Assembly: GCF_000212355.1 (NCBI RefSeq)
Contig: NC_015496.1
Location: 1,116,001-1,180,000, forward strand
Reading direction: 5' to 3'
DNA length: 64,000 bases
DNA from: Dokdonia sp. 4H-3-7-5
Lineage (GTDB): Bacteria > Bacteroidota > Bacteroidia > Flavobacteriales > Flavobacteriaceae
Shown here one piece after another: positions 1 to 64,000 of the stretch; positions within the stretch are counted from its first letter, which is position 1, and each line of letters starts with the position of its first letter. The notes under the pieces are model-generated. The model saw only the letters and a list, made by a program, of their open reading frames with translations, was not told the DNA's origin and did not search any database. The position numbers and the translations under genes are program-made.

Positions 1-455
1 TTAGTAAAAGTTTTCCTAAACTTTTGCTCTTTTTGCTTGAGCTCTAACTGCGCCTTTTTTTGAAAATCAATATCTTGAAAAACACCATATAATTTGACAC
101 ATTTTCCCTTTTCAAGAACAGGAACCCCGACAGATCGGACCCATTTTTCTTTACCAGTAGCAGTCATAATTAAATAATGCCCATCAAATTTTTTTGAGTT
201 AGACATAGCATCTTCAAAATCTCGCTGTATTTTTTCTCGGTGATAACCCTCTTTATAAAATTTTATAGCCTGAGTAAGGTTGGGCTGGAAGTCACTAGAA
301 ACCCCGTGTATTTCTTTTGTACCTGCACTCCAGTACACCTTTTCTTCTCCCACATTAAACTCCCACATACCAATAGATGCCGCTTCTTGTAATAACAAAG
401 ATGCGTTCTCATCAAATGATGGAAATAACGAAGCAGGGGAAGTAAAAATTTTCAT
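1..455 (-). CDS. PAS-domain signalling protein, N-terminal part (runs off the window)
   Basis: The minus strand is open from an ATG at 455 to the window edge, giving 151 residues. An in-frame stop lies just before this ATG, which fixes the start. The segment around residues 25-110 looks like a PAS_3 sensor fold: an early MWEF motif, a YWS motif, a KWVRSVG strand and the typical closing YGVFQDID. The chain then enters a charged helix rich in K, Q and E, as seen where PAS domains lead into a coiled-coil linker. In this group such proteins are usually hybrid sensor histidine kinases, but the output domain lies outside the window. No transmembrane segment precedes the PAS domain, so the sensor is probably cytosolic. 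Confidence 0.8.
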   Translation of the reverse strand, partial: MKIFTSPASLFPSFDENASLLLQEAASIGMWEFNVGEEKVYWSAGTKEIHGVSSDFQPNLTQAIKFYKEGYHREKIQRDFEDAMSNSKKFDGHYLIMTATGKEKWVRSVGVPVLEKGKCVKLYGVFQDIDFQKKAQLELKQKEQKFRKTFT

Positions 456-642
456 CTATAGGTTTGCCATAACATTCTGATTAACAGAACTATTATCCAC
501 TTTAGTTAACTAAAATAGATAATTTAATTTTAATTTGCGTAGAATAGCTAACCCTTATTCATTTTTAAATTTATCATACTAGAAATAATTAACGCAGCAG
601 AGCCATTATTAAAATAATTAAATTGCCGCTTAAATAGAATTT

Positions 643-2064
643 TTAAGAAATTCTAATGGCAATTTCTCTAATAACGTCAAGCAAGCGCTCTGTGTGTTTT
701 GTTGTCGTAAAAGGGTTCATAAATGTGGTTCTTAAATAGAATTCTCCACGTAAAGAGGTTCCCACAATATAAAACTCTCCATCTTCTAGTAATGCTTTAC
801 GTATGCTCTGGTTGACAAGATTAACATCACCAGCGCTCGCTTTATATCTAAAACACACTATATTTGAGACTGGATCTAGCGCTACTTCAAAATCTTCTTG
901 CTTCTTCACTAAGGCAGCAAAATCCTTTCCCGCATCATAAAGCGTAGTAACAAAATCATCAAAAAACTGAACTCCATATGCATTTATAAGAGCATAAAAA
1001 CGCAAGCTCATCATACTTTTTGTACATTCAAAAGTCCTTTTGGCTAGGTTAAACCAGTCTGCATCTTCGTTCTTTTCCCAGAGATATTGTGCTTTTTGCT
1101 CAAACGTAGCGTAGCTAGCCGTACTTTCCTTAAAAATAACCGCCGTTGCCAGCGCACTTGTACCCATCATTTTATGACCGTCTATAATTATGGAATCGGC
1201 TTTATCTGCTCCATTTAATAGATGTTTGTATTTAGGAGAAAAAATAGCTGCTCCACCATGGGCTGCGTCTATGTGGAACCATATTTTTTTTGCTTTCGCG
1301 AAAGCGTGAATCGCTTCTAGATCATCGTAAACCCCAGTACTTGTGCTAGGAGCACTCCCCACAATAGCAATCACCTCATAACCTTTTGCTACAGCCGAAT
1401 CATAGTAAGTATCTAACAGTTCTGTGCGCATCTTGTAAGTGTCATCTGCAGGCACTTTTATAATGCCTTCACTCCCAAGGCCCATAATTCTAGCTGCTCT
1501 ATCTACGCAATAGTGCGCTTCCTCAGAAACCATAATGGCAAGTTTACTGCTGTGCCCTTCATTCCAAACATCACCTTCTGCCATCACTCTACGAGCAGCA
1601 AGTAAGGCTGTAAGGTTTGCGAGCGTTCCCCCAGAGGTTAGAAAACCGTCGCCATTATCGAAGCCAATAACTTTTGCAAACTGCTCGATAATCAATCGCT
1701 CCAGTGCAGTAGATGCTGCTCCCATCTCATATACTGCCATCCCATTATTAAGTTGCGCGCTCAATAGTGTGGCTAAAGCAGATACAGGCACCGTAGGTGC
1801 CACCTGATGACCTATATATTTAGGGTGGTGCGTGCGTATTGACCTCGCGATAACAGTCTTAAAAAAGTCTGAGGTTGTGTGATTAGATGAAATATACTCT
1901 TTCCAAAATTGATACTCATCTTCTGGTGTTGTCCACGTGATGACTTTCTCTGATTTTCCCGAGGTAGTGTCAGACAAGTATTGAGATATCTGATTTACTA
2001 GATCTGTTCCTTCTTCTTTAAAGAGTGAGCTATCGTATGCTTTTTTTAATAGGGATGTACTCAT
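643..2064 (-). CDS. Group II pyridoxal-phosphate-dependent amino acid decarboxylase
   Basis: 473 residues, full length for the glutamate/aromatic/diaminobutyrate decarboxylase family (fold-type I PLP enzymes), which release CO2 from an amino acid to give an amine. Visible signatures are the phosphate-binding TSGGTLAN (143-150), the ring-stacking His184 in EEAHYC, Asp266 in HIDAAHGG, and the PLP Schiff-base Lys298 in DGHKMM. The substrate cannot be read from sequence; diaminobutyrate or an aromatic amino acid are options. The ATG overlaps the stop of the upstream ArsR gene by one base (TAATG), so the two are translationally coupled. A dispersed palindrome is encoded at residues 254-258 as AFAKA. 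A second, only distantly similar decarboxylase lies at 54.3 kb. Confidence 0.88.
   Translation of the reverse strand: MSTSLLKKAYDSSLFKEEGTDLVNQISQYLSDTTSGKSEKVITWTTPEDEYQFWKEYISSNHTTSDFFKTVIARSIRTHHPKYIGHQVAPTVPVSALATLLSAQLNNGMAVYEMGAASTALERLIIEQFAKVIGFDNGDGFLTSGGTLANLTALLAARRVMAEGDVWNEGHSSKLAIMVSEEAHYCVDRAARIMGLGSEGIIKVPADDTYKMRTELLDTYYDSAVAKGYEVIAIVGSAPSTSTGVYDDLEAIHAFAKAKKIWFHIDAAHGGAAIFSPKYKHLLNGADKADSIIIDGHKMMGTSALATAVIFKESTASYATFEQKAQYLWEKNEDADWFNLAKRTFECTKSMMSLRFYALINAYGVQFFDDFVTTLYDAGKDFAALVKKQEDFEVALDPVSNIVCFRYKASAGDVNLVNQSIRKALLEDGEFYIVGTSLRGEFYLRTTFMNPFTTTKHTERLLDVIREIAIRIS
1292..1306. repeat. Dispersed palindrome GCTTTCGCGAAAGCG
   Basis: Perfect TTTCGCGAAA core inside the PLP decarboxylase gene, translated on the minus strand as AFAKA. 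Confidence 0.9.
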
Positions 2065-2393
2065 TACTTCTCAGACATTTTTGATTTAGTATGCTCAAAG
2101 AAATCGTAAAACAGTCCTTGCAATTGCTCCCATTTGCGAGCATCTATACTATAATACTGCGCTTTACCCTTAAACTGGCTTTTTAAAACTCCTGCTCTTT
2201 TAATTACTTGTAGGTGTTGTGAAGTCGTGGGCTGCGATAGTCTTATTTTCTCTGAGATATCTTGACATAGGCAACCATCGCAATCACCTATGTATTCTAT
2301 GATAGCCACACGTGCGGGATTAGAGAGAATCTTTGCCAGATCTGCAATCTGATTTGCCCTCATAGAATGTATATGCCTTTTTGTAACTCCCAT
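2064..2393 (-). CDS. ArsR-family winged-helix repressor with CxxCxC cysteine cluster
   Basis: 109 residues, normal ArsR/SmtB size. The winged helix-turn-helix is clear: a LAKILSNPAR helix, then SQPTTSQHLQVIKRAGVL as the recognition region, then the wing around KGKAQYYSI. Cys38, Cys41 and Cys43 (CDGCLC) sit at the start of the first DNA-binding helix, where the CVC metal site lies in classical ArsR. That suggests metal, metalloid or thiol-redox sensing. It is the first gene of a two-gene unit with the decarboxylase and probably autoregulates it. An imperfect -7 element, TATCTTTA, lies about 30 bases upstream. The inducer is unknown. Confidence 0.88.
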   Translation of the reverse strand: MGVTKRHIHSMRANQIADLAKILSNPARVAIIEYIGDCDGCLCQDISEKIRLSQPTTSQHLQVIKRAGVLKSQFKGKAQYYSIDARKWEQLQGLFYDFFEHTKSKMSEK

Positions 2394-2463
2394 AATGTTG
2401 CGTTGTTTATACTCTAAAGATATACATAAATTGTAATATCGCTATATTACGATAAAATATTTA

Positions 2464-2490
2464 ACAAAAAAGCCCAGACTAGCTGAGCTT
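2464..2490 (-). terminator. Intrinsic terminator after the TM2 gene
   Basis: Read on the minus strand, an imperfect stem (AAGC, mismatch, CAG / CTG, GCTT) with loop CTAGT is followed by a run of U, just after the stop of the gene ending at 2502. Confidence 0.6.
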
Positions 2491-2501
2491 TATTAATAAT
2501 T

Positions 2502-2897
2502 CTAGAACCAAGATTTCTTATTTACTACATATGTAGTATGGAAATCTTCGTCAGATTTCGTTAGATATATAATACCCTCTATAAAGCCCACAATTCCCGC
2601 AGCACCACATGTTACAATAGTTGCTCCAAGCTGAATAAGTCCTTCTTTAGTATAACCCAACATAAATTTATGGATTCCTAAATATCCGAATATAATTCCC
2701 ATTATACCAATTAATACTTTGTTGCTTACTCCAGTGTTCACCTTATTCCATTCTTCTTTTGCACTATTGCCAAATTCATTGGCAGTATCTTTTGCTTCGT
2801 TTGCAAAATTACTTGCAGCTTTTTTTGCGTCGTCTGCCATGTTCTTTGCATCATTACCTGGCTTATCACCTGGGATTTTTTCGTCTTCTAAACTCAT
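2502..2897 (-). CDS. TM2-domain membrane protein with charged amphipathic N-terminus
   Basis: 131 residues. Residues 1-55 are rich in A, D, K and N with a repeating AKxxANxF pattern, like the amphipathic helix of YtxH or apolipoprotein-like stress proteins. Residues about 60-115 form a TM2 domain: two hydrophobic helices around the conserved GIHKFMLGYTKEG turn. Function is unknown for the family. It stands alone with its own terminator downstream, so it is probably monocistronic. Confidence is high for the domain and low for any role. Confidence 0.82.
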   Translation of the reverse strand: MSLEDEKIPGDKPGNDAKNMADDAKKAASNFANEAKDTANEFGNSAKEEWNKVNTGVSNKVLIGIMGIIFGYLGIHKFMLGYTKEGLIQLGATIVTCGAAGIVGFIEGIIYLTKSDEDFHTTYVVNKKSWF

Positions 2898-2956
2898 CTG
2901 GTTGGTTGTTGGTTAATTAGTTCTAAAACTACAAAAAAGATTGAGATACTTCTACG

Positions 2957-3349
2957 CTATTCCTCCTTTAAAAACTCACTATCAATAGGTTCCCATAATT
3001 CGATTTTGTTTCCTTCTGGATCCAGTATCCAGCCAAATTTCCCATAGCTATATTCTTCTACCTTACCTACAATTGTTACACCTTCTTCTTTGAGGACAGC
3101 CAATAACGCAAATAAATCATCAACCCTAAAGTTAAACATGAACTGCTTCTTACTAGGAGAAAAATAGGTCGTATCATCGTCCATGGGACTCCATTGAGTG
3201 GAGCATTTCTTTCCGTTCTCATCTCGCCACCAGAATGTCCAGCCATATTGATCTGTGGGAATCCCTAAGTGGTTTTTATACCACTCCTTTTGTGCATCTG
3301 GATCTTCACTTTTAAAGAACATTCCTCCTATTCCAGTAACTCTTTTCAT
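2957..3349 (-). CDS. VOC-superfamily (glyoxalase/bleomycin-resistance-like) protein
   Basis: 130 residues, one vicinal-oxygen-chelate module pair. Visible elements are the opening GGMFFKSEDPDAQKEWY strand-helix, the central FNFRVDDL strand, and the closing WILDPEGNKIELWEP, whose Glu is the usual metal ligand at this site. Such stand-alone VOC proteins in Bacteroidota are mostly uncharacterised dioxygenase or isomerase relatives, so the substrate cannot be named. It lies 22 bases downstream of the DUF4199 gene on the same strand and is probably cotranscribed with it. Confidence 0.85.
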   Translation of the reverse strand: MKRVTGIGGMFFKSEDPDAQKEWYKNHLGIPTDQYGWTFWWRDENGKKCSTQWSPMDDDTTYFSPSKKQFMFNFRVDDLFALLAVLKEEGVTIVGKVEEYSYGKFGWILDPEGNKIELWEPIDSEFLKEE

Positions 3350-3370
3350 AACGCTATATATTTAAGTGAC

Positions 3371-3883
3371 TTACTCTTTCTTGAGTATAAATGCTGCAAT
3401 AAGACTTACAATAAAACCTAATATAAACGTCATTACAAACATCATAAGCCCCGCAATAAATGACATCTCCGTACCGCTATATTGACTATACATTTCCCTT
3501 TGAGCCTCAAGCTGAGAGATAGCAACTGGATTATTTGACTCCACAGCAAGTTCCATGGCATAATCATTATACTCTATAAAAAAGGATGGATTTACAAATA
3601 AGGTATAGACAATATCTGCCAGCGCTACACCTAACCCTCCTAGAGCCGCAATAATAATTCCTGTTTTTAAGGCTTTCCCGAAAGATATTTTTCCAGCATA
3701 CACCGTATCACGCTGATAAGCAACACCAAAATATACCATAGCCGCTGTCATACCCATAACTCCCCATCCTACGAGCTCTTGTGTGCCATAATCAAGGCTC
3801 TTACCCAAATATAGTGCTAGTGAAAAACCAAGCAACCCTATAAAAAAGGCAATCATTCCAAACTTCTTTATTACTAAACTCAT
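3371..3883 (-). CDS. DUF4199 family inner-membrane protein
   Basis: 170 residues with four predicted membrane helices: about 7-28, 38-56, 74-94 and 140-166. Between helices three and four lies a polar extracytoplasmic stretch rich in Asn, Glu and Tyr. The fold matches the DUF4199 family, common in Bacteroidota and of unknown function. Helix four starts in a SFIAGLMMFVM segment and ends in a KKE cytoplasmic tail. It is followed closely by the VOC gene and preceded by the dehydrogenase gene on the same strand. Confidence 0.8.
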   Translation of the reverse strand: MSLVIKKFGMIAFFIGLLGFSLALYLGKSLDYGTQELVGWGVMGMTAAMVYFGVAYQRDTVYAGKISFGKALKTGIIIAALGGLGVALADIVYTLFVNPSFFIEYNDYAMELAVESNNPVAISQLEAQREMYSQYSGTEMSFIAGLMMFVMTFILGFIVSLIAAFILKKE

Positions 3884-3913
3884 AGTATTATATGTATAAT
3901 TAATAGATTGAAT

Positions 3914-4861
3914 CTAAGAAAATCGTTTCAATATCTTATCTACAATCGTTTGAGATAACTTGATTTTACTTTCTACTGTCCATCCAGCAATGTGCGGAGT
4001 AAGTAGTACATTGTCTTGCTTAATAAGATATTCCAATGGTGCTGGCAGATTTGAACTTCCGTCTGTGGTAAATAAATTCTCAAAAGAGAGCTTTTCATAT
4101 TCTAACACATCAAGTCCAGCTCCTAATACTTTACCACTTTTCATAGCTGATACCAGATCTGCAGTAACTACAGATTTCCCTCTAGCTGTATTTATGAGAT
4201 AAAATGGTTTTGCAAATGCATTTATAAAAGTGGCATCTACCATTTTATCTGTTTGCGGAGTCCAAGGTGTGTGCAAACTCACAACATCTACTTGCTTTTT
4301 AAATTCTTGTAATGATACTTGGCGTGCACGCTCGTCTCCCACATTTTCTTTAATATCATAACAGAGCACCTCACAATCAAAACCCTGCAGTTTCTTGGCA
4401 AAAGCCTTTCCCATATTACCGTAACCTATAATTCCTACAGTTCTCCCTTCTAGCTCAACACCTCTGTTTGCTTCACGGTTCCAGTTTCCTGCTTTTACCT
4501 CTGCATCTGCACGATTTAAGTTATTAAAGAGACTTAATAACATACCTAGCGCTTGTTCTCCTACTGCATTTCGATTACCTTCTGGTGCACTAATGAGATA
4601 AATTCCCTTACTCTCTGCATAAGGAATATCAATACTTTCCAGTCCCGCACCCACACGAGCAATAAATTTGAGATTGGGCGCTGCGTCGATAAACGTTTTA
4701 TCAATATTAAAACGGCTTCTTATCACAATCCCATCATATAAAGCAATGATAGCTTCTGTCTCCTTTTTTGTAATTGTGTAATTCTCCACATTCTCATGAC
4801 CCGCAGCGGTGAGCTGCTCCATAAGGAGTGGGTGGTTATTATCTAAGTGTAATATCTTCAT
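3914..4861 (-). CDS. D-2-hydroxyacid dehydrogenase (phosphoglycerate dehydrogenase-like)
   Basis: 315 residues, usual length for NAD-dependent D-isomer 2-hydroxyacid dehydrogenases without an ACT domain. The Rossmann motif GYGNMG is at 146-151. The substrate-binding arginine is Arg227 in NTARG, and the catalytic histidine is His290 in TPHIAG, with the partnering acid near Glu254. The missing C-terminal ACT domain and isolated location argue against it being the sole SerA enzyme. Hydroxypyruvate, glyoxylate or 3-phosphoglycerate are all possible substrates. It is followed on the same strand by DUF4199 and preceded by a small membrane gene. Confidence 0.85.
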   Translation of the reverse strand: MKILHLDNNHPLLMEQLTAAGHENVENYTITKKETEAIIALYDGIVIRSRFNIDKTFIDAAPNLKFIARVGAGLESIDIPYAESKGIYLISAPEGNRNAVGEQALGMLLSLFNNLNRADAEVKAGNWNREANRGVELEGRTVGIIGYGNMGKAFAKKLQGFDCEVLCYDIKENVGDERARQVSLQEFKKQVDVVSLHTPWTPQTDKMVDATFINAFAKPFYLINTARGKSVVTADLVSAMKSGKVLGAGLDVLEYEKLSFENLFTTDGSSNLPAPLEYLIKQDNVLLTPHIAGWTVESKIKLSQTIVDKILKRFS

Positions 4862-4870
4862 TGATTATTT

Positions 4871-5032
4871 TTATTTTTTCCTCATAGGAATCCAGCCTAG
4901 AAAAATACCTAATCCTATTGCCATCATTATTCCAGACACAAAACCTATACCTCCAGACACATCATCAAAAACAAACATAAATGCTCCCGCAATTGCCATA
5001 ATAACAATACCTATTATCTTTCTATTATTCAT
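4871..5032 (-). CDS. Small two-helix membrane protein
   Basis: 53 residues from the ATG at 5032, which follows the cupin stop by four bases. A longer reading from upstream would run into the cupin gene and is less likely. Two hydrophobic helices (about 6-22 and 28-46) are joined by a DDVSGGIG turn, with a positive MRKK tail. No family recognised. Its tight packing between the cupin gene and the dehydrogenase (nine-base gap) suggests one operon. Confidence 0.65.
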   Translation of the reverse strand: MNNRKIIGIVIMAIAGAFMFVFDDVSGGIGFVSGIMMAIGLGIFLGWIPMRKK

Positions 5033-5036
5033 TATT

Positions 5037-5423
5037 TTAAATTTTAGGATAGCTAGTTTGTGTTTTTTCATGACTCACTTCACCTGTATGCGCAGTAGTT
5101 GATTTCTCAAAAAGCAATAGGTGTACTTCCTCTCCGTCTTTTGTAGTTGGGCAATGTTCTACACCTTTAGGTACGACAATGATTTCACCTTGATGTACAG
5201 TTTCAGACCACTCTTTTTCTGGGTTTCCGCTTTCGCGAAAGCGCATTTCTAACACTCCTTTTTGCACATAAAACAACTCGTCTTCATCCTTATGACTATG
5301 CCATACAAAGTAACCAGAAATCTTAGCAAGCAAGACTTGCATATCATCTACCGTAGCAATCTGGTGTGGATGCCATTGCTTATCAAATTTGGAGTACTTA
5401 TCTTGAATGTTGATGGGCTTCAT
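5037..5423 (-). CDS. Small cupin-domain protein
   Basis: 128 residues forming one double-stranded beta-helix. Cupin motif 1 is His42-x-His44 followed by acidic residues 46-49 and Gly56 in YVQKG. Motif 2 is VPKGVEHCP with His90. This gives a three-His/one-Glu type metal site. Small cupins of this kind are often annotated as mannose-6-phosphate isomerase-like, but no substrate can be inferred. A dispersed palindrome is encoded as RFRES at residues 61-65, between the two motifs. An imperfect -7 element TATCTTTA lies about 25 bases upstream. Confidence 0.83.
   Translation of the reverse strand: MKPINIQDKYSKFDKQWHPHQIATVDDMQVLLAKISGYFVWHSHKDEDELFYVQKGVLEMRFRESGNPEKEWSETVHQGEIIVVPKGVEHCPTTKDGEEVHLLLFEKSTTAHTGEVSHEKTQTSYPKI
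5228..5243. repeat. Dispersed palindrome CGCTTTCGCGAAAGCG
   Basis: Full 16-base form in the cupin gene, translated as RFRES (frame 2 reading of the palindrome). Confidence 0.9.
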
Positions 5424-5498
5424 AAAACGACTTCTTTAAGATAAAGATAAGGATTTATAAAACTGTCTCTGTGTAGATAACCAATAATGAACTATGTA

Positions 5499-5924
5499 TT
5501 AAAATAGCTCAAGCACCTCCTTAGGCACTCGCATCGGTCTGCCTTCTGGCATTTTGAGTAAGCACCAGTTTGTTACTGCGCTTACAAGAATCTTATCTTC
5601 TCCTTTACGACGTATTTCTGTGTGACGGACAGAGGTTGCGGCAGTAAACGTTTTCACGAAAGTGGTGACCACAATCTCATCACCCTCAAAAGCTTCTGCT
5701 TTATATTTGATATGGTGATCCATCACGACCCACGCCATTTTATTGATACCTAGCCGTTCTTCCTCTGGGTCTTCATCCTTGAAATAAGTTGCTGTGGCAG
5801 CATTCCAGTGTTTTGATGCAGCTATTTGCACCCAATCTAAGTACACTACGTTATTTACGTGCCCTAATACATCTATAGCAGATGGTGGAACGGTGAGGTG
5901 ATATGAAAACGGTTGTTTCTTCAA
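5499..5924 (-). CDS. Acyl-CoA thioesterase, hotdog fold (4HBT/YbgC-like)
   Basis: 141 residues, single hotdog domain. The active-site segment is AIDVLGHVNNVVYLDWVQ near residues 16-34: the Asp18-x-x-G-H-V-N pattern is the catalytic loop of 4-hydroxybenzoyl-CoA thioesterase-like enzymes, which hydrolyse acyl-CoA thioesters. The GHVNN loop and a KAEAFEGDEIVVTT strand fit YbgC/FadM relatives. The gene overlaps the end of mgtE by four bases (ATGA type), so it is translationally coupled to the magnesium transporter, with no obvious metabolic link. Confidence 0.85.
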   Translation of the reverse strand: MKKQPFSYHLTVPPSAIDVLGHVNNVVYLDWVQIAASKHWNAATATYFKDEDPEEERLGINKMAWVVMDHHIKYKAEAFEGDEIVVTTFVKTFTAATSVRHTEIRRKGEDKILVSAVTNWCLLKMPEGRPMRVPKEVLELF

Positions 5925-7270
5925 ATACCTAATACCATTTTTGCAATCCAGAAATAAATTAATATCCCGAAAATATCATTACTCGTAGTAATAAATGGTC
6001 CCGTCGCGATCGCTGGATCGATGCCTCTTTTATGAAGAAATAGTGGAATAAAAGTACCTATAATTCCTGCCATGATAATTACTACAAAAAGGGATGCAGA
6101 GATTGCAATCGCTGCTCTCACATCACCATACCACAATGCCGTAAAAGCAAACAACGCAAGTCCTAATAGAAGTCCGTTAAGTGCTGCTAGTAGCATTTCC
6201 TTTAGAAGACGGTTACCTATGCTTCCTTTTACATCATCATTAGCCAGACCCTGAACGATAATCGCACTAGACTGTACTCCTACATTTCCAGCCATTGCTG
6301 CAATAAGTGGTGTATAGAAAAAGAGTAGTGCATAGCTCTCTAATATATCTTCAAATCCTCCCATAATAGTCGCTGCACCAACTCCACCTACTAAGCCTAA
6401 AAACAACCATGGCAATCTTGCTCGTGTGAGTGTAAGTATACTATCATCTGCCTCGACATCTTGAGAGATACCTGCAGCCATCTGGTAATCTTTTTCTGCT
6501 TCTTCTTTTATAAAATCCACAATATCATCAATGGTAATACGCCCCATTAAAATATTCTTATCATTCACCACCGGTATCGCCTCTAGGTCATACTTCTGCA
6601 TGAGCTTAGCTACATCTTCTGCACTGTCATTAATATTTACAGAGTCAACCTTAGGAATATAAATTTCGGCAATTTTTGTTTTTGTATCAGAGGTAAGTAA
6701 ATCCTTGAGAGATAAACGACCTATAAGTTCGTCTCTTTTTGTAACTACATAAATGGAGTGTACTCTAGTGACTTCTTCTGCCTGACGACGCATCTCACTT
6801 ACACAACCACCTACAGTCCAAGAATCCTTTACTCTTATGAGCTCTTTTGCCATTAATCCACCAGCACTATTCTCATCATATTGCAGCATCTCTCGTATGT
6901 CTGCCTTGTGCTCCTCATCTTCTATTTGATTAATAACAGCAAGCTGCACATCATCATCAAGCTCTGCAATCATGTCTACCGCATCATCGGTATCCATTTC
7001 ATCAACTTCGTCTGCTATTTCGGCTGGAGTAAGATTGCCCAGTAATTTTTCGCGTACGTCCTCGTCAAGCTCCATAAGAGCTTCTGAGGTTTGCTCACTA
7101 TCTAGTAAAAGAACTAGGTATGCAGCTTCATCTGCATCTACCTCATCTAATACTTCGGCAATATCTGCGTGGTGAAGCTCAGAGAGCAACTCTTTAAGTG
7201 CGGTCTCATTTTGAACAGCTACATATGCTTGTATTTGATCGATAAGATCGCTTGTGAGTTCAAATTGCAT
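5921..7270 (-). CDS. mgtE: Magnesium transporter MgtE
   Basis: 449 residues, full length. Residues 1-125 are the acidic MgtE N domain, rich in DE pairs such as LDEVDADEAA and EMDTDDAVDM that form the magnesium-sensing interface. Residues about 130-250 are two CBS modules (VTRVHSIYVV and YDLEAIPVVN). Residues about 285-449 are the five-helix channel domain, with the conserved PLIAAMAGNVGVQSS selectivity segment. It works in the inner membrane as a Mg2+-gated Mg2+ channel. A good -7 box 23-30 bases upstream gives it its own promoter. The thioesterase gene follows by overlap. Confidence 0.95.
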   Translation of the reverse strand: MQFELTSDLIDQIQAYVAVQNETALKELLSELHHADIAEVLDEVDADEAAYLVLLLDSEQTSEALMELDEDVREKLLGNLTPAEIADEVDEMDTDDAVDMIAELDDDVQLAVINQIEDEEHKADIREMLQYDENSAGGLMAKELIRVKDSWTVGGCVSEMRRQAEEVTRVHSIYVVTKRDELIGRLSLKDLLTSDTKTKIAEIYIPKVDSVNINDSAEDVAKLMQKYDLEAIPVVNDKNILMGRITIDDIVDFIKEEAEKDYQMAAGISQDVEADDSILTLTRARLPWLFLGLVGGVGAATIMGGFEDILESYALLFFYTPLIAAMAGNVGVQSSAIIVQGLANDDVKGSIGNRLLKEMLLAALNGLLLGLALFAFTALWYGDVRAAIAISASLFVVIIMAGIIGTFIPLFLHKRGIDPAIATGPFITTSNDIFGILIYFWIAKMVLGI

Positions 7271-7292
7271 AGGGTAATTTTTGGTAGTTGGG

Positions 7293-7300
7293 CAAATATA
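7293..7300 (-). promoter_or_regulatory. -7 element TATATTTG for mgtE
   Basis: Perfect match to the Bacteroidota -7 consensus TANNTTTG on the minus strand. Transcription would start near 7286, about 16 bases before the mgtE ATG. Confidence 0.55.
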
Positions 7301-7341
7301 GGAAAAGCGCTTACGGAGATAGAATAGTTACCTCATAGAAT

Positions 7342-8208
7342 TTACGAAGTAGCAATATCTTCTGTAATTGCTGCCGTAAGTGCTATAAATTCTTGTACAG
7401 ATATTTGTTCTGGTCTTCTAGTTAAGATTTCTCGCTCTCTAAACTCATCACTTAGTCCCATTCCTTTCAGACTATTTCGTAAGGTCTTCCTGCGTTGCTG
7501 GAAAGCCATTTTTACAACCTTAAATAGCATCTCTTGTGTACAACCTATATCTTGGTATCCTTCTTTTCGCTTTAAGCGTAAAACACCACTATCCACTTTT
7601 GGCGGCGGTATAAATACGGTAGGAGGTACCGTAAATAGGTATTCTGCATCAAAAAAAGCTTGTACTAGCACAGACATAATTCCGTAGGTCTTACTACCGT
7701 GATCTGCACAAATACGAGCAGCCACTTCTTTCTGAAACATTCCCGTAAATTCTGGTATGCGCTCCTTATGTTCTATGGTCTTAAATACGATTTGAGTACT
7801 AATATTATAAGGGAAGTTGCCAGTAATTGCAAGTTGCTCCCCTGGATATATCGTATCGAGATCATATCGTAAAAAATCTGCTTCAAGAACCGTAAAATGC
7901 TCATCATTGAGCTTATGCTCTAGTGTAAAAGCACTCTGTAAATAAGCAATAGATTCTCTATCGAGATCCATCACACTAAGATGTGTGGGTTTTTCAAGAA
8001 GATACTTTGTAAGTACTCCTGTACCAGGACCTATTTCTAGCACATGACTATATCCCACATAAGTAAGGGTGTCTGCAATATCTTTTGCAACAGATTCATC
8101 TCCTAAGAAATGCTGTCCTAAGTGCTTCTTTGCCTTAATACCTTGATCGTGTGTATCACGATGTGCATGTGGCTTTTCAAACTTACGTTTTGAGCTGTGC
8201 TTCGCCAT
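7342..8208 (-). CDS. rsmA: 16S rRNA (adenine1518-N6/adenine1519-N6)-dimethyltransferase RsmA/KsgA
   Basis: 288 residues. Dimethylates A1518 and A1519 in the helix 45 loop of 16S rRNA using SAM, late in 30S assembly. Family landmarks are KKHLGQHFL (28-35), the SAM motif [12 protein letters not shown] (57-67), acidic motif II DLDRE, and catalytic motif IV NFPYN (131-135). The C-terminal small helical domain follows. An N-terminal extension of about 20 polar residues rich in H and K precedes the KKHLGQ motif. The start overlaps the DUF4286 stop by one base, so the genes are coupled. Confidence 0.95.
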
Positions 8209-8516
8209 TAGTGCTGACTGATTATTTCTAGTTCTGTTCTAAAAGCGACAAACTTACCAGCAAACTTATTACTCGCAAGTCTTAGTCTATCTGCATCTTG
8301 CTCGTAGTAAGCATCTAGATGTTGCTGGCTAGGGCAACCATATTGAACAGAGTATGTCACTCCGCCCATTTCTTCCTCCGTGCGCACTCTAGTCATTAAT
8401 GCTTTTACAAATTTACCTGTAGCAATAACCTCTGGAATATGCACTTGTTGCATCCAGGCGAGCCATTCTTTTTCTACAGATTCTTCTATGTTTATGGTAA
8501 CGTTATATATAAGCAT
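8208..8516 (-). CDS. DUF4286 family protein
   Basis: 102 residues matching the Bacteroidota DUF4286 family, small ferredoxin-like or dimeric alpha-beta proteins of unknown function. The opening [21 protein letters not shown] and the central VTYSVQYGC strand are typical. It lies between the TPR protein gene (12-base gap) and rsmA (one-base overlap), a fixed arrangement that hints at a role linked to ribosome assembly. That is only inferred from position. Confidence 0.82.
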
Positions 8517-8528
8517 TTTCTATGTTTT

Positions 8529-10322
8529 CTAATTAATTGCGTCGCCTCTCAAGTTCCTAAAGCGCTTCTGTGCCTCTACATAATAGATACTGTCTGCAAG
8601 GTCAAAAATAATGCGTTCGTAATTATTTTTTGCCTTTTCTGGTTGATTGAGTGGTCCTTCGTATAATCTTGCTAGGCGATAATAAGCATCATCTGCTAGT
8701 ACACCATCGCTATAATATTCTATGATTGTGAGGTAGTTTTTTTCTGCTTTCGCGAAAGCTTCTTTACGCTCATACAGTTTAGCCTGAGAAAGCAATGCCT
8801 CGTCTTCTATCTTTTCTCCCTTGTGCTTCTCTAAAATATCCTCATATAATGCGATGGCCTCTTCAGGCTTGTTTTGGAAAGCTAGCAAATCTGCCGTGGC
8901 ATATTTTTTAAGTGCTGTTTGTAAACTATCATCCATGGAGTTATCTCTAATAACGAGTAATAACTCTAGTGCATCATTTGCAATAAGTTGTGTTGCACCA
9001 GCCTTCAAGACATTAAGTTGCGACTCTGCCCAGTCAAAATCTGCTTTATAGTAACTAGTCTTTGCCACCTTAAATCGTGCTTCCTGCGAGATGACATTAT
9101 TCTGAATCTCATTCTGAATTTGAGAATAATAGATAAGTGCCTGATTAAACTTTTCTGTAAGCACCAAAATATCTGCTAGCTCCATCTTAAGACGAGCATG
9201 GTCAAATCTATCACGAGGGATTTCAATTCCCTTTTTAAGATATGCAATAGCCTCATCTGGCTGCTCCATATTAAACGCAAGAAAATGTGCATAATCTATT
9301 TGCAAAGGCACGGTGTATTCTTTCTTAATATATTGATCCAGTAAAGCTTCAAAACGTGTTTTAACGACCGCTTCATCTTCTGCTGTGACTGCCTTTTTTA
9401 CCGCCAGCTGTATTAACTGTTGCTCTGCATAAAGCTTAACACTACCCGCAACTACGTTATCTCTTAGAAATTCTAATATCTCTGTCGCATCTTCAATAGC
9501 ATTTTCTTCTATCGCAATTTCAGCTAGATTTATGATGCCTTCATATCTTCCTTCTGTACGGCGATAAATAGCCTTTTCTTGTGCAAATGCCTTTCTATAA
9601 TCCTTTTGTTGTATAAAAAGCCAACTTAGCAACTCATTATAAAGCACATTTTGTTCTGTTTGTAATCGTTTTAACAAGGTCTTTCTAAAGATGATGTTAG
9701 CCTCATTAAGCGGATCATCATTGACATAAAGGGCAAAATTACGTTGAGCGGCTTGTAGATAGTTTTCACTCTTATTAATTAGGTCTAAGTAGGCATTAAA
9801 CATTTTTTCTACCTCTCCTAGCTCTCCATAAAGTCTCGCTAGTTGGACATTATAATTCGCTCGTGGATTATTAGCCATTGCAATCTCATAGGCTTGAACA
9901 GCTTCTGTAAGTAAGTTGTGCTCTTGAAAAGCACGAGCAGCGCGATATGCACTCATAGTATTACTCTCTATGCCTGCAATTACTTGGTTATAATAATCCT
10001 GAGCGATAGAATCTCGCTGTTGTAGCTGATGGTTGTACCCTATCTCTACATAATAAAAACCTTTATCGCGAGTAGCGGCAAGGTTTTCGTTAAGCGCACT
10101 TTCGGCTTCTTTGTATTTTTCTAACTGCTGGTAGCTTTTTACAAGACCGGTAATGAGTACATGATTACCCTTCTGCTTAAGTAATGCTTTTTTGTAAGAA
10201 ATGATGGCCTTCTCAAACTCACCTTGATCTGCATAATTGCGAGCAAGTTGTTCTGTTTGCGCTTTCGCGAAAGCGAAAAAACCAAACACACAGATGAGTA
10301 TTAAAAACCAATTTTTCTTCAT
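8529..10322 (-). CDS. Secreted tetratricopeptide-repeat protein
   Basis: 597 residues. Residues 1-21 are a signal peptide (FLILICVFGFFAFAKAQ), so it is exported, probably periplasmic. The rest is almost entirely TPR-like helix pairs, with clear repeats near 25-60 (ADQGEFEKAIISYKKAL), 390-425 and 480-590 (EEAIALYEDIL, ADDAYYRLARLYEG). TPR arrays bind partner proteins; the partner is unknown. Two copies of the dispersed palindrome lie in this gene, one coding AFAKA at the end of the signal peptide and one coding AFAKA near residues 522-526. First gene of a unit continuing into DUF4286 and rsmA. Confidence 0.85.
   Translation of the reverse strand: MKKNWFLILICVFGFFAFAKAQTEQLARNYADQGEFEKAIISYKKALLKQKGNHVLITGLVKSYQQLEKYKEAESALNENLAATRDKGFYYVEIGYNHQLQQRDSIAQDYYNQVIAGIESNTMSAYRAARAFQEHNLLTEAVQAYEIAMANNPRANYNVQLARLYGELGEVEKMFNAYLDLINKSENYLQAAQRNFALYVNDDPLNEANIIFRKTLLKRLQTEQNVLYNELLSWLFIQQKDYRKAFAQEKAIYRRTEGRYEGIINLAEIAIEENAIEDATEILEFLRDNVVAGSVKLYAEQQLIQLAVKKAVTAEDEAVVKTRFEALLDQYIKKEYTVPLQIDYAHFLAFNMEQPDEAIAYLKKGIEIPRDRFDHARLKMELADILVLTEKFNQALIYYSQIQNEIQNNVISQEARFKVAKTSYYKADFDWAESQLNVLKAGATQLIANDALELLLVIRDNSMDDSLQTALKKYATADLLAFQNKPEEAIALYEDILEKHKGEKIEDEALLSQAKLYERKEAFAKAEKNYLTIIEYYSDGVLADDAYYRLARLYEGPLNQPEKAKNNYERIIFDLADSIYYVEAQKRFRNLRGDAIN
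8746..8759. repeat. Dispersed palindrome GCTTTCGCGAAAGC
   Basis: Perfect 14-base form in the 3' part of the TPR gene, translated as AFAKA between two TPR helices. Confidence 0.9.
10260..10275. repeat. Dispersed palindrome CGCTTTCGCGAAAGCG
   Basis: Full 16-base form encoding AFAKA across the signal-peptide cleavage region of the TPR protein. Confidence 0.9.
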
Positions 10323-10335
10323 ATCCTAAAGATAA

Positions 10336-10370
10336 CGAAAAACGTGCCATAGCAATTGCTCTGACACGTT
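10336..10370 (-). terminator. Intrinsic terminator of serS
   Basis: On the minus strand, AACGTG/CACGTT and AGC/GCT stems around an AATT loop, followed by a run of five T residues. It separates serS from the TPR gene. Confidence 0.75.
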
Positions 10371-10392
10371 TCTTATCACTGCTAATGCGTTA

Positions 10393-11664
10393 TTAGTTAA
10401 TCATATCAAATCCGCAATAAGGGATAAGTGCCTTAGGAATTTTTATTCCTTCTGGTGTCTGGCAGTTTTCAAGAATTCCTGCAAGTACGCGTGGCAGCGC
10501 TAGTGAGCTACCATTAAGTGTATGTGCAAGCTTGTTCTGACCATCTTCATCCTTAAAACGAAGTTTTAAACGGTTTGCTTGAAAGGTCAAGAAGTTAGAA
10601 ACAGAACTAATTTCTAACCAGCGATCTTGCGCTGTAGAAAATAATTCAAAATCATAGGTAAGGTGCGCTGTAAACCCAAGGTCACCACCACAAAGACGTA
10701 AAATTCTGTAAGGCATCTCTAGCTCATCCAGTATTGTTTTTACGTGATCTACCATCCCGTCTAGTGCAGCTGCACTATCTTCTGGACGTTCTATACGTAC
10801 AATCTCAACTTTATCAAACTGGTGCAAGCGATTTAACCCGCGTACGTGTGCTCCATAAGATCCCGCCTCACGACGGAAACATGGTGTGTACCCCGTACAT
10901 GTAATAGGCAACTCATTGTGATTACGTAAATCACCGCGAAACATATTTGTCACTGGCACCTCTGCCGTAGGGATTAAATATAAATCGTCTTCGGTCACAT
11001 GATACATTTGCCCTTCCTTATCTGGAAGTTGGCCAGTACCAAAACCTGACGCCTCATTTACAAGGTGCGGCACTTGGTATTCTGTATATCCAGCCTCGGT
11101 ATTTTTGTCTAAAAAATAAGCGATAAGCGCACGTTGTAATCGTGCTCCTTTGCCTTTATACACCGGAAAACCAGCCCCAGCAATCTTAGTTCCTAGTTCA
11201 AAATCAATAATATCATATTTCTTTGCAAGCTCCCAGTGTGGCTGTGCTGCTTCATGCAACTCAGGAATATCTCCCTTACGAAAGATTTCTTCATTATCCT
11301 CATCACTGTTACCCTCAGGAACACTGTCATGTGGAATGTTTGGGATTTGATATAGCAAGTTCTGCAAATCCTCAGAAGCAGTGTTTAATTGCTCTTGGAG
11401 GGTTTTAGATTGTTCTTTTAAACCTGCAGTTTTCTCTTTAAGAATATTAGCTTTTTGAGCTTCTCCACTTTTAAAAAGCATTCCTATTTCCTTGGAAAAC
11501 TTATTACTATCTGCAAGTACTTCATCAAGTTGCGCTTGCGAACTACGACGAAGATCATCTGCCGCTACTACTTGATCAAGTAAGGTTGCAGCGTCTATAT
11601 TTCTTTTAGATAACGCTTTCGCGAAAGCTTCTTTGTTTTCTCTAATGTGTGCTACTTCTAGCAT
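10393..11664 (-). CDS. serS: Serine--tRNA ligase
   Basis: 423 residues, standard length. Residues 1-105 form the long antiparallel coiled-coil arm that grips the tRNA-Ser variable arm. The class II catalytic core follows: TAEVPVTN, the motif 2 segment FRREAGSYGAHVRGL, and motif 3 LNGSSLALPRVLAGILEN near the C-terminus. It charges tRNA-Ser with serine. The gene is monocistronic, with a strong hairpin terminator downstream. A near-consensus -7 element TACCTTTT lies about 25 bases upstream of the ATG. A palindrome copy encodes AFAKA in the first helix of the arm. Confidence 0.97.
   Translation of the reverse strand: MLEVAHIRENKEAFAKALSKRNIDAATLLDQVVAADDLRRSSQAQLDEVLADSNKFSKEIGMLFKSGEAQKANILKEKTAGLKEQSKTLQEQLNTASEDLQNLLYQIPNIPHDSVPEGNSDEDNEEIFRKGDIPELHEAAQPHWELAKKYDIIDFELGTKIAGAGFPVYKGKGARLQRALIAYFLDKNTEAGYTEYQVPHLVNEASGFGTGQLPDKEGQMYHVTEDDLYLIPTAEVPVTNMFRGDLRNHNELPITCTGYTPCFRREAGSYGAHVRGLNRLHQFDKVEIVRIERPEDSAAALDGMVDHVKTILDELEMPYRILRLCGGDLGFTAHLTYDFELFSTAQDRWLEISSVSNFLTFQANRLKLRFKDEDGQNKLAHTLNGSSLALPRVLAGILENCQTPEGIKIPKALIPYCGFDMIN
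11614..11628. repeat. Dispersed palindrome CGCTTTCGCGAAAGC
   Basis: 15-base form in serS, translated as AFAKA in the N-terminal arm, close to residue 13. Confidence 0.9.
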
Positions 11665-12012
11665 AGTGGAATGGTTTTTAAAGGAAAAGGTAAATTTAAG
11701 GAAATGCTCTTAAGTATACAGTGACAGATGGCTTAGATTTTTTTATTTCTCTAGAAATTAAAATTTTACTCAAATAAAGGAAATCCGTAACATAGTTAAT
11801 GTGAGGTGATGTAGTTTTGAGGTTAACACGTAACTAGCAGCTTCAATTTCTGGTTTAGATGTTGCTAGAGCTATTGCACGACTATATTCACGCGGATATA
11901 TTTTGTAGAATTACCACTATTAATCATACACAAAATGATTTTGGTTTAAGTGCTAATTACATAAATCACTCCGAGCTTAATGAGCTAGCTAATCTATATA
12001 CTAATGTATTAA
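11665..12012. other. Gene-poor 350-base stretch upstream of an AT-rich island
   Basis: Holds the serS promoter region at its left. A 60-codon plus-strand frame (11859-12041) starts directly after a stop and contains a polar segment, HTQNDFGLSANYINHSELNE, that looks protein-like. Another frame reads GLDVARAIARLYSRGYIL before a stop. These may be remnants of one decayed gene joined by a frameshift. No family is recognised and neither is called as a gene. Confidence 0.35.
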
Positions 12013-12612
12013 ATGACAATAATGAACCACCTTGTAATTAAACTTTGTTTACCCTTTCTTTTTTTATATTTAAACTGTAATGATTTGAGTAAAAAAACTG
12101 TCATACCAGATAATTTTTTATGCGAGTATCTAGAAAAAATTAAAGTGGATATTAGATTGGATGTTATTCCCACACCAAAAGAATTTAAAAATGGTAAAGC
12201 AGCTTATAGGTTAGATACCCGCCCTGATAGTATACAACCCTTAAAAGTATATGTATGGAATACTGAAATTGATCCTTTTTTTAATAAATTAAATAAAGAA
12301 ATCAATAAAGATTTTAATAAAAGAAGGTGTGAAAAAACATCCTTAGTTGATCTTTTTCAAGCATCAAAATGTAAAAACTTTGAGATCAAAAACAATGAAA
12401 TTTTAGATCAAAAAATATTCAAATACAACAACCCTAATAAAGGAATATTACTTCAAACGAGTAAATTATTTCTTAACAAGAATAATACAAAAGCTATAAT
12501 TTTTATTAGATTAACTCGCAATCCTCTAGATAGCTCAGAACAAGCTATAATTTTGAAAAAAGAAAATTCAAAATGGATTTATGAAAAATCTATAGGAATA
12601 TCAATGTCATAA
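12013..12612 (+). CDS. Hypothetical lipoprotein
   Basis: 199 residues, or 196 from the second ATG at 12022. A hydrophobic leader ends in the lipobox-like FLYLNC, so the mature protein would be lipid-anchored at Cys23. The body is Lys- and Asn-rich, with several charged helices and a C-terminal beta-like segment (KAIIFIRLTRNP, EQAIILKKENSKWIYEKS). No family recognised. It is markedly AT-rich compared with its neighbours and is the first of three plus-strand orphan genes inserted between minus-strand housekeeping genes, which suggests acquired DNA. Confidence 0.7.
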   Translation: MTIMNHLVIKLCLPFLFLYLNCNDLSKKTVIPDNFLCEYLEKIKVDIRLDVIPTPKEFKNGKAAYRLDTRPDSIQPLKVYVWNTEIDPFFNKLNKEINKDFNKRRCEKTSLVDLFQASKCKNFEIKNNEILDQKIFKYNNPNKGILLQTSKLFLNKNNTKAIIFIRLTRNPLDSSEQAIILKKENSKWIYEKSIGISMS

Positions 12613-12696
12613 CATAATTCTAAGCGACTATGGTATTCTTACAGCTCTTTCAATACATATTTAAATATAACGGATTCAAGTAGCAAAGACATATTC

Positions 12697-12768
12697 ATGG
12701 CTGAATTTTTAATCACTCTAACAGTATATCAATTTGATATCGATGCAGATAGATGGTTTAAACCTTAA
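12697..12768 (+). pseudogene. Possible gene remnant upstream of the second lipoprotein
   Basis: A 23-codon frame reads MAEFLITLTVYQFDIDADRW and three further residues before a stop, and the frame is also open upstream to about 12664. The composition is protein-like but too short to identify. It might be the 3' end of a lost gene. Confidence 0.25.
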
Positions 12769-12778
12769 AAAAACTAAA

Positions 12779-13339
12779 ATGAAAATACTTAAACTATTAT
12801 TTTGCATCTTATTATTTTCTTCTTGTAGCTCAAAACTAAAAATTATAAATATTCATACGCCCACCTCTGGTATGAATTTAAAAAAGAATTTTTATCTAAA
12901 AGATAAAGCCACCTTTACAAGATTAAAGGGAGAATGGCTTTGGACAAATGCATCTGACACTTTGACTTTGAAAATAATACCTAAATACAAAATAAAATAT
13001 GATGAAAAAGTAAGTCACTTTGAAAATGCATACTACGATACTGCGATAATAGAAATTAAGTATATCAAAAATGGTATTACTATATTTAATAGTATAGATA
13101 ATAAAACTGATGAAGTGTGTTTAAAGGTTACTCCTTACAAAATTTACACAGACATATTTTATCTAAATAATTTTTGCAAAGAAGTATTAGACACTTCTTA
13201 TTTAATTTTTATGGATGGAGGTGATAGTTTAAGCCTTCTAAATCCTGCCTTAGAAAAAGAAAACGTATTATTAAAAAAAGAAGGTGAGTATGACGTTGTT
13301 ATACCAAATTCAATTATGCTAGATAGAGTAATGCAGTAG
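12779..13339 (+). CDS. Hypothetical lipoprotein
   Basis: 186 residues from the ATG at 12779. This start puts a positive charge and a hydrophobic leader directly before the lipobox LLFSSC, so Cys17 would be lipidated; a TTG start 45 bases upstream would bury the signal and is rejected. The mature part is beta-rich: GEWLWTNASDTLTLKIIPKYKI resembles the lipocalin-like domains found in Bacteroidota lipoproteins. The C-terminus ends in a beta-hairpin (VLLKKEGEYDVVIP). AT-rich like the preceding gene. Function unknown; a surface or immunity lipoprotein is possible. Confidence 0.7.
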   Translation: MKILKLLFCILLFSSCSSKLKIINIHTPTSGMNLKKNFYLKDKATFTRLKGEWLWTNASDTLTLKIIPKYKIKYDEKVSHFENAYYDTAIIEIKYIKNGITIFNSIDNKTDEVCLKVTPYKIYTDIFYLNNFCKEVLDTSYLIFMDGGDSLSLLNPALEKENVLLKKEGEYDVVIPNSIMLDRVMQ

Positions 13340-13431
13340 GTGAGACTATATTATTTCTGAGACGCAAAAGTGTACTAAACTCGCTATATTATTCTCTATT
13401 CACTTTTATCTCAATGATATAATTTTTTAAA

Positions 13432-14121
13432 ATGAACTATTACCGAATTAGACACAGTACAGATAGAAAAATTGTAGGCAAATTTACTCAGATTAATGAA
13501 GTGAAACATAGATGTAGCGTTGATGATAAAAGATTTATAGATAGCGTTTTTTTTAAAAAAGCATCGTTTGATCCAATTACATCAATAGGAATTTTAGACA
13601 AAAAAGCTAAAATTACAGATCTTATAAGTACCTCAGGGCAAGGTTATACCGCCAAACTACTAATTAGTGGTAAATTAAAGTCTTTAATTGAAATACATCA
13701 AAAAAGTGGATTAGAGTTTTTTAAATCCCCTATTATTTATGGAGAAGAAGAGCTTGATGATTATTGGGTAATGAGTCCTTTTGAAACTCATCCAGAATTC
13801 ATTAATTATAGAGATAGTCATATACAGAGTCGCAGGAGAAAAGCGGAGGGTGGTACTATTTTAATTGATTTAGAAGTAGGCAGTTATCGTGATTTTAATG
13901 AATTACAAAAAAGAGAAAGAGTAGATAGAAATATACTCCAAGTCTCTAAAATAAAATTAATTGAAAACTTAAGTGAACATTTTTTTATATTAAGATCAAT
14001 TGAAGGTGGATTCGGATATTTTGTGTCAGAAAAAATGAAAAATGATATGGTAGCTATGAATATTACCGGCGTTGCTTTTCAGCCTTCCCACTTAACGTTT
14101 AATGAGTGGGTTGTACCTTAA
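13432..14121 (+). CDS. Imm11/DUF1629-like putative immunity protein
   Basis: 229 residues, no signal peptide. The closing segment, FVSEKMKNDMVAMNITGVAF followed by a short tail, closely resembles the end of the Imm11 (DUF1629) and related Imm43 families, in which a helix runs into a conserved TGVxF motif. Those families are immunity proteins of polymorphic toxin systems. The middle contains strands DLISTSGQGYTAKLLISGKLKSLIE and the acidic EEELDDYWVM. No partner toxin is intact in the window. AT-rich and in the same orientation as the two lipoprotein genes. Family assignment is from memory and moderate. Confidence 0.55.
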   Translation: MNYYRIRHSTDRKIVGKFTQINEVKHRCSVDDKRFIDSVFFKKASFDPITSIGILDKKAKITDLISTSGQGYTAKLLISGKLKSLIEIHQKSGLEFFKSPIIYGEEELDDYWVMSPFETHPEFINYRDSHIQSRRRKAEGGTILIDLEVGSYRDFNELQKRERVDRNILQVSKIKLIENLSEHFFILRSIEGGFGYFVSEKMKNDMVAMNITGVAFQPSHLTFNEWVVP

Positions 14122-14311
14122 ATATCAAAGAAGTACATCCTTGTATCAATGTATTAATGGGATAGCCCAAACCTGAGAGATCACGTATTGCAAGAAACTA
14201 TTAAATCTATCTTTCAGGCTTTCATGTAGTAGCAAAATCATAAAAATTCAAACTCTCCTCTATAATCTAGATTTTTAAAAGAATTTCAAGATTGTATGAG
14301 AGCGTACTTTA

Positions 14312-15736
14312 TTAATCACCTCCAAAACTAGGAAACAACCCCTTATCATCCAGATAACCATCACTATCTAGCACCCAAGGATTATGAGAGAACCAGTTCC
14401 AGTCGACACTCGCGAGATCTACTCCTGGATCTATAAGCTCTTGAGACTTACGGCCGTTTATGCGTATTCTACATTTTACGTAGACCGCTACATCTTGCCC
14501 TTCTGTCTTTTTGAGCTGTTTAATGTATTGAGCAAATTGCCATATCACATCTGGTTTTGACCTGATATTGCGTTGTTGGTTTTTTGTGAGGTACTCTTTA
14601 TGGTCTAGTGTAGTTCGCTTTCCGGTTGCCTTATCTTCTACCGTAAACGTTACTGATCCACCTTTAGAACGTAGCATCATACGCCAACTCAAACGATGTC
14701 CTTCCTCAGACCACAGCACATTATCTTGTATAAAATGCTGTCGCAGCGGCAAGCCTATTTGCACTACAAAATACACTGCAAATACAGTGAGCATTGCTGT
14801 CTTATATTTAGGGATAATTAAAGTTTGAGGTGAGCCAGTAATTGAACCAGTTGTAATTCCTTGATTATAATGATTCACTTTGCTACGCTCGTAAAAAGGT
14901 TTCCAGCGTTTAAGAAATAAATTATGAATGGTTCTCGGCTCAAAAAAGAATACCGTAAATGCCAGCGACATGTATGGAAAAATCCCAATCTGAAACACAA
15001 ATGAGTTAAAGAGATGAAAGAATATGGAGATAAAAAATGCCCATGTACGTGTACGTTTCCATAACAATAATGGGATGATCAAACCATCAAATGCGATTCC
15101 TACGTAAGAAATAATCCAGTGTGTCCAGTCCTTTTGAAGCACACCACCCACGAGCCAATAATCTTTCTTACCACGCATTAATATTTCTGGTACCGTCGCA
15201 TCTAACCAGTCGGGATATATTTTGGCAATAGACGCGTAGGTATAAACAATCCACAGTTGGAAAATGATAAACAAAGTCACCCAGCGCGGCATGCTTATGT
15301 TTCTTACGCTTTCGCGAAAGCGTGCATCAATAGAAAACGCAGCGTTTGCAGGAAGTATAGCCATAATCCATAACAGCAGCATTAATAGATAATAGTGGTT
15401 ATTATAAGCGGTTTTTTGCATGAAATACACGGTACTCCACATAATTGCATAGCCAATAATTGCTACGCGGTATTTAAAACCTAACATTACCATCACTCCA
15501 AAAACTCCCATTAAACCAAACCACGCATACATTTGTGGTCCAGGCCCTGGAAATGTTTGTAAAAAGTTAAAACCTATAAAGTTAAAAGTGAATTCTGGTG
15601 TTACGAGTATACGTCTCACCCACCCTGTAGCAAGCGCTCCCCAAGCCTCACAAGTAATAAGAAAACCAAAAAAAATGCGAAACACAATGAGCGCGCTGTT
15701 ATCTATTCTAGTAAAGAGGAGCTTATTAAGTGACAT
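14312..15736 (-). CDS. HTTM-domain (vitamin K-dependent carboxylase-like) membrane protein
   Basis: 474 residues. Residues 1-285 form the horizontally transferred transmembrane (HTTM) domain shared with vitamin K-dependent gamma-glutamyl carboxylase: many helices plus KTAYNNHYYLLMLLLW, and later YTYASIAKIYPDWLDA, where the lysine of animal carboxylases is expected. Residues about 310-474 contain one more helix and a soluble C-terminal region. The bacterial substrate is unknown. It ends the minus-strand unit pth-ribF-HTTM, nine bases after ribF. A palindrome encodes RFRES in a loop near residue 140. Confidence 0.8.
   Translation of the reverse strand: MSLNKLLFTRIDNSALIVFRIFFGFLITCEAWGALATGWVRRILVTPEFTFNFIGFNFLQTFPGPGPQMYAWFGLMGVFGVMVMLGFKYRVAIIGYAIMWSTVYFMQKTAYNNHYYLLMLLLWIMAILPANAAFSIDARFRESVRNISMPRWVTLFIIFQLWIVYTYASIAKIYPDWLDATVPEILMRGKKDYWLVGGVLQKDWTHWIISYVGIAFDGLIIPLLLWKRTRTWAFFISIFFHLFNSFVFQIGIFPYMSLAFTVFFFEPRTIHNLFLKRWKPFYERSKVNHYNQGITTGSITGSPQTLIIPKYKTAMLTVFAVYFVVQIGLPLRQHFIQDNVLWSEEGHRLSWRMMLRSKGGSVTFTVEDKATGKRTTLDHKEYLTKNQQRNIRSKPDVIWQFAQYIKQLKKTEGQDVAVYVKCRIRINGRKSQELIDPGVDLASVDWNWFSHNPWVLDSDGYLDDKGLFPSFGGD
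15307..15322. repeat. Dispersed palindrome CGCTTTCGCGAAAGCG (18-base form)
   Basis: Extends by one base pair on each side to ACGCTTTCGCGAAAGCGT. Translated as RFRES within the HTTM protein. Confidence 0.9.
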
Positions 15737-15745
15737 CTTATTTGA

Positions 15746-16675
15746 TTAAAGCTTATTTATATAATCCCGTGCATACTTCTCATCCTCTTTCATCGCTTTT
15801 ACAAGCTCATCTACACTCGCAAAGGTTTTCTCATCACGTATACGGTCTAGCAATTGTATCTCTAGCTCTTGTCCATATAAGTCTTTACTAAAATCAAAGA
15901 AATAGGTTTCAATAGTTTGCGCACTTCCTCCCACTGTCGGATTTGTGCCTATGTTCATCATTCCATATACAATCTTGCCATTAATACGAGACTGCACGAC
16001 ATAAGCACCTTGCGCGGGTATTAGTTTATAATCTTCGGCTATCTCAAGATTTGCCGTAGGGTAGCCTATGGTTCTACCTAAACTCCTGCCTTTTACAACG
16101 GTTCCCGTAAGCATAAAAGCCTGATCAAGGTAGCTATTTGCTAGCGCTACATCTCCTGCCTCTAGTGATTTACGCACTTTTGTAGAACTTACAGCTACAT
16201 CTTCTAGTTCTTGCTTTGATATCTCTTCCACCTCAAAACCTAGTTGCTCTCCAAAACGTTTGAGATCTTCAATATTTGCATTACGATTGCGACCAAAACG
16301 GTGATCGTATCCTATTATTACTTTCTTTGCGTTAAGAGAATTCACAAGAATCTCCTCAACAAAAGTCTCTGCATGATATCTTGAAAAATCTAAGGTAAAA
16401 GGATGAATCACAAGGTGATCTAAACCTAGACCTTCAAGCAGTCGCGCTCGCTCATCTATGGTGTTTATAAGCTTGAGCGAAGTATCTTTTTGTAATACCA
16501 TCCTAGGATGCGGAAAAAAGGTAAGTACACACGACTCCCAGTCATTTGCGCGCGCACTTTCGTTAAGCCTATTAATAATCTGGCGATGCCCTAAATGTAC
16601 TCCATCAAAGGTGCCTATCGTAACGACAGTTCCTTTTTCTGAGTTAAATGTATGTGCGCTATTGTGAGTTTTCAA
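15746..16675 (-). CDS. ribF: Bifunctional riboflavin kinase/FAD synthetase
   Basis: 309 residues, standard RibF length. The N-terminal FAD synthetase (FMN adenylyltransferase) domain shows TIGTFDGVHLGHRQII near residue 17 (HxGH nucleotidyl-transferase motif) and the KVRKSLEAGDV segment. The C-terminal riboflavin kinase domain starts at about 185 with GRSLGRTIGYPTANLEI, the flavin/ATP-binding loop, and ends in the RDEKTFASVDEL helix. It makes FMN and FAD from riboflavin in the cytoplasm. Two bases separate it from pth upstream. Confidence 0.96.
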   Translation of the reverse strand: MKTHNSAHTFNSEKGTVVTIGTFDGVHLGHRQIINRLNESARANDWESCVLTFFPHPRMVLQKDTSLKLINTIDERARLLEGLGLDHLVIHPFTLDFSRYHAETFVEEILVNSLNAKKVIIGYDHRFGRNRNANIEDLKRFGEQLGFEVEEISKQELEDVAVSSTKVRKSLEAGDVALANSYLDQAFMLTGTVVKGRSLGRTIGYPTANLEIAEDYKLIPAQGAYVVQSRINGKIVYGMMNIGTNPTVGGSAQTIETYFFDFSKDLYGQELEIQLLDRIRDEKTFASVDELVKAMKEDEKYARDYINKL

Positions 16676-16677
16676 GA

Positions 16678-17310
16678 TTATTTGCCGTTGTACGCGTTCA
16701 TTGTATTATTAATTCCTCCACTCACAAAAGAAGTGATTACCTCACAACTCTTATCTAAGCGCTCTGGAAGACTAGCTTGCTCCTCTGGCGTCCATTCTCC
16801 TAACACATAATCTACTTGACGTCCCGTAGAAAACGCATCACTTATGCCAAAACGGAATCTATTATATGCAGAAGTATTAAGTTGAGCCTGCGTGTCTTTT
16901 AGTCCATTATGTCCTCCCGCCGAACCTTTGGTTTTCACTCTTATGGTTCCAAATTCCAAATTCAAATCATCTGTAATTACTAGAAGATTTTCTACAGGGA
17001 TTTTTTCTTGTTGCAACCAGTATCGTATAGCCTTACCACTTAAATTCATAAAAGTATTAGGCTTTAATAAGATAACGGTTTTACCTTTTACTTTGGTACG
17101 CGCGATGTCACCTAGTTTTTCAGTTTCGAAAGTGGTTTCTTGCGCTTTCGCGAAAGCGTCTACCACCTTAAATCCTATATTATGCCTAGTTTCTGTGTAC
17201 TTAGGACCTATGTTTCCTAAACCAACGATAAGAAATTTTTTCATGGGGTCTATTGCTTCCTCTTCTATCGTTACTTTTCTAAATAATCTACCGAAAAAAG
17301 AGCGCATCAT
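16678..17310 (-). CDS. pth: Peptidyl-tRNA hydrolase
   Basis: 210 residues. Core motifs are FLIVGLGNIGPKY (26-38), catalytic His43 in TRHNIGF, LLKPNTFMNLSG, DDLNLEFG and the GSAGGHNGLKD loop. It frees tRNA from peptidyl-tRNA that drops off the ribosome. About 20 residues precede the usual start; such an extension is common in Flavobacteriaceae Pth, though the internal Met23 is an alternative start. A palindrome encodes AFAKA at 52-56, in the helix after HNIGF. First gene of a unit with ribF and HTTM. Confidence 0.95.
   Translation of the reverse strand: MMRSFFGRLFRKVTIEEEAIDPMKKFLIVGLGNIGPKYTETRHNIGFKVVDAFAKAQETTFETEKLGDIARTKVKGKTVILLKPNTFMNLSGKAIRYWLQQEKIPVENLLVITDDLNLEFGTIRVKTKGSAGGHNGLKDTQAQLNTSAYNRFRFGISDAFSTGRQVDYVLGEWTPEEQASLPERLDKSCEVITSFVSGGINNTMNAYNGK
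17143..17158. repeat. Dispersed palindrome CGCTTTCGCGAAAGCG
   Basis: Full 16-base form in pth, translated as AFAKA. Confidence 0.9.
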
Positions 17311-17395
17311 TTGCTGTTTGTTAGAATGTAATTTGCGTCAAGGCTTTACTAATTACGTTAAAGACACTGCTTATTACTATCGTATAAAAATAAAA

Positions 17396-17423
17396 AAAGC
17401 ATCTCGAAGAACGAGATGCTTTT
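17396..17423 (-). terminator. Strong hairpin terminator after rplY
   Basis: Stem AAAGCATCTCG/CGAGATGCTTT with loop AAGAA. A-rich sequence on the left gives a U-run for the minus strand, and TTTT follows on the plus strand. It ends the prs-rplY transcript. Confidence 0.85.
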
Positions 17424-17444
17424 GTATTAAATATAACGGATTGA

Positions 17445-18080
17445 TTACTCTGCTACTGCAGCGGCATCATCTGTTTGTGTAGAAGGAACATCTCCTGCTT
17501 CAGTTTCATCATCATCATCGTCAGCATCAAGGATTGCTGTACGAGAAGTTCTAACTTGACACACTACTGTGTTATCAGGGTGCATAAGTGTTAGGTTTTC
17601 TTGTGGTAAAGCTCCTATGTATAACTTATTACCTATTTTAAGGTTTGTGATATCTGCAACTAAGTAATCAGGAAGATTTTTAGGAAGTGCTTTCACACGT
17701 AATACACGGTTAGTTTTACGTAAAACACCACCGTTCATTACTCCACGAGAGTTACCTGTAAAGTGTACTGGGATATTCATAGTTACTTCTTTACCTTCAA
17801 AAATCTGGTAGAAGTCTATGTGTAAAATACGATCAGTTACCGGGTGGAACTGGATATCTTGAAGAATCGCCTTTACGGTTACACCGTCTAATTCGATTTC
17901 TACTGTGTGCGCGTCTGGAGTGTATACCAATTCTTTGAACGCTAGTTCTGGTGCGCTAAAATGCAATGGTGTGTCCCCTCCGTATACAACGCAAGGTACC
18001 AGTCCAGCATTACGTAAGGCCTTTGTAGCTTTCTTGCCTACGCTTTCTCTTTTAGATCCGTGGATCGAAACTGATTTCAT
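17445..18080 (-). CDS. rplY: 50S ribosomal protein L25/general stress protein Ctc
   Basis: 211 residues. Residues 1-95 are the L25 5S-rRNA-binding domain ([20 protein letters not shown] then PCVVYGG). Residues about 96-185 are the TL5/Ctc beta domain ([31 protein letters not shown]). The last 30 residues are an acidic low-complexity tail ([13 protein letters not shown]). It binds 5S rRNA on the large subunit. Gap to prs is 26 bases, giving the common prs-rplY unit, with the downstream terminator just past its stop. Confidence 0.95.
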
Positions 18081-18106
18081 ATTAAATAATTATAGTTAAA
18101 AAAATA

Positions 18107-19048
18107 TTACATAATAAACTTCGAAGCAATACTCGTGTTACTATTTACACGGTGCATTACATCTGCAAAAAGTGGTGCACAAGTTATCACTCGCACTTTA
18201 CCACTTTTGTGTTCCTTAGGAATTGAATCTGTTACTATTAATTCTGCCAGTTTACTGTTTTCTATTTTATCATAAGCGTTACCGCTTAAAATAGCGTGGG
18301 TACAGATCGCTCGTACACTAAGCGCACCCTTTTCTATCATTAAATCTGCTGCCTTTGTTAAGGTTCCAGCGGTATCTACCATATCATCTACAAGCACCAC
18401 GTGCTGTCCTTTTACCTCACCTATAAGTTCCATATGTGAGATTACATTTGCCTTTGCACGTTGTTTGTAACATATAACTACGTCACTTTCCATCGCCTTG
18501 CTATATGCATAAGCTCTCTTACTACCTCCCATATCTGGAGAAGCAATTGTAAGATTTTCTAATCCTAGCCCTTTTAAATAAGGTAAGAATATAGTAGAGG
18601 CAAATAAGTGATCTACTGGCTTCTCAAAAAATCCTTGTATTTGATCTGCGTGTAAGTCCATAGTGATAATACGCGTAGCACCTGCTGTTTCCAGTAGGCT
18701 TGCCATAAGCTTTGCAGCAATAGGCACTCTAGGTTTATCCTTACGGTCTTGTCTCGCCCATCCAAAATAAGGTATCACTGCCGTTATGTGTCTTGCACTA
18801 GCACGCTTTGCAGCATCTAGCATCAATAACATTTCCATCATATTATCTGATGATGGCATTGTGCTTCCTATTATAAATACACGTGATCCACGTACAGATT
18901 CTTCAAAAGAAGGTTGAAATTCTCCATCACTATATGTCGATGTTATGACGTTACCCAGCGGCTGCCCAAAGGCTTTTGCGATTTTTTCGGCCAGTGGTTT
19001 GCTGTTTTGACAAGCAAATATCTTCGGTTGCGGTACGGTAGCGGTCAT
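18107..19048 (-). CDS. prs: Ribose-phosphate pyrophosphokinase
   Basis: 313 residues, standard. It makes PRPP from ribose 5-phosphate and ATP for nucleotide, His and Trp synthesis. Motifs: the flexible catalytic loop region YFGWARQDRKDKPR, DLHADQIQGFF, and the PRPP-binding signature VLVDDMVDTAGTL near residue 220. It is the first gene of a prs-rplY transcript with a perfect -7 element about 55 bases upstream. Confidence 0.97.
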   Translation of the reverse strand: MTATVPQPKIFACQNSKPLAEKIAKAFGQPLGNVITSTYSDGEFQPSFEESVRGSRVFIIGSTMPSSDNMMEMLLMLDAAKRASARHITAVIPYFGWARQDRKDKPRVPIAAKLMASLLETAGATRIITMDLHADQIQGFFEKPVDHLFASTIFLPYLKGLGLENLTIASPDMGGSKRAYAYSKAMESDVVICYKQRAKANVISHMELIGEVKGQHVVLVDDMVDTAGTLTKAADLMIEKGALSVRAICTHAILSGNAYDKIENSKLAELIVTDSIPKEHKSGKVRVITCAPLFADVMHRVNSNTSIASKFIM

Positions 19049-19101
19049 CAGTTGTGACAGTTAAATGATTTAATTACAATTCTTTTCCCTCTAAGGAGGT
19101 G

Positions 19102-19109
19102 CAAAAATA
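19102..19109 (-). promoter_or_regulatory. -7 element TATTTTTG for prs
   Basis: Minus-strand TATTTTTG followed by CACC, the extended Bacteroidota consensus. It predicts a start near 19095 and a leader of about 47 bases. Confidence 0.6.
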
Positions 19110-19175
19110 GGAATTAAAAATGAGTAGAGCAGTACAATAAATGATGTTTTATACGCTGTAATTTAAATTATTCTT

Positions 19176-19183
19176 TAATTTTG
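19176..19183 (+). promoter_or_regulatory. -7 element TAATTTTG for tRNA-Leu
   Basis: Perfect TANNTTTG followed by CACTTCC, 13 bases before the mature tRNA 5' end. Confidence 0.6.
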
Positions 19184-19195
19184 CACTTCCAAAAA

Positions 19196-19276
19196 GCCTA
19201 GGTGGCGGAATTGGTAGACGCGCTCGACTCAAACTCGAGTTTCTTTGAAGTGTGGGTTCGATTCCCATCCTAGGTA
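19196..19276 (+). tRNA. tRNA-Leu (anticodon CAA)
   Basis: Class II tRNA of 81 bases. Acceptor GCCTAGG pairs with CCTAGGT (first pair G-U). The D-arm has GGTAGA, and the anticodon stem CTCGA/TCGAG encloses CTCAAAC, so the anticodon is CAA and reads UUG. The long variable arm has a short stem, and the T-arm carries TTCGATT. The 3' CCA is not encoded, as expected in Bacteroidota. Own promoter and an immediate downstream terminator. Confidence 0.95.
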
Positions 19277-19278
19277 CA

Positions 19279-19313
19279 AAGGCCTCAATCTCTAACGATT
19301 GAGGCTTTTTTTA
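19279..19313 (+). terminator. Terminator of tRNA-Leu
   Basis: Stem GCCTCAATC/GATTGAGGC with loop TCTAAC, then seven T. The T-run touches the stop codon of the convergent DUF2721 gene. Confidence 0.9.
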
Positions 19314-19697
19314 TTCCATATCTCGCAGCTGTATAGAAAGTGCCTTTGTAGAAAGCTGAACTTCAATTAAAGAAAGTATAAGTGATAGGATTAGTGCAAA
19401 AAGACTAATCCCAAAAACGATTTTTGCATAAAATGCCTCTTCTATATAAATTAAAAGCATAGTAAGTACCGCGAGTAAAAAACTTACAATTGCTACTGCT
19501 TGCATGTTTTTTATGATTGTAAGGCGTTTTCTCAATTTTTTCACCTGAAGACCTACTCCTTCTGCATGTGTTTCTTGATAAGAAGCATGCAAACTACGTA
19601 TCAAACCTGCAATAGCCAGATAACGCGCATTATAAGCAAGCATCGTAAGAGAAATCGCTGGAAATAGTAATGCCGGAATACTTAAGGAAAGATTCAT
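19311..19697 (-). CDS. DUF2721 family membrane protein
   Basis: 128 residues from the ATG at 19697. An upstream in-frame ATG would add 17 residues that break the first helix and is less likely. Three membrane helices (about 3-25, 64-87 and 93-115) with a positive amphipathic stretch between the first two (GLQVKKLRKRLTIIKNMQ). The length and spacing match DUF2721, of unknown function. It converges with the tRNA-Leu gene. Confidence 0.78.
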   Translation of the reverse strand: MNLSLSIPALLFPAISLTMLAYNARYLAIAGLIRSLHASYQETHAEGVGLQVKKLRKRLTIIKNMQAVAIVSFLLAVLTMLLIYIEEAFYAKIVFGISLFALILSLILSLIEVQLSTKALSIQLRDME

Positions 19698-19815
19698 AAT
19701 TACATCTTTTTTTAAAAAATTAAAGCTTAGCAATAAGTTTATCCTCAATTAACTTAACAGTACTGACTGCTTTTTATTTGAGTGAGTTATTTACATTTAG
19801 TATTCAATATAAACA

Positions 19816-22242
19816 ATGCTGAAAAATATAAGGTTCTTAATAGTCACTATTATAATTCTCTCATTTTCACTTCAAGTGAAAAGTCAAGAGCTAGGCACTG
19901 TTTATAGTAATTATTTTGAACTACCAAGAGAGAGCATCTTTCTACATTTAAACAAAACGACCTACATAACTGGGGAAGACATCTATTTTAAAGCGTACAT
20001 CTATAATAGGCAAACGGGAAAACCATTTTCTGAAACCACAAATCTAATCGTTGGTATTTATGATTCTCTAGGGAATCAGGTAATCAAAAAGCAGTTTATT
20101 TCCGGTAACGGATTTGGGAACGGTCACTTTGAATTAGATTCTTCATTTCCAAGTGGAAGCTATTACATTAAAGCATCTACAAACTGGATGAAAAATTTTT
20201 ATGAGGACGATTCTTTTCATCAAAAAATAACCATCTACAACAGCAGCGTAAGTAAGGATCTAAGCAACATATCATCAGTTAAAAAAATAAAATTTACTCC
20301 AGAAGGTGGCTCCCTTGTAAATGATGTAGCAAATAATGTTGCGATAAGAGTTTCTGATGAACACGGCTATTCAAAACCCTTTAAAAAAGGAATTATCAAG
20401 GATCAATATGGGTATCACTTAACAACATTTACCCCTGGCAAAAACAATATCGCCGTTGTAACATTTTCGCCTCGAGCTACATTTGAGTATTCTTTAGAAA
20501 TTGAACATGAGGATGGAAGTAAACAGCTACAGAAGATAGCTCCTCCAAAAAAGAATGCTGTAGGACTTGCTATCGCAAGCCACTCTATGGATAAGATAGC
20601 CATAACCTTAAGATTAGATAAGAAAACGACAACATCAATCATTAATGATACATTATACCTATTGATCCATAGGGATGGTATGGCAAAAAAAATAAACCTA
20701 ACGATACCTAAGGATTTAAACTACGCCTCTTATTTATTTGATAAATCTCAATTACAGCAAGGAGTAAATATTTTCTCCTTATTTCATGACAGCAAAGAGC
20801 CCATTGCAGAGCGTATTTACTTTAATACTGAAGGCATCAAATACGAAGAAATTCAAAAACCAACTATCACAAAAACCCAAACTGACTCTCTTCTTATCTC
20901 GCTTTCTAAAAAAACATCAAATTCGCTCTCAAATTTGAGCATATCTGTCTTACCATTTGAAACCATAAGTAATGCACCCTCACAAAATATACTATCTGCA
21001 TTTTATTTAAAGCCCTATTTGAAAAATCAAACTATCTCTTACAGTCGTTATTTTTCAAAAAACACCATAGACTCATTAGAACTTGATGCTTTACTAATCT
21101 CACAAGGACAAAGCAGGTATTTATGGAAGAGAATATTAAATAATCCTCCAAAGAAGACATACACTTTCTCACAAGGAGTATCAATCAAGGGGACATTAAA
21201 TAAGAAGCTAAGAAGCAATGAACAGCTTTTCTTGCACGCAGGCACTACGTATCCTGCGCAAACTCTAAAATTAGAAAATGGCAATTTTACACTTCCTTTG
21301 ATTTTTCCTGAAACAGAGCAAGCTTTACAGTTTTCAATTCTTTCAGGTAGAGGTAAATTAACAAAACCATCACTCAGCATTCTCTCAACAGATATTTTAG
21401 AGAAAGATTTTATAACAGAAAGAATATTCAATAAAACTAATTCATTCTCTAGTAAGGCCAAAACGTTACCTGTCGTATCAAATTTTGATGATATAGAACA
21501 ACTCAACGAGGTTATACTAACTGGTAAGAAGAAGGTCTCATACGAGTCTAGCAACCCTTTAGTTCCTTCCTTTCTCAAAAATAAAGTTACAGTGGTTACA
21601 GAAGACCTTGTTTTTAAACAACCTAGTTTTTTAGATATTATTAGATCTAGAGGCTATACAGTAAGAGAAGATTTACAATTTGCAAGCACAACTCGTGTAC
21701 AAATAAGAGTACGGACTCAACAATCTTTTGGATTAGGAAGTGGTGGATCTGAAAGAGCTTTTCCACAACCTGTGATTTATTTTAATGATGTTAAGCTAAT
21801 AGATTTTGACATCTTAACCGGCTTACGAACAGAAGACCTAGAAAGCTTTTATTTTCAAAGAAATGGAGCCTCGGAAGGTGTAAACGGGACTGGAGGCGTT
21901 ATTAGGATTTATACAAGACGTAATTTAAATAAGCCTATAAAATCAGATTCAAAAAAAGAGATTTCTAATATGTCAGAAGTTTTTGCTTACCCAATAAAAA
22001 ATGGTTTTGAAAAAGAGAAAAAATTTATACAACCTGATTACTCAACCTATGACGATAAAGCTTTTACAAATTTTGGAGTTATTCACTGGGAACCACAACT
22101 CATTCTAGATGGCAAGAAGTCTTCCTCATTCAACATTAAAGACACTGGAAATAAAAAACTTATGGTACACATTGAAGGCATGACTCTTGATGGGTTACTC
22201 ATTTCTACCATTAAAACTTTAAACCTTTATAACTCAAATTAA
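19816..22242 (+). CDS. Exported MG2-like/TonB plug-domain protein, copy 1 of tandem pair
   Basis: 808 residues. A signal peptide ends near residue 24 (LQVKSQ). Residues about 30-150 resemble the macroglobulin MG2-type beta domains of Bacteroidota surface proteins (FLHLNKTTYITGEDIYFKAY). Residues about 565-710 form a TonB-receptor plug: LNEVILTG, VIYFNDV and the plug-closing GTGGVIRIYTRRN. There is no following 22-strand barrel, only about 95 residues, so it cannot itself be a TonB channel. It probably works at the outer membrane with other proteins. AT-rich. The next gene is a paralogue 60 bases downstream. Confidence 0.75.
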   Translation: MLKNIRFLIVTIIILSFSLQVKSQELGTVYSNYFELPRESIFLHLNKTTYITGEDIYFKAYIYNRQTGKPFSETTNLIVGIYDSLGNQVIKKQFISGNGFGNGHFELDSSFPSGSYYIKASTNWMKNFYEDDSFHQKITIYNSSVSKDLSNISSVKKIKFTPEGGSLVNDVANNVAIRVSDEHGYSKPFKKGIIKDQYGYHLTTFTPGKNNIAVVTFSPRATFEYSLEIEHEDGSKQLQKIAPPKKNAVGLAIASHSMDKIAITLRLDKKTTTSIINDTLYLLIHRDGMAKKINLTIPKDLNYASYLFDKSQLQQGVNIFSLFHDSKEPIAERIYFNTEGIKYEEIQKPTITKTQTDSLLISLSKKTSNSLSNLSISVLPFETISNAPSQNILSAFYLKPYLKNQTISYSRYFSKNTIDSLELDALLISQGQSRYLWKRILNNPPKKTYTFSQGVSIKGTLNKKLRSNEQLFLHAGTTYPAQTLKLENGNFTLPLIFPETEQALQFSILSGRGKLTKPSLSILSTDILEKDFITERIFNKTNSFSSKAKTLPVVSNFDDIEQLNEVILTGKKKVSYESSNPLVPSFLKNKVTVVTEDLVFKQPSFLDIIRSRGYTVREDLQFASTTRVQIRVRTQQSFGLGSGGSERAFPQPVIYFNDVKLIDFDILTGLRTEDLESFYFQRNGASEGVNGTGGVIRIYTRRNLNKPIKSDSKKEISNMSEVFAYPIKNGFEKEKKFIQPDYSTYDDKAFTNFGVIHWEPQLILDGKKSSSFNIKDTGNKKLMVHIEGMTLDGLLISTIKTLNLYNSN

Positions 22243-22301
22243 ATTTCAATTCATCAATTACTAACCATCTGTTTAATCATCAGATATCTCAATCAAAAAG
22301 C

Positions 22302-24731
22302 ATGTTTTCAAAATTATTCTTCAAGCTCTTTACTATTAGTTTACTTCTATTTACAAGCTTTCTTTTCGCCCAAAACTCTAATAAAAGCGAATTAATAGAA
22401 AACTATAGTTCTTATTTTGAATTGCCTAGACAAAGCGCTTATATCCATTTAAATAAAACTCATTTTACAGAAAATGAAGAGATATGGTTTAAGGCTTACT
22501 TACGAACTAGACAGTTAGAAAAATCCTTCTCAGAAAAGACAACCTTATATATAGATATTTTTAAACCTGACGGGTTACTGTTCAAATCAGAAAAATTTAT
22601 AGTCGATAATGGAGTAAGTCATGGTAACATTAAAATAGATTCCACTATGCAGAGTGGCACCTATTACTTGAGAGGCTCTACGCAATGGATGAAAAATTTT
22701 AAGGAAGACGACTCGTTCATGCAAAAAATAACTGTTGTCAGTAATAAAATGTCGGGCAACAATATAGAGAAAGAAAAAGCGTACGACATTCAATTACTGC
22801 CAGAAGGAGGTCACTTGATACATAGCACAACTAATACCGTGGGTGTAAAAGTTCTTGATGAGGATGGGTTTGGAGCTTCTTTCAAAAACGCGACAATAAG
22901 AAATCAAAATGGTATAGATCTTCTGCAAATAAAAAGTAAATCCTACGGGTTTGCAAAATTTAATATTATCCCTGTACCTACACAAACATACACAGCACAC
23001 TTTACTTTTGAAGATAATACGGAAATAGCTGTACCGTTACCTGACGTGGTAAACACGACGCCAAGCATTGCAATAGTTGACGAAGATGAGGGTGAAATAT
23101 CAATAAAAATTAAGAGTAACTATCAAATAAGGAATAATATAAACCGTCAAGGTTTGTATGTTTTACTACATAAAAATGGTGTTGCAAAGAAAATAAAAAC
23201 CCCTCTAACTCAAGAAGCAAACATCTCAGCATTTGTAGTGAATAAATCTTCCCTATTTTCTGGTATGAATATTATTACTTTATTTGATGCTAATGATAAT
23301 CCCTTATCAGAAAGACTCTACTTTAATTGGGCAGATGAACTTGATTTTGATGTAGAGGTGTCCTCCTTAATCAATCAAAAGTCAGATTCTATCACAATCA
23401 CCTTAAACAACTTAGGAAAAAACATTTCTAAAAAAAATCTCAGTGTATCTGTTCTTCCTACAAAAACTAAAGGTTATGACCCAGAAAATAATATACTTAG
23501 CTCATTTTATTTAAAGCCATATTTACAAGGTTCTATAGAAAATCCCAAGCAATATTTTAACGGTAATAGCGACAACAAGGAAAATCTAGATCTATTACTA
23601 CTTACGCAAGGTTGGAGTTCATATACTTGGGAGAACATTAATAAGAGTCCTCCAAAAAAAGATTTTGATTTTGAACAAGGAACTACCGTAGTAGGTAAGC
23701 TCAATAGAGATATCGGGTTAAAGGATAATATTTATGTTCACCCTACACTACATAATGAAGGTATGACTATCTCTCCTGAAGATAACATGTTTGCTTTGGG
23801 AGGTTTGTATACAAAAACTAACGAGACAATTTCCTTTTCCCTCATCAATAAGAAAGGGCAATTATCAAGACCTAGCCTATTCGTATATGAAGAAACAAAT
23901 CGTGTAGACCCTATCAATATTACTTCAACCACAACCAAGCAAATCCCTATTAGAAAACCTACAAAAGAAGAAAAGATAGAAGTCCCTCAAATGATTGACC
24001 AATCACTTATTGAACTAAACGAAGTTATATTAGAATTTGAACAAAAGAAAACTGAAATAATTGATAATCCCAATGTTCCTTCATATTTAAAGAATAAAAT
24101 TAAGGTCGTTACTGAGGATGATACCATATTGTACCCTTTTGTTACAGATATTATACGCCAAAATGGATATGTAGTTCTAGAAGAGCTTTCATTTGGATCA
24201 ACAAGTAGAGTTTCTATTTCATCACGTAGAATTTCAGGTTTTTCTGGTGCACGTGCGCCTCTAGTTTATTTAGATGATGTAGAGTTATTAGATCTTGATA
24301 TACTATATGGACTTCGCACAGATTTTATTGAAAGCTATTATATTAACAAATTTGACCCTAGAAGCGGTTCAAGAGGTGGTGATGGTGTTATAAGATTATA
24401 CTCTAGACGTAATTTTAATATTGATTTACCATCCACGACTAATAATAAGAAAATTCAAAACAACATTTTCACATATGCTATACGTGAAGGGTATTCTGTT
24501 GCCAAAAAATTCTACAATCCAGTATATACCATATTGAATGATAAAGGCTTTATAAATTATGGCACAATTCACTGGGAACCAGAAGTAATCTTAAGTAAAA
24601 ACAAGGTTAGCACTTTTAATATTATCAATACAAATACTAAATCTATCACACTCTTTATAGAGGGAATAAGTGAAGATGGAGCGGTAATTTCTAAATCTGA
24701 AGTACTTCAATTAGAAAATACAGAAAACTAA
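22302..24731 (+). CDS. Exported MG2-like/TonB plug-domain protein, copy 2 of tandem pair
   Basis: 809 residues and co-linear with the preceding protein from end to end: the motif YSSYFELPRQSAYIHLNKT matches its YSNYFELPRESIFLHLNKT. The plug region starts near residue 572 (LNEVILEF) and closes in DGVIRLYSRRN. The signal peptide ends around FLFAQ. It also lacks a barrel, and both proteins end in a similar INYGTIHWEPEVIL-type domain. The pair arose by duplication and then diverged widely, so it is old or under strong diversification. Same operon as copy 1. Confidence 0.75.
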   Translation: MFSKLFFKLFTISLLLFTSFLFAQNSNKSELIENYSSYFELPRQSAYIHLNKTHFTENEEIWFKAYLRTRQLEKSFSEKTTLYIDIFKPDGLLFKSEKFIVDNGVSHGNIKIDSTMQSGTYYLRGSTQWMKNFKEDDSFMQKITVVSNKMSGNNIEKEKAYDIQLLPEGGHLIHSTTNTVGVKVLDEDGFGASFKNATIRNQNGIDLLQIKSKSYGFAKFNIIPVPTQTYTAHFTFEDNTEIAVPLPDVVNTTPSIAIVDEDEGEISIKIKSNYQIRNNINRQGLYVLLHKNGVAKKIKTPLTQEANISAFVVNKSSLFSGMNIITLFDANDNPLSERLYFNWADELDFDVEVSSLINQKSDSITITLNNLGKNISKKNLSVSVLPTKTKGYDPENNILSSFYLKPYLQGSIENPKQYFNGNSDNKENLDLLLLTQGWSSYTWENINKSPPKKDFDFEQGTTVVGKLNRDIGLKDNIYVHPTLHNEGMTISPEDNMFALGGLYTKTNETISFSLINKKGQLSRPSLFVYEETNRVDPINITSTTTKQIPIRKPTKEEKIEVPQMIDQSLIELNEVILEFEQKKTEIIDNPNVPSYLKNKIKVVTEDDTILYPFVTDIIRQNGYVVLEELSFGSTSRVSISSRRISGFSGARAPLVYLDDVELLDLDILYGLRTDFIESYYINKFDPRSGSRGGDGVIRLYSRRNFNIDLPSTTNNKKIQNNIFTYAIREGYSVAKKFYNPVYTILNDKGFINYGTIHWEPEVILSKNKVSTFNIINTNTKSITLFIEGISEDGAVISKSEVLQLENTEN

Positions 24732-24883
24732 TTATATCATATTTTATGGGTTAATTTTTAAAACCCTTAACATTCTCTCACAAACAATGGTTAATTAAAA
24801 ATCGATAGGCTAAGTCTAGCACTATATTTATACTCACTAAGCATTTAAAACGCTTTATTGAAGCTAACTAAATCATCGATATT

Positions 24884-25195
24884 ATGAAAACCATACTTAT
24901 ATTATTCAGCACAATTTTATTAGGAGTAAGTCCTTTCATAACGAAAGAAAATTCTAAAGAAGCATTTACAGAGCATCTTACATTTGACGCTTACGAGGGA
25001 GGATATTTCTTCTTTACAGATGGCGACAATGAGCCGAGAGTTTTAGAAATAGATGCTACTACTAGTATTAATGGTAAGCTACTTACAAAAAACGACAATG
25101 TAGGTTTAGAGTATCTAGTTCACTATAAAACCATAGAAAAATCTGAAGATAGCTCAAGTGATGGAATCATACTTCATTTAGAAGTAATCGAATAA
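24884..25195 (+). CDS. Small secreted hypothetical protein
   Basis: 103 residues with an N-terminal export signal (MKTILILFSTILLGVSPF). The mature part is acidic, about 80 residues, with beta-like segments (HLTFDAYEGGYFFFTDGDNE, GLEYLVHYKTIE). No family recognised. It is separated from the plug-protein gene by about 150 AT-rich bases and closed by its own terminator. Confidence 0.6.
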   Translation: MKTILILFSTILLGVSPFITKENSKEAFTEHLTFDAYEGGYFFFTDGDNEPRVLEIDATTSINGKLLTKNDNVGLEYLVHYKTIEKSEDSSSDGIILHLEVIE

Positions 25196-25216
25196 TAATT
25201 GAACTTATAACACCTA

Positions 25217-25245
25217 AAAGCCTCTTGCAAAAAGAGGCTTTTTTA
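25217..25245 (+). terminator. Terminator after the small secreted protein gene
   Basis: Stem AAGCCTCTT/AAGAGGCTT with a short GCAAA loop, followed by TTTTT. Confidence 0.88.
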
Positions 25246-25319
25246 TGCCCTAAAGTTTTCCTAAAACCCTAATGTAAAGGTATGTCGACCCGTATCTTTA
25301 AGATGAAAAAGAAAAAAAT

Positions 25320-26348
25320 TTGAAAAAGCCACTTCTAGAATTTACAGATAAGGGCATCTATTGCCCGCCCGCAAAGGTCTATCTGGACCCGTGGAAACCT
25401 GTAGATAAAGCCCTCATCACGCACGGCCACGCAGACCATAGTCGGTGGGGACATAAACAGTACATCACTCACGAGAGTAACGTTCCTATTATTTCTCATA
25501 GGTTGGGAGATATCAATGTTTCTGGGGTACGCTTTCGCGAAAGCGTAAACATCAACAATGTAAAATTCACCTTTCATCCCGCTGGCCACATTCCTGGCTC
25601 TAGTCAGATACGTGTAGAACACAAGGGCGAAGTGTGGGTGTTTACAGGAGATTATAAGACTGAAGTAGATGGTATCTCTCAACCCTACGAACCCGTGAAA
25701 TGCGACACTTTCATTACCGAATGTACCTTTGGACTCCCAGCTTTCAAATGGACACCACAAGCCGAAGTAATGCACGACATAAATACTTGGTGGGCGAAAA
25801 ATAAAGCCGAAGGAAAGTGTTCTGTACTATTTGCTTACAGTTTAGGTAAAGCACAACGATTATTGAAACACCTTGACCCGAGTATAGGCAAGATCCTCAC
25901 ACACGGCGCTATCGAAAAAATGACCGAAGTACTGCGCCCTATGATCGATATGCCGGCAACAGAATTAGTCACTAGAGATACTAAAAAGGAAGATTTTAAA
26001 GGAAGTATCGTCCTAGCACCACCAGCCACTCACGGCAGTACATGGATACGCAAGATGGTGCCATATGTAACTGCAAGCGCAAGCGGCTGGATGGCTTTTA
26101 GAGGAGCACGAAGACGCAGAGCTATCGACAAAGGGTTTGTAATGAGCGATCATTGCGATTGGCCTAGCTTACTAGAAAGTATAGAAGCTACGGGTGCCGA
26201 AAAAATCATTTGCACTCATGGATACACAGATATATTTTCCAAATACCTACGCAGTATAGGCTATGATGCGCGCACAGAAGAAACGCAATATGAAGGCGAA
26301 CTAGCAGAAATGGATGCAAAAAAAGAGGAGGAGGAAACTAGCGTATGA
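25320..26348 (+). CDS. Ligase-associated DNA exonuclease (metallo-beta-lactamase fold)
   Basis: 342 residues. Metallo-beta-lactamase/beta-CASP relative of SNM1: the HGHADHSRWG metal motif near residue 36, HPAGHIPGSSQ, FTGDYK, and the late SDHCDWPSLL. Proteins of this type sit beside an ATP-dependent ligase and Lhr-like helicase and process DNA ends. The start is TTG (25320); no ATG or GTG is available in frame before FTDKGIYCPPAKVYLDPW, the conserved beginning. The stop overlaps the ligase ATG by four bases. A palindrome encodes RFRES near residues 72-76. Confidence 0.88.
   Translation: MKKPLLEFTDKGIYCPPAKVYLDPWKPVDKALITHGHADHSRWGHKQYITHESNVPIISHRLGDINVSGVRFRESVNINNVKFTFHPAGHIPGSSQIRVEHKGEVWVFTGDYKTEVDGISQPYEPVKCDTFITECTFGLPAFKWTPQAEVMHDINTWWAKNKAEGKCSVLFAYSLGKAQRLLKHLDPSIGKILTHGAIEKMTEVLRPMIDMPATELVTRDTKKEDFKGSIVLAPPATHGSTWIRKMVPYVTASASGWMAFRGARRRRAIDKGFVMSDHCDWPSLLESIEATGAEKIICTHGYTDIFSKYLRSIGYDARTEETQYEGELAEMDAKKEEEETSV
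25530..25545. repeat. Dispersed palindrome CGCTTTCGCGAAAGCG (18-base form)
   Basis: Extends to ACGCTTTCGCGAAAGCGT. Translated as RFRES in the exonuclease. Confidence 0.9.
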
Positions 26349-27970
26349 AACTATTTGCAGCACTCATAAAGACACTCGATTCTACAAATAAGACTAACGA
26401 GAAGGTCAAGGCGCTTGCGCATTACTTCAGAGAAGCGTCAGATAAAGACAAGGTGTGGACTATTGCCATCTTATCGCACCGTCGCCCTCCAAGACCCGTA
26501 AACACCACCTTACTCAGGGAATGGGCGAGCGAACTATCAAACATCCCGTTATGGCTATTTGAAGAAAGTTACCACATCGTGGGTGACCTCGCAGAAACGA
26601 TTGCACTTGTGGTTCCCGCAGCAACAGCATCTTCAGAGAAGTCGCTTACTCAGTTTCTGGAAGAGATGATTTCGCTTAAGCGAAAAACGGATGAAGAGAA
26701 AAAGGAATACCTGTTTGATAACTGGGCAAATCTCAACTATTATGAACGTTTTGTATTTACAAAATTAATTACAGGAGGCTTTAGAATAGGTGTGAGTCAA
26801 AAGTTGATGACGCGTGCATTATCACAAGCGACAGACATAGAAGAAGATGTGCTTGCTTATAAATTAATGGGCGACTGGAAACCACAGACGGTCACCTTTC
26901 ACGATCTGGTTATCGAAGAAGATGCAAGTCAAGAATTTTCAAGGCCGTATCCGTTTTACCTTGCCTATGCAGTTGAAGATGAACCTTCGGCGCTGGGTGA
27001 TGTAACAGATTTTCTTGCCGAACATAAGTGGGATGGTATACGCTCACAAACCATCTTTCGTAATGGGGAGATTTTTATCTGGAGTCGCGGTGAAGAGCTA
27101 GTGACAGATAAGTACCCAGAACTTGAGATTCTCAAAGAACATATACCAGACGGAACCGTCATAGATGGTGAGTTACTACCTTTTTATGATGGGCAGATCG
27201 GCACATTTAACGACTTACAAGCGCGTATAGGACGTAAAACCGTGAGCAAGAAAATGCTCAAAGAAGTGCCTGTAATTATCAAGGCTTATGATATTCTAGA
27301 ATGGGAAGGAAAAGACTTGCGTGAAACCGCTTTCGCGAAAAGAAGGACTATCCTCGAATCGTTATATCGCAATATCACAGATAAAGAACTGCCTATAGGC
27401 ATTTCTGAAACGATGGAGTTTGATAGTTGGGAAGCAATGGCACAAGAAAGAGATCGTAGTAGAGAGATGCGCTCTGAAGGGTTAATGATTAAGCGTAAAG
27501 ACAGCCCCTATCGCGTAGGTAGAAAAAAAGGCGACTGGTGGAAATGGAAAGTTGATCCACTCACCATTGATGCGGTACTCACGTATGCAATGCGTGGTCA
27601 CGGTAGACGAAGTAATTTATTTACAGATTACACCTTTGGTTTATGGAATGAAGATAAAACAGAGCTTGTTACTTTTGCTAAAGCATATTCAGGCCTCACA
27701 GATGCCGAGTTTAGAAAAGTAGACAACTGGATTAAAAAAAACACGTTAGAACGTTTTGGTCCAGTGAGATCTGTAACGCCTCATCACGTGTTTGAGATTG
27801 CTTTTGAAGGTATAGCGTTATCAAAAAGACATAAAAGTGGTATAGCCACGCGTTTCCCAAGGATGCTACGCTGGCGACACGATAAGCAGATAGAAGATGC
27901 AAATACACTAGAGGATTTAAAAGGGATGATTCCGAGCGCAGCAAAGGAATCTCTCCCGCCCACAAAATAA
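26345..27970 (+). CDS. ATP-dependent DNA ligase of the ligase-associated repair cluster
   Basis: 541 residues. Residues 1-200 are the alpha-helical DNA-binding domain. The adenylation domain follows, with the nucleotidyl lysine Lys228 in EHKWDGIR, then IDGELL, EGLMIKRKDSPYRVG and the motif V WWKWKVDP. The OB-fold completes the C-terminus. It seals nicks after self-adenylation with ATP, in addition to the essential NAD-dependent ligase expected elsewhere in the genome. ATGA overlap with the exonuclease. The related helicase gene should follow directly but is displaced by a DUF559 gene. Palindrome-related copies code AFAKR and SLKRK. Confidence 0.92.
   Translation: MKLFAALIKTLDSTNKTNEKVKALAHYFREASDKDKVWTIAILSHRRPPRPVNTTLLREWASELSNIPLWLFEESYHIVGDLAETIALVVPAATASSEKSLTQFLEEMISLKRKTDEEKKEYLFDNWANLNYYERFVFTKLITGGFRIGVSQKLMTRALSQATDIEEDVLAYKLMGDWKPQTVTFHDLVIEEDASQEFSRPYPFYLAYAVEDEPSALGDVTDFLAEHKWDGIRSQTIFRNGEIFIWSRGEELVTDKYPELEILKEHIPDGTVIDGELLPFYDGQIGTFNDLQARIGRKTVSKKMLKEVPVIIKAYDILEWEGKDLRETAFAKRRTILESLYRNITDKELPIGISETMEFDSWEAMAQERDRSREMRSEGLMIKRKDSPYRVGRKKGDWWKWKVDPLTIDAVLTYAMRGHGRRSNLFTDYTFGLWNEDKTELVTFAKAYSGLTDAEFRKVDNWIKKNTLERFGPVRSVTPHHVFEIAFEGIALSKRHKSGIATRFPRMLRWRHDKQIEDANTLEDLKGMIPSAAKESLPPTK
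26670..26685. repeat. Variant palindrome TTTCGCTTAAGCGAAA
   Basis: A perfect 16-base palindrome built from the same halves as the common repeat but in swapped order. It codes SLKRK in the ligase. It may be unrelated. Confidence 0.4.
27328..27341. repeat. Dispersed palindrome, right arm decayed (CGCTTTCGCGAAAAG)
   Basis: Perfect ten-base core in the ligase gene, translated AFAKR; the right outer arm is lost. Confidence 0.85.
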
Positions 27971-28044
27971 TGGTATAAGAAAGTAATGTCCGAATCTCCC
28001 CAAGTTAAGAATGAAAAGCTTCTAAAGATTATAGAGTTAAACAA

Positions 28045-28099
28045 AAGCTCCTTCCCCAGAAAGGGGAAGGTGACCTAGAATATCTAGGTCGGATGGGGT
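28045..28099 (+). repeat. Left terminal two-hairpin element of the DUF559 cassette
   Basis: Hairpin 1 is CCTTCCCC/GGGGAAGG with loop AGAAA. Hairpin 2 is GACCTAGA/TCTAGGTC with loop ATA. GGATGGGGT follows. Read inwards, the order matches the inverted element on the other side of the DUF559 gene. It lies in what should be the ligase-helicase junction. Confidence 0.75.
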
Positions 28100-28115
28100 A
28101 AAAGCCAGAATAAAA

Positions 28116-28478
28116 ATGAAAAAGCAAAAGCTTCACAATCCAGAAGAAACTTTGAAATTCAGAAAAGAATTGAGAAGAAATTTGACTCCGGCAGAGGCAT
28201 TTTTGTGGTCACACTTAAAACGCAAACAGCTTGAGGGCAGAAAATTTAGAAGACAACACGGCATAGGCCCTTTCATTGTGGATTTTTACTGTGCATCAGA
28301 GCAGTTAATTATTGAGCTAGATGGCCAAGTACATATGAATGAGCAGGCGCAACAGTACGATGAAATGAGAACAAGATACTTGGAAAATCAAGGACTAAGA
28401 GTAATTCGTTTTGAAAACAAAATGGTTTTTGATCTTTTACCAAGTGTTATAAAAGATATTAGTGATAATTTTAAGTAA
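28116..28478 (+). CDS. DUF559 (Vsr-like, PD-(D/E)xK) endonuclease-fold protein
   Basis: 120 residues, complete. DUF559 proteins are related to very-short-patch-repair endonucleases. Visible residues are LTPAEAFLWSHL (24-35), RKFRRQHGIGPFIVDFYC with Asp56, and the ELDG stretch with Glu67 and Asp69, followed by Gln71 and His73, which together make a PD-(D/E)xK-type metal site. The gene splits the otherwise compact ligase-helicase operon and lies between two inverted hairpin elements, suggesting a mobile or homing-like cassette. Cutting activity and target are unproven. Confidence 0.85.
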   Translation: MKKQKLHNPEETLKFRKELRRNLTPAEAFLWSHLKRKQLEGRKFRRQHGIGPFIVDFYCASEQLIIELDGQVHMNEQAQQYDEMRTRYLENQGLRVIRFENKMVFDLLPSVIKDISDNFK

Positions 28479-28536
28479 CACCCGCCCCGTCCACGCTTAA
28501 GGCGCGGCCACCCCTCCCTTTCAAGGAGGGGAACTT
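28479..28536 (-). repeat. Right terminal two-hairpin element of the DUF559 cassette
   Basis: On the minus strand it reads AAAGTT, hairpin CCCCTCC/GGAGGGG, TGGC, a GC-rich second hairpin region, then GGACGGGGCGGGTG. This is the same layout as the left element in reverse orientation; GGACGGGG differs by one base from GGATGGGG. Confidence 0.75.
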
Positions 28537-28543
28537 TATTGAT

Positions 28544-31015
28544 ATGACTCAAAAAGAACTACTAGATATCGCAAATAACTGGTTCCAGTCGCAAGACTGG
28601 AAACCTTTTCCGTTTCAAAAACAAACGTGGAAGGCGTTTCTTGCGGGTAAAAATGGATTGCTTAATGCGCCTACGGGGAGTGGTAAGACGTATGCACTTT
28701 GGTTTCCGGTGGTTCTTAATTACATCAAGAAAAATCCTGATTACAAGACCAAACATAAAAAAGGATTAAAGGCCATTTGGATTACTCCGCTGCGCTCGCT
28801 TTCTAATGAGATTGAGCTTTCGGCTTCTCGTATCACACAAGATCTCGGTACACAAATGACGGTGGGAATACGCAATGGAGATACTCCACAATCTGACCGT
28901 GCTAAACAAAAGCGTTCTATGCCAGACTTGCTCATCACCACCCCGGAAAGTCTAATGCTTTTAATTGCCTCAAAAGGGTATGAGAAAGTTTTTAAGGACT
29001 GCTCTGCCGTAATAGTTGATGAGTGGCACGAACTTCTAGGGACTAAGCGCGGTGTACAGATGGAACTCGCCCTGAGCCGATTGAAAACTGTCGCTTCAGA
29101 TATGCGTATCTGGGGTATATCGGCTACTATTGGCAATCTTGAACAAGCTCGAGAAGTACTGCTGGGTTATGAAAGTGACGCTTTTCGCGAAAGCGTAATT
29201 ATCAAAGCAAACATCAATAAAAAGATTACCGTCAAGTCTATCATTCCAGACGAGATGGAAACCTTTCCTTGGCGTGGTCATTTGGGATTGCATTTGCTGG
29301 AATACGTCGTGCCCATTATCAATAATAGTAAGACGACATTACTGTTTACAAACACGCGAAGCCAGTGTGAGATATGGTTTCAGCGTATTCTTGCGGCACA
29401 TCCTGAGTATGCGGGAGAGATTGCAATGCATCACGGGAGTATCAATAAGGAGACGCGCACTTGGGTTGAGGGCGCCATTCGGAATGGCTCTCTCAAAGCG
29501 GTAGTTTGTACTTCTAGCCTTGATCTCGGAGTAGACTTTGCGCCTGTTGAAACCATTATACAAATAGGCGGTCCAAAGGGTGTCGCTCGCTTTTTACAAC
29601 GTGCTGGACGTTCTGGTCACAGCCCCGGCAAGGAGAGTGTGATTTACTTTTTGCCTACGCACGCCATCGAGCTGGTAGAAGCCTCTGCCTTACAGCGCGC
29701 TGTTAAGGAAAACACGGTGGAAGATAGAATTCCGTATCTCAATAGTTTTGACGTATTGATTCAATACCTCGTGACGCTAGCCGTGTCTGACGGATTTTTA
29801 CCTGATGATATTTGGCCAGAGATACAGACTACGTTTTGCTTTCAAGCAATGACAAAAGAGCAATGGGAATGGTGCCTTAATTTTATGACGATGGGTGCGC
29901 AATCCCTACAAGCTTATGATGAATATAAGAAAGTGGAGATTCTTGAGGACGGCAGATTTAAAGTGAATTCTCGTATGGTGGCAATGCGCCATCGCCTGCA
30001 AATAGGGACGATTGTGAGCGATGCAAATCTTGTAGTCAAATATCAAAAAGGTGGTTACATTGGTACAATAGAGGAGTTTTTCATCAGTAAGCTAACGCGT
30101 GGTGACGTGTTTACTTTTGCAGGTCGCAACCTAGAATTTATCCGTATTAAAAATATGGAAGTACACGTGCGAAACAGCTCAAAGAAAACTAATAAAGTCC
30201 CCTCGTGGATGGGCGGCCGACTTACCTTAAGCAGCCAGATGTCTCAGCTATTACGGGAGGAACTTTATACAGGGAATTCGCTTTCGCGAAAGCGATCTCT
30301 TGAGATTAATGCGCTAGAGCACATTTTTAGACAGCAAAAGGTAGAGAGCATCATCCCAAGTGATGAGCAACTGCTCATTGAGACATTTAAAACACGTGAT
30401 GGTTATCATCACGTTTTTTACCCTTTTGAAGGTCGTTTTGTGCACGAGGCTATGGGAAGTTTACTCGGGTATCGCCTTAGTCTGCTAGATCCTATCACCT
30501 TCTCTCTTGCCTTCAACGACTATGGTTTTGAGCTACTTTCAGACCAACCTATAGACATACAGCAGCTACTAGATAACGACCTATTTACGACGGCATATAT
30601 GCACGACGACTTGCAAAATAGTCTCAATGCCACAGAGATGGCCAGACGAAAATTTAGAGACATTGCGGTAATTTCTGGGCTTGTTTTTACTGGCTTCCCA
30701 AACAAGCAAATCAAACAGAAACACCTGCAAAGTAGTAGTCAGCTGTTTTTTGATGTGTTCCGTGATTATGAGGCAGAGAACTTACTGTTTCAACAGGCAT
30801 TTACAGAAACCTTTGAGCACCAACTAGAAGAAGGTCGATTGCAAGAAGCGCTAGAGCGCATAGAAACACAAGAAATTGTGTGGATGGATTGTGAGCAACC
30901 TACGCCATTATCTTTCCCTATTATTACAGACCGCTTACGCGAAAAATTGAGCAGCGAAAAACTAGCCGACAGGATCAAGAAAATGACTGCGAAGTTGATG
31001 CGGAAAAAGAAATAA
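28544..31015 (+). CDS. Ligase-associated DEXH-box (Lhr-like) helicase
   Basis: 823 residues. Superfamily 2 helicase with Walker A TGSGKT (44-49), DEWH motif II (159-162), SATIGN motif III and QRAGRSGHSPG motif VI. A winged-helix and beta-sheet C-terminal region follows, as in Lhr-core proteins. It would unwind DNA or RNA:DNA with the neighbouring exonuclease and ligase. Its ATG lies just after the right repeat of the DUF559 cassette, so the insertion probably supplies or preserves the junction. It carries one full palindrome (LSRKR) and one with a one-base insertion (AFRES). Confidence 0.92.
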   Translation: MTQKELLDIANNWFQSQDWKPFPFQKQTWKAFLAGKNGLLNAPTGSGKTYALWFPVVLNYIKKNPDYKTKHKKGLKAIWITPLRSLSNEIELSASRITQDLGTQMTVGIRNGDTPQSDRAKQKRSMPDLLITTPESLMLLIASKGYEKVFKDCSAVIVDEWHELLGTKRGVQMELALSRLKTVASDMRIWGISATIGNLEQAREVLLGYESDAFRESVIIKANINKKITVKSIIPDEMETFPWRGHLGLHLLEYVVPIINNSKTTLLFTNTRSQCEIWFQRILAAHPEYAGEIAMHHGSINKETRTWVEGAIRNGSLKAVVCTSSLDLGVDFAPVETIIQIGGPKGVARFLQRAGRSGHSPGKESVIYFLPTHAIELVEASALQRAVKENTVEDRIPYLNSFDVLIQYLVTLAVSDGFLPDDIWPEIQTTFCFQAMTKEQWEWCLNFMTMGAQSLQAYDEYKKVEILEDGRFKVNSRMVAMRHRLQIGTIVSDANLVVKYQKGGYIGTIEEFFISKLTRGDVFTFAGRNLEFIRIKNMEVHVRNSSKKTNKVPSWMGGRLTLSSQMSQLLREELYTGNSLSRKRSLEINALEHIFRQQKVESIIPSDEQLLIETFKTRDGYHHVFYPFEGRFVHEAMGSLLGYRLSLLDPITFSLAFNDYGFELLSDQPIDIQQLLDNDLFTTAYMHDDLQNSLNATEMARRKFRDIAVISGLVFTGFPNKQIKQKHLQSSSQLFFDVFRDYEAENLLFQQAFTETFEHQLEEGRLQEALERIETQEIVWMDCEQPTPLSFPIITDRLREKLSSEKLADRIKKMTAKLMRKKK
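29179..29195. repeat. Dispersed palindrome with one-base insertion (CGCTTTTCGCGAAAGCG)
   Basis: Core TTTCGCGAAA intact, left arm one base longer. Translated as AFRES in the helicase. Confidence 0.85.
30279..30294. repeat. Dispersed palindrome CGCTTTCGCGAAAGCG
   Basis: Full form in the helicase gene, in the third frame: LSRKR. Confidence 0.9.
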
Positions 31016-31035
31016 CAGCCCTACGAAAGATTGTA

Positions 31036-31938
31036 CTAAAAGTAAATATCTTGTGCCGTTCTAAAGGTATTTGCGTGTGCGTCAATTATCACTTTTATAT
31101 CTGGAGAATAGCCGCCGCCCATACTACATTGTACAGGAATTTTTAAATCGTGACAGATTTGTAACACAAACCGATCGCGTTCTTTACAACCTTCTATACT
31201 ACACCCCAATTTACCCAATTTGTCACTCGCTAAAATATCGACTCCGCACAGGTAGAAGATGAAATCTGGCTGTTGTTCTTTAATGAGATTAGGCAATGTT
31301 TTTTTGAGAATATCGAGATACTCCGCATCGCCTGTATCAGTCTCTAAAGCAATATCAAGATCTGAGATTTCTTTTCTAAAAGGATAGTTTGCCTTACCGT
31401 GCATAGAAAACGTAAACACCGAATCGTCACCCGTAAAAATCTCTGCCGTTCCGTTACCTTGGTGAACATCGAGGTCTACAATGAGAATCTTTTTTGCAAG
31501 CTCGTTTGCTTGTAAATATCGCGCAGCAATCGCTTGGTCGTTGAGAAGGCAAAATGCCTCTCCGTGATCTGTATAAGCGTGATGTGTACCACCAGCAATA
31601 TTCATTGCAATACCATTTTCTAGCGCGTAGTGACACCCATCAATGGTGCCTTGAGTGATGATTAATTCGCGATCTACAAGTTCTTGTGAGAGCGGAAAAC
31701 CGGTTTTTCGCTGTGCTCTTGGGTCAATAGTAAGTGCTTTAAGACTCTCTACATATTCTGTAGTATGACATCGTACAATATGCTCGTTATCTACCTCTAC
31801 CGGCTCAAAAAAGTTATCCTCTGTACACGTCCCTTCATACACTAACTGCTTAGGAAGCAAATCATATTTCTCCATTGGGAAGCGATGCCCCTCTGGCAAC
31901 GGGTGTTTATAAATGGGGTGGAATGCGATTTTGAGCAT
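31036..31938 (-). CDS. Histone-deacetylase-superfamily (acetoin utilization/amidohydrolase-like) protein
   Basis: 300 residues from the ATG at 31938. An upstream ATG lies before the predicted transcription start and is rejected. The HDAC zinc-hydrolase fold shows GGTHHAYTDHGEAFC (His119, His120), the zinc ligands DLDVHQGNGT (Asp157, His159), and a later CGVDILASDKLGKL with the third ligand. Bacterial members deacylate small acetylated amines or protein lysines; the substrate here is unknown. It converges tail to tail with the helicase gene. Confidence 0.88.
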   Translation of the reverse strand: MLKIAFHPIYKHPLPEGHRFPMEKYDLLPKQLVYEGTCTEDNFFEPVEVDNEHIVRCHTTEYVESLKALTIDPRAQRKTGFPLSQELVDRELIITQGTIDGCHYALENGIAMNIAGGTHHAYTDHGEAFCLLNDQAIAARYLQANELAKKILIVDLDVHQGNGTAEIFTGDDSVFTFSMHGKANYPFRKEISDLDIALETDTGDAEYLDILKKTLPNLIKEQQPDFIFYLCGVDILASDKLGKLGCSIEGCKERDRFVLQICHDLKIPVQCSMGGGYSPDIKVIIDAHANTFRTAQDIYF

Positions 31939-31960
31939 TAAGTATATTATAGTGAGTATA

Positions 31961-31968
31961 CAAATATA
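31961..31968 (-). promoter_or_regulatory. -7 element TATATTTG for the HDAC-like gene
   Basis: Perfect TANNTTTG on the minus strand. Predicted start near 31954, about 16 bases before the chosen ATG. Confidence 0.55.
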
Positions 31969-31977
31969 CAATCGCTC

Positions 31978-32062
31978 GTCATTTCGAGCTTGCCGAGAAA
32001 TCGCATAGTAGTAAGTGTATAAAAAAGCTACTTGTGTGACCTCTCGACACGCTCAAGGTGAC
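31978..32062. repeat. Intergenic inverted-repeat element (REP/MITE-like)
   Basis: An 85-base stretch begins GTCATTTCGAGCTTGCCGAG and ends in the imperfect inverted partner CTCGACACGCTCAAGGTGAC. About two thirds of 27 terminal bases match. It fills the gap between the HDAC-like gene and tex. Sequences of this kind are frequent between genes in flavobacteria. Confidence 0.6.
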
Positions 32063-32069
32063 AAAACTT

Positions 32070-34193
32070 TTACTTCTCCAACTTCAATTGTATCCGTTTT
32101 CTAGCAATATCTACTTCCAGTACTTTTACAATTACCTGCTGTTGTAAACTTACGTGTGCACTTACATCACTCACAAAACCATCTGCCAAGTTTGAGATGT
32201 GTATGAGGCCACTTTCTTTGATGCCTATGTCTACAAAGGCGCCAAAGGCCGTAACATTATTTACAATCCCTGGTAATAACTGCCCTGGCTGTACATTTTC
32301 TATGGTGCGTATGTTTTGATTAAAAGTAAACACCTTTGCTTTTTCTCTAATGTCAAGCCCTGGCTTTTCTAGTTCGCTTATAATATCGGTGAGTGTAGGG
32401 AGTCCTACCTCATCGCTTACATATTTTTGAAAATCTATCGATTTAAGAAGGCTTGTGTTTCCTATCATTTCGGCGACAGAGACTTTTTGATCTTTGGCGA
32501 TGCTTGCAACCAACTTATATCTTTCTGGATGTACCGACGAGTTATCTAGCGGATTTTCGGCACCTGTGATTCTCAAGAAACCTGCGGCTTGTACGAATGC
32601 TTTTCCTCCCAGACGTGGTACCTTTTTAATCTCTTGACGTGTTTTGAAGGGTCCTTCGCTTTCGCGAAAGCGTACTACACCTTCAGCCAGTTTTGGTCCA
32701 ATACCTGACACATAGCTCAATAGCGGAGCACTTGCTGTATTTATATTGACACCCACGGCATTTACACAGTTTTCTACCGTCTGATCTAGTGATTTTTGAA
32801 GTGCAGTCTGGTCTACATCGTGCTGATATTGTCCTACACCAATGGACTTTGCATCTATCTTCACCAGCTCTGCCAGCGGGTCTTGCAATCTACGACCTAT
32901 AGAAACCGCACCACGAACTGTCACATCATAATTAGGAAACTCATCACGGGCGATCTTGCTTGCACTGTATATGGATGCACCCGCCTCGCTCACCACAAAA
33001 ACCTCCATTGCATTCTTAAAGTGAATGCGCTTCACTAGCCTTTCTGTCTCTCGGGAAGCCGTACCATTACCGATGGCGATCGCTTCAATTTTATAAGCAT
33101 CTGTAAGACTTGAGATCTTTTTTATCGCGCCTTTGTCATCGTTTTTTGGTGCGTGTGGATAGATGGTTTCATTATGTAACAACTGTCCCTGTGCATCGAG
33201 GCACACCAGCTTACAACCTGTTCTAAAACCTGGGTCTAGCGCAAGAATACGCTTCTCACCTAGCGGCGAACCAAGGAGTAATTGTTTTAAATTTTTTGCA
33301 AAAACCTGAATAGCAGTTTCATCTGCTGTTTTCTTTGCTTCTGAGAGACGCTCATTGCTCAATGCAGGAAATAATAGTCGCTTGTAGGCGTCTTTTAGGG
33401 CTATCTCAATCTGTGTAGCGCTATCTCCACGAGAGCGTATGAGTTTGCGTTCTATTTTATCAAGCGCTCGCTCATCATCAATGACAATTTTTACACGGAT
33501 GTAGCCCTCATTTTCGGCTCTCAAAATGGCAAGTAATCTGTGTGAAGGGCAGCGACTTAATGACTCAGACCAATCAAAATAATCACGGAATTTCTGAGCC
33601 TTTTCCTCTTCTGTCATTTTTTTAACAACCTTCGTCTCTATGGTGGCAAAACGTTTTAACTGCTCGCGTATATTATTACGTATATCTGCACGCTCATTAA
33701 TCCACTCGGCTATAATGTGACGTGCTCCTTCTAGCGCACTTTGTGCATCCGGAACTTCCTTATTAGTATATCGATGCGCTAGCCCTTCTGGGTCTTGCGC
33801 ATTTTGAGACATAATAATTTTGGCTAGTGGTTCTAGTCCGTTTATACGTGCTGTCTCCGCCTTAGTTTTACGTTTTTTCTTGTATGGTATATACAAGTCT
33901 TCTAGGGTAGTAAGATCTTGCGTTTTTTCAATCTTATCTTTGAGTTCGCTGGTAAGAACGTCTTGCTCTTCTAGTGATTTAAGAATTGATTTTTTACGTT
34001 TTTCTACAGTTTCAAACTGCTCTTTAAGCTCGATAATTTTTCCAATCTCCACCTCATCTAGCCCACCCGTCGCTTCCTTGCGGTAGCGAGCTATAAATGG
34101 GAGTGTACAGTCTTCGTTGAGGAGATCTAGTGTGTTTTTTACACCTTTTTCTGATAAGCCTGAGCTTTTGATTACGTATTGTAAAACCTCCAC
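32070..34193 (-). CDS. tex: Tex-family S1 RNA-binding protein
   Basis: 707 residues. Order: N-terminal helical region with CTLPFIARYRKEATGGLDE, a YqgF RNase H-like domain (LALDPGFRTGCKLVCLD near 325), helix-hairpin-helix motifs (NTASAPLLSYVSGIGPKLAE near 500), and an S1 domain at the end (GIVNNVTAFGAFVDIGIKESGLIHIS). Tex binds RNA and influences transcription. The start is GTG at 34193, four bases after the metG stop, so metG and tex are one transcript. A palindrome encodes RFRES in the HhH region. Confidence 0.93.
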   Translation of the reverse strand: MEVLQYVIKSSGLSEKGVKNTLDLLNEDCTLPFIARYRKEATGGLDEVEIGKIIELKEQFETVEKRKKSILKSLEEQDVLTSELKDKIEKTQDLTTLEDLYIPYKKKRKTKAETARINGLEPLAKIIMSQNAQDPEGLAHRYTNKEVPDAQSALEGARHIIAEWINERADIRNNIREQLKRFATIETKVVKKMTEEEKAQKFRDYFDWSESLSRCPSHRLLAILRAENEGYIRVKIVIDDERALDKIERKLIRSRGDSATQIEIALKDAYKRLLFPALSNERLSEAKKTADETAIQVFAKNLKQLLLGSPLGEKRILALDPGFRTGCKLVCLDAQGQLLHNETIYPHAPKNDDKGAIKKISSLTDAYKIEAIAIGNGTASRETERLVKRIHFKNAMEVFVVSEAGASIYSASKIARDEFPNYDVTVRGAVSIGRRLQDPLAELVKIDAKSIGVGQYQHDVDQTALQKSLDQTVENCVNAVGVNINTASAPLLSYVSGIGPKLAEGVVRFRESEGPFKTRQEIKKVPRLGGKAFVQAAGFLRITGAENPLDNSSVHPERYKLVASIAKDQKVSVAEMIGNTSLLKSIDFQKYVSDEVGLPTLTDIISELEKPGLDIREKAKVFTFNQNIRTIENVQPGQLLPGIVNNVTAFGAFVDIGIKESGLIHISNLADGFVSDVSAHVSLQQQVIVKVLEVDIARKRIQLKLEK
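32657..32672. repeat. Dispersed palindrome CGCTTTCGCGAAAGCG
   Basis: Full form in tex, translated RFRES just after the helix-hairpin-helix motif. Confidence 0.9.
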
Positions 34194-34197
34194 ACGC

Positions 34198-36285
34198 TTA
34201 ACTTATCATATTCCCATTACTCACCCCTTCAGCGTCAGGATTTACAAAAACCAACTTACCGCTAGCATCCTCCGTCATTAAAATCATTCCTTCACTCTCT
34301 ACACCTCTTAATGCTCTTGGAGCCAGGTTTACAAGTACGGTTACTTGCTTCCCAATTACTTCTTCTGGAGTAAAGCTCTCTGCGATACCAGAAACGATGG
34401 TACGCACATCTATACCTGTATCTACTTTTAAGATGAGGAGTTTCTTCGTTTTCTTCATCTTTTCTGCTTCGATGATGGTACCTACTCGCATATCGAGTTT
34501 TGTAAAATCGTCAAAGTTAATAAGCTCTTTTTGTGGCTCTACTACCGCATTTTCGGCAGCAGCTTCTGCTTCATTTGCAGCTTTACTTGCTTCTAGTTTA
34601 TCTAGTTGAATCTGGATTTGACTGTCTTCTATTTTTGAGAAGAGCAATTGAGATTCATTGATTGTGTGTCCAGCTGGTAATAACACTTCTTTTGAAGTGA
34701 TGTCACTCCACTGTAATGCATTCTCAACATCACTAGCAGGAAGGTCAAGAATATTTTTAAGCGTTACACTTGTATGTGGTAATAACGGCTCACTTAATAT
34801 AGCAAGTGCTGTAGCAATTTGTAAAGCCACATACATTACTGTTTTAGTGCGCTCCTCGTCAGTTTTGATTGTCTTCCACGGCTCTTCGTCTGCTAGGTAT
34901 TTATTTCCTAGACGAGCGAGATTCATGAATTCTGCTTGGCTTTCACGAAAGCGGTATTTTTCAATACTACTACCTATCACCGCTGGATATGCTTTTATAG
35001 CATCTAGCACTTCTTTGTCTAGCTCGTTAAAAGTTCCAGGCGTAGGCACAACACCTCCATAATACTTATGTGTAAGTACCGTCACGCGGTTAATTAAATT
35101 ACCAAAAATCGCTACGAGTTCGCTATTATTTCTAGTTTGAAAATCTTTCCAAGTAAAATCATTATCCTTAGATTCTGGTGCATTTGCAGTAAGTACATAA
35201 CGCAACACATCTTGCTGATCTGGAAATTCTTCCAGATACTCATGTAACCACACTGCCCAGTTTTTTGACGTAGAAAGCTTGCGGCCTTCTAGATTTAAAA
35301 ACTCGTTTGCAGGCACATTATCTGGCAAGATATACTCACCATGTCCCTTTAACATTGCAGGAAAAATCAAACAGTGAAAAACGATGTTATCCTTCCCAAT
35401 GAAGTGAAGTAATTTTGTGTTTTCATCTTTCCAATAAGGTTCCCAATCCTTTCCTTCACGTGCTGCCCACTCCTTTGTAGAAGAAATATAGCCAATAGGC
35501 GCATCAAACCAAACGTATAAAACCTTGCCCTCTGCTCCTTCTACTGGTACTGGGATTCCCCAGTCCAGATCACGAGTTACGGCACGAGGGCGTAGTCCAT
35601 CATCTATCCATGATTTACATTGTCCGTATACGTTAGTTTTCCAGTCTTTTTTATGACCTTCTATAATCCACTCCTTAAAGAAATCATTGTATTGATCTAG
35701 TGGTAAAAACCAGTGTTTTGTTTCCTTAAGTGTAGGTACAGCTCCCGTAATCGCACTCTTAGGATTAATTAAATCTGTTGCGTTGTGCGACGTACCACAG
35801 CTCTCACACTGATCTCCATAAGCCTCTTCAAAGCCACATTTAGGGCAAGTTCCCGTCACAAAACGGTCTGCAAGAAACTGGTTTGCCTCTGCATCATACA
35901 GTTGCTCGTTTGTTTCTTCTATAAACTTACCTTGATCGTACATATTCTTAAAAAACTCAGACGCTGTATCGTGGTGAATTTTTGCAGAGGTACGTGAGTA
36001 ATTATCAAAGGTGATCCCAAAATCTTCAAAAGATTTTATGATAATGGCATTGTATTTATCAACCACATCTTGAGGGGTAACGCCCTCCTTTTTTGCCTTA
36101 ATTGTAATAGGCACTCCATGCTCATCACTACCACATATAAAAGCAACATCTGCTCCTTGCATACGCTGGTAACGCGCATAAATATCTGCCGGAACATACA
36201 CTCCTGCAAGGTGGCCTATGTGTATAGGTCCGTTAGTATACGGCAGTGCCGCTGTAATTGTATATCGTTGTGGATTCTGAGACAT
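34198..36285 (-). CDS. metG: Methionine--tRNA ligase
   Basis: 695 residues from the ATG at 36285. A second ATG 24 bases upstream lies before the predicted transcription start, so the inner one is preferred. Landmarks: [15 protein letters not shown] (HIGH motif), a zinc knuckle [18 protein letters not shown], the KMSKS-equivalent KLSTSKN, and a C-terminal EMAP/Trbp111-type tRNA-binding domain ([18 protein letters not shown]). It charges initiator and elongator tRNA-Met. A degenerate palindrome, TTTCACGAAA, codes RFRES. tex follows four bases later. Confidence 0.96.
34939..34953. repeat. Degenerate palindrome (GCTTTCACGAAAGCG)
   Basis: One mismatch in the core, in metG, at the FRES segment where related MetG proteins also have FRE; probably selection on protein rather than on DNA. 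Confidence 0.5.
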
Positions 36286-36306
36286 ATTGTGTTCTTTAAG
36301 AAGCGA

Positions 36307-36314
36307 CAAAAATA
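36307..36314 (-). promoter_or_regulatory. -7 element TATTTTTG for metG-tex
   Basis: Perfect TANNTTTG. The predicted start near 36300 lies downstream of the outer metG ATG, which supports the inner ATG at 36285. Confidence 0.55.
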
Positions 36315-36370
36315 AAGAAAAACAAGCAAGGATTATCTATAAACTAATCTAGCTTTAACTCGGTATTGTT

Positions 36371-36532
36371 ATGCTAGGAGCGCTGCAGTAGTTGCAAGAA
36401 GAAGCTTTCTGTTCCCGCTATTCATTACAATTCCTCACCTTGCTATCGCTAGGTTGCGGGATTTTCATTGCTATCGGGGCTATGGAGCATGGTTTAGGAG
36501 TTATAAGCACCTCTCAAATCATCTTGTTTTAA
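36371..36532 (+). pseudogene. Possible remnant of a small membrane protein gene
   Basis: The stretch between metG and ldcA holds a plus-strand frame starting ATG CTA GGA, broken by a TAG after six codons. It is then open for 46 codons with a hydrophobic segment, FLTLLSLGCGIFIAIGAMEH. That segment looks like a true membrane helix, and the MEHGLG motif recalls a conserved small membrane protein family. The rest of the 300-base gap holds the metG promoter and no other visible feature. Confidence 0.3.
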
Positions 36533-36611
36533 GATAATAAGTAATTAACCTTTTCATCAAATTACCAGATAGTTTAAAATCCAAACTGCCGTTAAGTTAG
36601 TATATTGAGGT

Positions 36612-37526
36612 GTGAAAAATAAATCAATGGTTACACCTCCATATCTTAAATACGGCGATAAAGTCGGAATAGTTGCCACGGCACGTAAAATTTCTAAAAA
36701 AGAACTTGAAGAGGGCATCGCGCTTCTTGAAAGTTGGGGCTTAGTTCCCGTGTTAGGAAACACCATAGGCCTCGAAGACAATCAGTATGCTGGGACAGAC
36801 TTTGAGAGAGCACAAGACTTTCAGCAAATGATGGATAACACGGAGATTAAAGCCATCTGGTGTGCTCGTGGCGGCTACGGAACCGTGCGCATAGTAGATG
36901 ATCTAGATTTTTACAAATTTGTCAAATATCCAAAGTGGGTAGTGGGTTACTCAGATGTGACGGTGTTACATAGCCATATTCATAAAATAGGCTTCAAAAC
37001 GATACACGCCACAATGCCGGTTTCTCTTGAGGATAATACCGCTTTCGCGAAAGCGTCATTAAAACAATCTCTTTTTGGCGAGCAACCTAACTTTAGTTAC
37101 AACACCACAAATAAACTTAATAGACTAGGCACTGCAAAAGGGAACCTTGTAGGCGGTAATCTCTCTATACTTTACAGCCTTTGTGGCAGTAGCTCTGATC
37201 TAGATACAGCTGATAAAATCTTATTTATAGAAGACCTTGATGAGTACCTCTATCATATAGATAGAATGGTAGTCAATCTAAAACGCAACGGGATGCTAGA
37301 TCACTGTGCGGGTATGGTAGTAGGTGGTATGACAAAGATGCACGATAACAGAATCCCTTTTGGAAAAACGGCTCAAGAAATTGTGCTAGATGCTGTAAAA
37401 GAATGTGACTTCCCAGTAGCTTTCGACTTCCCAGCAGGTCACGTAGCTAATAATAATGCGTTGAAGTTGGGGAGTGAGATTGAACTTGTTGTTACTCAAA
37501 ATACCACAAAAATAACTTATCTCTAA
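36612..37526 (+). CDS. LD-carboxypeptidase (peptidase S66)
   Basis: 304 residues from GTG, or 299 from the ATG at 36627. S66 fold: the N-terminal IVATARKIS strand, WCARGGYGTVR, the nucleophile Ser114 in VVGYSDVT, the Glu in FIEDLDEYLYHIDRM, and a late His in FPAGHVANNNALKLG. These enzymes cut the LD bond of the tetrapeptide in recycled murein (LdcA) or act as microcin self-immunity factors (MccF). In this setting murein recycling is more likely. yraN follows seven bases later. A palindrome encodes AFAKA. Confidence 0.9.
   Translation: MKNKSMVTPPYLKYGDKVGIVATARKISKKELEEGIALLESWGLVPVLGNTIGLEDNQYAGTDFERAQDFQQMMDNTEIKAIWCARGGYGTVRIVDDLDFYKFVKYPKWVVGYSDVTVLHSHIHKIGFKTIHATMPVSLEDNTAFAKASLKQSLFGEQPNFSYNTTNKLNRLGTAKGNLVGGNLSILYSLCGSSSDLDTADKILFIEDLDEYLYHIDRMVVNLKRNGMLDHCAGMVVGGMTKMHDNRIPFGKTAQEIVLDAVKECDFPVAFDFPAGHVANNNALKLGSEIELVVTQNTTKITYL
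37040..37055. repeat. Dispersed palindrome CGCTTTCGCGAAAGCG
   Basis: Full form in the S66 peptidase gene, translated AFAKA. Confidence 0.9.
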
Positions 37527-37533
37527 ACAACTG

Positions 37534-37893
37534 ATGACCCCAAAAGAACTAGGCGAATACGGCGAAGAACTAGCAACCCTGCATTTAATAAAGCAGGGTT
37601 ACACTATTCTTGAACGTAATTGGTTTTTTGGAAAAAATGAGGTCGACATTATCTGCCAGAAGGAGGAAGGCATCCTCGTAGTGGTAGAAGTAAAGGCGCG
37701 TAACTCAGATTTCTTTGGTGATCCGCAGAGTTTTGTGAGTACTGGTAAGCAAAAGTCTATCGTAAAAGTGTCAAATGAATACGTACTAGAAAATGACCTA
37801 GATGTCGAAGTACGTTTTGACATTATCGCAGTACTCAAAAACTCAAAGCAAGAACGCCTTGAGCATTTTGAGGATGCGTTTTACTTTTTTTAA
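37534..37893 (+). CDS. YraN/UPF0102 family nuclease-fold protein
   Basis: 119 residues, typical length. The endonuclease-like core includes GEYGEELATLHLIKQGY, NWFFGKNEVDIICQ and VVVEVKARNSDFFGDP; the D-(x)n-EVK arrangement is a PD-(D/E)xK site. The biological role is unsettled, with nuclease activity reported or predicted for some members. It lies just downstream of the S66 peptidase gene in one unit and converges with the XRE gene. Confidence 0.9.
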   Translation: MTPKELGEYGEELATLHLIKQGYTILERNWFFGKNEVDIICQKEEGILVVVEVKARNSDFFGDPQSFVSTGKQKSIVKVSNEYVLENDLDVEVRFDIIAVLKNSKQERLEHFEDAFYFF

Positions 37894-37907
37894 AATGACA
37901 GTTCTTA

Positions 37908-38732
37908 TTAACCTATTTGCTTTTTGATCATATCAATCGCTTTTAAAATAATAAGGATATTAAATACCTGTGCCACGATACTTAATGGCAGTGCTACAAT
38001 GACCAAAATTATGGTGCAAAAGAAAACACCTAGTACAATATACCCGATACCTGTGCCTTGAGACAAAGCCCCTAACCCTTTGAGCTTATAAAGCGCATAG
38101 CCAAAAACGAGAAATGCTATACCGTACAACACTGAAGTTATAATACCAAAAGCAATATCTGAGATATACGTGCCGTGCACATCTATAATGGTAATTAAGT
38201 TTGTTATAATCTCTACCGTGATAAAAACTAGTGCAGCCGCTTTTAGTATACTCGCCTTAAAGAGGTTTCCTATTAAAATGAAAGCCCTCATATGAAATAT
38301 AAAAAATACGATTGCAAAAAGAGCTAGCAGTCTAAAACCTATATCTCCAGCAAAATATACATTTTCAGTCTCGTAGTGATAAGTGTCAAAAATTTGAAAT
38401 ATAAACACGATCATACTTAATATACCAGCAACCCAGCCTATGTGAAGTTGTTTAAATAGATATGATACATCCCTACTTTCATCTATTTCAAAAAGCATTG
38501 CTTTTTTTACTTTGGCCTCAAAAATGGTGTCTTCTTGCAGGTCATCTAGATCTCTATCAAGCGCAAAGAGAATGGTTTTAATCGTATAAACACGTGGCAT
38601 TGTTTCTCCAGCTTCTATGCGCTGTATGGTGCGCACAGAGATATTACATTGCGCTACAAGTTCTTCCTGCGTTAATCCCTTTTGCTGGCGCAGTTCTAAA
38701 ATCTTTTGTCCTAATTCTGGTTGTTTCATCAT
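37908..38732 (-). CDS. XRE-family regulator fused to a multi-helix membrane domain
   Basis: 274 residues. Residues 4-66 are a helix-turn-helix of the Cro/cI type (LRQQKGLTQEELVAQCNISVRTIQRIEAGETMP). The remainder holds about six membrane helices from residue 100 to the end. A membrane-tethered DNA-binding protein of this layout could sense an envelope or redox state, but the signal is unknown. A perfect -7/-33 promoter and a 12-base palindrome lie directly upstream, suggesting autoregulation. Confidence 0.85.
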   Translation of the reverse strand: MMKQPELGQKILELRQQKGLTQEELVAQCNISVRTIQRIEAGETMPRVYTIKTILFALDRDLDDLQEDTIFEAKVKKAMLFEIDESRDVSYLFKQLHIGWVAGILSMIVFIFQIFDTYHYETENVYFAGDIGFRLLALFAIVFFIFHMRAFILIGNLFKASILKAAALVFITVEIITNLITIIDVHGTYISDIAFGIITSVLYGIAFLVFGYALYKLKGLGALSQGTGIGYIVLGVFFCTIILVIVALPLSIVAQVFNILIILKAIDMIKKQIG

Positions 38733-38750
38733 AAATGTTTTGCCTTGTAA

Positions 38751-38762
38751 TGATGCGCATCA
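38751..38762. promoter_or_regulatory. Palindromic operator candidate TGATGCGCATCA
   Basis: Perfect 12-base palindrome overlapping the downstream edge of the XRE gene's -7 element, 18 bases before its ATG. A repressor bound here would block initiation. Confidence 0.5.
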
Positions 38763-38789
38763 AATGTACAAGAAGTTCTACACTGCAAT
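38761..38789 (-). promoter_or_regulatory. Promoter of the XRE gene: ATTG-17-TACATTTG
   Basis: Perfect -7 TACATTTG (38761-38768) with a near -33 ATTG (38786-38789) at 17-base spacing, both on the minus strand. Confidence 0.6.
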
Positions 38790-38884
38790 AGTATGGCTCA
38801 TTTATGATTTGTTTCATTTTTTGAGCAGTATTTAACCCGCCATTTGCACGTCACTTCAGCAAATACAACGTTTTGCACGTTTTA

Positions 38885-38899
38885 CGCTTTCGCGAAAGC
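38885..38899. repeat. Dispersed palindrome CGCTTTCGCGAAAGC, intergenic
   Basis: Lies eight bases beyond the stop codon of the LysR gene. There is no U-run, so it is not a standard terminator. Confidence 0.9.
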
Positions 38900-38906
38900 T
38901 TACCCT

Positions 38907-39830
38907 TTAATACGTATCTAACCACCCAAAATGCTTCTCATTAAGCGCTGTTTTATGCTCCTCGAGGTAACTCACAAATGCTTGTGCGGTGGGAGAAAGC
39001 TGCTTGCTTTTTTGCCAGATGAGATTCCAGTGTGTGGTAATAGGCAATCCTTTGCTGGGGATGATTTGAGCATCACCGCTCGTAAGTGCATTTTTAAGCC
39101 CCACTAGCGGGAGTATAGAAATCCCTATTCCAGAAATTACTGCTTGCTTTACCGCCTCGTTTGAGGTAAGCTCTATTTTTTTACGAGTAGGAAGTTGTCT
39201 GTCTGCAATATAATTTTCCATAGCTGCTCGTGTTGCAGATCCTTTTTCTCTATACACCACGGGTAGCTTATCAAAATCCTTTTTTGAAATGGTTTTACCT
39301 GAGTACGTGTGCTGCCTACCTCCTACTAAAAATAGTTTGTTAGGGATGAGTCTCACTTTATCTATCGCGATATGATCTGGAACTACAGATACCAGTGCAA
39401 AATCTGTTTCGTTTTTTTCAAGATGACGCACCACTCTGGTCTTGTTTGTCACATCCATCTCTAGATCGACACCAGGATGCATATTCATAAAATCTGTGAT
39501 GTAATAGGGCATCAAATATTTACCCGTAGAGACGATTGATATCTTTAATTTACCCGAGAGCTGACCTTGATAAGCCATCGTTTTGTAATTAATTGCATCT
39601 ACTTCGGCAATTATTTTACGTGCTGCAGCTGCAATTTCTTCACCAAAATCTGTTACAAATAATTGCCTCCCCACAACCTCCGTAAGCGGAATAGGAAACT
39701 GATTTTGAAAGTTTTTAATCTGTATCGAGACCGCTGGCTGCGTGAGATGTAGCTCCTCTGCAGCTTTTGTAATGCTCTTAAATTCTGTAACCTTCAAGAA
39801 GACTTGAAGCTGGTGCAATGTATAATGCAT
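38907..39830 (-). CDS. LysR-family regulator (CbbR/CmpR-like), divergent from the sbtA unit
   Basis: 307 residues. Winged helix-turn-helix at 1-60 (LHQLQVFLKVTEFKSITKAAEELHLTQPAVS), then a periplasmic-binding-protein-like effector domain from about 90. In a LysR beside a bicarbonate transporter gene, a CbbR/CmpR-like role responding to a carbon metabolite is plausible. Ninety bases separate it from the divergent small membrane protein gene, with an inverted repeat in between. The effector is unknown. Confidence 0.88.
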   Translation of the reverse strand: MHYTLHQLQVFLKVTEFKSITKAAEELHLTQPAVSIQIKNFQNQFPIPLTEVVGRQLFVTDFGEEIAAAARKIIAEVDAINYKTMAYQGQLSGKLKISIVSTGKYLMPYYITDFMNMHPGVDLEMDVTNKTRVVRHLEKNETDFALVSVVPDHIAIDKVRLIPNKLFLVGGRQHTYSGKTISKKDFDKLPVVYREKGSATRAAMENYIADRQLPTRKKIELTSNEAVKQAVISGIGISILPLVGLKNALTSGDAQIIPSKGLPITTHWNLIWQKSKQLSPTAQAFVSYLEEHKTALNEKHFGWLDTY

Positions 39831-39835
39831 TAAAA

Positions 39836-39867
39836 TTATTTATGTAATTCATTATAAATATAAATAA
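39836..39867. promoter_or_regulatory. Inverted repeat in the LysR-sbtA divergent region
   Basis: TTATTTAT ... ATAAATAA separated by 16 bases, beginning six bases upstream of the LysR ATG. A possible LysR binding site or autoregulatory site; AT-rich sequence makes a chance match possible. Confidence 0.35.
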
Positions 39868-39886
39868 AAATATATGAACTCTAGCC

Positions 39887-39899
39887 CACATCTTTGCAC
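39887..39899 (+). promoter_or_regulatory. Probable promoter of the sbtA unit
   Basis: ACATCTTTGCACC differs by one base from the extended TANNTTTGCACC consensus. It predicts a start near 39903, about 17 bases before the first ATG. Confidence 0.4.
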
Positions 39900-39919
39900 C
39901 ATCAAAACAATGAGAACCT

Positions 39920-40168
39920 ATGTTACAAAAACTAAAAATTGACTCGTTTAGAAATGACAGGTACACACCTCAAGAAATCAAGACCAGTATAACCATAAAC
40001 TGGACGGCTCTATTTTTTGTCTTAAAAAATTTGATGCTACTTGCTATCCCTATGGTAGCCATTACACTCTCCATTTTTTCAGACTACCTGTTTCTTACAG
40101 AAATTCTATCTGCTAGTTTTTTAATAACCCTTCTAGTGTTTATAAACATTGCTAGTAGAGCATCTTAA
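39920..40168 (+). CDS. Small membrane protein, first gene of the sbtA unit
   Basis: 82 residues with two hydrophobic helices (about 27-50 and 55-76) after a charged, cytosol-like N-terminus (MLQKLKIDSFRNDRYTPQEI). No family recognised. Its position as first gene of a run with a bicarbonate transporter, opposite a LysR regulator, suggests a role in that transport or its control. Confidence 0.6.
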   Translation: MLQKLKIDSFRNDRYTPQEIKTSITINWTALFFVLKNLMLLAIPMVAITLSIFSDYLFLTEILSASFLITLLVFINIASRAS

Positions 40169-40198
40169 TCTCTTATTCATTTAAAAAAATCATTTACT

Positions 40199-40507
40199 AT
40201 GAAAACATTACAAACAGAAACTGCAACAATGACAGATCAAAAAATCAACCTAATTGACGGAGTATTTACAGCAACCGAAGCTGGAGATATCTTACACGCA
40301 ATGCTTGATAAGAAGATCAACTTCCACAAATTACAACGCTTAAGCCGCACCGAAGGTAACATAGATGATGCCTGTGAGTATGATAGTGGACGTATTATAG
40401 AGTTACTAGATGAGAAAGGAAAATTAAAAAGCTTTTTAAGTGACGTACGTGCAGATGGAGGTAAACTAGAAATAAAAAGCACTGTAGAGATACGCATCAA
40501 AAAGTAA
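40199..40507 (+). CDS. Small soluble hypothetical protein upstream of sbtA
   Basis: 102 residues, no signal or membrane segment. NLIDGVFTATEAGDILHAML at 17-36 looks like a helix-capping loop, and the chain ends in a beta segment (KLEIKSTVEIRIKK). It is not a PII-fold SbtB protein: it lacks any PII signature. Thirty bases each side separate it from its neighbours, so it is cotranscribed with sbtA. It is a candidate regulator or partner, by position only. Confidence 0.65.
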   Translation: MKTLQTETATMTDQKINLIDGVFTATEAGDILHAMLDKKINFHKLQRLSRTEGNIDDACEYDSGRIIELLDEKGKLKSFLSDVRADGGKLEIKSTVEIRIKK

Positions 40508-40537
40508 TTACCACACTAAGACACCTAACCCTCTTTT

Positions 40538-41500
40538 ATGGACTTACATCTACTGGTTGATAACTTGACCAACCCTGCACTCTTGTTTTTCTTTTTAGGA
40601 TTACTAGCAGTACAACTCAAAAGTGACTTAGCCATACCGCCTAGTTCTTCAAAGTTTATTTCTCTTTATCTCCTACTTTCTATAGGATTTAAAGGAGGGC
40701 AAGAGCTCGCCCACTCAGCGTTTAATATGGAGATTGTCTGGTCATTAATTTTTGGAGTAGTCCTTGCTCTTTCAGTTCCCTTGTATGCGTTTTTTACACT
40801 CAAAAAGCGCGTCGGAGTTCAAAATGCTGCGGCTATCGCCGCGGCATACGGCTCTGTAAGTGCTGTAACCTTTGTTACCACAGTCGCTTATCTAGATATG
40901 GAGCAAATTGCATATAGCGGGTATATGGTTGCAGTTATGGCTATTATGGAAGCGCCGTCTATTATAATAGGAGTGCTTCTTATGATGCTATTTACGGCAA
41001 ACAGAGATAAGACTGTCTCTATGGGCAGTATTATCAAGCACTCTGTGACTAATGGGAGTGTACTATTAATTATAGGAAGTCTCGTCATAGGTTTTATGGC
41101 AAGCGATGCACAAGCACAAGGCATTGCTCCTTTTACCACAGATATTTTTAAAGGTTTTCTAGCTGTCTTTTTACTAGATATGGGAATCTCAAGTGGTAAA
41201 AAAATAGGAAGCCTAAAGGAGTATGGCGCTTTTCCTTATGTATTTGCAATCGCCGTCCCTATCGTAAATGGTGTTATCGTGAGTTTACTAAGTGGGTTTA
41301 TAACAGAATCTATAGGTAACAGATTGCTGTTTGCCATACTTGCAGCAAGTGCCTCCTATATTGCAGTCCCTGCCGCTATGAAACTCGCTGCGCCTAAGGC
41401 AAACGAAGGCCTATACTTACCTATGGCGCTTGCCATTACCTTTCCCTTTAATATCACACTGGGAATGCCGCTTTACCTCTGCATTATAAACTGGAGTTAA
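40538..41500 (+). CDS. sbtA: SbtA-type sodium-dependent bicarbonate transporter
   Basis: 320 residues, ten predicted membrane helices in two inverted halves. Family features are LTNPALLFFFLGLLAVQLKS at the start, SIGFKGGQELAHSAF after helix two, GSVSAVTFVTTVAYLDM, and LDMGISSGKKIGSLKE in the second half. In cyanobacteria SbtA imports HCO3- with Na+. In a heterotrophic flavobacterium it may supply carbon for anaplerotic carboxylation. It sits opposite a LysR regulator and lacks an adjacent sbtB. Confidence 0.9.
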   Translation: MDLHLLVDNLTNPALLFFFLGLLAVQLKSDLAIPPSSSKFISLYLLLSIGFKGGQELAHSAFNMEIVWSLIFGVVLALSVPLYAFFTLKKRVGVQNAAAIAAAYGSVSAVTFVTTVAYLDMEQIAYSGYMVAVMAIMEAPSIIIGVLLMMLFTANRDKTVSMGSIIKHSVTNGSVLLIIGSLVIGFMASDAQAQGIAPFTTDIFKGFLAVFLLDMGISSGKKIGSLKEYGAFPYVFAIAVPIVNGVIVSLLSGFITESIGNRLLFAILAASASYIAVPAAMKLAAPKANEGLYLPMALAITFPFNITLGMPLYLCIINWS

Positions 41501-41513
41501 TATTTTTTAATCA

Positions 41514-41529
41514 CGCTTTCGCGAAAGCG
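41514..41529. repeat. Dispersed palindrome CGCTTTCGCGAAAGCG (18-base form), intergenic
   Basis: ACGCTTTCGCGAAAGCGT sits between sbtA and the next gene, 18 bases before the ATG at 41548. Confidence 0.9.
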
Positions 41530-41547
41530 TACTCAAAACCTTACTTT

Positions 41548-41859
41548 ATGATTCTCTCACAAAGCAACACCCTAACAGAAGATATAGCAGCAGCGAGAGT
41601 AGCAGGTTTTACCTCAGATTTTATGTATCGGGACGGCCGCTTATTATGTAGAACTAATGACCGCTGGTATCAAATAAAAGACCTCACACTTATAGAATAT
41701 TGTAGGCACGAGGGAATGAACGACCCAAGTGATAGTTCGATTTTATTTTTGATTGAGACTAACGATAGTATAAAGGGTTGCCTTACGAGTGCCTATGGTA
41801 AAGATGCAGATACAGACCTTATTGATTTTGTAATGAGCTTAGAAAAGAAAGAGAAATAA
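41548..41859 (+). CDS. Small conserved-type hypothetical protein
   Basis: 103 residues, soluble. N-terminal TLTEDIAAARVAGFTSDFMYRDGRLLCR pattern, a WYQIKDLTLIEYCRHEG segment and an acidic tail. Similar flavobacterial proteins are sometimes labelled phosphoribosylpyrophosphate synthetase, which this clearly is not (too short, no PRPP loop). It lies between sbtA and yitT with a palindrome upstream. Function unknown. Confidence 0.65.
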   Translation: MILSQSNTLTEDIAAARVAGFTSDFMYRDGRLLCRTNDRWYQIKDLTLIEYCRHEGMNDPSDSSILFLIETNDSIKGCLTSAYGKDADTDLIDFVMSLEKKEK

Positions 41860-41884
41860 CTATCTTAACATAAAACCAAAAGGT

Positions 41885-42769
41885 ATGGCAAAGATATTAA
41901 AATCACTTTCTGAGTATGTACAAATTTCTATAGGTATTGCCCTCGCGAGTATAGGCCTCAAAGCCTTCTTGCTACCTAATGGGTTTCTGGATGGTGGAGC
42001 AACGGGTATCGCTATTTTATTAAGTAAAAAGTTAGATCTAGACATCTCCTTACTGCTCTTTATTGTGAGTATTCCGTTTCTAGTGTTGGGTTTTTATAAG
42101 CTTTCGCGAAATATTCTATTAAAAAGCACGGTATCCATCTTGATACTAGCAGTCCTTATCGGAGTCGAGTCCTTCCCAGTAATTACTGAAGACAAGCTTC
42201 TCATTGCTATTTTTGGCGGTATGTTTTTAGGAGCTGGTATTGGTATCAGTATACGCAACGGTGCGGTGCTTGACGGATCTGAAATTCTAGGAATTTATGT
42301 CTTTGATCTTTTTGGAATAAGCATAGGTAAAACTATTCTGGCTTTCAATATTATTCTATTTATTATCACCGCATTAGTACTTAGTGTAGAAGTCGCACTA
42401 TATTCCATACTTACCTATATCGTGACCGCGAAGTTTATCGATTTTTTTATAGAAGGATTTGAAGATTTTATAGGTATTACCATCATATCCCCGTCATCTG
42501 AAGAAATAGAACAAAAGATTCTTAATGAGCTTGGCACTGGTATTACCGTCTACAAAGCCGCGGCAGGTTATGGAAGTACAGGTCAAAATAATGAACGCCG
42601 CGTGATACAAACCGTGATAAACCGTATACACCTGCGCAAAATACACAAGCTCATAGACTCCTGCGATCCCGAGGCTTTTATCGTAGAGTTTGATGTAAAT
42701 AATGTAAAGGGAGGAGTACTTAGAAGATACCTAGACACTAAAAATAATAGAAAGTTAGCTAGTTTTTAA
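41885..42769 (+). CDS. YitT/DUF2179 family membrane protein
   Basis: 294 residues. Five to six membrane helices in the first 190 residues, with the typical IGLKAFLLPNGFLDGGATGI opening and GAGIGISIRNGAVLDGSEIL. A soluble DUF2179 domain at the end (GYGSTGQNNERRVIQTVINR) looks like a small ligand-binding fold. Function is unproven in most species. The palindrome copy at 42100 codes LSRN. Confidence 0.87.
   Translation: MAKILKSLSEYVQISIGIALASIGLKAFLLPNGFLDGGATGIAILLSKKLDLDISLLLFIVSIPFLVLGFYKLSRNILLKSTVSILILAVLIGVESFPVITEDKLLIAIFGGMFLGAGIGISIRNGAVLDGSEILGIYVFDLFGISIGKTILAFNIILFIITALVLSVEVALYSILTYIVTAKFIDFFIEGFEDFIGITIISPSSEEIEQKILNELGTGITVYKAAAGYGSTGQNNERRVIQTVINRIHLRKIHKLIDSCDPEAFIVEFDVNNVKGGVLRRYLDTKNNRKLASF
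42100..42111. repeat. Dispersed palindrome, partial (GCTTTCGCGAAA)
   Basis: Perfect core, right arm lost. Third-frame reading LSRN in the YitT gene. Confidence 0.8.
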
Positions 42770-42987
42770 TAAGTTCCTGACAGTACTCTTATCTGACTTT
42801 TTACTGTTTTCAAATCTCAAAACTAACAGTTAGATAGTGATAAAAACATGTTAATTTGCTGTAGATTAAGGATTTCCTTTTTTCTGTTTATGATTTATGT
42901 GCTATTTTGCTGACTTACACATAAAAACAACTTTTTAAGTCTATGTTTTTGTAGAGATGAATTCATTGATTAACTAAATAAAGTCAG

Positions 42988-43779
42988 ATGTTTTTAAAAA
43001 AAATAATTATTCTATTATCTGTTTTTATCTCTAACACTTTATTTGCCCAAAACGAACTACATATCTTTGAATACGAAGCTCAGTATAACCTAGGCAAGTC
43101 CTTAATAAAGAAAGGGTACCTTTTTAAACATAATAACCAAGTACGGTATCAAACTAGTATTCCTATTTTTCTAGAAAACCTCCCCAAACTTAATCTAGAT
43201 ACCGCAGATGGAGTTCCAGAAATAAATATAAAGTTTGGTCACTCTAATGAGAACACTATTACCAATCTTGAAGATAAAGTTCTTCTTAACGTAAATTCAA
43301 TAGGTAATGATGTGTATGTAACTGAGGAAGTTATAAATCCAAACACTTGGATACCAACTGGTATTTCTAAAAACATAGCTGGTAGAAATTGTACTGAGTT
43401 TACAGCAACTTTTAGAGGGAGAGATTATAAAGCCTATGTGGACCTCTCTGTCCCTATTAACTACGGCCCATGGAAATTACAAGGGCTTCCAGGTCTCGTA
43501 GTTTACGCTGAGGCAGATGATGGAATTTTAAAATGGCAATTAACAACCATCACTAAGAAGAAGATAACAGAACTCTCATCTTTTATGCAAGAGCAAGATG
43601 CATTTATTACATCCCATGATGTTATTTCTTTAAAAGAATTTGTTTTACTAGATGATGCGTGGAGAGCAAATGGTTCTCCAGTAATTGCGTCTCGATTACC
43701 TAGAGAGTACAGACGCTCTGGTTCAAGAAGAGCAAGAAAAAGAGGTGGTAAAGAAATAGCTTATGAATGGGAAGAATAA
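42988..43779 (+). CDS. GLPGLI family secreted protein
   Basis: 263 residues. Signal peptide ending at FAQN (about residue 21). The diagnostic GLPGLVV motif sits at about 168-174 in a GPWKLQGLPGLVVYAE strand. The C-terminus is basic (RRSGSRRARKRGG). GLPGLI proteins are Bacteroidota-specific, of unknown function, and usually precede a TonB-dependent receptor-like gene, as here. It overlaps the next gene by 13 bases. The 220 AT-rich bases upstream contain no clear gene or hairpin. Confidence 0.88.
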   Translation: MFLKKIIILLSVFISNTLFAQNELHIFEYEAQYNLGKSLIKKGYLFKHNNQVRYQTSIPIFLENLPKLNLDTADGVPEINIKFGHSNENTITNLEDKVLLNVNSIGNDVYVTEEVINPNTWIPTGISKNIAGRNCTEFTATFRGRDYKAYVDLSVPINYGPWKLQGLPGLVVYAEADDGILKWQLTTITKKKITELSSFMQEQDAFITSHDVISLKEFVLLDDAWRANGSPVIASRLPREYRRSGSRRARKRGGKEIAYEWEE

Positions 43780-46424
43780 ATACTTTATTACTTCTAATAT
43801 TCATCCTTTGCACATCTATTACTTCTTTACAAGGACAAACACCTTTGAGAGGCAAGGTTATTGACACATCTGGTATAGCTATAAGTCAGGTAAATTTACT
43901 TCTATTTCAAAATGATAAAATCATTGGTTATACAAGTAGTGACCTTGAGGGTAGCTTTGCTCTTAGAATCCCTAGCTCTGGAGAGTATATTTTAAAAGCA
44001 ACCAGCTTAGGCTATAGCGCTTATAAAAAAGACTTAAGTATCACCGCTATAGAGACACTTCCTATTGAAATTTCTTTAATTCCGGAAACTACAAGTCTAG
44101 ATGAAGTTGTACTTAATGTAGAAAAGAATATAGAAGTACGTAATGACACCCTCATTTTTAAAGCAGATGCTTTTAAAAGAAAAAGCCAAATTGTTCTTGA
44201 AGATTTATTAAAGAATATACCTGGGATACAAGTGGGAGATAGTGGTAATATCACATTTCAAGGAAAAGCGATATCAAAGATAAAGATTGACAATGATGAC
44301 CTCTTCGGTCAAGGTTATAAAATTTTATCTAAAAACTTAAACTCAGAGGTAGTTGATAAAATAGAAATTCTACAAAATTACAACGATAGTAAAATTTTGA
44401 AACAGGTTCAGAAAAACGATGAAGTTGCCATTAACCTCACACTTAAAGACGATAGAAAAAGCAGTTTATTTGGTAACGTAGATGCAGGGGTAAGCTTACA
44501 GAGTCGATATAAAATCAAATCAAATACGATCTCATTACTAAACAGAAATAAGGCATATCTTTTTCAAGATCTAAATAATATAGGAGATGAAATAGCAGAC
44601 AATATTGATGGCATCTTATCGCCCTCTTCAAAAAATCGTCTGTATAATTTTGGTCCAAATGCAAATGCTACATTTTTTATTGATGTGGATAGAGTAAGAC
44701 CCACCCTTGACGATCGTATTTCAAATAGAAACAATGCTCAATTTTTATCTCTAGCAGATATTTACACCTTTTCAAAAGACCTTAAAGTTACCGTAAACGG
44801 AGTTCTTACCTATGATAAAAAACGCTATAATCAAGAAGAGTTTACTACATTTTTGGTGGAAAACCCATTTACACTAGAAGAAAGTTATGACATCCAACAA
44901 AAAGATAATCTAGCAGCTGGTAAGATAGCGCTAGATTATAACCGTAATAATGATGAAATACATTTTGATGCATTATACTATATAGGTAACCAGCGAATAA
45001 ATAATAATTTAATTCAAAATGAAATAAACATACGTGAACACCTTAAAAACAATGCCTCGGTGTTTCAATTACAAGGAAATTACACCAGAAGTATAGATAG
45101 CAATAAAGCTATTGTACTCACAAGCAAATATAAAAAAGACAGCAAGCCTCAAGAATATAATATAAGCTCAAATATATTTGGAGATTTTGTCACAGATAAT
45201 GAAACGGTCTTAGGGATTGGTGCTCAAAGTAAAGAAGTTTCCGAGTTTACTGGTGTTCAAGCTGCTTTTGTGATTAATACTGAGAAATCCAACTACGAAC
45301 TTGTTTTAGGACTGGACAGGCAAAGCCAACAATTGATTAGCGGTATAAATAGCGTTAATACTGCAGGTGAAGAACAAGCATCAGATGCTATTTTTAATAA
45401 TAATTTTACGCTAGAAAATAAGCAAACTTATGCAGGTCTAAGAGCAAGCTATAATTTAGATAAAGTAGACATTCAATTCTCTATAGATGCTTCTTTCAAG
45501 AAAACCACTCAAAAAGACAATGCAAATTCAACGACACAGCATTTCTTTCAGATAAATCCCTTTTTGAAAGTAGATCTTACTCCTATCAAAAATCACAAAT
45601 TTGAAACAGTACTCGCAATTAATCAAAACACAGCTAGCTTAGGGAATTTATATACTGGTTATATCCTGAGAAATTATCGTGCTTTCATTCAAGGAAATGC
45701 AAATAATGATATTATCAACACTTTTAGGTCAAGTCTAAAATATACATACGGTAATTGGACTGATAGGTTTACGGCATCTGCCATTGCAGATTATAGTAAC
45801 ACTAAAAATTTCTACTCGGTAGACGCTTTACTCTCTCCTCAATTTAATACCGTAACTGCTACATCTGGACAGAAATCTGAACAATTTAAAGCAGAGGTTC
45901 ATACTGATTACTTTTTAAAGTTTATGAAAACTAACCTCAAGCTTAACGGGCAGTTTTTGAGAAATAATTATAACGACATTATCAATAATCAAGAAAGAAG
46001 TGTGACTTCTAATCAGTTGGGCTATGGGTTCTCTTTAAGGTCAGATTTCAATAGTATTTTTAATTATAACCTTGGCGTCAACTGGATTAAGACTGCATTT
46101 GACATAGGTACATTCAATAATAGCGTGACTAATAACAAAATGTTCTTAGACATTGATCTGAATATAAATGACAAGTTTAACATGTATTTCAAGAATGAAA
46201 AGTACTTCTTTGGAAACCTGCCTCGTGATTCTAACTTTTACTTTAGTAGTATAGAGGCAGATTATGATATCATTCCAAAAACTTTAAGAGCTCACGGGAG
46301 AATTCATAACTTATTTGATAGTGACTCATTCAATATTTCATCACTTACCGGAGTATCCACTTTCACATCTCAAACCCAACTTATAGGGCGATATGTAATG
46401 CTAGGTCTTGATTATAGGTTTTGA
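43767..46424 (+). CDS. TonB-dependent receptor-like outer-membrane protein (GLPGLI partner)
   Basis: 885 residues. Signal peptide (LLLLIFILCTSITSLQGQ), then a carboxypeptidase-regulatory-like beta domain (LRGKVIDTSGIAISQVNLLL) at about 25-110, a plug-like region with LDEVVLNVEKNIEVRNDTLI, and a long C-terminal barrel ending in an aromatic residue (MLGLDYRF). Many paralogues of this kind exist in flavobacteria and most have no known ligand. Coupled by overlap to the GLPGLI gene. AT-rich. Confidence 0.88.
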   Translation: MGRINTLLLLIFILCTSITSLQGQTPLRGKVIDTSGIAISQVNLLLFQNDKIIGYTSSDLEGSFALRIPSSGEYILKATSLGYSAYKKDLSITAIETLPIEISLIPETTSLDEVVLNVEKNIEVRNDTLIFKADAFKRKSQIVLEDLLKNIPGIQVGDSGNITFQGKAISKIKIDNDDLFGQGYKILSKNLNSEVVDKIEILQNYNDSKILKQVQKNDEVAINLTLKDDRKSSLFGNVDAGVSLQSRYKIKSNTISLLNRNKAYLFQDLNNIGDEIADNIDGILSPSSKNRLYNFGPNANATFFIDVDRVRPTLDDRISNRNNAQFLSLADIYTFSKDLKVTVNGVLTYDKKRYNQEEFTTFLVENPFTLEESYDIQQKDNLAAGKIALDYNRNNDEIHFDALYYIGNQRINNNLIQNEINIREHLKNNASVFQLQGNYTRSIDSNKAIVLTSKYKKDSKPQEYNISSNIFGDFVTDNETVLGIGAQSKEVSEFTGVQAAFVINTEKSNYELVLGLDRQSQQLISGINSVNTAGEEQASDAIFNNNFTLENKQTYAGLRASYNLDKVDIQFSIDASFKKTTQKDNANSTTQHFFQINPFLKVDLTPIKNHKFETVLAINQNTASLGNLYTGYILRNYRAFIQGNANNDIINTFRSSLKYTYGNWTDRFTASAIADYSNTKNFYSVDALLSPQFNTVTATSGQKSEQFKAEVHTDYFLKFMKTNLKLNGQFLRNNYNDIINNQERSVTSNQLGYGFSLRSDFNSIFNYNLGVNWIKTAFDIGTFNNSVTNNKMFLDIDLNINDKFNMYFKNEKYFFGNLPRDSNFYFSSIEADYDIIPKTLRAHGRIHNLFDSDSFNISSLTGVSTFTSQTQLIGRYVMLGLDYRF

Positions 46425-46593
46425 TATATTTCATAATGGATTCTCAACATTTCTAAGTAAACCTCTTTTATTTCTCATAACCTTTCCATCATCTAATATA
46501 GAGATACGCGGGTTTACAATTCCCAGTTATGTCTCAAGGCATGACAGACTATAATTATTATTAATCAAAAATGAATGTTACTTAATTTTTTCA

Positions 46594-46609
46594 CGCTTTC
46601 GCGAAAGCG
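46594..46609. repeat. Dispersed palindrome CGCTTTCGCGAAAGCG, intergenic
   Basis: Full form, six bases past the stop of the DUF2490 gene; no U-run on either strand. The rest of the 190-base gap shows no gene. Confidence 0.9.
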
Positions 46610-46614
46610 CAATC

Positions 46615-47301
46615 CTACAAACTCAAGTAATATCCCAGATTTATCCAGAATCGATGATTTGCAGTAGCTTTAAGAAATGAATCCATACGGTAGTCTACGC
46701 CAATCTCTAGTTTATTTGCATCGTTTAGATAATAACCCAAAGTAGGCACAAACCTTACCTCGAGATCTGTTGCATCGCCTTGAATGGAATATACATACTC
46801 GTTCCCTAGTTTTAAATACACTTCTCCTGGGTCTATAAACTCACCATTGAGCGATATATCTGAAGATAGTCTGTACCGCGCTCTAAACTCAACTTTTTGC
46901 CTAGCGTTAAATGTTTGATCTGTACGTAAGCGATGTCCCAAACGAAAACCAAAATAAGGGACGGTAAATGAGTACTGTTGTATCGCACGGTGTATAAGAT
47001 CCTTGTCACGAAAACGAGCCAAATATCCTATCCCCACTTTTGCATCTACTCCCACAGTGCGCGTGGCAACCGTGGTGACATCTAGCAAGGAGTAAAATAC
47101 ATCTGTATTATTATTGCCTTTAAAATCTCCTTCACTTACTTCAAAACGTGGCGCGAATTCTACATTAATATTCCACAGCTCATTAATTTTTGTACCTATA
47201 TTTACTTCGGGGAGTATGCCAACTTCATACAGCGATTGCCCGTAAAGCAAGGTGCTTACAGAAAACATTAGGATAAAGAATGTGAATTTAAACATAGTCA
47301 A
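46615..47301 (-). CDS. DUF2490 family outer-membrane beta-barrel-like protein
   Basis: 228 residues. Signal peptide ending near GQS (about residue 22). The rest is a succession of amphipathic beta strands (FRLGHRLRTDQTF, KVEFRARYRLSSDI, LEIGVDYRMDS) ending in WINLGYYLSL with a C-terminal aromatic-rich strand typical of outer-membrane barrels. Function unknown. Last gene of a minus-strand unit with a PepSY-like protein, a 50-residue protein and mfd; it overlaps the preceding gene by four bases. Confidence 0.8.
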   Translation of the reverse strand: MTMFKFTFFILMFSVSTLLYGQSLYEVGILPEVNIGTKINELWNINVEFAPRFEVSEGDFKGNNNTDVFYSLLDVTTVATRTVGVDAKVGIGYLARFRDKDLIHRAIQQYSFTVPYFGFRLGHRLRTDQTFNARQKVEFRARYRLSSDISLNGEFIDPGEVYLKLGNEYVYSIQGDATDLEVRFVPTLGYYLNDANKLEIGVDYRMDSFLKATANHRFWINLGYYLSL

Positions 47302-47897
47302 AAGCGAAGAATATTATCACGTCGTATGCTTACTTGAGACCTACTTATGAAGGCTCCTTTCTCGTTAAAAAGAACTTCATAACGCTTTGATTTTTTACCA
47401 GAATTACGTGTTTTTACAACGACCTCGTAATGCGGAATAAGTGATGAGGATACGAGATTTTTTGCAGTCCTATTTATTATTTCTTTTACCGTATTATTAT
47501 ACTGCGCTTGTATTTTCTCTACTTTAAAATAATCAAACTCTTGCGTGAAATAGCTGGTTATCTCTTGTTTTGTCTCTTCAGGTAATTCTCCTAACCCAAT
47601 AACGATTTCTATATCTTCTAAAACTCCATCTGTAGTAAATTCTACACTATGACGCTGTCCTTTGTATCTAAATTTTGCTTCAAGACTAGCGCCATCATCA
47701 CCTACTTCTTGTAGCCATTTTACAGAACGATTTATATGGAAGGTGGCAATAAAGTCTTTTGCCTTTTGTGGTACAATCTCAGGTTTAATTCGATATTCTC
47801 TTTCCGTTTTTACAGATTCTTGCGCTTGCGCACGACTCAGTGATGTCTGTAGCAAGACACAAATACACAATAAGGAAAAGAAATATTTAGTCTGCAC
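47298..47897 (-). CDS. Secreted PepSY-like (BLIP-like) protein
   Basis: 199 residues, signal peptide about 1-25 (ICVLLQTSLSRAQAQ). Two similar alpha-beta modules: one with KAKDFIATFHINRSVKWLQE and EAKFRYKGQRHSVEFTTDGVL, the second with ITSYFTQEFDYFKVEKIQAQY. They resemble putative beta-lactamase-inhibitor-like PepSY domains of Bacteroidota. Function unknown. Overlaps both neighbours by a few bases and lies downstream of mfd. Confidence 0.72.
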   Translation of the reverse strand: MQTKYFFSLLCICVLLQTSLSRAQAQESVKTEREYRIKPEIVPQKAKDFIATFHINRSVKWLQEVGDDGASLEAKFRYKGQRHSVEFTTDGVLEDIEIVIGLGELPEETKQEITSYFTQEFDYFKVEKIQAQYNNTVKEIINRTAKNLVSSSLIPHYEVVVKTRNSGKKSKRYEVLFNEKGAFISRSQVSIRRDNILRF

Positions 47898-48039
47898 GAT
47901 CTCCCTTTTTTGAATTAAATAGCCACCCTAATGGCAACCAGACTACAAAGAATAGAAACTTCCCAGTTACCAAGCCTACAATGGTAATAATTGCAGCGAT
48001 TACCGCTAGTGTTGATTTCCAAGATTTACTCGCCATCAT
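47887..48039 (-). CDS. 50-residue membrane protein between mfd and the PepSY-like gene
   Basis: Minus-strand frame from the ATG at 48039 (a second ATG follows at 48036) to a TAA at 47887. It starts inside the last codons of mfd and ends 11 bases into the next gene, so all three are translationally overlapped. About residues 9-42 are strongly hydrophobic in two stretches (LAVIAAIITIVGLVTGKFLF and FVVWLPLGWLF) with a charged NSKKGDRAD tail. No family recognised. The overlaps and the clean membrane pattern support a real gene. Confidence 0.6.
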   Translation of the reverse strand: MMASKSWKSTLAVIAAIITIVGLVTGKFLFFVVWLPLGWLFNSKKGDRAD

Positions 48040-51000
48040 CCATAGGCAGCTCTGCTGCTTTTTTCTTGGTGCTTTCTGGCATTAATGGTCGTAGTAATGC
48101 TACCACATCATTCACTGTCTTAGCATCGTCAGATTTTAGGAGTAATCGCAATCCTTTAGATAGCTTTTTCTCTTTTATCCCTATGCGATATGCGTTTTCT
48201 TGTACAAACTTAAGAACACGACCAAATGCTGGACTTTGATAGAAAGCACTCTGCTGGTCTGCAATGAAAAAGCCGGTGAGTTTTCCATTTTTGAGAACCA
48301 CTTTCTCAAGGCCTATTTTAGTCGCTACCCACTTGATACGCACAGAATCCAATAAATCTTCAGCTTCTTCTGGTAATGGTCCAAAACGGTCTACGAGTTG
48401 GCGTTCAAAATCGTCTAGTTGCTCCTCTGTTTTTACATTATTGAGCTGTGTGTATAAGTTTAAGCGTTCAGTGATATTGTTGACGTAGTCATCTGGAAAT
48501 AGAAGACTAAAGTCAGTATCAATCACTGTGTCTTTTACATAATCTTTTTCTGCTTTCGCGAAAGCGGGATCATCATTATACAACTCTGAAAATTCATCTT
48601 CCTTAAGCTCATCAATGGCTTCATTTAGGATTTTTTGATATGTATCAAACCCTATCTCATTGATGAATCCGCTCTGTTCTCCTCCTAATAAATCTCCAGC
48701 ACCACGTATCTCAAGATCCTTCATGGCGATGTTGAAACCACTACCTAAAACAGAAAATTGCTCCAGCGCCTGGATGCGCTTACGAGCATCATCTGTCATA
48801 GCACTGTATGGAGGAGTAATAAAGTAACAAAACGCTTTCTTGTTGCTACGTCCCACACGACCTCGCATCTGGTGGAGGTCTGACAGTCCAAAATTATTTG
48901 CGTTATTTATAAAAATCGTATTTGCATTAGGCACATCAAGTCCGCTCTCAATAATAGTGGTAGACACCAGTACATCAAACTCACCGTTCATGAACGATAA
49001 CATCTTTGCTTCAAGTGTTTTCCCTTCCATTTGCCCGTGACCTATACCCACTTTTGCATCGGGTACAAGACGCTGAATAAGACCCGCAACTTCCTTAATA
49101 TTCTCGATACGGTTATGGATAAAGAATACTTGGCCGCCACGCTGTATTTCATACTGCACCGCATCTCGTATCACCTCCTCAGAGAAGCGCACTACATTAC
49201 TTTCTATAGGATATCTATTAGGTGGCGCCGTATTTATGGTACTTAAATCCCTTGCTGCCATGAGTGAGAACTGCAGTGTTCTTGGGATAGGAGTTGCTGT
49301 AAGCGTGAGTGTATCTACGGTTTCAGAGATGGTTTTGAGCTTATCTTTTACCGCAACGCCAAATTTTTGTTCCTCATCAATAACGAGAAGTCCTAGGTCT
49401 TTAAAGTTTACATTTTTACTCGTAAGCTGGTGCGTACCTATCACAATATCGATTGCCCCACTTTCTAATCCTGCTAGCACTTCGCGCTTTTCTTTTGCTG
49501 TTCTAAAACGGTTGAGATAGTCAATTTTTACAGGAAAATCTTTGAGACGCTCCTTAAATGTTCGTGCATGTTGATAGGCTAGAATCGTTGTAGGTACAAG
49601 TACAGCAACTTGCTTACCACCATCAACCGCTTTAAACGCGGCGCGAATGGCAACCTCTGTTTTACCAAAACCTACATCCCCACACACTAAGCGATCCATA
49701 GGACGCTCACTTTCCATATCACGCTTTACATCTTCGGTAGCGCTACTTTGATCTGGTGTGTCCTCATAAATAAAACTAGCTTCTAATTCATGCTGCATGT
49801 GCGTATCTGGCCCAAAGGCATAGCCTTTTTGAAGTCTACGTTTTGCATATAATTTAATGAGGTTAAACGCAACGTGCTTCACTCTAGACTTGGTCTTTGC
49901 CTTAAGCTTTTTCCATGCCTGGCTACCTAGTTTATAAATTTGTGGCGGCTTGCCATCTTTACCGTTATACTTTGTAATTTTATGTAGCGAGTGAATACTG
50001 AGGTATAAAATATCTCGCTCTCCGTAGATCAATTTGATTGCTTCTTGCGGCTTCCCTTCTACATCAATCTTCTGTAATCCACCAAATTTTCCAATCCCGT
50101 GATCAATATGCGTCACATAATCACCTACGGAGAGATGGCTCAATTCCTTAAGCGTAATGGATTGCTTTTTTGCATACCCATTCTTAAGATTAAACTTGTG
50201 ATAACGCTCAAAAATCTGGTGATCTGTATAGATCGCTATCTTCTGCTCATCATCTATAAATCCCTGATATAATGACAGTACCACTGTTTCATATTGCTTT
50301 ACAATCGCATCTGCATCGTCAAAAATGTCATGAAAACGCTTTGCCGCTTGCTCCGTCACACAGGCAATATAGTTCTTATAACCCTTTGCGGAGTTTTCAT
50401 TCAAGTTTGCAATCAATAAGTCAAACTGCTTATTAAAAGAAGGTTGTGGTTGTTGCTCAAAATTGATTGTAGTATCAGCTATCGCACCATCTATTTTTGA
50501 GGTGAGATCTACTGTGGCAAACGTATCTAGCTGCTGCTGTAATGCAGCTCCATGCATAAAAAGCTCCTCTGGTGAGTTGCGCTTTATCTCTGAGTCAAGG
50601 TTAGAAAATGCTTCTTCCGCTTTCGCGAAATTTTTATCAGTACGATCTACAAGAAGTGATCTGTTTTTTATAAAAACTACCGTTTTAGGCGAGATATACT
50701 CTAGAAAACTCTGGCGTACTTCTGTTAATGCCTTGTTCTCAACATTAGGCATCACCGAAATCTTTTTCACCTGCCCAGTTGAGAGTTGGCTCTCCACATC
50801 AAACGTCCTTATACTATCTACCTCATCACCAAAAAACTCAATACGATACGGCTCATCATGAGAAAACGAAAATACATCTACAATCCCTCCACGTACCGAA
50901 AATTCTCCCGGCTCTGTAACAAAATCAACACGTTTAAATTTATATTCAAACAGCATCTCATTTACAAAATCCAGCGACAGTTGATCACTCACTGCTATTT

Positions 51001-51439
51001 TAAGCGTCTGTCTATCTAGTTCTTTACGAGTAACTACTTTTTCAAAAAGCGCATCTGGATAGGTAACTAGCAATGCTGGCTTGCGACGAGAGTTTATTCT
51101 GTTTAAAACCTCTGCCCTCAGCAGGATATTTGCGTTGTCTATTTCTTCTATCTGGTAAGGTCTTCTATAGCTGCCAGGGTAAAAAAGCACATTTGCCTCT
51201 TTACGTAGCTGCTCTAGATCATTAAGAAAATAAGCAGCTTCTTCCTTATCGTTTAAGATAATGAGAAAAGGACTTTCGGCGGATTCAAAAGCACTGCTTA
51301 TGGTAAAAGATAGTGCAGATCCTACGAGACCTTTTGCTTGAATATTTTTATTGTTTTCTTGGGAATGGGAAATAGCTTCCCTTAGTTTCTGCAGTTGCAG
51401 AGACTGTGCAAAGTGTTGCGAGAGTTCGTTTTTACTCAA
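48026..51439 (-). CDS. mfd: Transcription-repair coupling factor Mfd
   Basis: 1137 residues, standard. UvrB-like N-terminal region, the RNA polymerase interaction domain near 440-500 (LSVGDYVTHIDHGIGKFGGL), SF2 helicase motor with GDVGFGKTEVA, DEEQKFGV and RGRVGRSNKKAFCYF, and a C-terminal TRCF domain. It removes stalled RNA polymerase at lesions and recruits UvrA. The start is TTG at 51439, supported by a -7 element ending 17 bases upstream. Two palindromes code FAKAE and AFAKA within the gene. Confidence 0.96.
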   Translation of the reverse strand: MSKNELSQHFAQSLQLQKLREAISHSQENNKNIQAKGLVGSALSFTISSAFESAESPFLIILNDKEEAAYFLNDLEQLRKEANVLFYPGSYRRPYQIEEIDNANILLRAEVLNRINSRRKPALLVTYPDALFEKVVTRKELDRQTLKIAVSDQLSLDFVNEMLFEYKFKRVDFVTEPGEFSVRGGIVDVFSFSHDEPYRIEFFGDEVDSIRTFDVESQLSTGQVKKISVMPNVENKALTEVRQSFLEYISPKTVVFIKNRSLLVDRTDKNFAKAEEAFSNLDSEIKRNSPEELFMHGAALQQQLDTFATVDLTSKIDGAIADTTINFEQQPQPSFNKQFDLLIANLNENSAKGYKNYIACVTEQAAKRFHDIFDDADAIVKQYETVVLSLYQGFIDDEQKIAIYTDHQIFERYHKFNLKNGYAKKQSITLKELSHLSVGDYVTHIDHGIGKFGGLQKIDVEGKPQEAIKLIYGERDILYLSIHSLHKITKYNGKDGKPPQIYKLGSQAWKKLKAKTKSRVKHVAFNLIKLYAKRRLQKGYAFGPDTHMQHELEASFIYEDTPDQSSATEDVKRDMESERPMDRLVCGDVGFGKTEVAIRAAFKAVDGGKQVAVLVPTTILAYQHARTFKERLKDFPVKIDYLNRFRTAKEKREVLAGLESGAIDIVIGTHQLTSKNVNFKDLGLLVIDEEQKFGVAVKDKLKTISETVDTLTLTATPIPRTLQFSLMAARDLSTINTAPPNRYPIESNVVRFSEEVIRDAVQYEIQRGGQVFFIHNRIENIKEVAGLIQRLVPDAKVGIGHGQMEGKTLEAKMLSFMNGEFDVLVSTTIIESGLDVPNANTIFINNANNFGLSDLHQMRGRVGRSNKKAFCYFITPPYSAMTDDARKRIQALEQFSVLGSGFNIAMKDLEIRGAGDLLGGEQSGFINEIGFDTYQKILNEAIDELKEDEFSELYNDDPAFAKAEKDYVKDTVIDTDFSLLFPDDYVNNITERLNLYTQLNNVKTEEQLDDFERQLVDRFGPLPEEAEDLLDSVRIKWVATKIGLEKVVLKNGKLTGFFIADQQSAFYQSPAFGRVLKFVQENAYRIGIKEKKLSKGLRLLLKSDDAKTVNDVVALLRPLMPESTKKKAAELPMDDGE
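48552..48566. repeat. Dispersed palindrome GCTTTCGCGAAAGCG
   Basis: In mfd, translated AFAKA near residue 960. Confidence 0.9.
50618..50630. repeat. Dispersed palindrome, partial (CGCTTTCGCGAAA)
   Basis: Second mfd copy; one outer arm lost, read as FAKA within NFAKAEEAF. Confidence 0.85.
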
Positions 51440-51455
51440 GTAATTAGATTTTTTA

Positions 51456-51463
51456 CAAAGATA
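51456..51463 (-). promoter_or_regulatory. -7 element TATCTTTG for mfd
   Basis: Perfect TANNTTTG. The palindrome at 51476-51490 falls on the -33 position, and TTCG at -33 spacing is part of it. Predicted leader of about 10 bases before the TTG start. Confidence 0.6.
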
Positions 51464-51475
51464 CGGAGTGTGGCA

Positions 51476-51490
51476 GCTTTCGCGAAAGCG
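51476..51490. repeat. Dispersed palindrome GCTTTCGCGAAAGCG, in the mfd promoter region
   Basis: Intergenic copy between mfd and the DoxX gene, overlapping the -33 region of mfd. Confidence 0.9.
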
Positions 51491-51551
51491 TTATTTACTT
51501 TTTACCATTTTCATAACACTAAGCTACCTCAAGGTTCTATAATTTTAAATC

Positions 51552-51986
51552 ATGAAAAACTGGACCGATAATCAGCTAGCATTTGTAATCGCGCGTATTA
51601 CTATAGGTATTAATTTCTTATTGCATGGTGTAGTGCGACTTCCTAAAATGGAAGGTTTTGCTAGCGGACTATCAAAAGGTTTTGAAGGAACTATGTTACC
51701 ACCTGCACTTGTGGAGCCTATCGCTTTTGGACTTCCTATTGTAGAGCTTGTTCTAGGTGTGCTACTCATCATAGGTTTTAAGACACGACTTGCTGCGGCA
51801 TTGAGTTTCATATTAATCACATTATTAATGGCGGGTACTTCTTTTAAAGAAGACTGGGATCTTGTAGGCTCACAAATGATTTATGTGATTTTCTTCTTCA
51901 TCTTTATTAAAAATTTACGCCATAATACCTTTACAATAGACGGTACATCAAAGACGGTAGTAGACGGATTTACAGGCCAAGAGTAA
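51552..51986 (+). CDS. DoxX-family membrane protein
   Basis: 144 residues with four membrane helices, opening ITIGINFLLHGVVRLPKMEG and containing the GLPIVELVLGVLLIIGFKTRLAA segment of the DoxX/DoxD-like family. Such proteins are linked to thiol or quinone redox processes, but most lack a known substrate. It is divergent from mfd and 120 bases upstream of a disulfide-reductase-like gene in the same direction, which fits a redox theme. Confidence 0.85.
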   Translation: MKNWTDNQLAFVIARITIGINFLLHGVVRLPKMEGFASGLSKGFEGTMLPPALVEPIAFGLPIVELVLGVLLIIGFKTRLAAALSFILITLLMAGTSFKEDWDLVGSQMIYVIFFFIFIKNLRHNTFTIDGTSKTVVDGFTGQE

Positions 51987-52020
51987 CTACAACTTTACTG
52001 GTTTTTAATGGTGAACAATA

Positions 52021-52036
52021 CGCTTTCGCCAAAGCG
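52021..52036. repeat. Degenerate palindrome (CGCTTTCGCCAAAGCG), intergenic
   Basis: One mismatch (C for G) in the core, between the DoxX and oxidoreductase genes. Confidence 0.6.
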
Positions 52037-52108
52037 TAACTAACATTTTACCATTTTCATAACAGCAACAAAAGTGCATGCTCCCTACCTTTATAAAAAA
52101 AGAAAAGG

Positions 52109-53458
52109 ATGGGATTTGAACATTACGACATATTTGTTATAGGCACAGGAAGTGCGGGAAGACAGGTGGCAACACGCTGCGCAAAGGCAGGAATGAAAGT
52201 AGCCATTGCAGATAATCGTGAGTATGGCGGTACGTGTGCAAACAGAGGCTGCGATCCCAAAAAAGTATTACTCAACGCTAGCGAAATCATAGCTCGCACC
52301 TCACACATGGCAGAAGTAGGTGTAACTGAAGTCGCTACTATAAACTGGCAAGCGCTGCAACAATTCAAAGAAAAATTTGTTTCTGCAATGCCTGTAAAAA
52401 CAGAAGATTCTCTCGAACAAGCTGGGATTACCATGTATCACCAGTCTCCAGAATTTATAGAAGAAGGACTACTCATTGTAGAAGGCAAAAAGGTTACTGT
52501 AGATAAAGTGGTAATTGCTACTGGACTTATCCCAAGACCACTTCACTTTAAAGGAGCTGAGCTTTTTAAAACCTCAGACGATTTTCTTGAGCTTCCAGAG
52601 CTTCCAAAAAGTATCATCTTTGTAGGTGGAGGTTATATCGCCATGGAATTTGCACATATTGCTGCTCGGTGCGGTGTAGATGTGACTATTATAGAGCGTG
52701 GTGAACGTGTGCTAAAAATGTTTGACGAAAGTATTACGAGTTTGCTACAAGAAGCTTCAACAGATATAGGAATCAAGTTCATTTTTGAAGCAGATGTGAT
52801 AGGAGCAGAAATGCTTCAAAAAAACACACGTGTACATTATAAGCAGGACGGAAAAGAGCATAAACTAAAAGCCGAAATGGTTTTTAATACCTCTGGACGT
52901 GTTCCATCAATTGACATGCTTGCTCTTGACAAAGGGAATGTAGAAGCCACTCCGCGAGGAATCAAAGTGAATAAATACTTACAGAGTGTCTCTAACCCTA
53001 ATGTATATGCATGTGGTGATGTGGCAGATAGTGGTTCTTTACCGTTAACTCCGCTTTCAAGTTTAGAAGGAAAACATGTAGGTATGCAGCTTGCAACCGG
53101 CGAGCGCAAAGCATATACCTTTCCTGCGATTCCTACCGCGGTTTATACCACGCCACAACTCGCTACTGTAGGTATCACCGAACAACAAGCTAAAGCCGAG
53201 GGGATCGAGTATAAAGTGCTGTCAGAACATGTGCCAGATTGGTTTAGTATTAAGAGACTTAACTCGCCATATTATTGCTATAAGACATTGAAGGGCCCTA
53301 ATGATGAAATACTAGGTGCCGAGATACTCGCACCAGAAGCTAGTGAGATGATCAATTTATTTGCAATGGCAATACAGCAGAAGATGACGTGTACACAGTT
53401 TAGAGAAACCATTTTTGCATATCCTACGTTTGCTAGTGATATGCAGAGTATGGTTTAA
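52109..53458 (+). CDS. FAD-dependent pyridine nucleotide-disulfide oxidoreductase
   Basis: 449 residues. FAD motif GTGSAG (12-17), redox-active disulfide Cys43-x4-Cys48 in GGTCANRGCDPKK, the NAD(P)-binding VGGGYIAMEF region near 170, and a dimerisation domain. In glutathione and lipoamide reductases the C-terminal HPTxxE supplies a catalytic His and Glu. Here the matching segment reads YPTFASD, so the catalytic His is absent. It may use a different acceptor or be slower. One mismatch from a -7 element (TACCTTTA) just upstream. Confidence 0.88.
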   Translation: MGFEHYDIFVIGTGSAGRQVATRCAKAGMKVAIADNREYGGTCANRGCDPKKVLLNASEIIARTSHMAEVGVTEVATINWQALQQFKEKFVSAMPVKTEDSLEQAGITMYHQSPEFIEEGLLIVEGKKVTVDKVVIATGLIPRPLHFKGAELFKTSDDFLELPELPKSIIFVGGGYIAMEFAHIAARCGVDVTIIERGERVLKMFDESITSLLQEASTDIGIKFIFEADVIGAEMLQKNTRVHYKQDGKEHKLKAEMVFNTSGRVPSIDMLALDKGNVEATPRGIKVNKYLQSVSNPNVYACGDVADSGSLPLTPLSSLEGKHVGMQLATGERKAYTFPAIPTAVYTTPQLATVGITEQQAKAEGIEYKVLSEHVPDWFSIKRLNSPYYCYKTLKGPNDEILGAEILAPEASEMINLFAMAIQQKMTCTQFRETIFAYPTFASDMQSMV

Positions 53459-54255
53459 TTATCAAGAAACCGTTCCTTAAATTTTAAGTGAGGAGCGGTT
53501 TCCTTATTCTTAAAGGCGTGTAACATTGTAATTACTACTAATACTATTGCGCCTAATAATGCATAATAAGCAATGCTTTCATGCTGGTCTTTATGTCTTA
53601 TAAATATCGCCACGAGTGCCCATACAGCTACTAATGCAAACTCTCGCATATTACGCATCCACACCATAAGCACATTTATAAGTACTGCAATAGTAATCAT
53701 TACCATAGTCCACACTACTTCGTTAAGCGGTCCTCCAGTCCAACCTATACTTGCAAAGAAAGCAGAAAAGTTTGCAATGGTGGCTACTGCAATCCACCCA
53801 GAATAGATACAAATAGGCCACCACACTAGACCAATTACCTCAATAGGAGCATCCCAACGCTCCATATTAGTACGCCAGATTACAAGTAATAAACTCGATA
53901 AAATCCCTAGCATGATAAGTACAGATAATCCTACGTATTCATACGTAAAGGCAACCACCCATGCAGCATTAAGAAAATTTGCAATAGCAAACCACCAGCC
54001 AGTCTGTACAATGAAAGGAGATTCTTTTTTACTAAAGAAAGCGCGACGTATTTGAAAAAGCGAATATCCTAATAGCATTAAGAAAATGACACCCCAGATA
54101 GAAAATGCATATCCTGCTGGCGTAAATAAATTCTCATACTTATCAGATGCCTCGCCTATGGTAGTATCGTTCCAGCGCTGGGCTTGTGAAAGTCCGTTTA
54201 CAGCAAGAACCAATAACACAGAAAGAAAATTTACAATCGCATAGGTCTTTTTCAT
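53455..54255 (-). CDS. TspO/MBR-related membrane protein
   Basis: 266 residues from the ATG at 54255; an in-frame GTG two codons upstream is less likely. Eight or so hydrophobic helices; the beginning carries the NLFTPAGYAFSIWGVIFLML motif characteristic of the tryptophan-rich sensory protein group, with many Trp residues in the loops. It is longer than classical TspO (about 160 residues). Function could be tetrapyrrole or lipid related, but this is not established. Its stop overlaps that of the reductase gene by four bases. Confidence 0.78.
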   Translation of the reverse strand: MKKTYAIVNFLSVLLVLAVNGLSQAQRWNDTTIGEASDKYENLFTPAGYAFSIWGVIFLMLLGYSLFQIRRAFFSKKESPFIVQTGWWFAIANFLNAAWVVAFTYEYVGLSVLIMLGILSSLLLVIWRTNMERWDAPIEVIGLVWWPICIYSGWIAVATIANFSAFFASIGWTGGPLNEVVWTMVMITIAVLINVLMVWMRNMREFALVAVWALVAIFIRHKDQHESIAYYALLGAIVLVVITMLHAFKNKETAPHLKFKERFLDN

Positions 54256-54343
54256 AATCACTGATTTTTAGTAAAGTTACACACGCTACTAGACTATACC
54301 TCTCTTGAAAAGTGATAAAATATTCATAAAACCGAAGCTTTTC

Positions 54344-55771
54344 TTATCCTAAGATTTCGTCTGCAAATTTTTCACAAAGTCTAAGCGTATCTTGTACATC
54401 ATCAAAAGTAGTACGTGGGTTTATTAAACACATTCGCAGCACCACTTGCTTATTGAGTATCGTAGTTACTAGTTGAGCCTCACGGGATGCTGTCACCATA
54501 CCAGAAATTTTCTGATTGAGTTCATCTAGTTGCTTCTCTGTAAATTTATTTCCAATAGGGTTATACCTAAAGTTAATGATCGCGAGCGTAGCTGGCGATA
54601 CAATCTCCCACTTTTTGCTTTTACGTAGTAGCTTCTCGGTCTTTTCGGCTATTTTGATGTTATAGGTGATGGCGTTTCTAAATCCTTCTAGTCCAAATGT
54701 TTTTAAAGACATATAGAATTTAAGTGCTCTAAAACGTCTTGTTAGTTGGACACCGTGATCATAAAAATTAATCTCAGATTCATTACCTTCTATATCTCTT
54801 AAGTACTCTGGCTTCTCAACAAAAGTACTTTTCAGGTATTTGTGGTTGCGTATTAACAAGCAACCCATCTCATAAGGTTGGAAAAACCACTTGTGCGGAT
54901 CTACAGTAAGAGAATCTGCTTTAGAAATTCCTTTTAAAAGTTCCTTTCCGTTTTTTGCAAGAATCGCCGCTCCTCCATATGCTCCATCTATATGGAACCA
55001 CAGTTTCTCTTCTTTACAAATTTTTGAAATTTCTGTAAGAGGATCTACTGTTCCCGTATTTGTAGTTCCTGCGGTAGCAATTACACAAAACGGATTATAA
55101 CCTTCCAGTCTATCACGAGCGATAACACTACGAAGTTTTATAGTAGAAAATTTAAACTCAGAGTCTGTTGGTATTAATCGTATTTGATCTTTTGTAAAAC
55201 CTACAATGCGCAACGCCTTTATGTTTGACGAGTGTGCTTGATCTGAAAGGTAGATAACTGCATTTGCAAAATCTTCCCCACACATTACACGACGAGCGGT
55301 AACAATAGCAGTAAGGTTTGCCATAGATCCTCCACTTGTAAAAATCCCTCCACCTTTTTTTACTGGAAAGCCAAAAATCTTAAGTAACCAACTTATGGTT
55401 ACAATCTCTAGCTCTGCTGCAGGTGGTGATTGTGACCAGCCGCCAGAAAATATATTAAATCCTGTAGCTAGCGTGTCAGACATAGCACTTACATAGTTAC
55501 TAGGTCCAGGAACAAATGAAAACGACTTAGGATGCGTAGAAATCGCACTTTGTTTCATCACTTTTTCTATCACAAATTCAAGTACTTCTTGCGGATCTGA
55601 GGCTTTTTCTGGTGCTTCTTCTAGAAACAAAGAGTCCATTTCTTCTCGAGTTCCCGAAGCCAAAGGAAACTTACTGTTTTGTGTGTCAAAATGTTCTACT
55701 ACAGCATCTACAATACGGTATCCGTAAGCTGTCATTTCTTCTTTTGACAGTTCTAATTTGTCTTTATCCAT
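54344..55771 (-). CDS. Group II PLP-dependent decarboxylase (aspartate/diaminobutyrate-like)
   Basis: 475 residues from the ATG at 55771. Motifs: FTSGGSMANL (145-154), His181 in DQAHSSN, Asp263 in HIDGAYGGAA, and the Schiff-base Lys295 in VDPHKWFFQP (residues counted from a GTG one codon upstream). VDPHKW is closer to the aromatic/diaminobutyrate type than the DGHKMM of the 0.6 kb enzyme. Substrate cannot be told from sequence. Stand-alone gene with its own -7 element. Confidence 0.87.
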   Translation of the reverse strand: MDKDKLELSKEEMTAYGYRIVDAVVEHFDTQNSKFPLASGTREEMDSLFLEEAPEKASDPQEVLEFVIEKVMKQSAISTHPKSFSFVPGPSNYVSAMSDTLATGFNIFSGGWSQSPPAAELEIVTISWLLKIFGFPVKKGGGIFTSGGSMANLTAIVTARRVMCGEDFANAVIYLSDQAHSSNIKALRIVGFTKDQIRLIPTDSEFKFSTIKLRSVIARDRLEGYNPFCVIATAGTTNTGTVDPLTEISKICKEEKLWFHIDGAYGGAAILAKNGKELLKGISKADSLTVDPHKWFFQPYEMGCLLIRNHKYLKSTFVEKPEYLRDIEGNESEINFYDHGVQLTRRFRALKFYMSLKTFGLEGFRNAITYNIKIAEKTEKLLRKSKKWEIVSPATLAIINFRYNPIGNKFTEKQLDELNQKISGMVTASREAQLVTTILNKQVVLRMCLINPRTTFDDVQDTLRLCEKFADEILG

Positions 55772-55791
55772 CACCTGTTGTATTAATGCTG

Positions 55792-55799
55792 CAAAGTTA
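55792..55799 (-). promoter_or_regulatory. -7 element TAACTTTG for the decarboxylase
   Basis: Perfect TANNTTTG. Predicted start near 55785, leader about 14 bases. Confidence 0.55.
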
Positions 55800-55889
55800 G
55801 ACTATTGCTCAGACCATTAAAAATGTGTGCCGTGGTAATTAAAAAGAAGATTGCAGGAACTAGTATTTCCTCATGATGCTACACATCAA

Positions 55890-56522
55890 TTATGCTATTA
55901 AAATCACTTCATCTGGAGTTAGCACAAATACCTCATCACCTTTTTCTGGTTCTAGTAAATAATTACCTGTAAAAGTTCCAAAGGCAGGTAATATGAGTTG
56001 GCTTTTCTTCTTGAAAAAACAAGGCATTTTTAGCGCTTGTCTTCCCATACCCTGCAATCGAACTCCTGGATGTATGTGACCACAAAAATTATATAGCCCA
56101 TCTCGTTCTTCAGGATGGTGAGTGAGTAAAAAATTATCTATGATTCTTTCATCATAAATAGTAATCCCGAGTTTTTCAAATCGCAACGGAGAGATGATGT
56201 CATGATTTCCAATCACCAATGTGAATTTGACAGTCTGATCACTTATCCATTTTTCAAAATAAGCCCATTCTATATTAAGATCAGAATGAAATAAGTCTCC
56301 TAGAAAGCAAACCTCCTTAGGGTTGTAATAAGCAATTGCTTTATCTAACTGCTCAAAATTAGTTTGTATCGCCTTTTGAGGAACGGCACTACCATGTTTT
56401 CTAAAATGAGCTACTTTCCCAAAATGCACATCTGCAATGAGTAATATATCTTGCTCCTTCCAGTACATTGCGCCAGTAGGATGTAGTAAAAATGCATTAT
56501 TAAAAATTGTAGTTTGAGTCAC
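55890..56522 (-). CDS. pdeM: Ligase-associated endonuclease PdeM
   Basis: 210 residues. Calcineurin-like metallophosphoesterase: DVHFGKVAHFRKHG near 32, GDLFHSD, GNHD, and THHPEERDGLYNFCGHIHPG, each holding metal-ligand residues. The family is named for its association with the ligase-exonuclease-helicase set. Here it lies about 25 kb from that set, next to crtY. The start is GTG at 56522, 56 bases from the divergent crtY start. A near -7 element (TAACTTTA) lies just upstream. Confidence 0.88.
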   Translation of the reverse strand: MTQTTIFNNAFLLHPTGAMYWKEQDILLIADVHFGKVAHFRKHGSAVPQKAIQTNFEQLDKAIAYYNPKEVCFLGDLFHSDLNIEWAYFEKWISDQTVKFTLVIGNHDIISPLRFEKLGITIYDERIIDNFLLTHHPEERDGLYNFCGHIHPGVRLQGMGRQALKMPCFFKKKSQLILPAFGTFTGNYLLEPEKGDEVFVLTPDEVILIA

Positions 56523-56578
56523 ATGGTAAAGTTACAAATGACACTACTTCTTTTACAACTTCCCCGTATCTTTATCAT

Positions 56579-57727
56579 GTGCAAAATCAATACGATTATA
56601 TTATTCTAGGTGCTGGTCTTTCTGGACTAACAACAGCGCTTCGTATGGCAAGAGATACCTTTTTTAAAAATGCGTCTATTGCTATCATCGATCAAGATCT
56701 CCATAAAAAAAATGATCGCACTTGGTGTTTTTGGGAGACTACTCCAGATCTGTTTGAAAGCGTCGTTTCTTACTCTTGGCCTTCGGTATTAATTAAAGGA
56801 AATAAACAAAGTACGACCATAGACATATCTCCATATACCTACAAAAAGGTGGAGAGTGAGCAATTGTACGCTTTCGCGAAAGCAGAATTATCGCAACATA
56901 GCAATATCACGTTTATACAAGGTGAAATAACACATGTCTCTGAAAAAGAAAACGGAGCAATAGCAAAAACTGTTGATAATGAATATCATGCTACCACAAT
57001 TTTAAATAGCATTTACAAACCAAAGCAATTAGAAAATCAGCAAAAAGTTGTGGTATTACAACAGCACTTTGTAGGCTGGTTTGTAAAGACTGATAAGGCT
57101 GTTTTTAATACTAAAGTAGCAACGTACATGGATTTTAGCATACCTCAAAAAGGTAATTGCAGATTTATGTATATACTTCCTACTTCTCCTCAAGAAGCAC
57201 TTATAGAATACACGCTTTTCTCTAAAGATTTACTTCCTAAAAAAGAGTACGAAGAAGCTATAAAGGATTATTTAAATAATCTTGGAGTAACAGATTATGA
57301 AATCACAAATCGAGAATACGGGAGTATCCCTATGACCACTTATAACTTTGCTCAACACAATAGCAAGCATGTGCTACATATAGGTACTGCAGGCGGGTGG
57401 ACTAAAGCGAGTACAGGATATACATTTAAACATACCTTGAAAAAATCTGCGGCGCTTATTGATTTTTTAAAAAGTGGTAAACCTCTAAAAAATTATAGCC
57501 TTAAAAATCGCTGGACTTTTTATGATGGCGTATTGCTTGAAGTTCTTGCTGCGCACAATGAACGTGGTGCAGAGATTTTTACACGCATGTTTAAAAAAGG
57601 AAAAGCCGCACATATCTTTAGATTTCTAGATGAAGAATCATCCTATAAAGATGAGCTTGAAGTTATTTTAAGTGCGCCTAAAATTCCTTTTATAAAAGCG
57701 GCATTTAAGGTATTATTTAAAAAGTAA
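56579..57727 (+). CDS. crtY: Lycopene beta-cyclase CrtY
   Basis: 382 residues, GTG start. Flavoprotein fold with the GAGLSG dinucleotide motif (11-16), the DRTWCFWE signature (46-53) of lycopene cyclases, and KASTGYTFKHT near 280. It converts lycopene to beta-carotene, the precursor of zeaxanthin and of retinal for proteorhodopsin in marine flavobacteria. No other carotenoid gene is in the window, so it is detached from the main crt cluster. A palindrome encodes AFAKA near residue 98. Confidence 0.93.
   Translation: MQNQYDYIILGAGLSGLTTALRMARDTFFKNASIAIIDQDLHKKNDRTWCFWETTPDLFESVVSYSWPSVLIKGNKQSTTIDISPYTYKKVESEQLYAFAKAELSQHSNITFIQGEITHVSEKENGAIAKTVDNEYHATTILNSIYKPKQLENQQKVVVLQQHFVGWFVKTDKAVFNTKVATYMDFSIPQKGNCRFMYILPTSPQEALIEYTLFSKDLLPKKEYEEAIKDYLNNLGVTDYEITNREYGSIPMTTYNFAQHNSKHVLHIGTAGGWTKASTGYTFKHTLKKSAALIDFLKSGKPLKNYSLKNRWTFYDGVLLEVLAAHNERGAEIFTRMFKKGKAAHIFRFLDEESSYKDELEVILSAPKIPFIKAAFKVLFKK
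56869..56883. repeat. Dispersed palindrome CGCTTTCGCGAAAGC
   Basis: In crtY, translated AFAKA. Confidence 0.9.
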
Positions 57728-57731
57728 TAGC

Positions 57732-58409
57732 TTACTTATTTGAGAAGATGTCTACCAGGCCATCAAGTGTATCGACAGTATAATCTGGCTTTTGAGCTAG
57801 TGGATACATTTGCTTACCTGGCCTTCTTATAAACGTAGTTTGCATTCCTGCTTTTTTTGCACCAGTAATATCCCAACCGTGAGCAGCAATCATCATAGCA
57901 TCTTCTGCTTGTGCATTCATTTTTGAAAGTGCCCAACTATAAACTTCTAAGCTAGGTTTAAAAGCTCCTACAGTCTCGCAACTTAGCAAGGTGTCAAAAT
58001 TATCTTTTATTCCAGCATATGCTAACTTCTCTGCTAGTCCAGAAGTTGATGAATTTGTGAGCGCAACGAGCTTGAAGCCTTGATCCCTGAGTGCCTCTAA
58101 TGCTTGTTTTACCTCTTTATAAGGCATCAAACTTTTAAAAGGCTTAATTACCGCATCTTCAGCTTGCTCCTTTGTAATGGTAATATCATTGCCTGCGGCT
58201 ACCATTTGCAATGCTGCGACACCTATCTCGCTAAAATCTTTATAATCTCCTGTTACGTTTTCAACTAGTGAGTAATGTAATAACGTGCTGAACCATAATG
58301 GCACAAGCTCCTCTCTCCCATCTAAAACAGAAGTGATACTTTTTTTTAAAGCTGTAAGCTCTAAAAGTGTCTCGTTGACATCAAAAAATAATACGGAAGG
58401 CGTCTTCAT
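57732..58409 (-). CDS. Haloacid dehalogenase type II-like hydrolase
   Basis: 225 residues from the ATG at 58409. An upstream in-frame start overlaps the predicted -7 element and is rejected. HAD fold: nucleophile Asp in FFDVNETL near residue 9, LTNSSTSG (motif II), the motif III Lys in FKPSLEVY, and MIAAHGWDITGAKKAG. The layout is that of L-2-haloacid dehalogenase. Substrate unknown; many such proteins are general phosphatases. Confidence 0.87.
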   Translation of the reverse strand: MKTPSVLFFDVNETLLELTALKKSITSVLDGREELVPLWFSTLLHYSLVENVTGDYKDFSEIGVAALQMVAAGNDITITKEQAEDAVIKPFKSLMPYKEVKQALEALRDQGFKLVALTNSSTSGLAEKLAYAGIKDNFDTLLSCETVGAFKPSLEVYSWALSKMNAQAEDAMMIAAHGWDITGAKKAGMQTTFIRRPGKQMYPLAQKPDYTVDTLDGLVDIFSNK

Positions 58410-58424
58410 AACATTGTTTTGCTG

Positions 58425-58432
58425 CAAAGTTA
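58425..58432 (-). promoter_or_regulatory. -7 element TAACTTTG for the HAD gene
   Basis: Perfect TANNTTTG. Predicted start near 58418, giving a leader of about nine bases and deciding the start at 58409. Confidence 0.55.
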
Positions 58433-58489
58433 GTCAGTGCTTTACACAATGTATCTTAAAGAAATAGTAAGGTTATACTAAGAAAGACG

Positions 58490-59257
58490 TTAAATACCGC
58501 GTTCTTTTTGAATCTGCTCGTAAGCTTCTTGCACGTTTCTAAACTTCTCTTCTGCTCCTTTACGGTAGGCTTCATCCATGTCCATAAGTTTATCTGGGTG
58601 ATATTTTTTGGCCATGGTTCTAAAGGCTTTCTTCACCTCATCATTACTAGCAGATTTATCTATTTCAAGTATTTTATAAGCACTATCTGCTTTCTTAACA
58701 AACATGTTTTTGATACTCTCAAAATCCTGATGGTTGATTCTAAAATATCCTGCAATAGTACCCAGCACATTTACCTCTGGCTGACTTATTTGACCATCTG
58801 CTCCTGCGATGCCAAATAAGAAGTGCAAAATCTGTAATCGCACCTCATAACGCGTTCTCGCATTAAGGTATGTGCATATGTTTGATGCCGAAATCTCACG
58901 ATTTTTAATCACATCATTAAAAGTTCTAAAGGTTGCATTTGCTCGCTCCTTTCCATATGCTCTCACAAAGTAGGCTCTAGCATAGTCTAGCTCTGTCTGG
59001 CTTATTTTTCCATCTGCCTTAATCACGATAGATGCGAGTGAAAGCAAGTTAAGTTCAAAATCACCAGGCGAGACATTCTGCTGTGTGGCTTGCTCAAAAA
59101 CGTCTTTAAAGCGTTGCCCGCGAGATCCACCTTCAGATGCTCCCTTATTTGTACTCATCATCATGTCTATCGCACTACCGATAAAGTAGCCTATGACAGC
59201 GCCAAAAAACCCACGTGCCAAAAACCAACCTACTACGGCTCCTATATATTTAATCAT
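58490..59257 (-). CDS. TerB-like/DnaJ-domain membrane-anchored co-chaperone (DjlA-like)
   Basis: 255 residues. An N-terminal Gly-rich membrane segment (IGAVVGWFLARGFFGAVIGYF), a TerB-type helical domain at about 60-170 (SLASIVIKADGKISQTEL, LFGIAGADGQISQPE), and a J domain at about 190-255 with the HPDK tripeptide in KYHPDKLMDMD. The order is the same as in E. coli DjlA, which stimulates DnaK at the inner membrane. It is divergent from the bacilliredoxin gene. Confidence 0.88.
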   Translation of the reverse strand: MIKYIGAVVGWFLARGFFGAVIGYFIGSAIDMMMSTNKGASEGGSRGQRFKDVFEQATQQNVSPGDFELNLLSLASIVIKADGKISQTELDYARAYFVRAYGKERANATFRTFNDVIKNREISASNICTYLNARTRYEVRLQILHFLFGIAGADGQISQPEVNVLGTIAGYFRINHQDFESIKNMFVKKADSAYKILEIDKSASNDEVKKAFRTMAKKYHPDKLMDMDEAYRKGAEEKFRNVQEAYEQIQKERGI

Positions 59258-59283
59258 ATGTACTTTTCAATCTTTTAGAACTG

Positions 59284-59291
59284 CAAATCTA
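59284..59291 (-). promoter_or_regulatory. -7 element TAGATTTG for the TerB/DnaJ gene
   Basis: Perfect TANNTTTG followed by CAG. Predicted start near 59277, leader about 20 bases. Confidence 0.55.
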
Positions 59292-59429
59292 CGAGTTCTT
59301 AAGATTAGACGAGAGCAAATTCTGTTTGTTACGCTTTTGTGCCATAGTTACAGCTTGTTATAAAAGCGGTAGGAAATAATTGTAAGAATCTGACATATTT
59401 TCCGTCATACAAAGGAGGAACACTTTTTG

Positions 59430-59437
59430 TACCTTTG
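59430..59437 (+). promoter_or_regulatory. -7 element TACCTTTG for the bacilliredoxin gene
   Basis: Perfect TANNTTTG. Predicted start near 59444, 13 bases before the ATG at 59457. An AAGGAGG just upstream lies outside the transcript and so cannot be its ribosome site. Confidence 0.55.
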
Positions 59438-59456
59438 TTATCAAAATATATTGATT

Positions 59457-59870
59457 ATGTATCCACCAGATTTAGTAAAACCTATGCGTGAAGACCTTAC
59501 CAGAAATGGCTTCACAGAATTACATACAACAGACGACGTACACGCTGCAATGAAAAAAGAAGGAACAACCCTTATGGTTGTAAATTCTGTTTGTGGTTGT
59601 GCTGCTCGTAATGCACGTCCTGCTGCTGTACATGCTACAGCAAATGGAAAGAAGCCAGATAACTTATTTACTGTGTTTGCGGGAGTAGACGGCGAGGCAA
59701 CAGATCTTGCACGTTCTTTTATGGTACCATTTCCTCCATCAAGCCCTTCTATGGCTCTTTTTAAAGATGGCGAGTTAGTACATATGCTAGAGCGTCACCA
59801 CATTGAGGGAAGACCTGCAGAAATGATTGCAGAAAACCTTATGGATGCTTTTAACGAGCATGTTAAGTAG
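59457..59870 (+). CDS. BrxA/BrxB-type bacilliredoxin
   Basis: 137 residues from the ATG at 59457. The conserved family start MYPPDLVKPMREDLTRNGF begins there. The redox motif is Cys46-Gly-Cys48 in VCGCAAR, matching the CGC motif of bacilliredoxins, which reverse mixed disulfides between protein thiols and bacillithiol. FPPSSPSMALFKDGELVHML closes the thioredoxin-like fold. A bacillithiol system in this organism would follow if it is functional, which is inferred. Confidence 0.9.
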   Translation: MYPPDLVKPMREDLTRNGFTELHTTDDVHAAMKKEGTTLMVVNSVCGCAARNARPAAVHATANGKKPDNLFTVFAGVDGEATDLARSFMVPFPPSSPSMALFKDGELVHMLERHHIEGRPAEMIAENLMDAFNEHVK

Positions 59871-59904
59871 TCTGTAGACTTTAGTCGCTAGACGGCAATA
59901 AAAA

Positions 59905-59934
59905 ATAAGCCACTCTTTTTAGGGTGGTTTTTTT
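59905..59934 (+). terminator. Terminator after the bacilliredoxin gene
   Basis: Stem CCACTC/GGGTGG (one G-U pair), loop of six, then seven T. Confidence 0.75.
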
Positions 59935-59959
59935 ATGCGTATGAATTTTGTTTTCAGTG

Positions 59960-59972
59960 CGCTTTCGCGAAA
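59960..59972. repeat. Dispersed palindrome, partial (CGCTTTCGCGAAA), intergenic
   Basis: Between the bacilliredoxin terminator and the HD gene; right arm decayed. The gap (59871-60073) holds only this and the terminator. Confidence 0.85.
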
Positions 59973-60073
59973 AAGTAACAATTCAAACAATAAGGTTTTG
60001 CTATAGGTAACCTTGTAGGTCTGCATCAAACTGACGACATTTGAGATTATAATCTATCCCATTCCTTCTAAAG

Positions 60074-60733
60074 ATGACACACGAACACCAAGAACTCATA
60101 GACAACACTATCACCTTTGTAAAAACTACCCTTGCAAACGCCGAGGGTGGTCACGACTGGTTTCATATAGAACGGGTGTACAAAAGCGCCGTCAAGATAG
60201 CTCAAGGAGAAAAGGTAGATCCTCTTGTCGTCGCTCTTGGGGCATTATTACATGACATTGCAGATTCCAAATTTTTTAACGGTGATGAAACCATTGCTCC
60301 ACAAATGGCAACAGAGTTTCTGTTAAGTCAAAACTGTGATAGTACGGTAATTGAGCACGTCGTTCAGATTATAAAAAACATCTCCTTTAAAGGAGGAAAT
60401 AAAGCGCAAGCGTTTACATCTCCAGAGCTTGATGTTGTACAAGATGCAGATAGACTAGACGCACTAGGAGCCATAGGGATTGCACGCACCTTTAACTACG
60501 GTGGGTTTAAAAACAGAAAACTCTACGATCCAGCAATAGAACCTCAGCTAGATATGACAGTAGAGGAGTATAAAAAAAGTACCGCTCCTACCATCAATCA
60601 CTTTTATGAAAAGCTATTACTATTAAAAGACCGAATGAACACCAAAACCGGTAAGAAAATGGCAGAGAAACGTCACCAATATATGGAAGGCTTTCTAGCC
60701 CAATTTTATACCGAGTGGGAAGGATTAAAATAG
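60074..60733 (+). CDS. HD-domain phosphohydrolase
   Basis: 219 residues. HD motif ligands: HDWFHIERVYKSA near 23-35, the HD pair in ALLHDIADSKF, and the Asp in VVQDADRLDALGAIGIAR. Resembles the YedJ/uncharacterised HD hydrolase group acting on nucleotides or small phosphates. Substrate unknown. Alone between two terminators, so it is its own transcript. Confidence 0.88.
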   Translation: MTHEHQELIDNTITFVKTTLANAEGGHDWFHIERVYKSAVKIAQGEKVDPLVVALGALLHDIADSKFFNGDETIAPQMATEFLLSQNCDSTVIEHVVQIIKNISFKGGNKAQAFTSPELDVVQDADRLDALGAIGIARTFNYGGFKNRKLYDPAIEPQLDMTVEEYKKSTAPTINHFYEKLLLLKDRMNTKTGKKMAEKRHQYMEGFLAQFYTEWEGLK

Positions 60734-60750
60734 CAGATTACACCTCATTA

Positions 60751-60788
60751 AAAACCCTGAATGTCAAATGACATTCAGGGTTTTTTTA
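60751..60788. terminator. Bidirectional hairpin terminator between convergent genes
   Basis: AACCCTGAATGTC/GACATTCAGGGTT with loop AAAT, an A-run to the left and seven T to the right. Serves the HD gene and the convergent S9 peptidase gene. Confidence 0.9.
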
Positions 60789-60795
60789 TTCAAAT

Positions 60796-60808
60796 TTTCG
60801 CGAAAGCG
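60796..60808. repeat. Dispersed palindrome, partial (TTTCGCGAAAGCG), intergenic
   Basis: Left arm decayed; lies between the terminator and the S9 peptidase stop. Confidence 0.85.
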
Positions 60809-60819
60809 TAAAATATAAT

Positions 60820-62775
60820 CTACTTTTCAAGAGCAACAACTTCTTCTTGTTTTAAGTGCTCTGCGAAAAAGCCCATCATTGCTTTATACAATTCTAGCGT
60901 GTTTTCTTCTTTACCAAAACCGTGACCCTCATCATACTTCACCATGTATGGCACTTCAACTCCGCGAGCTCTTAACTGCTCCACAATTTGGTCTGCCTCG
61001 TCTATATTTACTCGAGGATCATTTGCTCCTTGCACCACAAATAATGGCTTTATAATCTTATCTACATGCAAGGCTGGAGAAATCTCATCCATGATTTTCT
61101 TCTCTTCTGGCTTGTTTGGATTGTACCAGATGGTATGTAACATATCACGATACTTCTCCCAGTACGCTGGGATGGTTTCCATAAAAGTATGCAAGTTACT
61201 CACCCCTACATAATCTACACCACAAGCATATTTTTCTGGTGTTTTGGTCATTCCGCGTAGTACGGCATATCCACCGTGACTTGCACCGTAAATAGCAACT
61301 TTATCTTTGTCAATCTGTCCAAGAGAAACTGCATAATCTACACCATCTTCTACATCATCCATCGCTTTACGACCTATTTGTCCAAAACCAGAGGTATAAA
61401 ACTCCTTACCATATCCGCCAGAAATTCTAAAGTTTACGGCTAGTGTAGCATAGCCACGGCTAGCAAATAATTGTGCTTCTGGGTTGAAACCCCAGCTATC
61501 ACGTATTCCTTGCGGTCCTCCATGCGGATTTACAATCATAGGCACTTTTTGACCTTCTTTTACACCATTAGGCATGGTAAGATACCCGTGTAATATAATC
61601 CCATCACGACTCTTAAAAGTGATAGGAGTCATTGCAGCCATATCTTGCTCCTCAAGCTGAGGAAGAATTTTATACAGTAACGTTACCGTATCCTCCTCCA
61701 CATCATAGAGGTGATACTCGCCTATAATGCGATCGCTCGTTACCACCACCATCATTTTACTCTCATCATCTGTGCGTCCTACTACGTAAAAATCTTTGTC
61801 TCCAAAATCTTTCTGCAAACGCTTTTGCACCTTTTTATAAGTATCACTTACAGGTACGATTACCGCCTTCTCACCATTATGCGAAAAATAATCAATCTCG
61901 TAGTTACGCTTTCGTGAAAGCGTGATTCCGCTCACATCATACGTCTCATCCTTGTACATGGTTGCCAGCACCTTATTTGCTCGCAAGTCATAACGCTGGA
62001 TCTCTATTTTATCTGTCTCAAGATTAGAAACCACATAAGCCGCATCCGGATTATCTGAAGAATAATCAAAACGACTGATACCGAAAGTTTCACCAAAAGG
62101 GACTTCCATTATTTTTACAAACTCATCATCAATATTGTAAAGCAACTCCATGTCTACCCCATTGATAATTCTTGAGATTGCACGTAGGTTTCCGTACTTG
62201 TCAAAATCATATCCTGCTACCGGTGCATCTCCCTCATGTACGGTATACAACTTCTCGATAGCACCCGTGTTAATGTTTAGTTTGTAAGGCTCCTCCTGTG
62301 CAGGATTGTCCTTGTTCATCTGCACGATAACGTGATCCTTGTCTTCTTTAAGAACGGCTAGTACAGCTACGCGCACCTCATCAAAAGGTGTTAACTCTTC
62401 ATTACCACTACCGTCTAGATTTACACCAAAGAGATGGTAGTTTTCATTACCTCCTTTATCTTGTGAGTACACAATGCGATCTTCACTTGCCCAGAAGTAG
62501 CTACGTATTAAATCTTCCTGCTGTTCTACAAGCTTAACTTCAGTTTGTGTACTTGTGTTTTTAAGAAATAAATCTCTTTTTCCATCTGCTCTACGCTTCA
62601 TGTACGACAAGTACTTTCCATCTGGTGAAAGTTTAAACGCATATGCTTCTGGGGTCTGGAAGTAATCTTCTACTTTATATTTAAAATCCCCATCTTCTTG
62701 AGCAATGAGCTTTGCAAGCGACTCATTTGATGATGGTAATGTTGTATTTCCTGGGAGTATTTTTTCTGTTTTCAT
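60820..62775 (-). CDS. S9-family prolyl oligopeptidase-like serine peptidase
   Basis: 651 residues from the ATG at 62775; an in-frame ATG at 62856 gives 27 more residues unlike a signal peptide and is less favoured. Residues about 20-380 form a beta-propeller (repeats like YFQTPEAYAFKLSPDGKYLSYM). Then an alpha/beta hydrolase domain with the nucleophile in AIYGASHGGYA, Asp in GANDPRV and His in DEGHGFG. Cleaves short peptides after proline or other residues, probably in the cytosol as no signal peptide is seen. A one-mismatch palindrome codes LSRKR. Confidence 0.88.
   Translation of the reverse strand: MKTEKILPGNTTLPSSNESLAKLIAQEDGDFKYKVEDYFQTPEAYAFKLSPDGKYLSYMKRRADGKRDLFLKNTSTQTEVKLVEQQEDLIRSYFWASEDRIVYSQDKGGNENYHLFGVNLDGSGNEELTPFDEVRVAVLAVLKEDKDHVIVQMNKDNPAQEEPYKLNINTGAIEKLYTVHEGDAPVAGYDFDKYGNLRAISRIINGVDMELLYNIDDEFVKIMEVPFGETFGISRFDYSSDNPDAAYVVSNLETDKIEIQRYDLRANKVLATMYKDETYDVSGITLSRKRNYEIDYFSHNGEKAVIVPVSDTYKKVQKRLQKDFGDKDFYVVGRTDDESKMMVVVTSDRIIGEYHLYDVEEDTVTLLYKILPQLEEQDMAAMTPITFKSRDGIILHGYLTMPNGVKEGQKVPMIVNPHGGPQGIRDSWGFNPEAQLFASRGYATLAVNFRISGGYGKEFYTSGFGQIGRKAMDDVEDGVDYAVSLGQIDKDKVAIYGASHGGYAVLRGMTKTPEKYACGVDYVGVSNLHTFMETIPAYWEKYRDMLHTIWYNPNKPEEKKIMDEISPALHVDKIIKPLFVVQGANDPRVNIDEADQIVEQLRARGVEVPYMVKYDEGHGFGKEENTLELYKAMMGFFAEHLKQEEVVALEK
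61907..61922. repeat. Degenerate palindrome (CGCTTTCGTGAAAGCG)
   Basis: One mismatch (T for C); in the S9 peptidase gene, read LSRKR. Confidence 0.6.
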
Positions 62776-62949
62776 TAATTGTAATGGATAGTCAGTACCT
62801 AGCTGTGTGTAGGTTCCTGAGATGTTATCATTTGTAATAATCCCAAGATACCTCATTTTTAAATTTACACTTGTTATAGAAATCTTATTTTCTTCAAAAG
62901 TGGCGCTGACTGCTCCTTTCTTATAAGCTTTTTTATAGTTCCTCTATTG

Positions 62950-62965
62950 CGCTTTCGCGAAAGCG
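62950..62965. repeat. Dispersed palindrome CGCTTTCGCGAAAGCG, intergenic
   Basis: Full form between the S9 peptidase gene and the partial gene at the right edge. Confidence 0.9.
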
Positions 62966-63020
62966 TATACCATAATAACGTATAAATTACTTAAAGAAAA
63001 TAAGCATTTATAATAGCAAT

Positions 63021-64000
63021 CTACATTGTGATTTTTTGAACTGTGTATTTTTGATCTAACTGAGAGATAGGTATAATCAAGATTTGTTCTTGCTCATCAA
63101 TACCGCCATAGTTCGATTGTATCGTCATCTTTACGAAGAGAGGTACTCTTGACTTCTTAAAAGTGTTATTTGTGATATTTATAATCCACTCACCTTTATT
63201 AGAGTCATCATCAATTATAAATTCCTTTGATAACAAACCATTAGTGATAACATCAGATTTATCTGGTGTACTTAAATTTTGTGACCAATTGTAGAATTTT
63301 TTTGCAGGGTTTACAAACTGTAAATCAAACTCCATTTGAGGGTCATTCCATTCAATTAAAATCCTTTTATCAATTAATTGTACCGTCTCATAAAATGCCG
63401 AAGGCACTTCATCATAATTTATACGATCTTTATTTTTAGTAAGAAGATGTCTTAATTCTGTGTCAGCTATCTTAATGAGTTCTGGAGAAATATTATAAGT
63501 GGTAGAATCTGCAGAGAGTATCCTTTTGAGAGTTTCAAAACTCTTAACAAATTTACCTTCTCTTTTATACGACTGTGTAATATCGAGGTGTGACTGCGAC
63601 TCTTCTGGAGCTAATTCTAAAACACGCTCATGTATTTTTAAAGCTTGTTTATATAAATTCTGTTCTTCTAAAAAAAAAGCAAGCGACCTTAACACCCTTG
63701 TATTACTGTCTGCTATGTCTAAAATTGTTGTTAATCCTCTAACTGCTTGATTTTTATCTAGTGGTTCTAAAACCCTATAATAAGCTATATAGTTGTTTAC
63801 ATCTAAAGGATCTTCGTCAATTTTATTCAAAAACTGCTGCTGCAATGTTTTTAGATTTTCCGTAGTTGCTGCATTGTATATTCCAGTCTTTCTAGACGAC
63901 GAAAATATTTTTGCACCTTCTTGATAATCATTATTTTTTGCGAGTGCACTTTGTGATTCTTTAGTATCTATAAACTCTCCACCCATAGTTGTAATTTCTA
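63021..64000 (-). CDS. C-terminal part of a TPR/DUF2135-like protein (continues beyond window)
   Basis: The minus frame is open to the window end, so the ATG at 63986 is probably not the start and this is likely the last 326 or so residues of a larger protein. TPR-like helices at about 95-165 (ALKIHERVLELAPEESQSHL, KREGKFVKSFETLKRIL). A beta domain follows (KRILIEWNDPQMEFDLQFVN) that resembles DUF2135, ending in IIPISQLDQKYTVQKI. Probably envelope-located; function unknown. Confidence 0.6.
   Translation of the reverse strand, partial: EITTMGGEFIDTKESQSALAKNNDYQEGAKIFSSSRKTGIYNAATTENLKTLQQQFLNKIDEDPLDVNNYIAYYRVLEPLDKNQAVRGLTTILDIADSNTRVLRSLAFFLEEQNLYKQALKIHERVLELAPEESQSHLDITQSYKREGKFVKSFETLKRILSADSTTYNISPELIKIADTELRHLLTKNKDRINYDEVPSAFYETVQLIDKRILIEWNDPQMEFDLQFVNPAKKFYNWSQNLSTPDKSDVITNGLLSKEFIIDDDSNKGEWIINITNNTFKKSRVPLFVKMTIQSNYGGIDEQEQILIIPISQLDQKYTVQKITM

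Follow-up and report, generated by a model that had tools for sequence, protein, structure and literature searches.

Among described sequences close to the palindrome analysed here, Chi is short and asymmetric, and the parS and Noc-binding sites are T-rich/A-rich palindromes, which the present copies far outnumber. HIP1 (GCGATCGC) of the cyanobacteria and the alternate HIPs are palindromes linked to methylases, and what HIP1 does is not settled (PMC4390886, excerpts). Uptake sequences of Pasteurellaceae and Neisseriaceae occur, in the source material excerpted, in about a thousand or more copies with even spacing, many of them in ORFs, and with an excess in non-coding DNA. In H. influenzae 764 singly mismatched copies stand beside 1471 perfect ones (representation value 2.0; PMC1939737, excerpts). 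Chi is abundant in phages without RecBCD inhibitors (PMC3784561, excerpts).

The motif with the ten-base core TTTCGCGAAA, found in a 64,000-nucleotide stretch of Dokdonia DNA (the window), resembles HIP1, uptake sequences and Chi without clear membership of any of these groups. As with the HIPs, a perfect palindrome occurs genome-wide far above the expected frequency, in certain clades only (PMC4390886, excerpts). However, HIP1 has 8 bp compared with 14-18 bp and directional flanks here, its density is about 1 per kb compared with 1 per 3.35 kb (same excerpts), and none of three tested methylase families is common to the 9 bearers examined. Copy number, even spacing, the many copies in ORFs and the non-coding excess recall uptake sequences, and AT-rich flanks those of Haemophilus (PMC1939737, excerpts), but the motif is palindromic, occurs in phage DNA, and has a weak or absent ladder of near-matches. 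Its density (0.3/kb) is similar to that of Chi in E. coli (0.2/kb), which is also phage-carried (PMC3784561, excerpts). Chi favours the core genome (PMC8022716, excerpts), and by counts few of the present sites lie in the added DNA of larger genomes. Unlike Chi, the motif is symmetric, long and unoriented, and the part of AddB that was read has no bearer-specific group or residue. Unlike the Noc case, there is one ParB per bearer (12 bearers).

The motif in the window and its taxonomic spread

The sequence-only reading had reported 24 exact copies of TTTCGCGAAA. The same 24 were found, spanning positions 1294 to 62962, and its estimate of about 0.1 expected copies per 64 kb agrees with 100 dinucleotide shuffles of the window (mean 0.08, largest 1). 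The GC content, assumed to be about 39%, was measured as 37.7%. Two of its counts had to be raised: one-mismatch cores from three to six (at 3674, 5652, 30935, 34941, 52024 and 61910) and TCGCGA outside the motif from about six to 8 (32 in total). Since shuffled windows contain 7.1 copies of TCGCGA, the free centre is not enriched, and the whole palindrome is favoured over its centre, as had been claimed. Symmetry over 14-18 bases, ascribed to many copies, holds for many, but the full range is 10-20 bp: perfect symmetry ends at 10 bp in 6 sites, at 14 in 7, at 16 in 7, at 18 in 3 and at 20 in 1. Seventeen of the 24 sites are inside and 7 outside ORFs of at least 100 amino acids. The window sites were aligned against five relatives and the state of the core was read in each:

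1294-1303: in ORF 643-2064 (minus strand), PLP-dependent decarboxylase family; unchanged in 5/5 relatives
5231-5240: in ORF 5037-5423 (minus), cupin; unchanged in 4/4 aligned relatives
8748-8757: reads AFAKAE in ORF 8529-10322 (minus); unchanged in 2/5, broken in G016, G003 and G004; same position in G011 and in G230 (another genus)
10263-10272: reads AFAKAQ near the N-terminus of ORF 8529-10322 (minus); unchanged in 3/5, broken in G008 and G004; same position in G016, G013 and G017
11617-11626: near the start of ORF 10393-11664 (minus), seryl-tRNA synthetase family; unchanged in 4/5
15310-15319: in ORF 14312-15736 (minus), HTTM / vitamin K-dependent carboxylase family; unchanged in 5/5
17146-17155: in ORF 16678-17310 (minus), peptidyl-tRNA hydrolase; unchanged in 5/5
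25533-25542: longest symmetry (20 bp), in two overlapping ORFs of uncertain status; unchanged in 5/5
27331-27340: one weak half-site, in ORF 26345-27970 (plus); unchanged in 4/5
29183-29192: in ORF 28544-31015 (plus), Lhr-type helicase; unchanged in 4/5
30282-30291: in the same Lhr-type helicase ORF 28544-31015 (plus); unchanged in 5/5
32660-32669: in ORF 32070-34193 (minus), Tex family; unchanged in 4/5
37043-37052: in ORF 36612-37526 (plus), LD-carboxypeptidase family; unchanged in 5/5
38888-38897: outside ORFs, 9 bp past the stop of ORF 38907-39830 (minus); unchanged in 5/5
41517-41526: outside ORFs, 16 bp past the stop of ORF 40538-41500 (plus); unchanged in 5/5
42102-42111: weak flanks, in ORF 41885-42769 (plus); unchanged in 4/5
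46597-46606: outside ORFs, 8 bp past the stop of ORF 46615-47301 (minus); unchanged in 4/5
48554-48563: in ORF 48026-51439 (minus), TRCF/Mfd family; unchanged in 5/5
50621-50630: weak right half, in the same TRCF/Mfd family ORF 48026-51439 (minus); unchanged in 2/5
51478-51487: outside ORFs, flanked by divergent ORFs; unchanged in 5/5
56872-56881: in ORF 56579-57727 (plus), lycopene cyclase family; unchanged in 4/5
59963-59972: outside ORFs, one weak half; aligned in G007 only and unchanged there
60796-60805: outside ORFs, 14 bp past the stop of ORF 60820-62856 (minus); unchanged in 2/3 aligned relatives
62953-62962: outside ORFs; aligned in 0/5 relatives

By our own gene caller the site at 25533-25542 falls outside genes.

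Lack of enrichment beyond the window had been named beforehand as evidence against the observation. The genome of the window (G000; 3,389,993 bp, one contig; its genus g1 is Dokdonia, an assignment that is well supported) contains 1012 copies of the core, one per 3.35 kb, and 10 of the reversed word, which confirms the palindrome as a genome-wide feature. The core is its own reverse complement: the 1012 forward copies are the same 1012 in reverse, and the motif has neither orientation nor strand bias. All 18 genomes of the genus, G000 included, carry the core (481-1195 copies each), whereas among 41 relatives outside the genus G027 has 595 and all others have at most 12. In a set of 397 genomes of the family six were enriched (559-1107 cores), two from the genus of the window, three from g11, which is likely, on thin grounds, to be Nonlabens, and one from genus g210, to which G230 belongs. 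The remaining 391 have at most 34 each. Thus the enrichment sought in related flavobacteria exists, but in three genera of the family only. The 14-mer GCTTTCGCGAAAGC, counted in 395 genomes of the phylum, is present in 757 copies in G000, in 1-6 copies in 21 others, and nowhere else. A 24-base extension, a query that misses bearers whose flanks differ, retrieved from the contigs of 84,980 species 32 stretches, 25 from Dokdonia, 6 from Nonlabens and 1 from 'Flavobacteria bacterium BBFL7'. Bearers of 4.8-5.5 Mb have 955-1195 copies and bearers of 3.3 Mb 1012-1045. This near-flat copy number indicates that extra DNA brings few sites.

The low-level copies in sister genera were considered as fossils of the motif, an idea that was dropped: both copies in the G184 sample lacked the extended motif. 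No comparably dense palindrome was found in 40 kb from each of ten non-bearing genera, the largest case being TTCCGGAA with 6-8 copies against 1-2. In the open-licence literature on the core, its longer forms, Dokdonia and Nonlabens, HIP, Chi and the nucleoid, no report of this motif was found, and Elhai's HIP paper makes no mention of Dokdonia, Krokinobacter, TCGCGA or Flavobacter.

Structure, spacing and conservation of the sites

The anatomy of the sites was determined on 864 kb of G000 (25.5%) containing 249 sites. The ten-base core described earlier is real, but the element is longer: the palindrome (A)CGCTTTCGCGAAAGCG(T) is accompanied by strand-specific T/G-rich 5' flanks reaching to about 25 bp from the centre. 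Outside the core the half-site reads, after the flank, A (58%), C (76%), G (90%) and C (90%) in 243 sites. In the same sites the flank 10-20 bp from the centre has 7.2% C and 43.9% T, against a background of 18.6% and 31.4%; read outward the flank is A-rich, not T-rich. On the same strand the dinucleotides GG, GT, TT and TG are raised and CC, CA and AC lowered (CC -2.05, GG +0.67 on one strand). The g11 (Nonlabens) sample gave the same consensus and flank, and the flank was weaker in G230 (17 sites). The strand-specific contrast of T/G with A/C is not readily explained by duplex binding alone and would suit a single-stranded step.

Pairing between mirrored bases was compared with the expectation from composition in 360 sites, and did not depart from it (z at most 1.2) at 24 of the 25 distances from k=6 to k=30, the exception being k=9 (z 3.4). 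The scores of the two half-sites correlate at 0.08. The near-absence of covariation between mirrored bases indicates that the half-sites are read independently, as by a symmetric protein and not as a hairpin. The sites behave like protein targets and not like a structure maintained through base pairing.

By rough gene calls, 128 of the 249 sites are coding and 121 non-coding, non-coding DNA making up 20% of the sample. An earlier gene caller gave 73 and 59 sites in 464 kb with 17% non-coding DNA; sites are enriched outside genes by either count. Within 30 bp past a stop codon lie 26% of the non-coding sites, compared with 9% of random non-coding positions. Of the 128 coding sites, 39 are in the first fifth of the gene. 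The 73 coding sites of the 464 kb are distributed over the frames as 40, 21 and 12, and their commonest reading is Ala-Phe-Ala-Lys-Ala (AFAKA; 34/73).

Spacing is more even than random placing predicts (coefficient of variation of 227 gaps 0.647 against 0.978), and none of 2000 simulations was as even, nor any of 1000 in which the coding and non-coding counts were matched. Gaps below 500 bp number 4 against 32.4 expected and gaps above 10 kb 3 against 8.8; the longest gap within a block is 11.8 kb, and density across the sampled blocks varies from 1.25 to 4.0 sites per 10 kb. Inspection of one close pair of sites gave no candidate for a special locus beside such pairs.

Near-miss copies were compared with Markov expectations, a reversed-word control having pointed to no excess; the maximum-order Markov model was uninformative, its sub-words deriving from the motif itself. 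One-mismatch cores number 66 against 18-28 expected in G000, 4 against 3-9 in the Nonlabens sample and 10 against 3-5 in G230, and two-mismatch cores in G000 303 against 349-428. G000 accordingly has a modest mismatch ladder and the Nonlabens sample none. Among the one-mismatch words of G000, transitions in the CGCG centre come first, and in 51 of 64 one-off copies of the 16-mer it is the outermost base that differs. Avoidance of the half-site outside the motif at first seemed strong and was rejected: among hexamers GCGAAA ranks 94/2079 in G000, 17/2013 in Nonlabens and 931/2069 in G230.

Conservation of position between relatives, a check proposed in the sequence-only reading, was found: in 226 kb aligned with G007 (88.6% identity to G000) 69 of 75 cores were intact, compared with 38-39% of random 10-mers. 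Identity was 98.3% in the core and 86-89% past 11 bp from the centre. Some window sites are unchanged in relatives despite a flank identity of 70-80%. Sites also come and go: 10 of 81 G007 sites have no core in G000, the difference being a single base in 7 of the 10. The closest relative, G008, has a broken core at 4 of the 22 window sites that align, so individual sites can be dispensed with.

The gene of a 597-aa protein has an AFAKA site at one shared place in four g1 species, and at a second place in two g1 species and G230; 2 of 3 g11 species have a site at a third place, and the locus is free of sites in all 14 non-bearing genomes. In the tree of this protein the bearers do not form one group, and at least two changes between bearer and non-bearer state are needed. 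That a separate lineage has the motif at different places suggests that bearers share a trans-acting reader, which would have been gained twice or lost again; this suggestion comes from one gene and is thin. There is good support for the palindrome as a real, conserved mark with regular spacing and the behaviour of a protein-read site.

Phage copies and candidate readers

The 16-mer was found in viral DNA in 41 stretches from 30 IMG/VR records. In 25 of the 30 records cores were counted, giving 1-8 each (at least 3 in 15, one in 7) and 0 or 1 of the reversed word; these records had been selected for the presence of a copy, and several with identical spacings are near-copies and not independent. 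The positions occupied include the interior of a head maturation protease gene, the ORF that follows a terminase, and a point 9 bp past an integrase stop. The flank recurs, though less marked, in 35 distinct viral sites (C 14.5% against 22.2%). The records are probably from phages of the bearer hosts. The cultured Nonlabens phages P12024S and P12024L, which are related to each other, contain neither the core nor a one-mismatch core; they have no annotated integrase, and ERF- and YqaJ-type recombination genes are annotated in both. For Chi, phages divide in a similar way according to whether they have RecBCD inhibitors (PMC3784561, excerpts).

An extra ParB/Noc paralogue as reader was ruled out, ParB being single in 12/12 bearers. 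In an alignment of 20 ParB sequences (8 bearers) only column 88 separates the groups, with Gly in 8/8 bearers and Asn or Asp in 12/12 others. This column, which presumably lies N-terminal to the helix-turn-helix and outside the DNA-reading part, is a weak lead that could be chance. A PDDEXK_1 (AddB/AddA-type) match is present in 21/21 genomes. In the 21 AddB sequences, of which 762-778 of about 900 aa were covered in the loci, the bearers fail to cluster together, and no column is bearer-specific under a filter (at most two residues in bearers, none of them in others) stricter than that for ParB. Neither transfer of AddB nor residues shared by bearers could be seen within these 762-778 aa. Twenty basic proteins among the 645 genes of the 25.5% G000 sample, judged by their first residues, included no evident reader.

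Methylases were searched in 9 bearers as the C5, N6/N4 and D12 families (PF00145, PF01555 and PF02086). The C5 family is lacking in G000, G004, G230 and G281 and occurs in the five remaining bearers; D12 is absent from G000, G230, G027 and G281. An N6/N4 enzyme above the family cut-off is absent from 5/5 g1 and 2/3 g11 genomes, G000 having a sub-cut-off fragment, and G281 has none of the three families. Several bearers have one family or another, but none is common to all nine.

Possible functions of the mark

The comparisons offered by the sequence-only reading (HIP1, uptake, chromosome organisation and methylation) proved to be the serious candidates. We rank chromosome maintenance first, then uptake, a Chi-like licence and methylation.

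Our preferred reading, held tentatively and a little short of even confidence, is that the palindrome marks the duplex for chromosome maintenance and that a putative dimeric protein reads it. Each copy would be the duplex recognition site of one sequence-specific, symmetric DNA-binding protein, common to Dokdonia, Nonlabens and one further genus, with a half-site of approximately CGAAAGCGT from which a strand poor in G and rich in A and C extends outward as far as about 25 bp. By binding at intervals of around 3 kb, the protein would label the chromosome for some form of maintenance, most probably organisation of the nucleoid or processing of DNA that is broken or replicating. If each site gave a small benefit, to which a close second site added little, selection would keep and space the sites and also put them into resident phages. 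The protein, its dimeric state, the maintenance role and the bearers as hosts of those phages are all putative. A role in chromosome organisation has no obvious need for sites in phage DNA.

Second in rank, and unlikely, is a DNA-uptake signal, in which a surface receptor of competent cells would prefer DNA carrying the site, and uptake with recombination would maintain the copies. The count, regular spacing, non-coding excess, AT-rich flanks and ORF copies parallel Haemophilus, but its uptake sequences, as described, lack palindromic symmetry (PMC1939737, excerpts). The modest one-mismatch excess of G000 (66 against 18-28) would fit, whereas the Nonlabens sample (4 against 3-9) lacks the ladder of H. 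influenzae and N. gonorrhoeae, as given in excerpted sources, and the site occurs in phage DNA.

A Chi-like licence, placed after uptake, is improbable as well. A helicase-nuclease (AddAB or other) meeting the site would halt degradation and start recombination, and both self DNA and resident phages would carry the site. The T/G-rich strands, with their 3' ends toward the palindrome, would suit RecA loading. The PDDEXK_1 match in all 21 genomes and the lack of the site in Nonlabens phages with ERF- and YqaJ-type genes are consistent with this, as are the density and the occurrence of Chi in phages (PMC3784561, excerpts). However, the site is symmetric and 14-18 bp long, the bearers' AddB sequences share neither a group nor a column over the part read, and the ten non-bearing genera show no comparable dense palindrome in 40 kb each.

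Still less probable is a by-product of methylation of the HIP1 type, in which a methylase for part of the site and biased repair would make and keep the copies. It could draw on the association of palindromic HIPs with methylases (PMC4390886, excerpts) and on the CGCG-centre transitions that lead the one-mismatch words of G000. The suggestion of methylation made earlier is nevertheless weakened by the enzymes: G000 has no C5, no D12 and an N6/N4 fragment only, G281 has none of the three, and no tested family is shared across the 9 bearers.

A transcription terminator, hairpin RNA or cruciform is hardly credible in spite of the sites just past stop codons (26% against 9%) and the pairing at k=9, for 128 of 249 sites are coding and the outward flank is A-rich, and the hairpin is ruled out by pairing that equals composition at the 24 other distances.

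Returning to the mark as a whole, it is possible, though doubtful, that it represents a new class: a palindrome with even spacing and strand-specific flanks, read by a dimer, by which DNA is licensed as self in these flavobacteria. If this were true, a site every few kb would be required in the chromosome and in its resident phages alike, and the reader family would be new in this role. The motif offers a HIP-like case from outside the cyanobacteria, found in genera of which strains are in culture; its site is longer and sharper, selection on the copies can be measured, the spacing is regular and phage sequences carry copies. With cultured genera, a sharp site, measurable selection and phage copies at hand, the function of such sites becomes experimentally testable.

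Column 88 of ParB and additional ParB-like genes

In an alignment of 20 ParB sequences, column 88 was the only one to separate the genomes enriched in the palindrome from the others. This position is Gly in all eight motif-bearing genomes, which represent two lineages, and Asn or Asp in all 12 others. Four non-bearing genomes each contain an additional ParB-like gene, whose open frame is roughly 600 amino acids long:

G184:C2:301894, additional ParB-like gene
G029:C18:76094, additional ParB-like gene
G034:C2:628743, additional ParB-like gene
G061:C1:781495, additional ParB-like gene

These second genes are perhaps carried by a mobile element.

Nonlabens phages, and repeats and gaps in the Dokdonia genome

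CGCG is scarce in the cultured Nonlabens phage P12024S (9 copies vs 43.6 expected), and both P12024S (L389) and P12024L (L390) lack TCGCGA. The 464-kb sample of the Dokdonia sp. 4H-3-7-5 genome (G000) contains a further repeat family, visible as 10-mers such as AATGCAATCG in 40-50 copies. Matches resembling the helicase-nuclease genes addA/addB are located at G000:C1:1270724-1280666, within one of the longer motif-free gaps in the sampled part of this genome; this location may be due to chance, and the gaps listed include 13 of more than 8.5 kb.

Motif clusters in motif-poor genomes

Three otherwise motif-poor genomes contain local clusters of the ten-base core or its extended 14-base form:

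G200:C1:311231-326922, four 14-mers in 16 kb
G183:C1:25221-31201, three cores in 6 kb
G029:C18:74149-174381, seven cores in 100 kb

It is possible that these clusters are islands acquired from motif-bearing donors.
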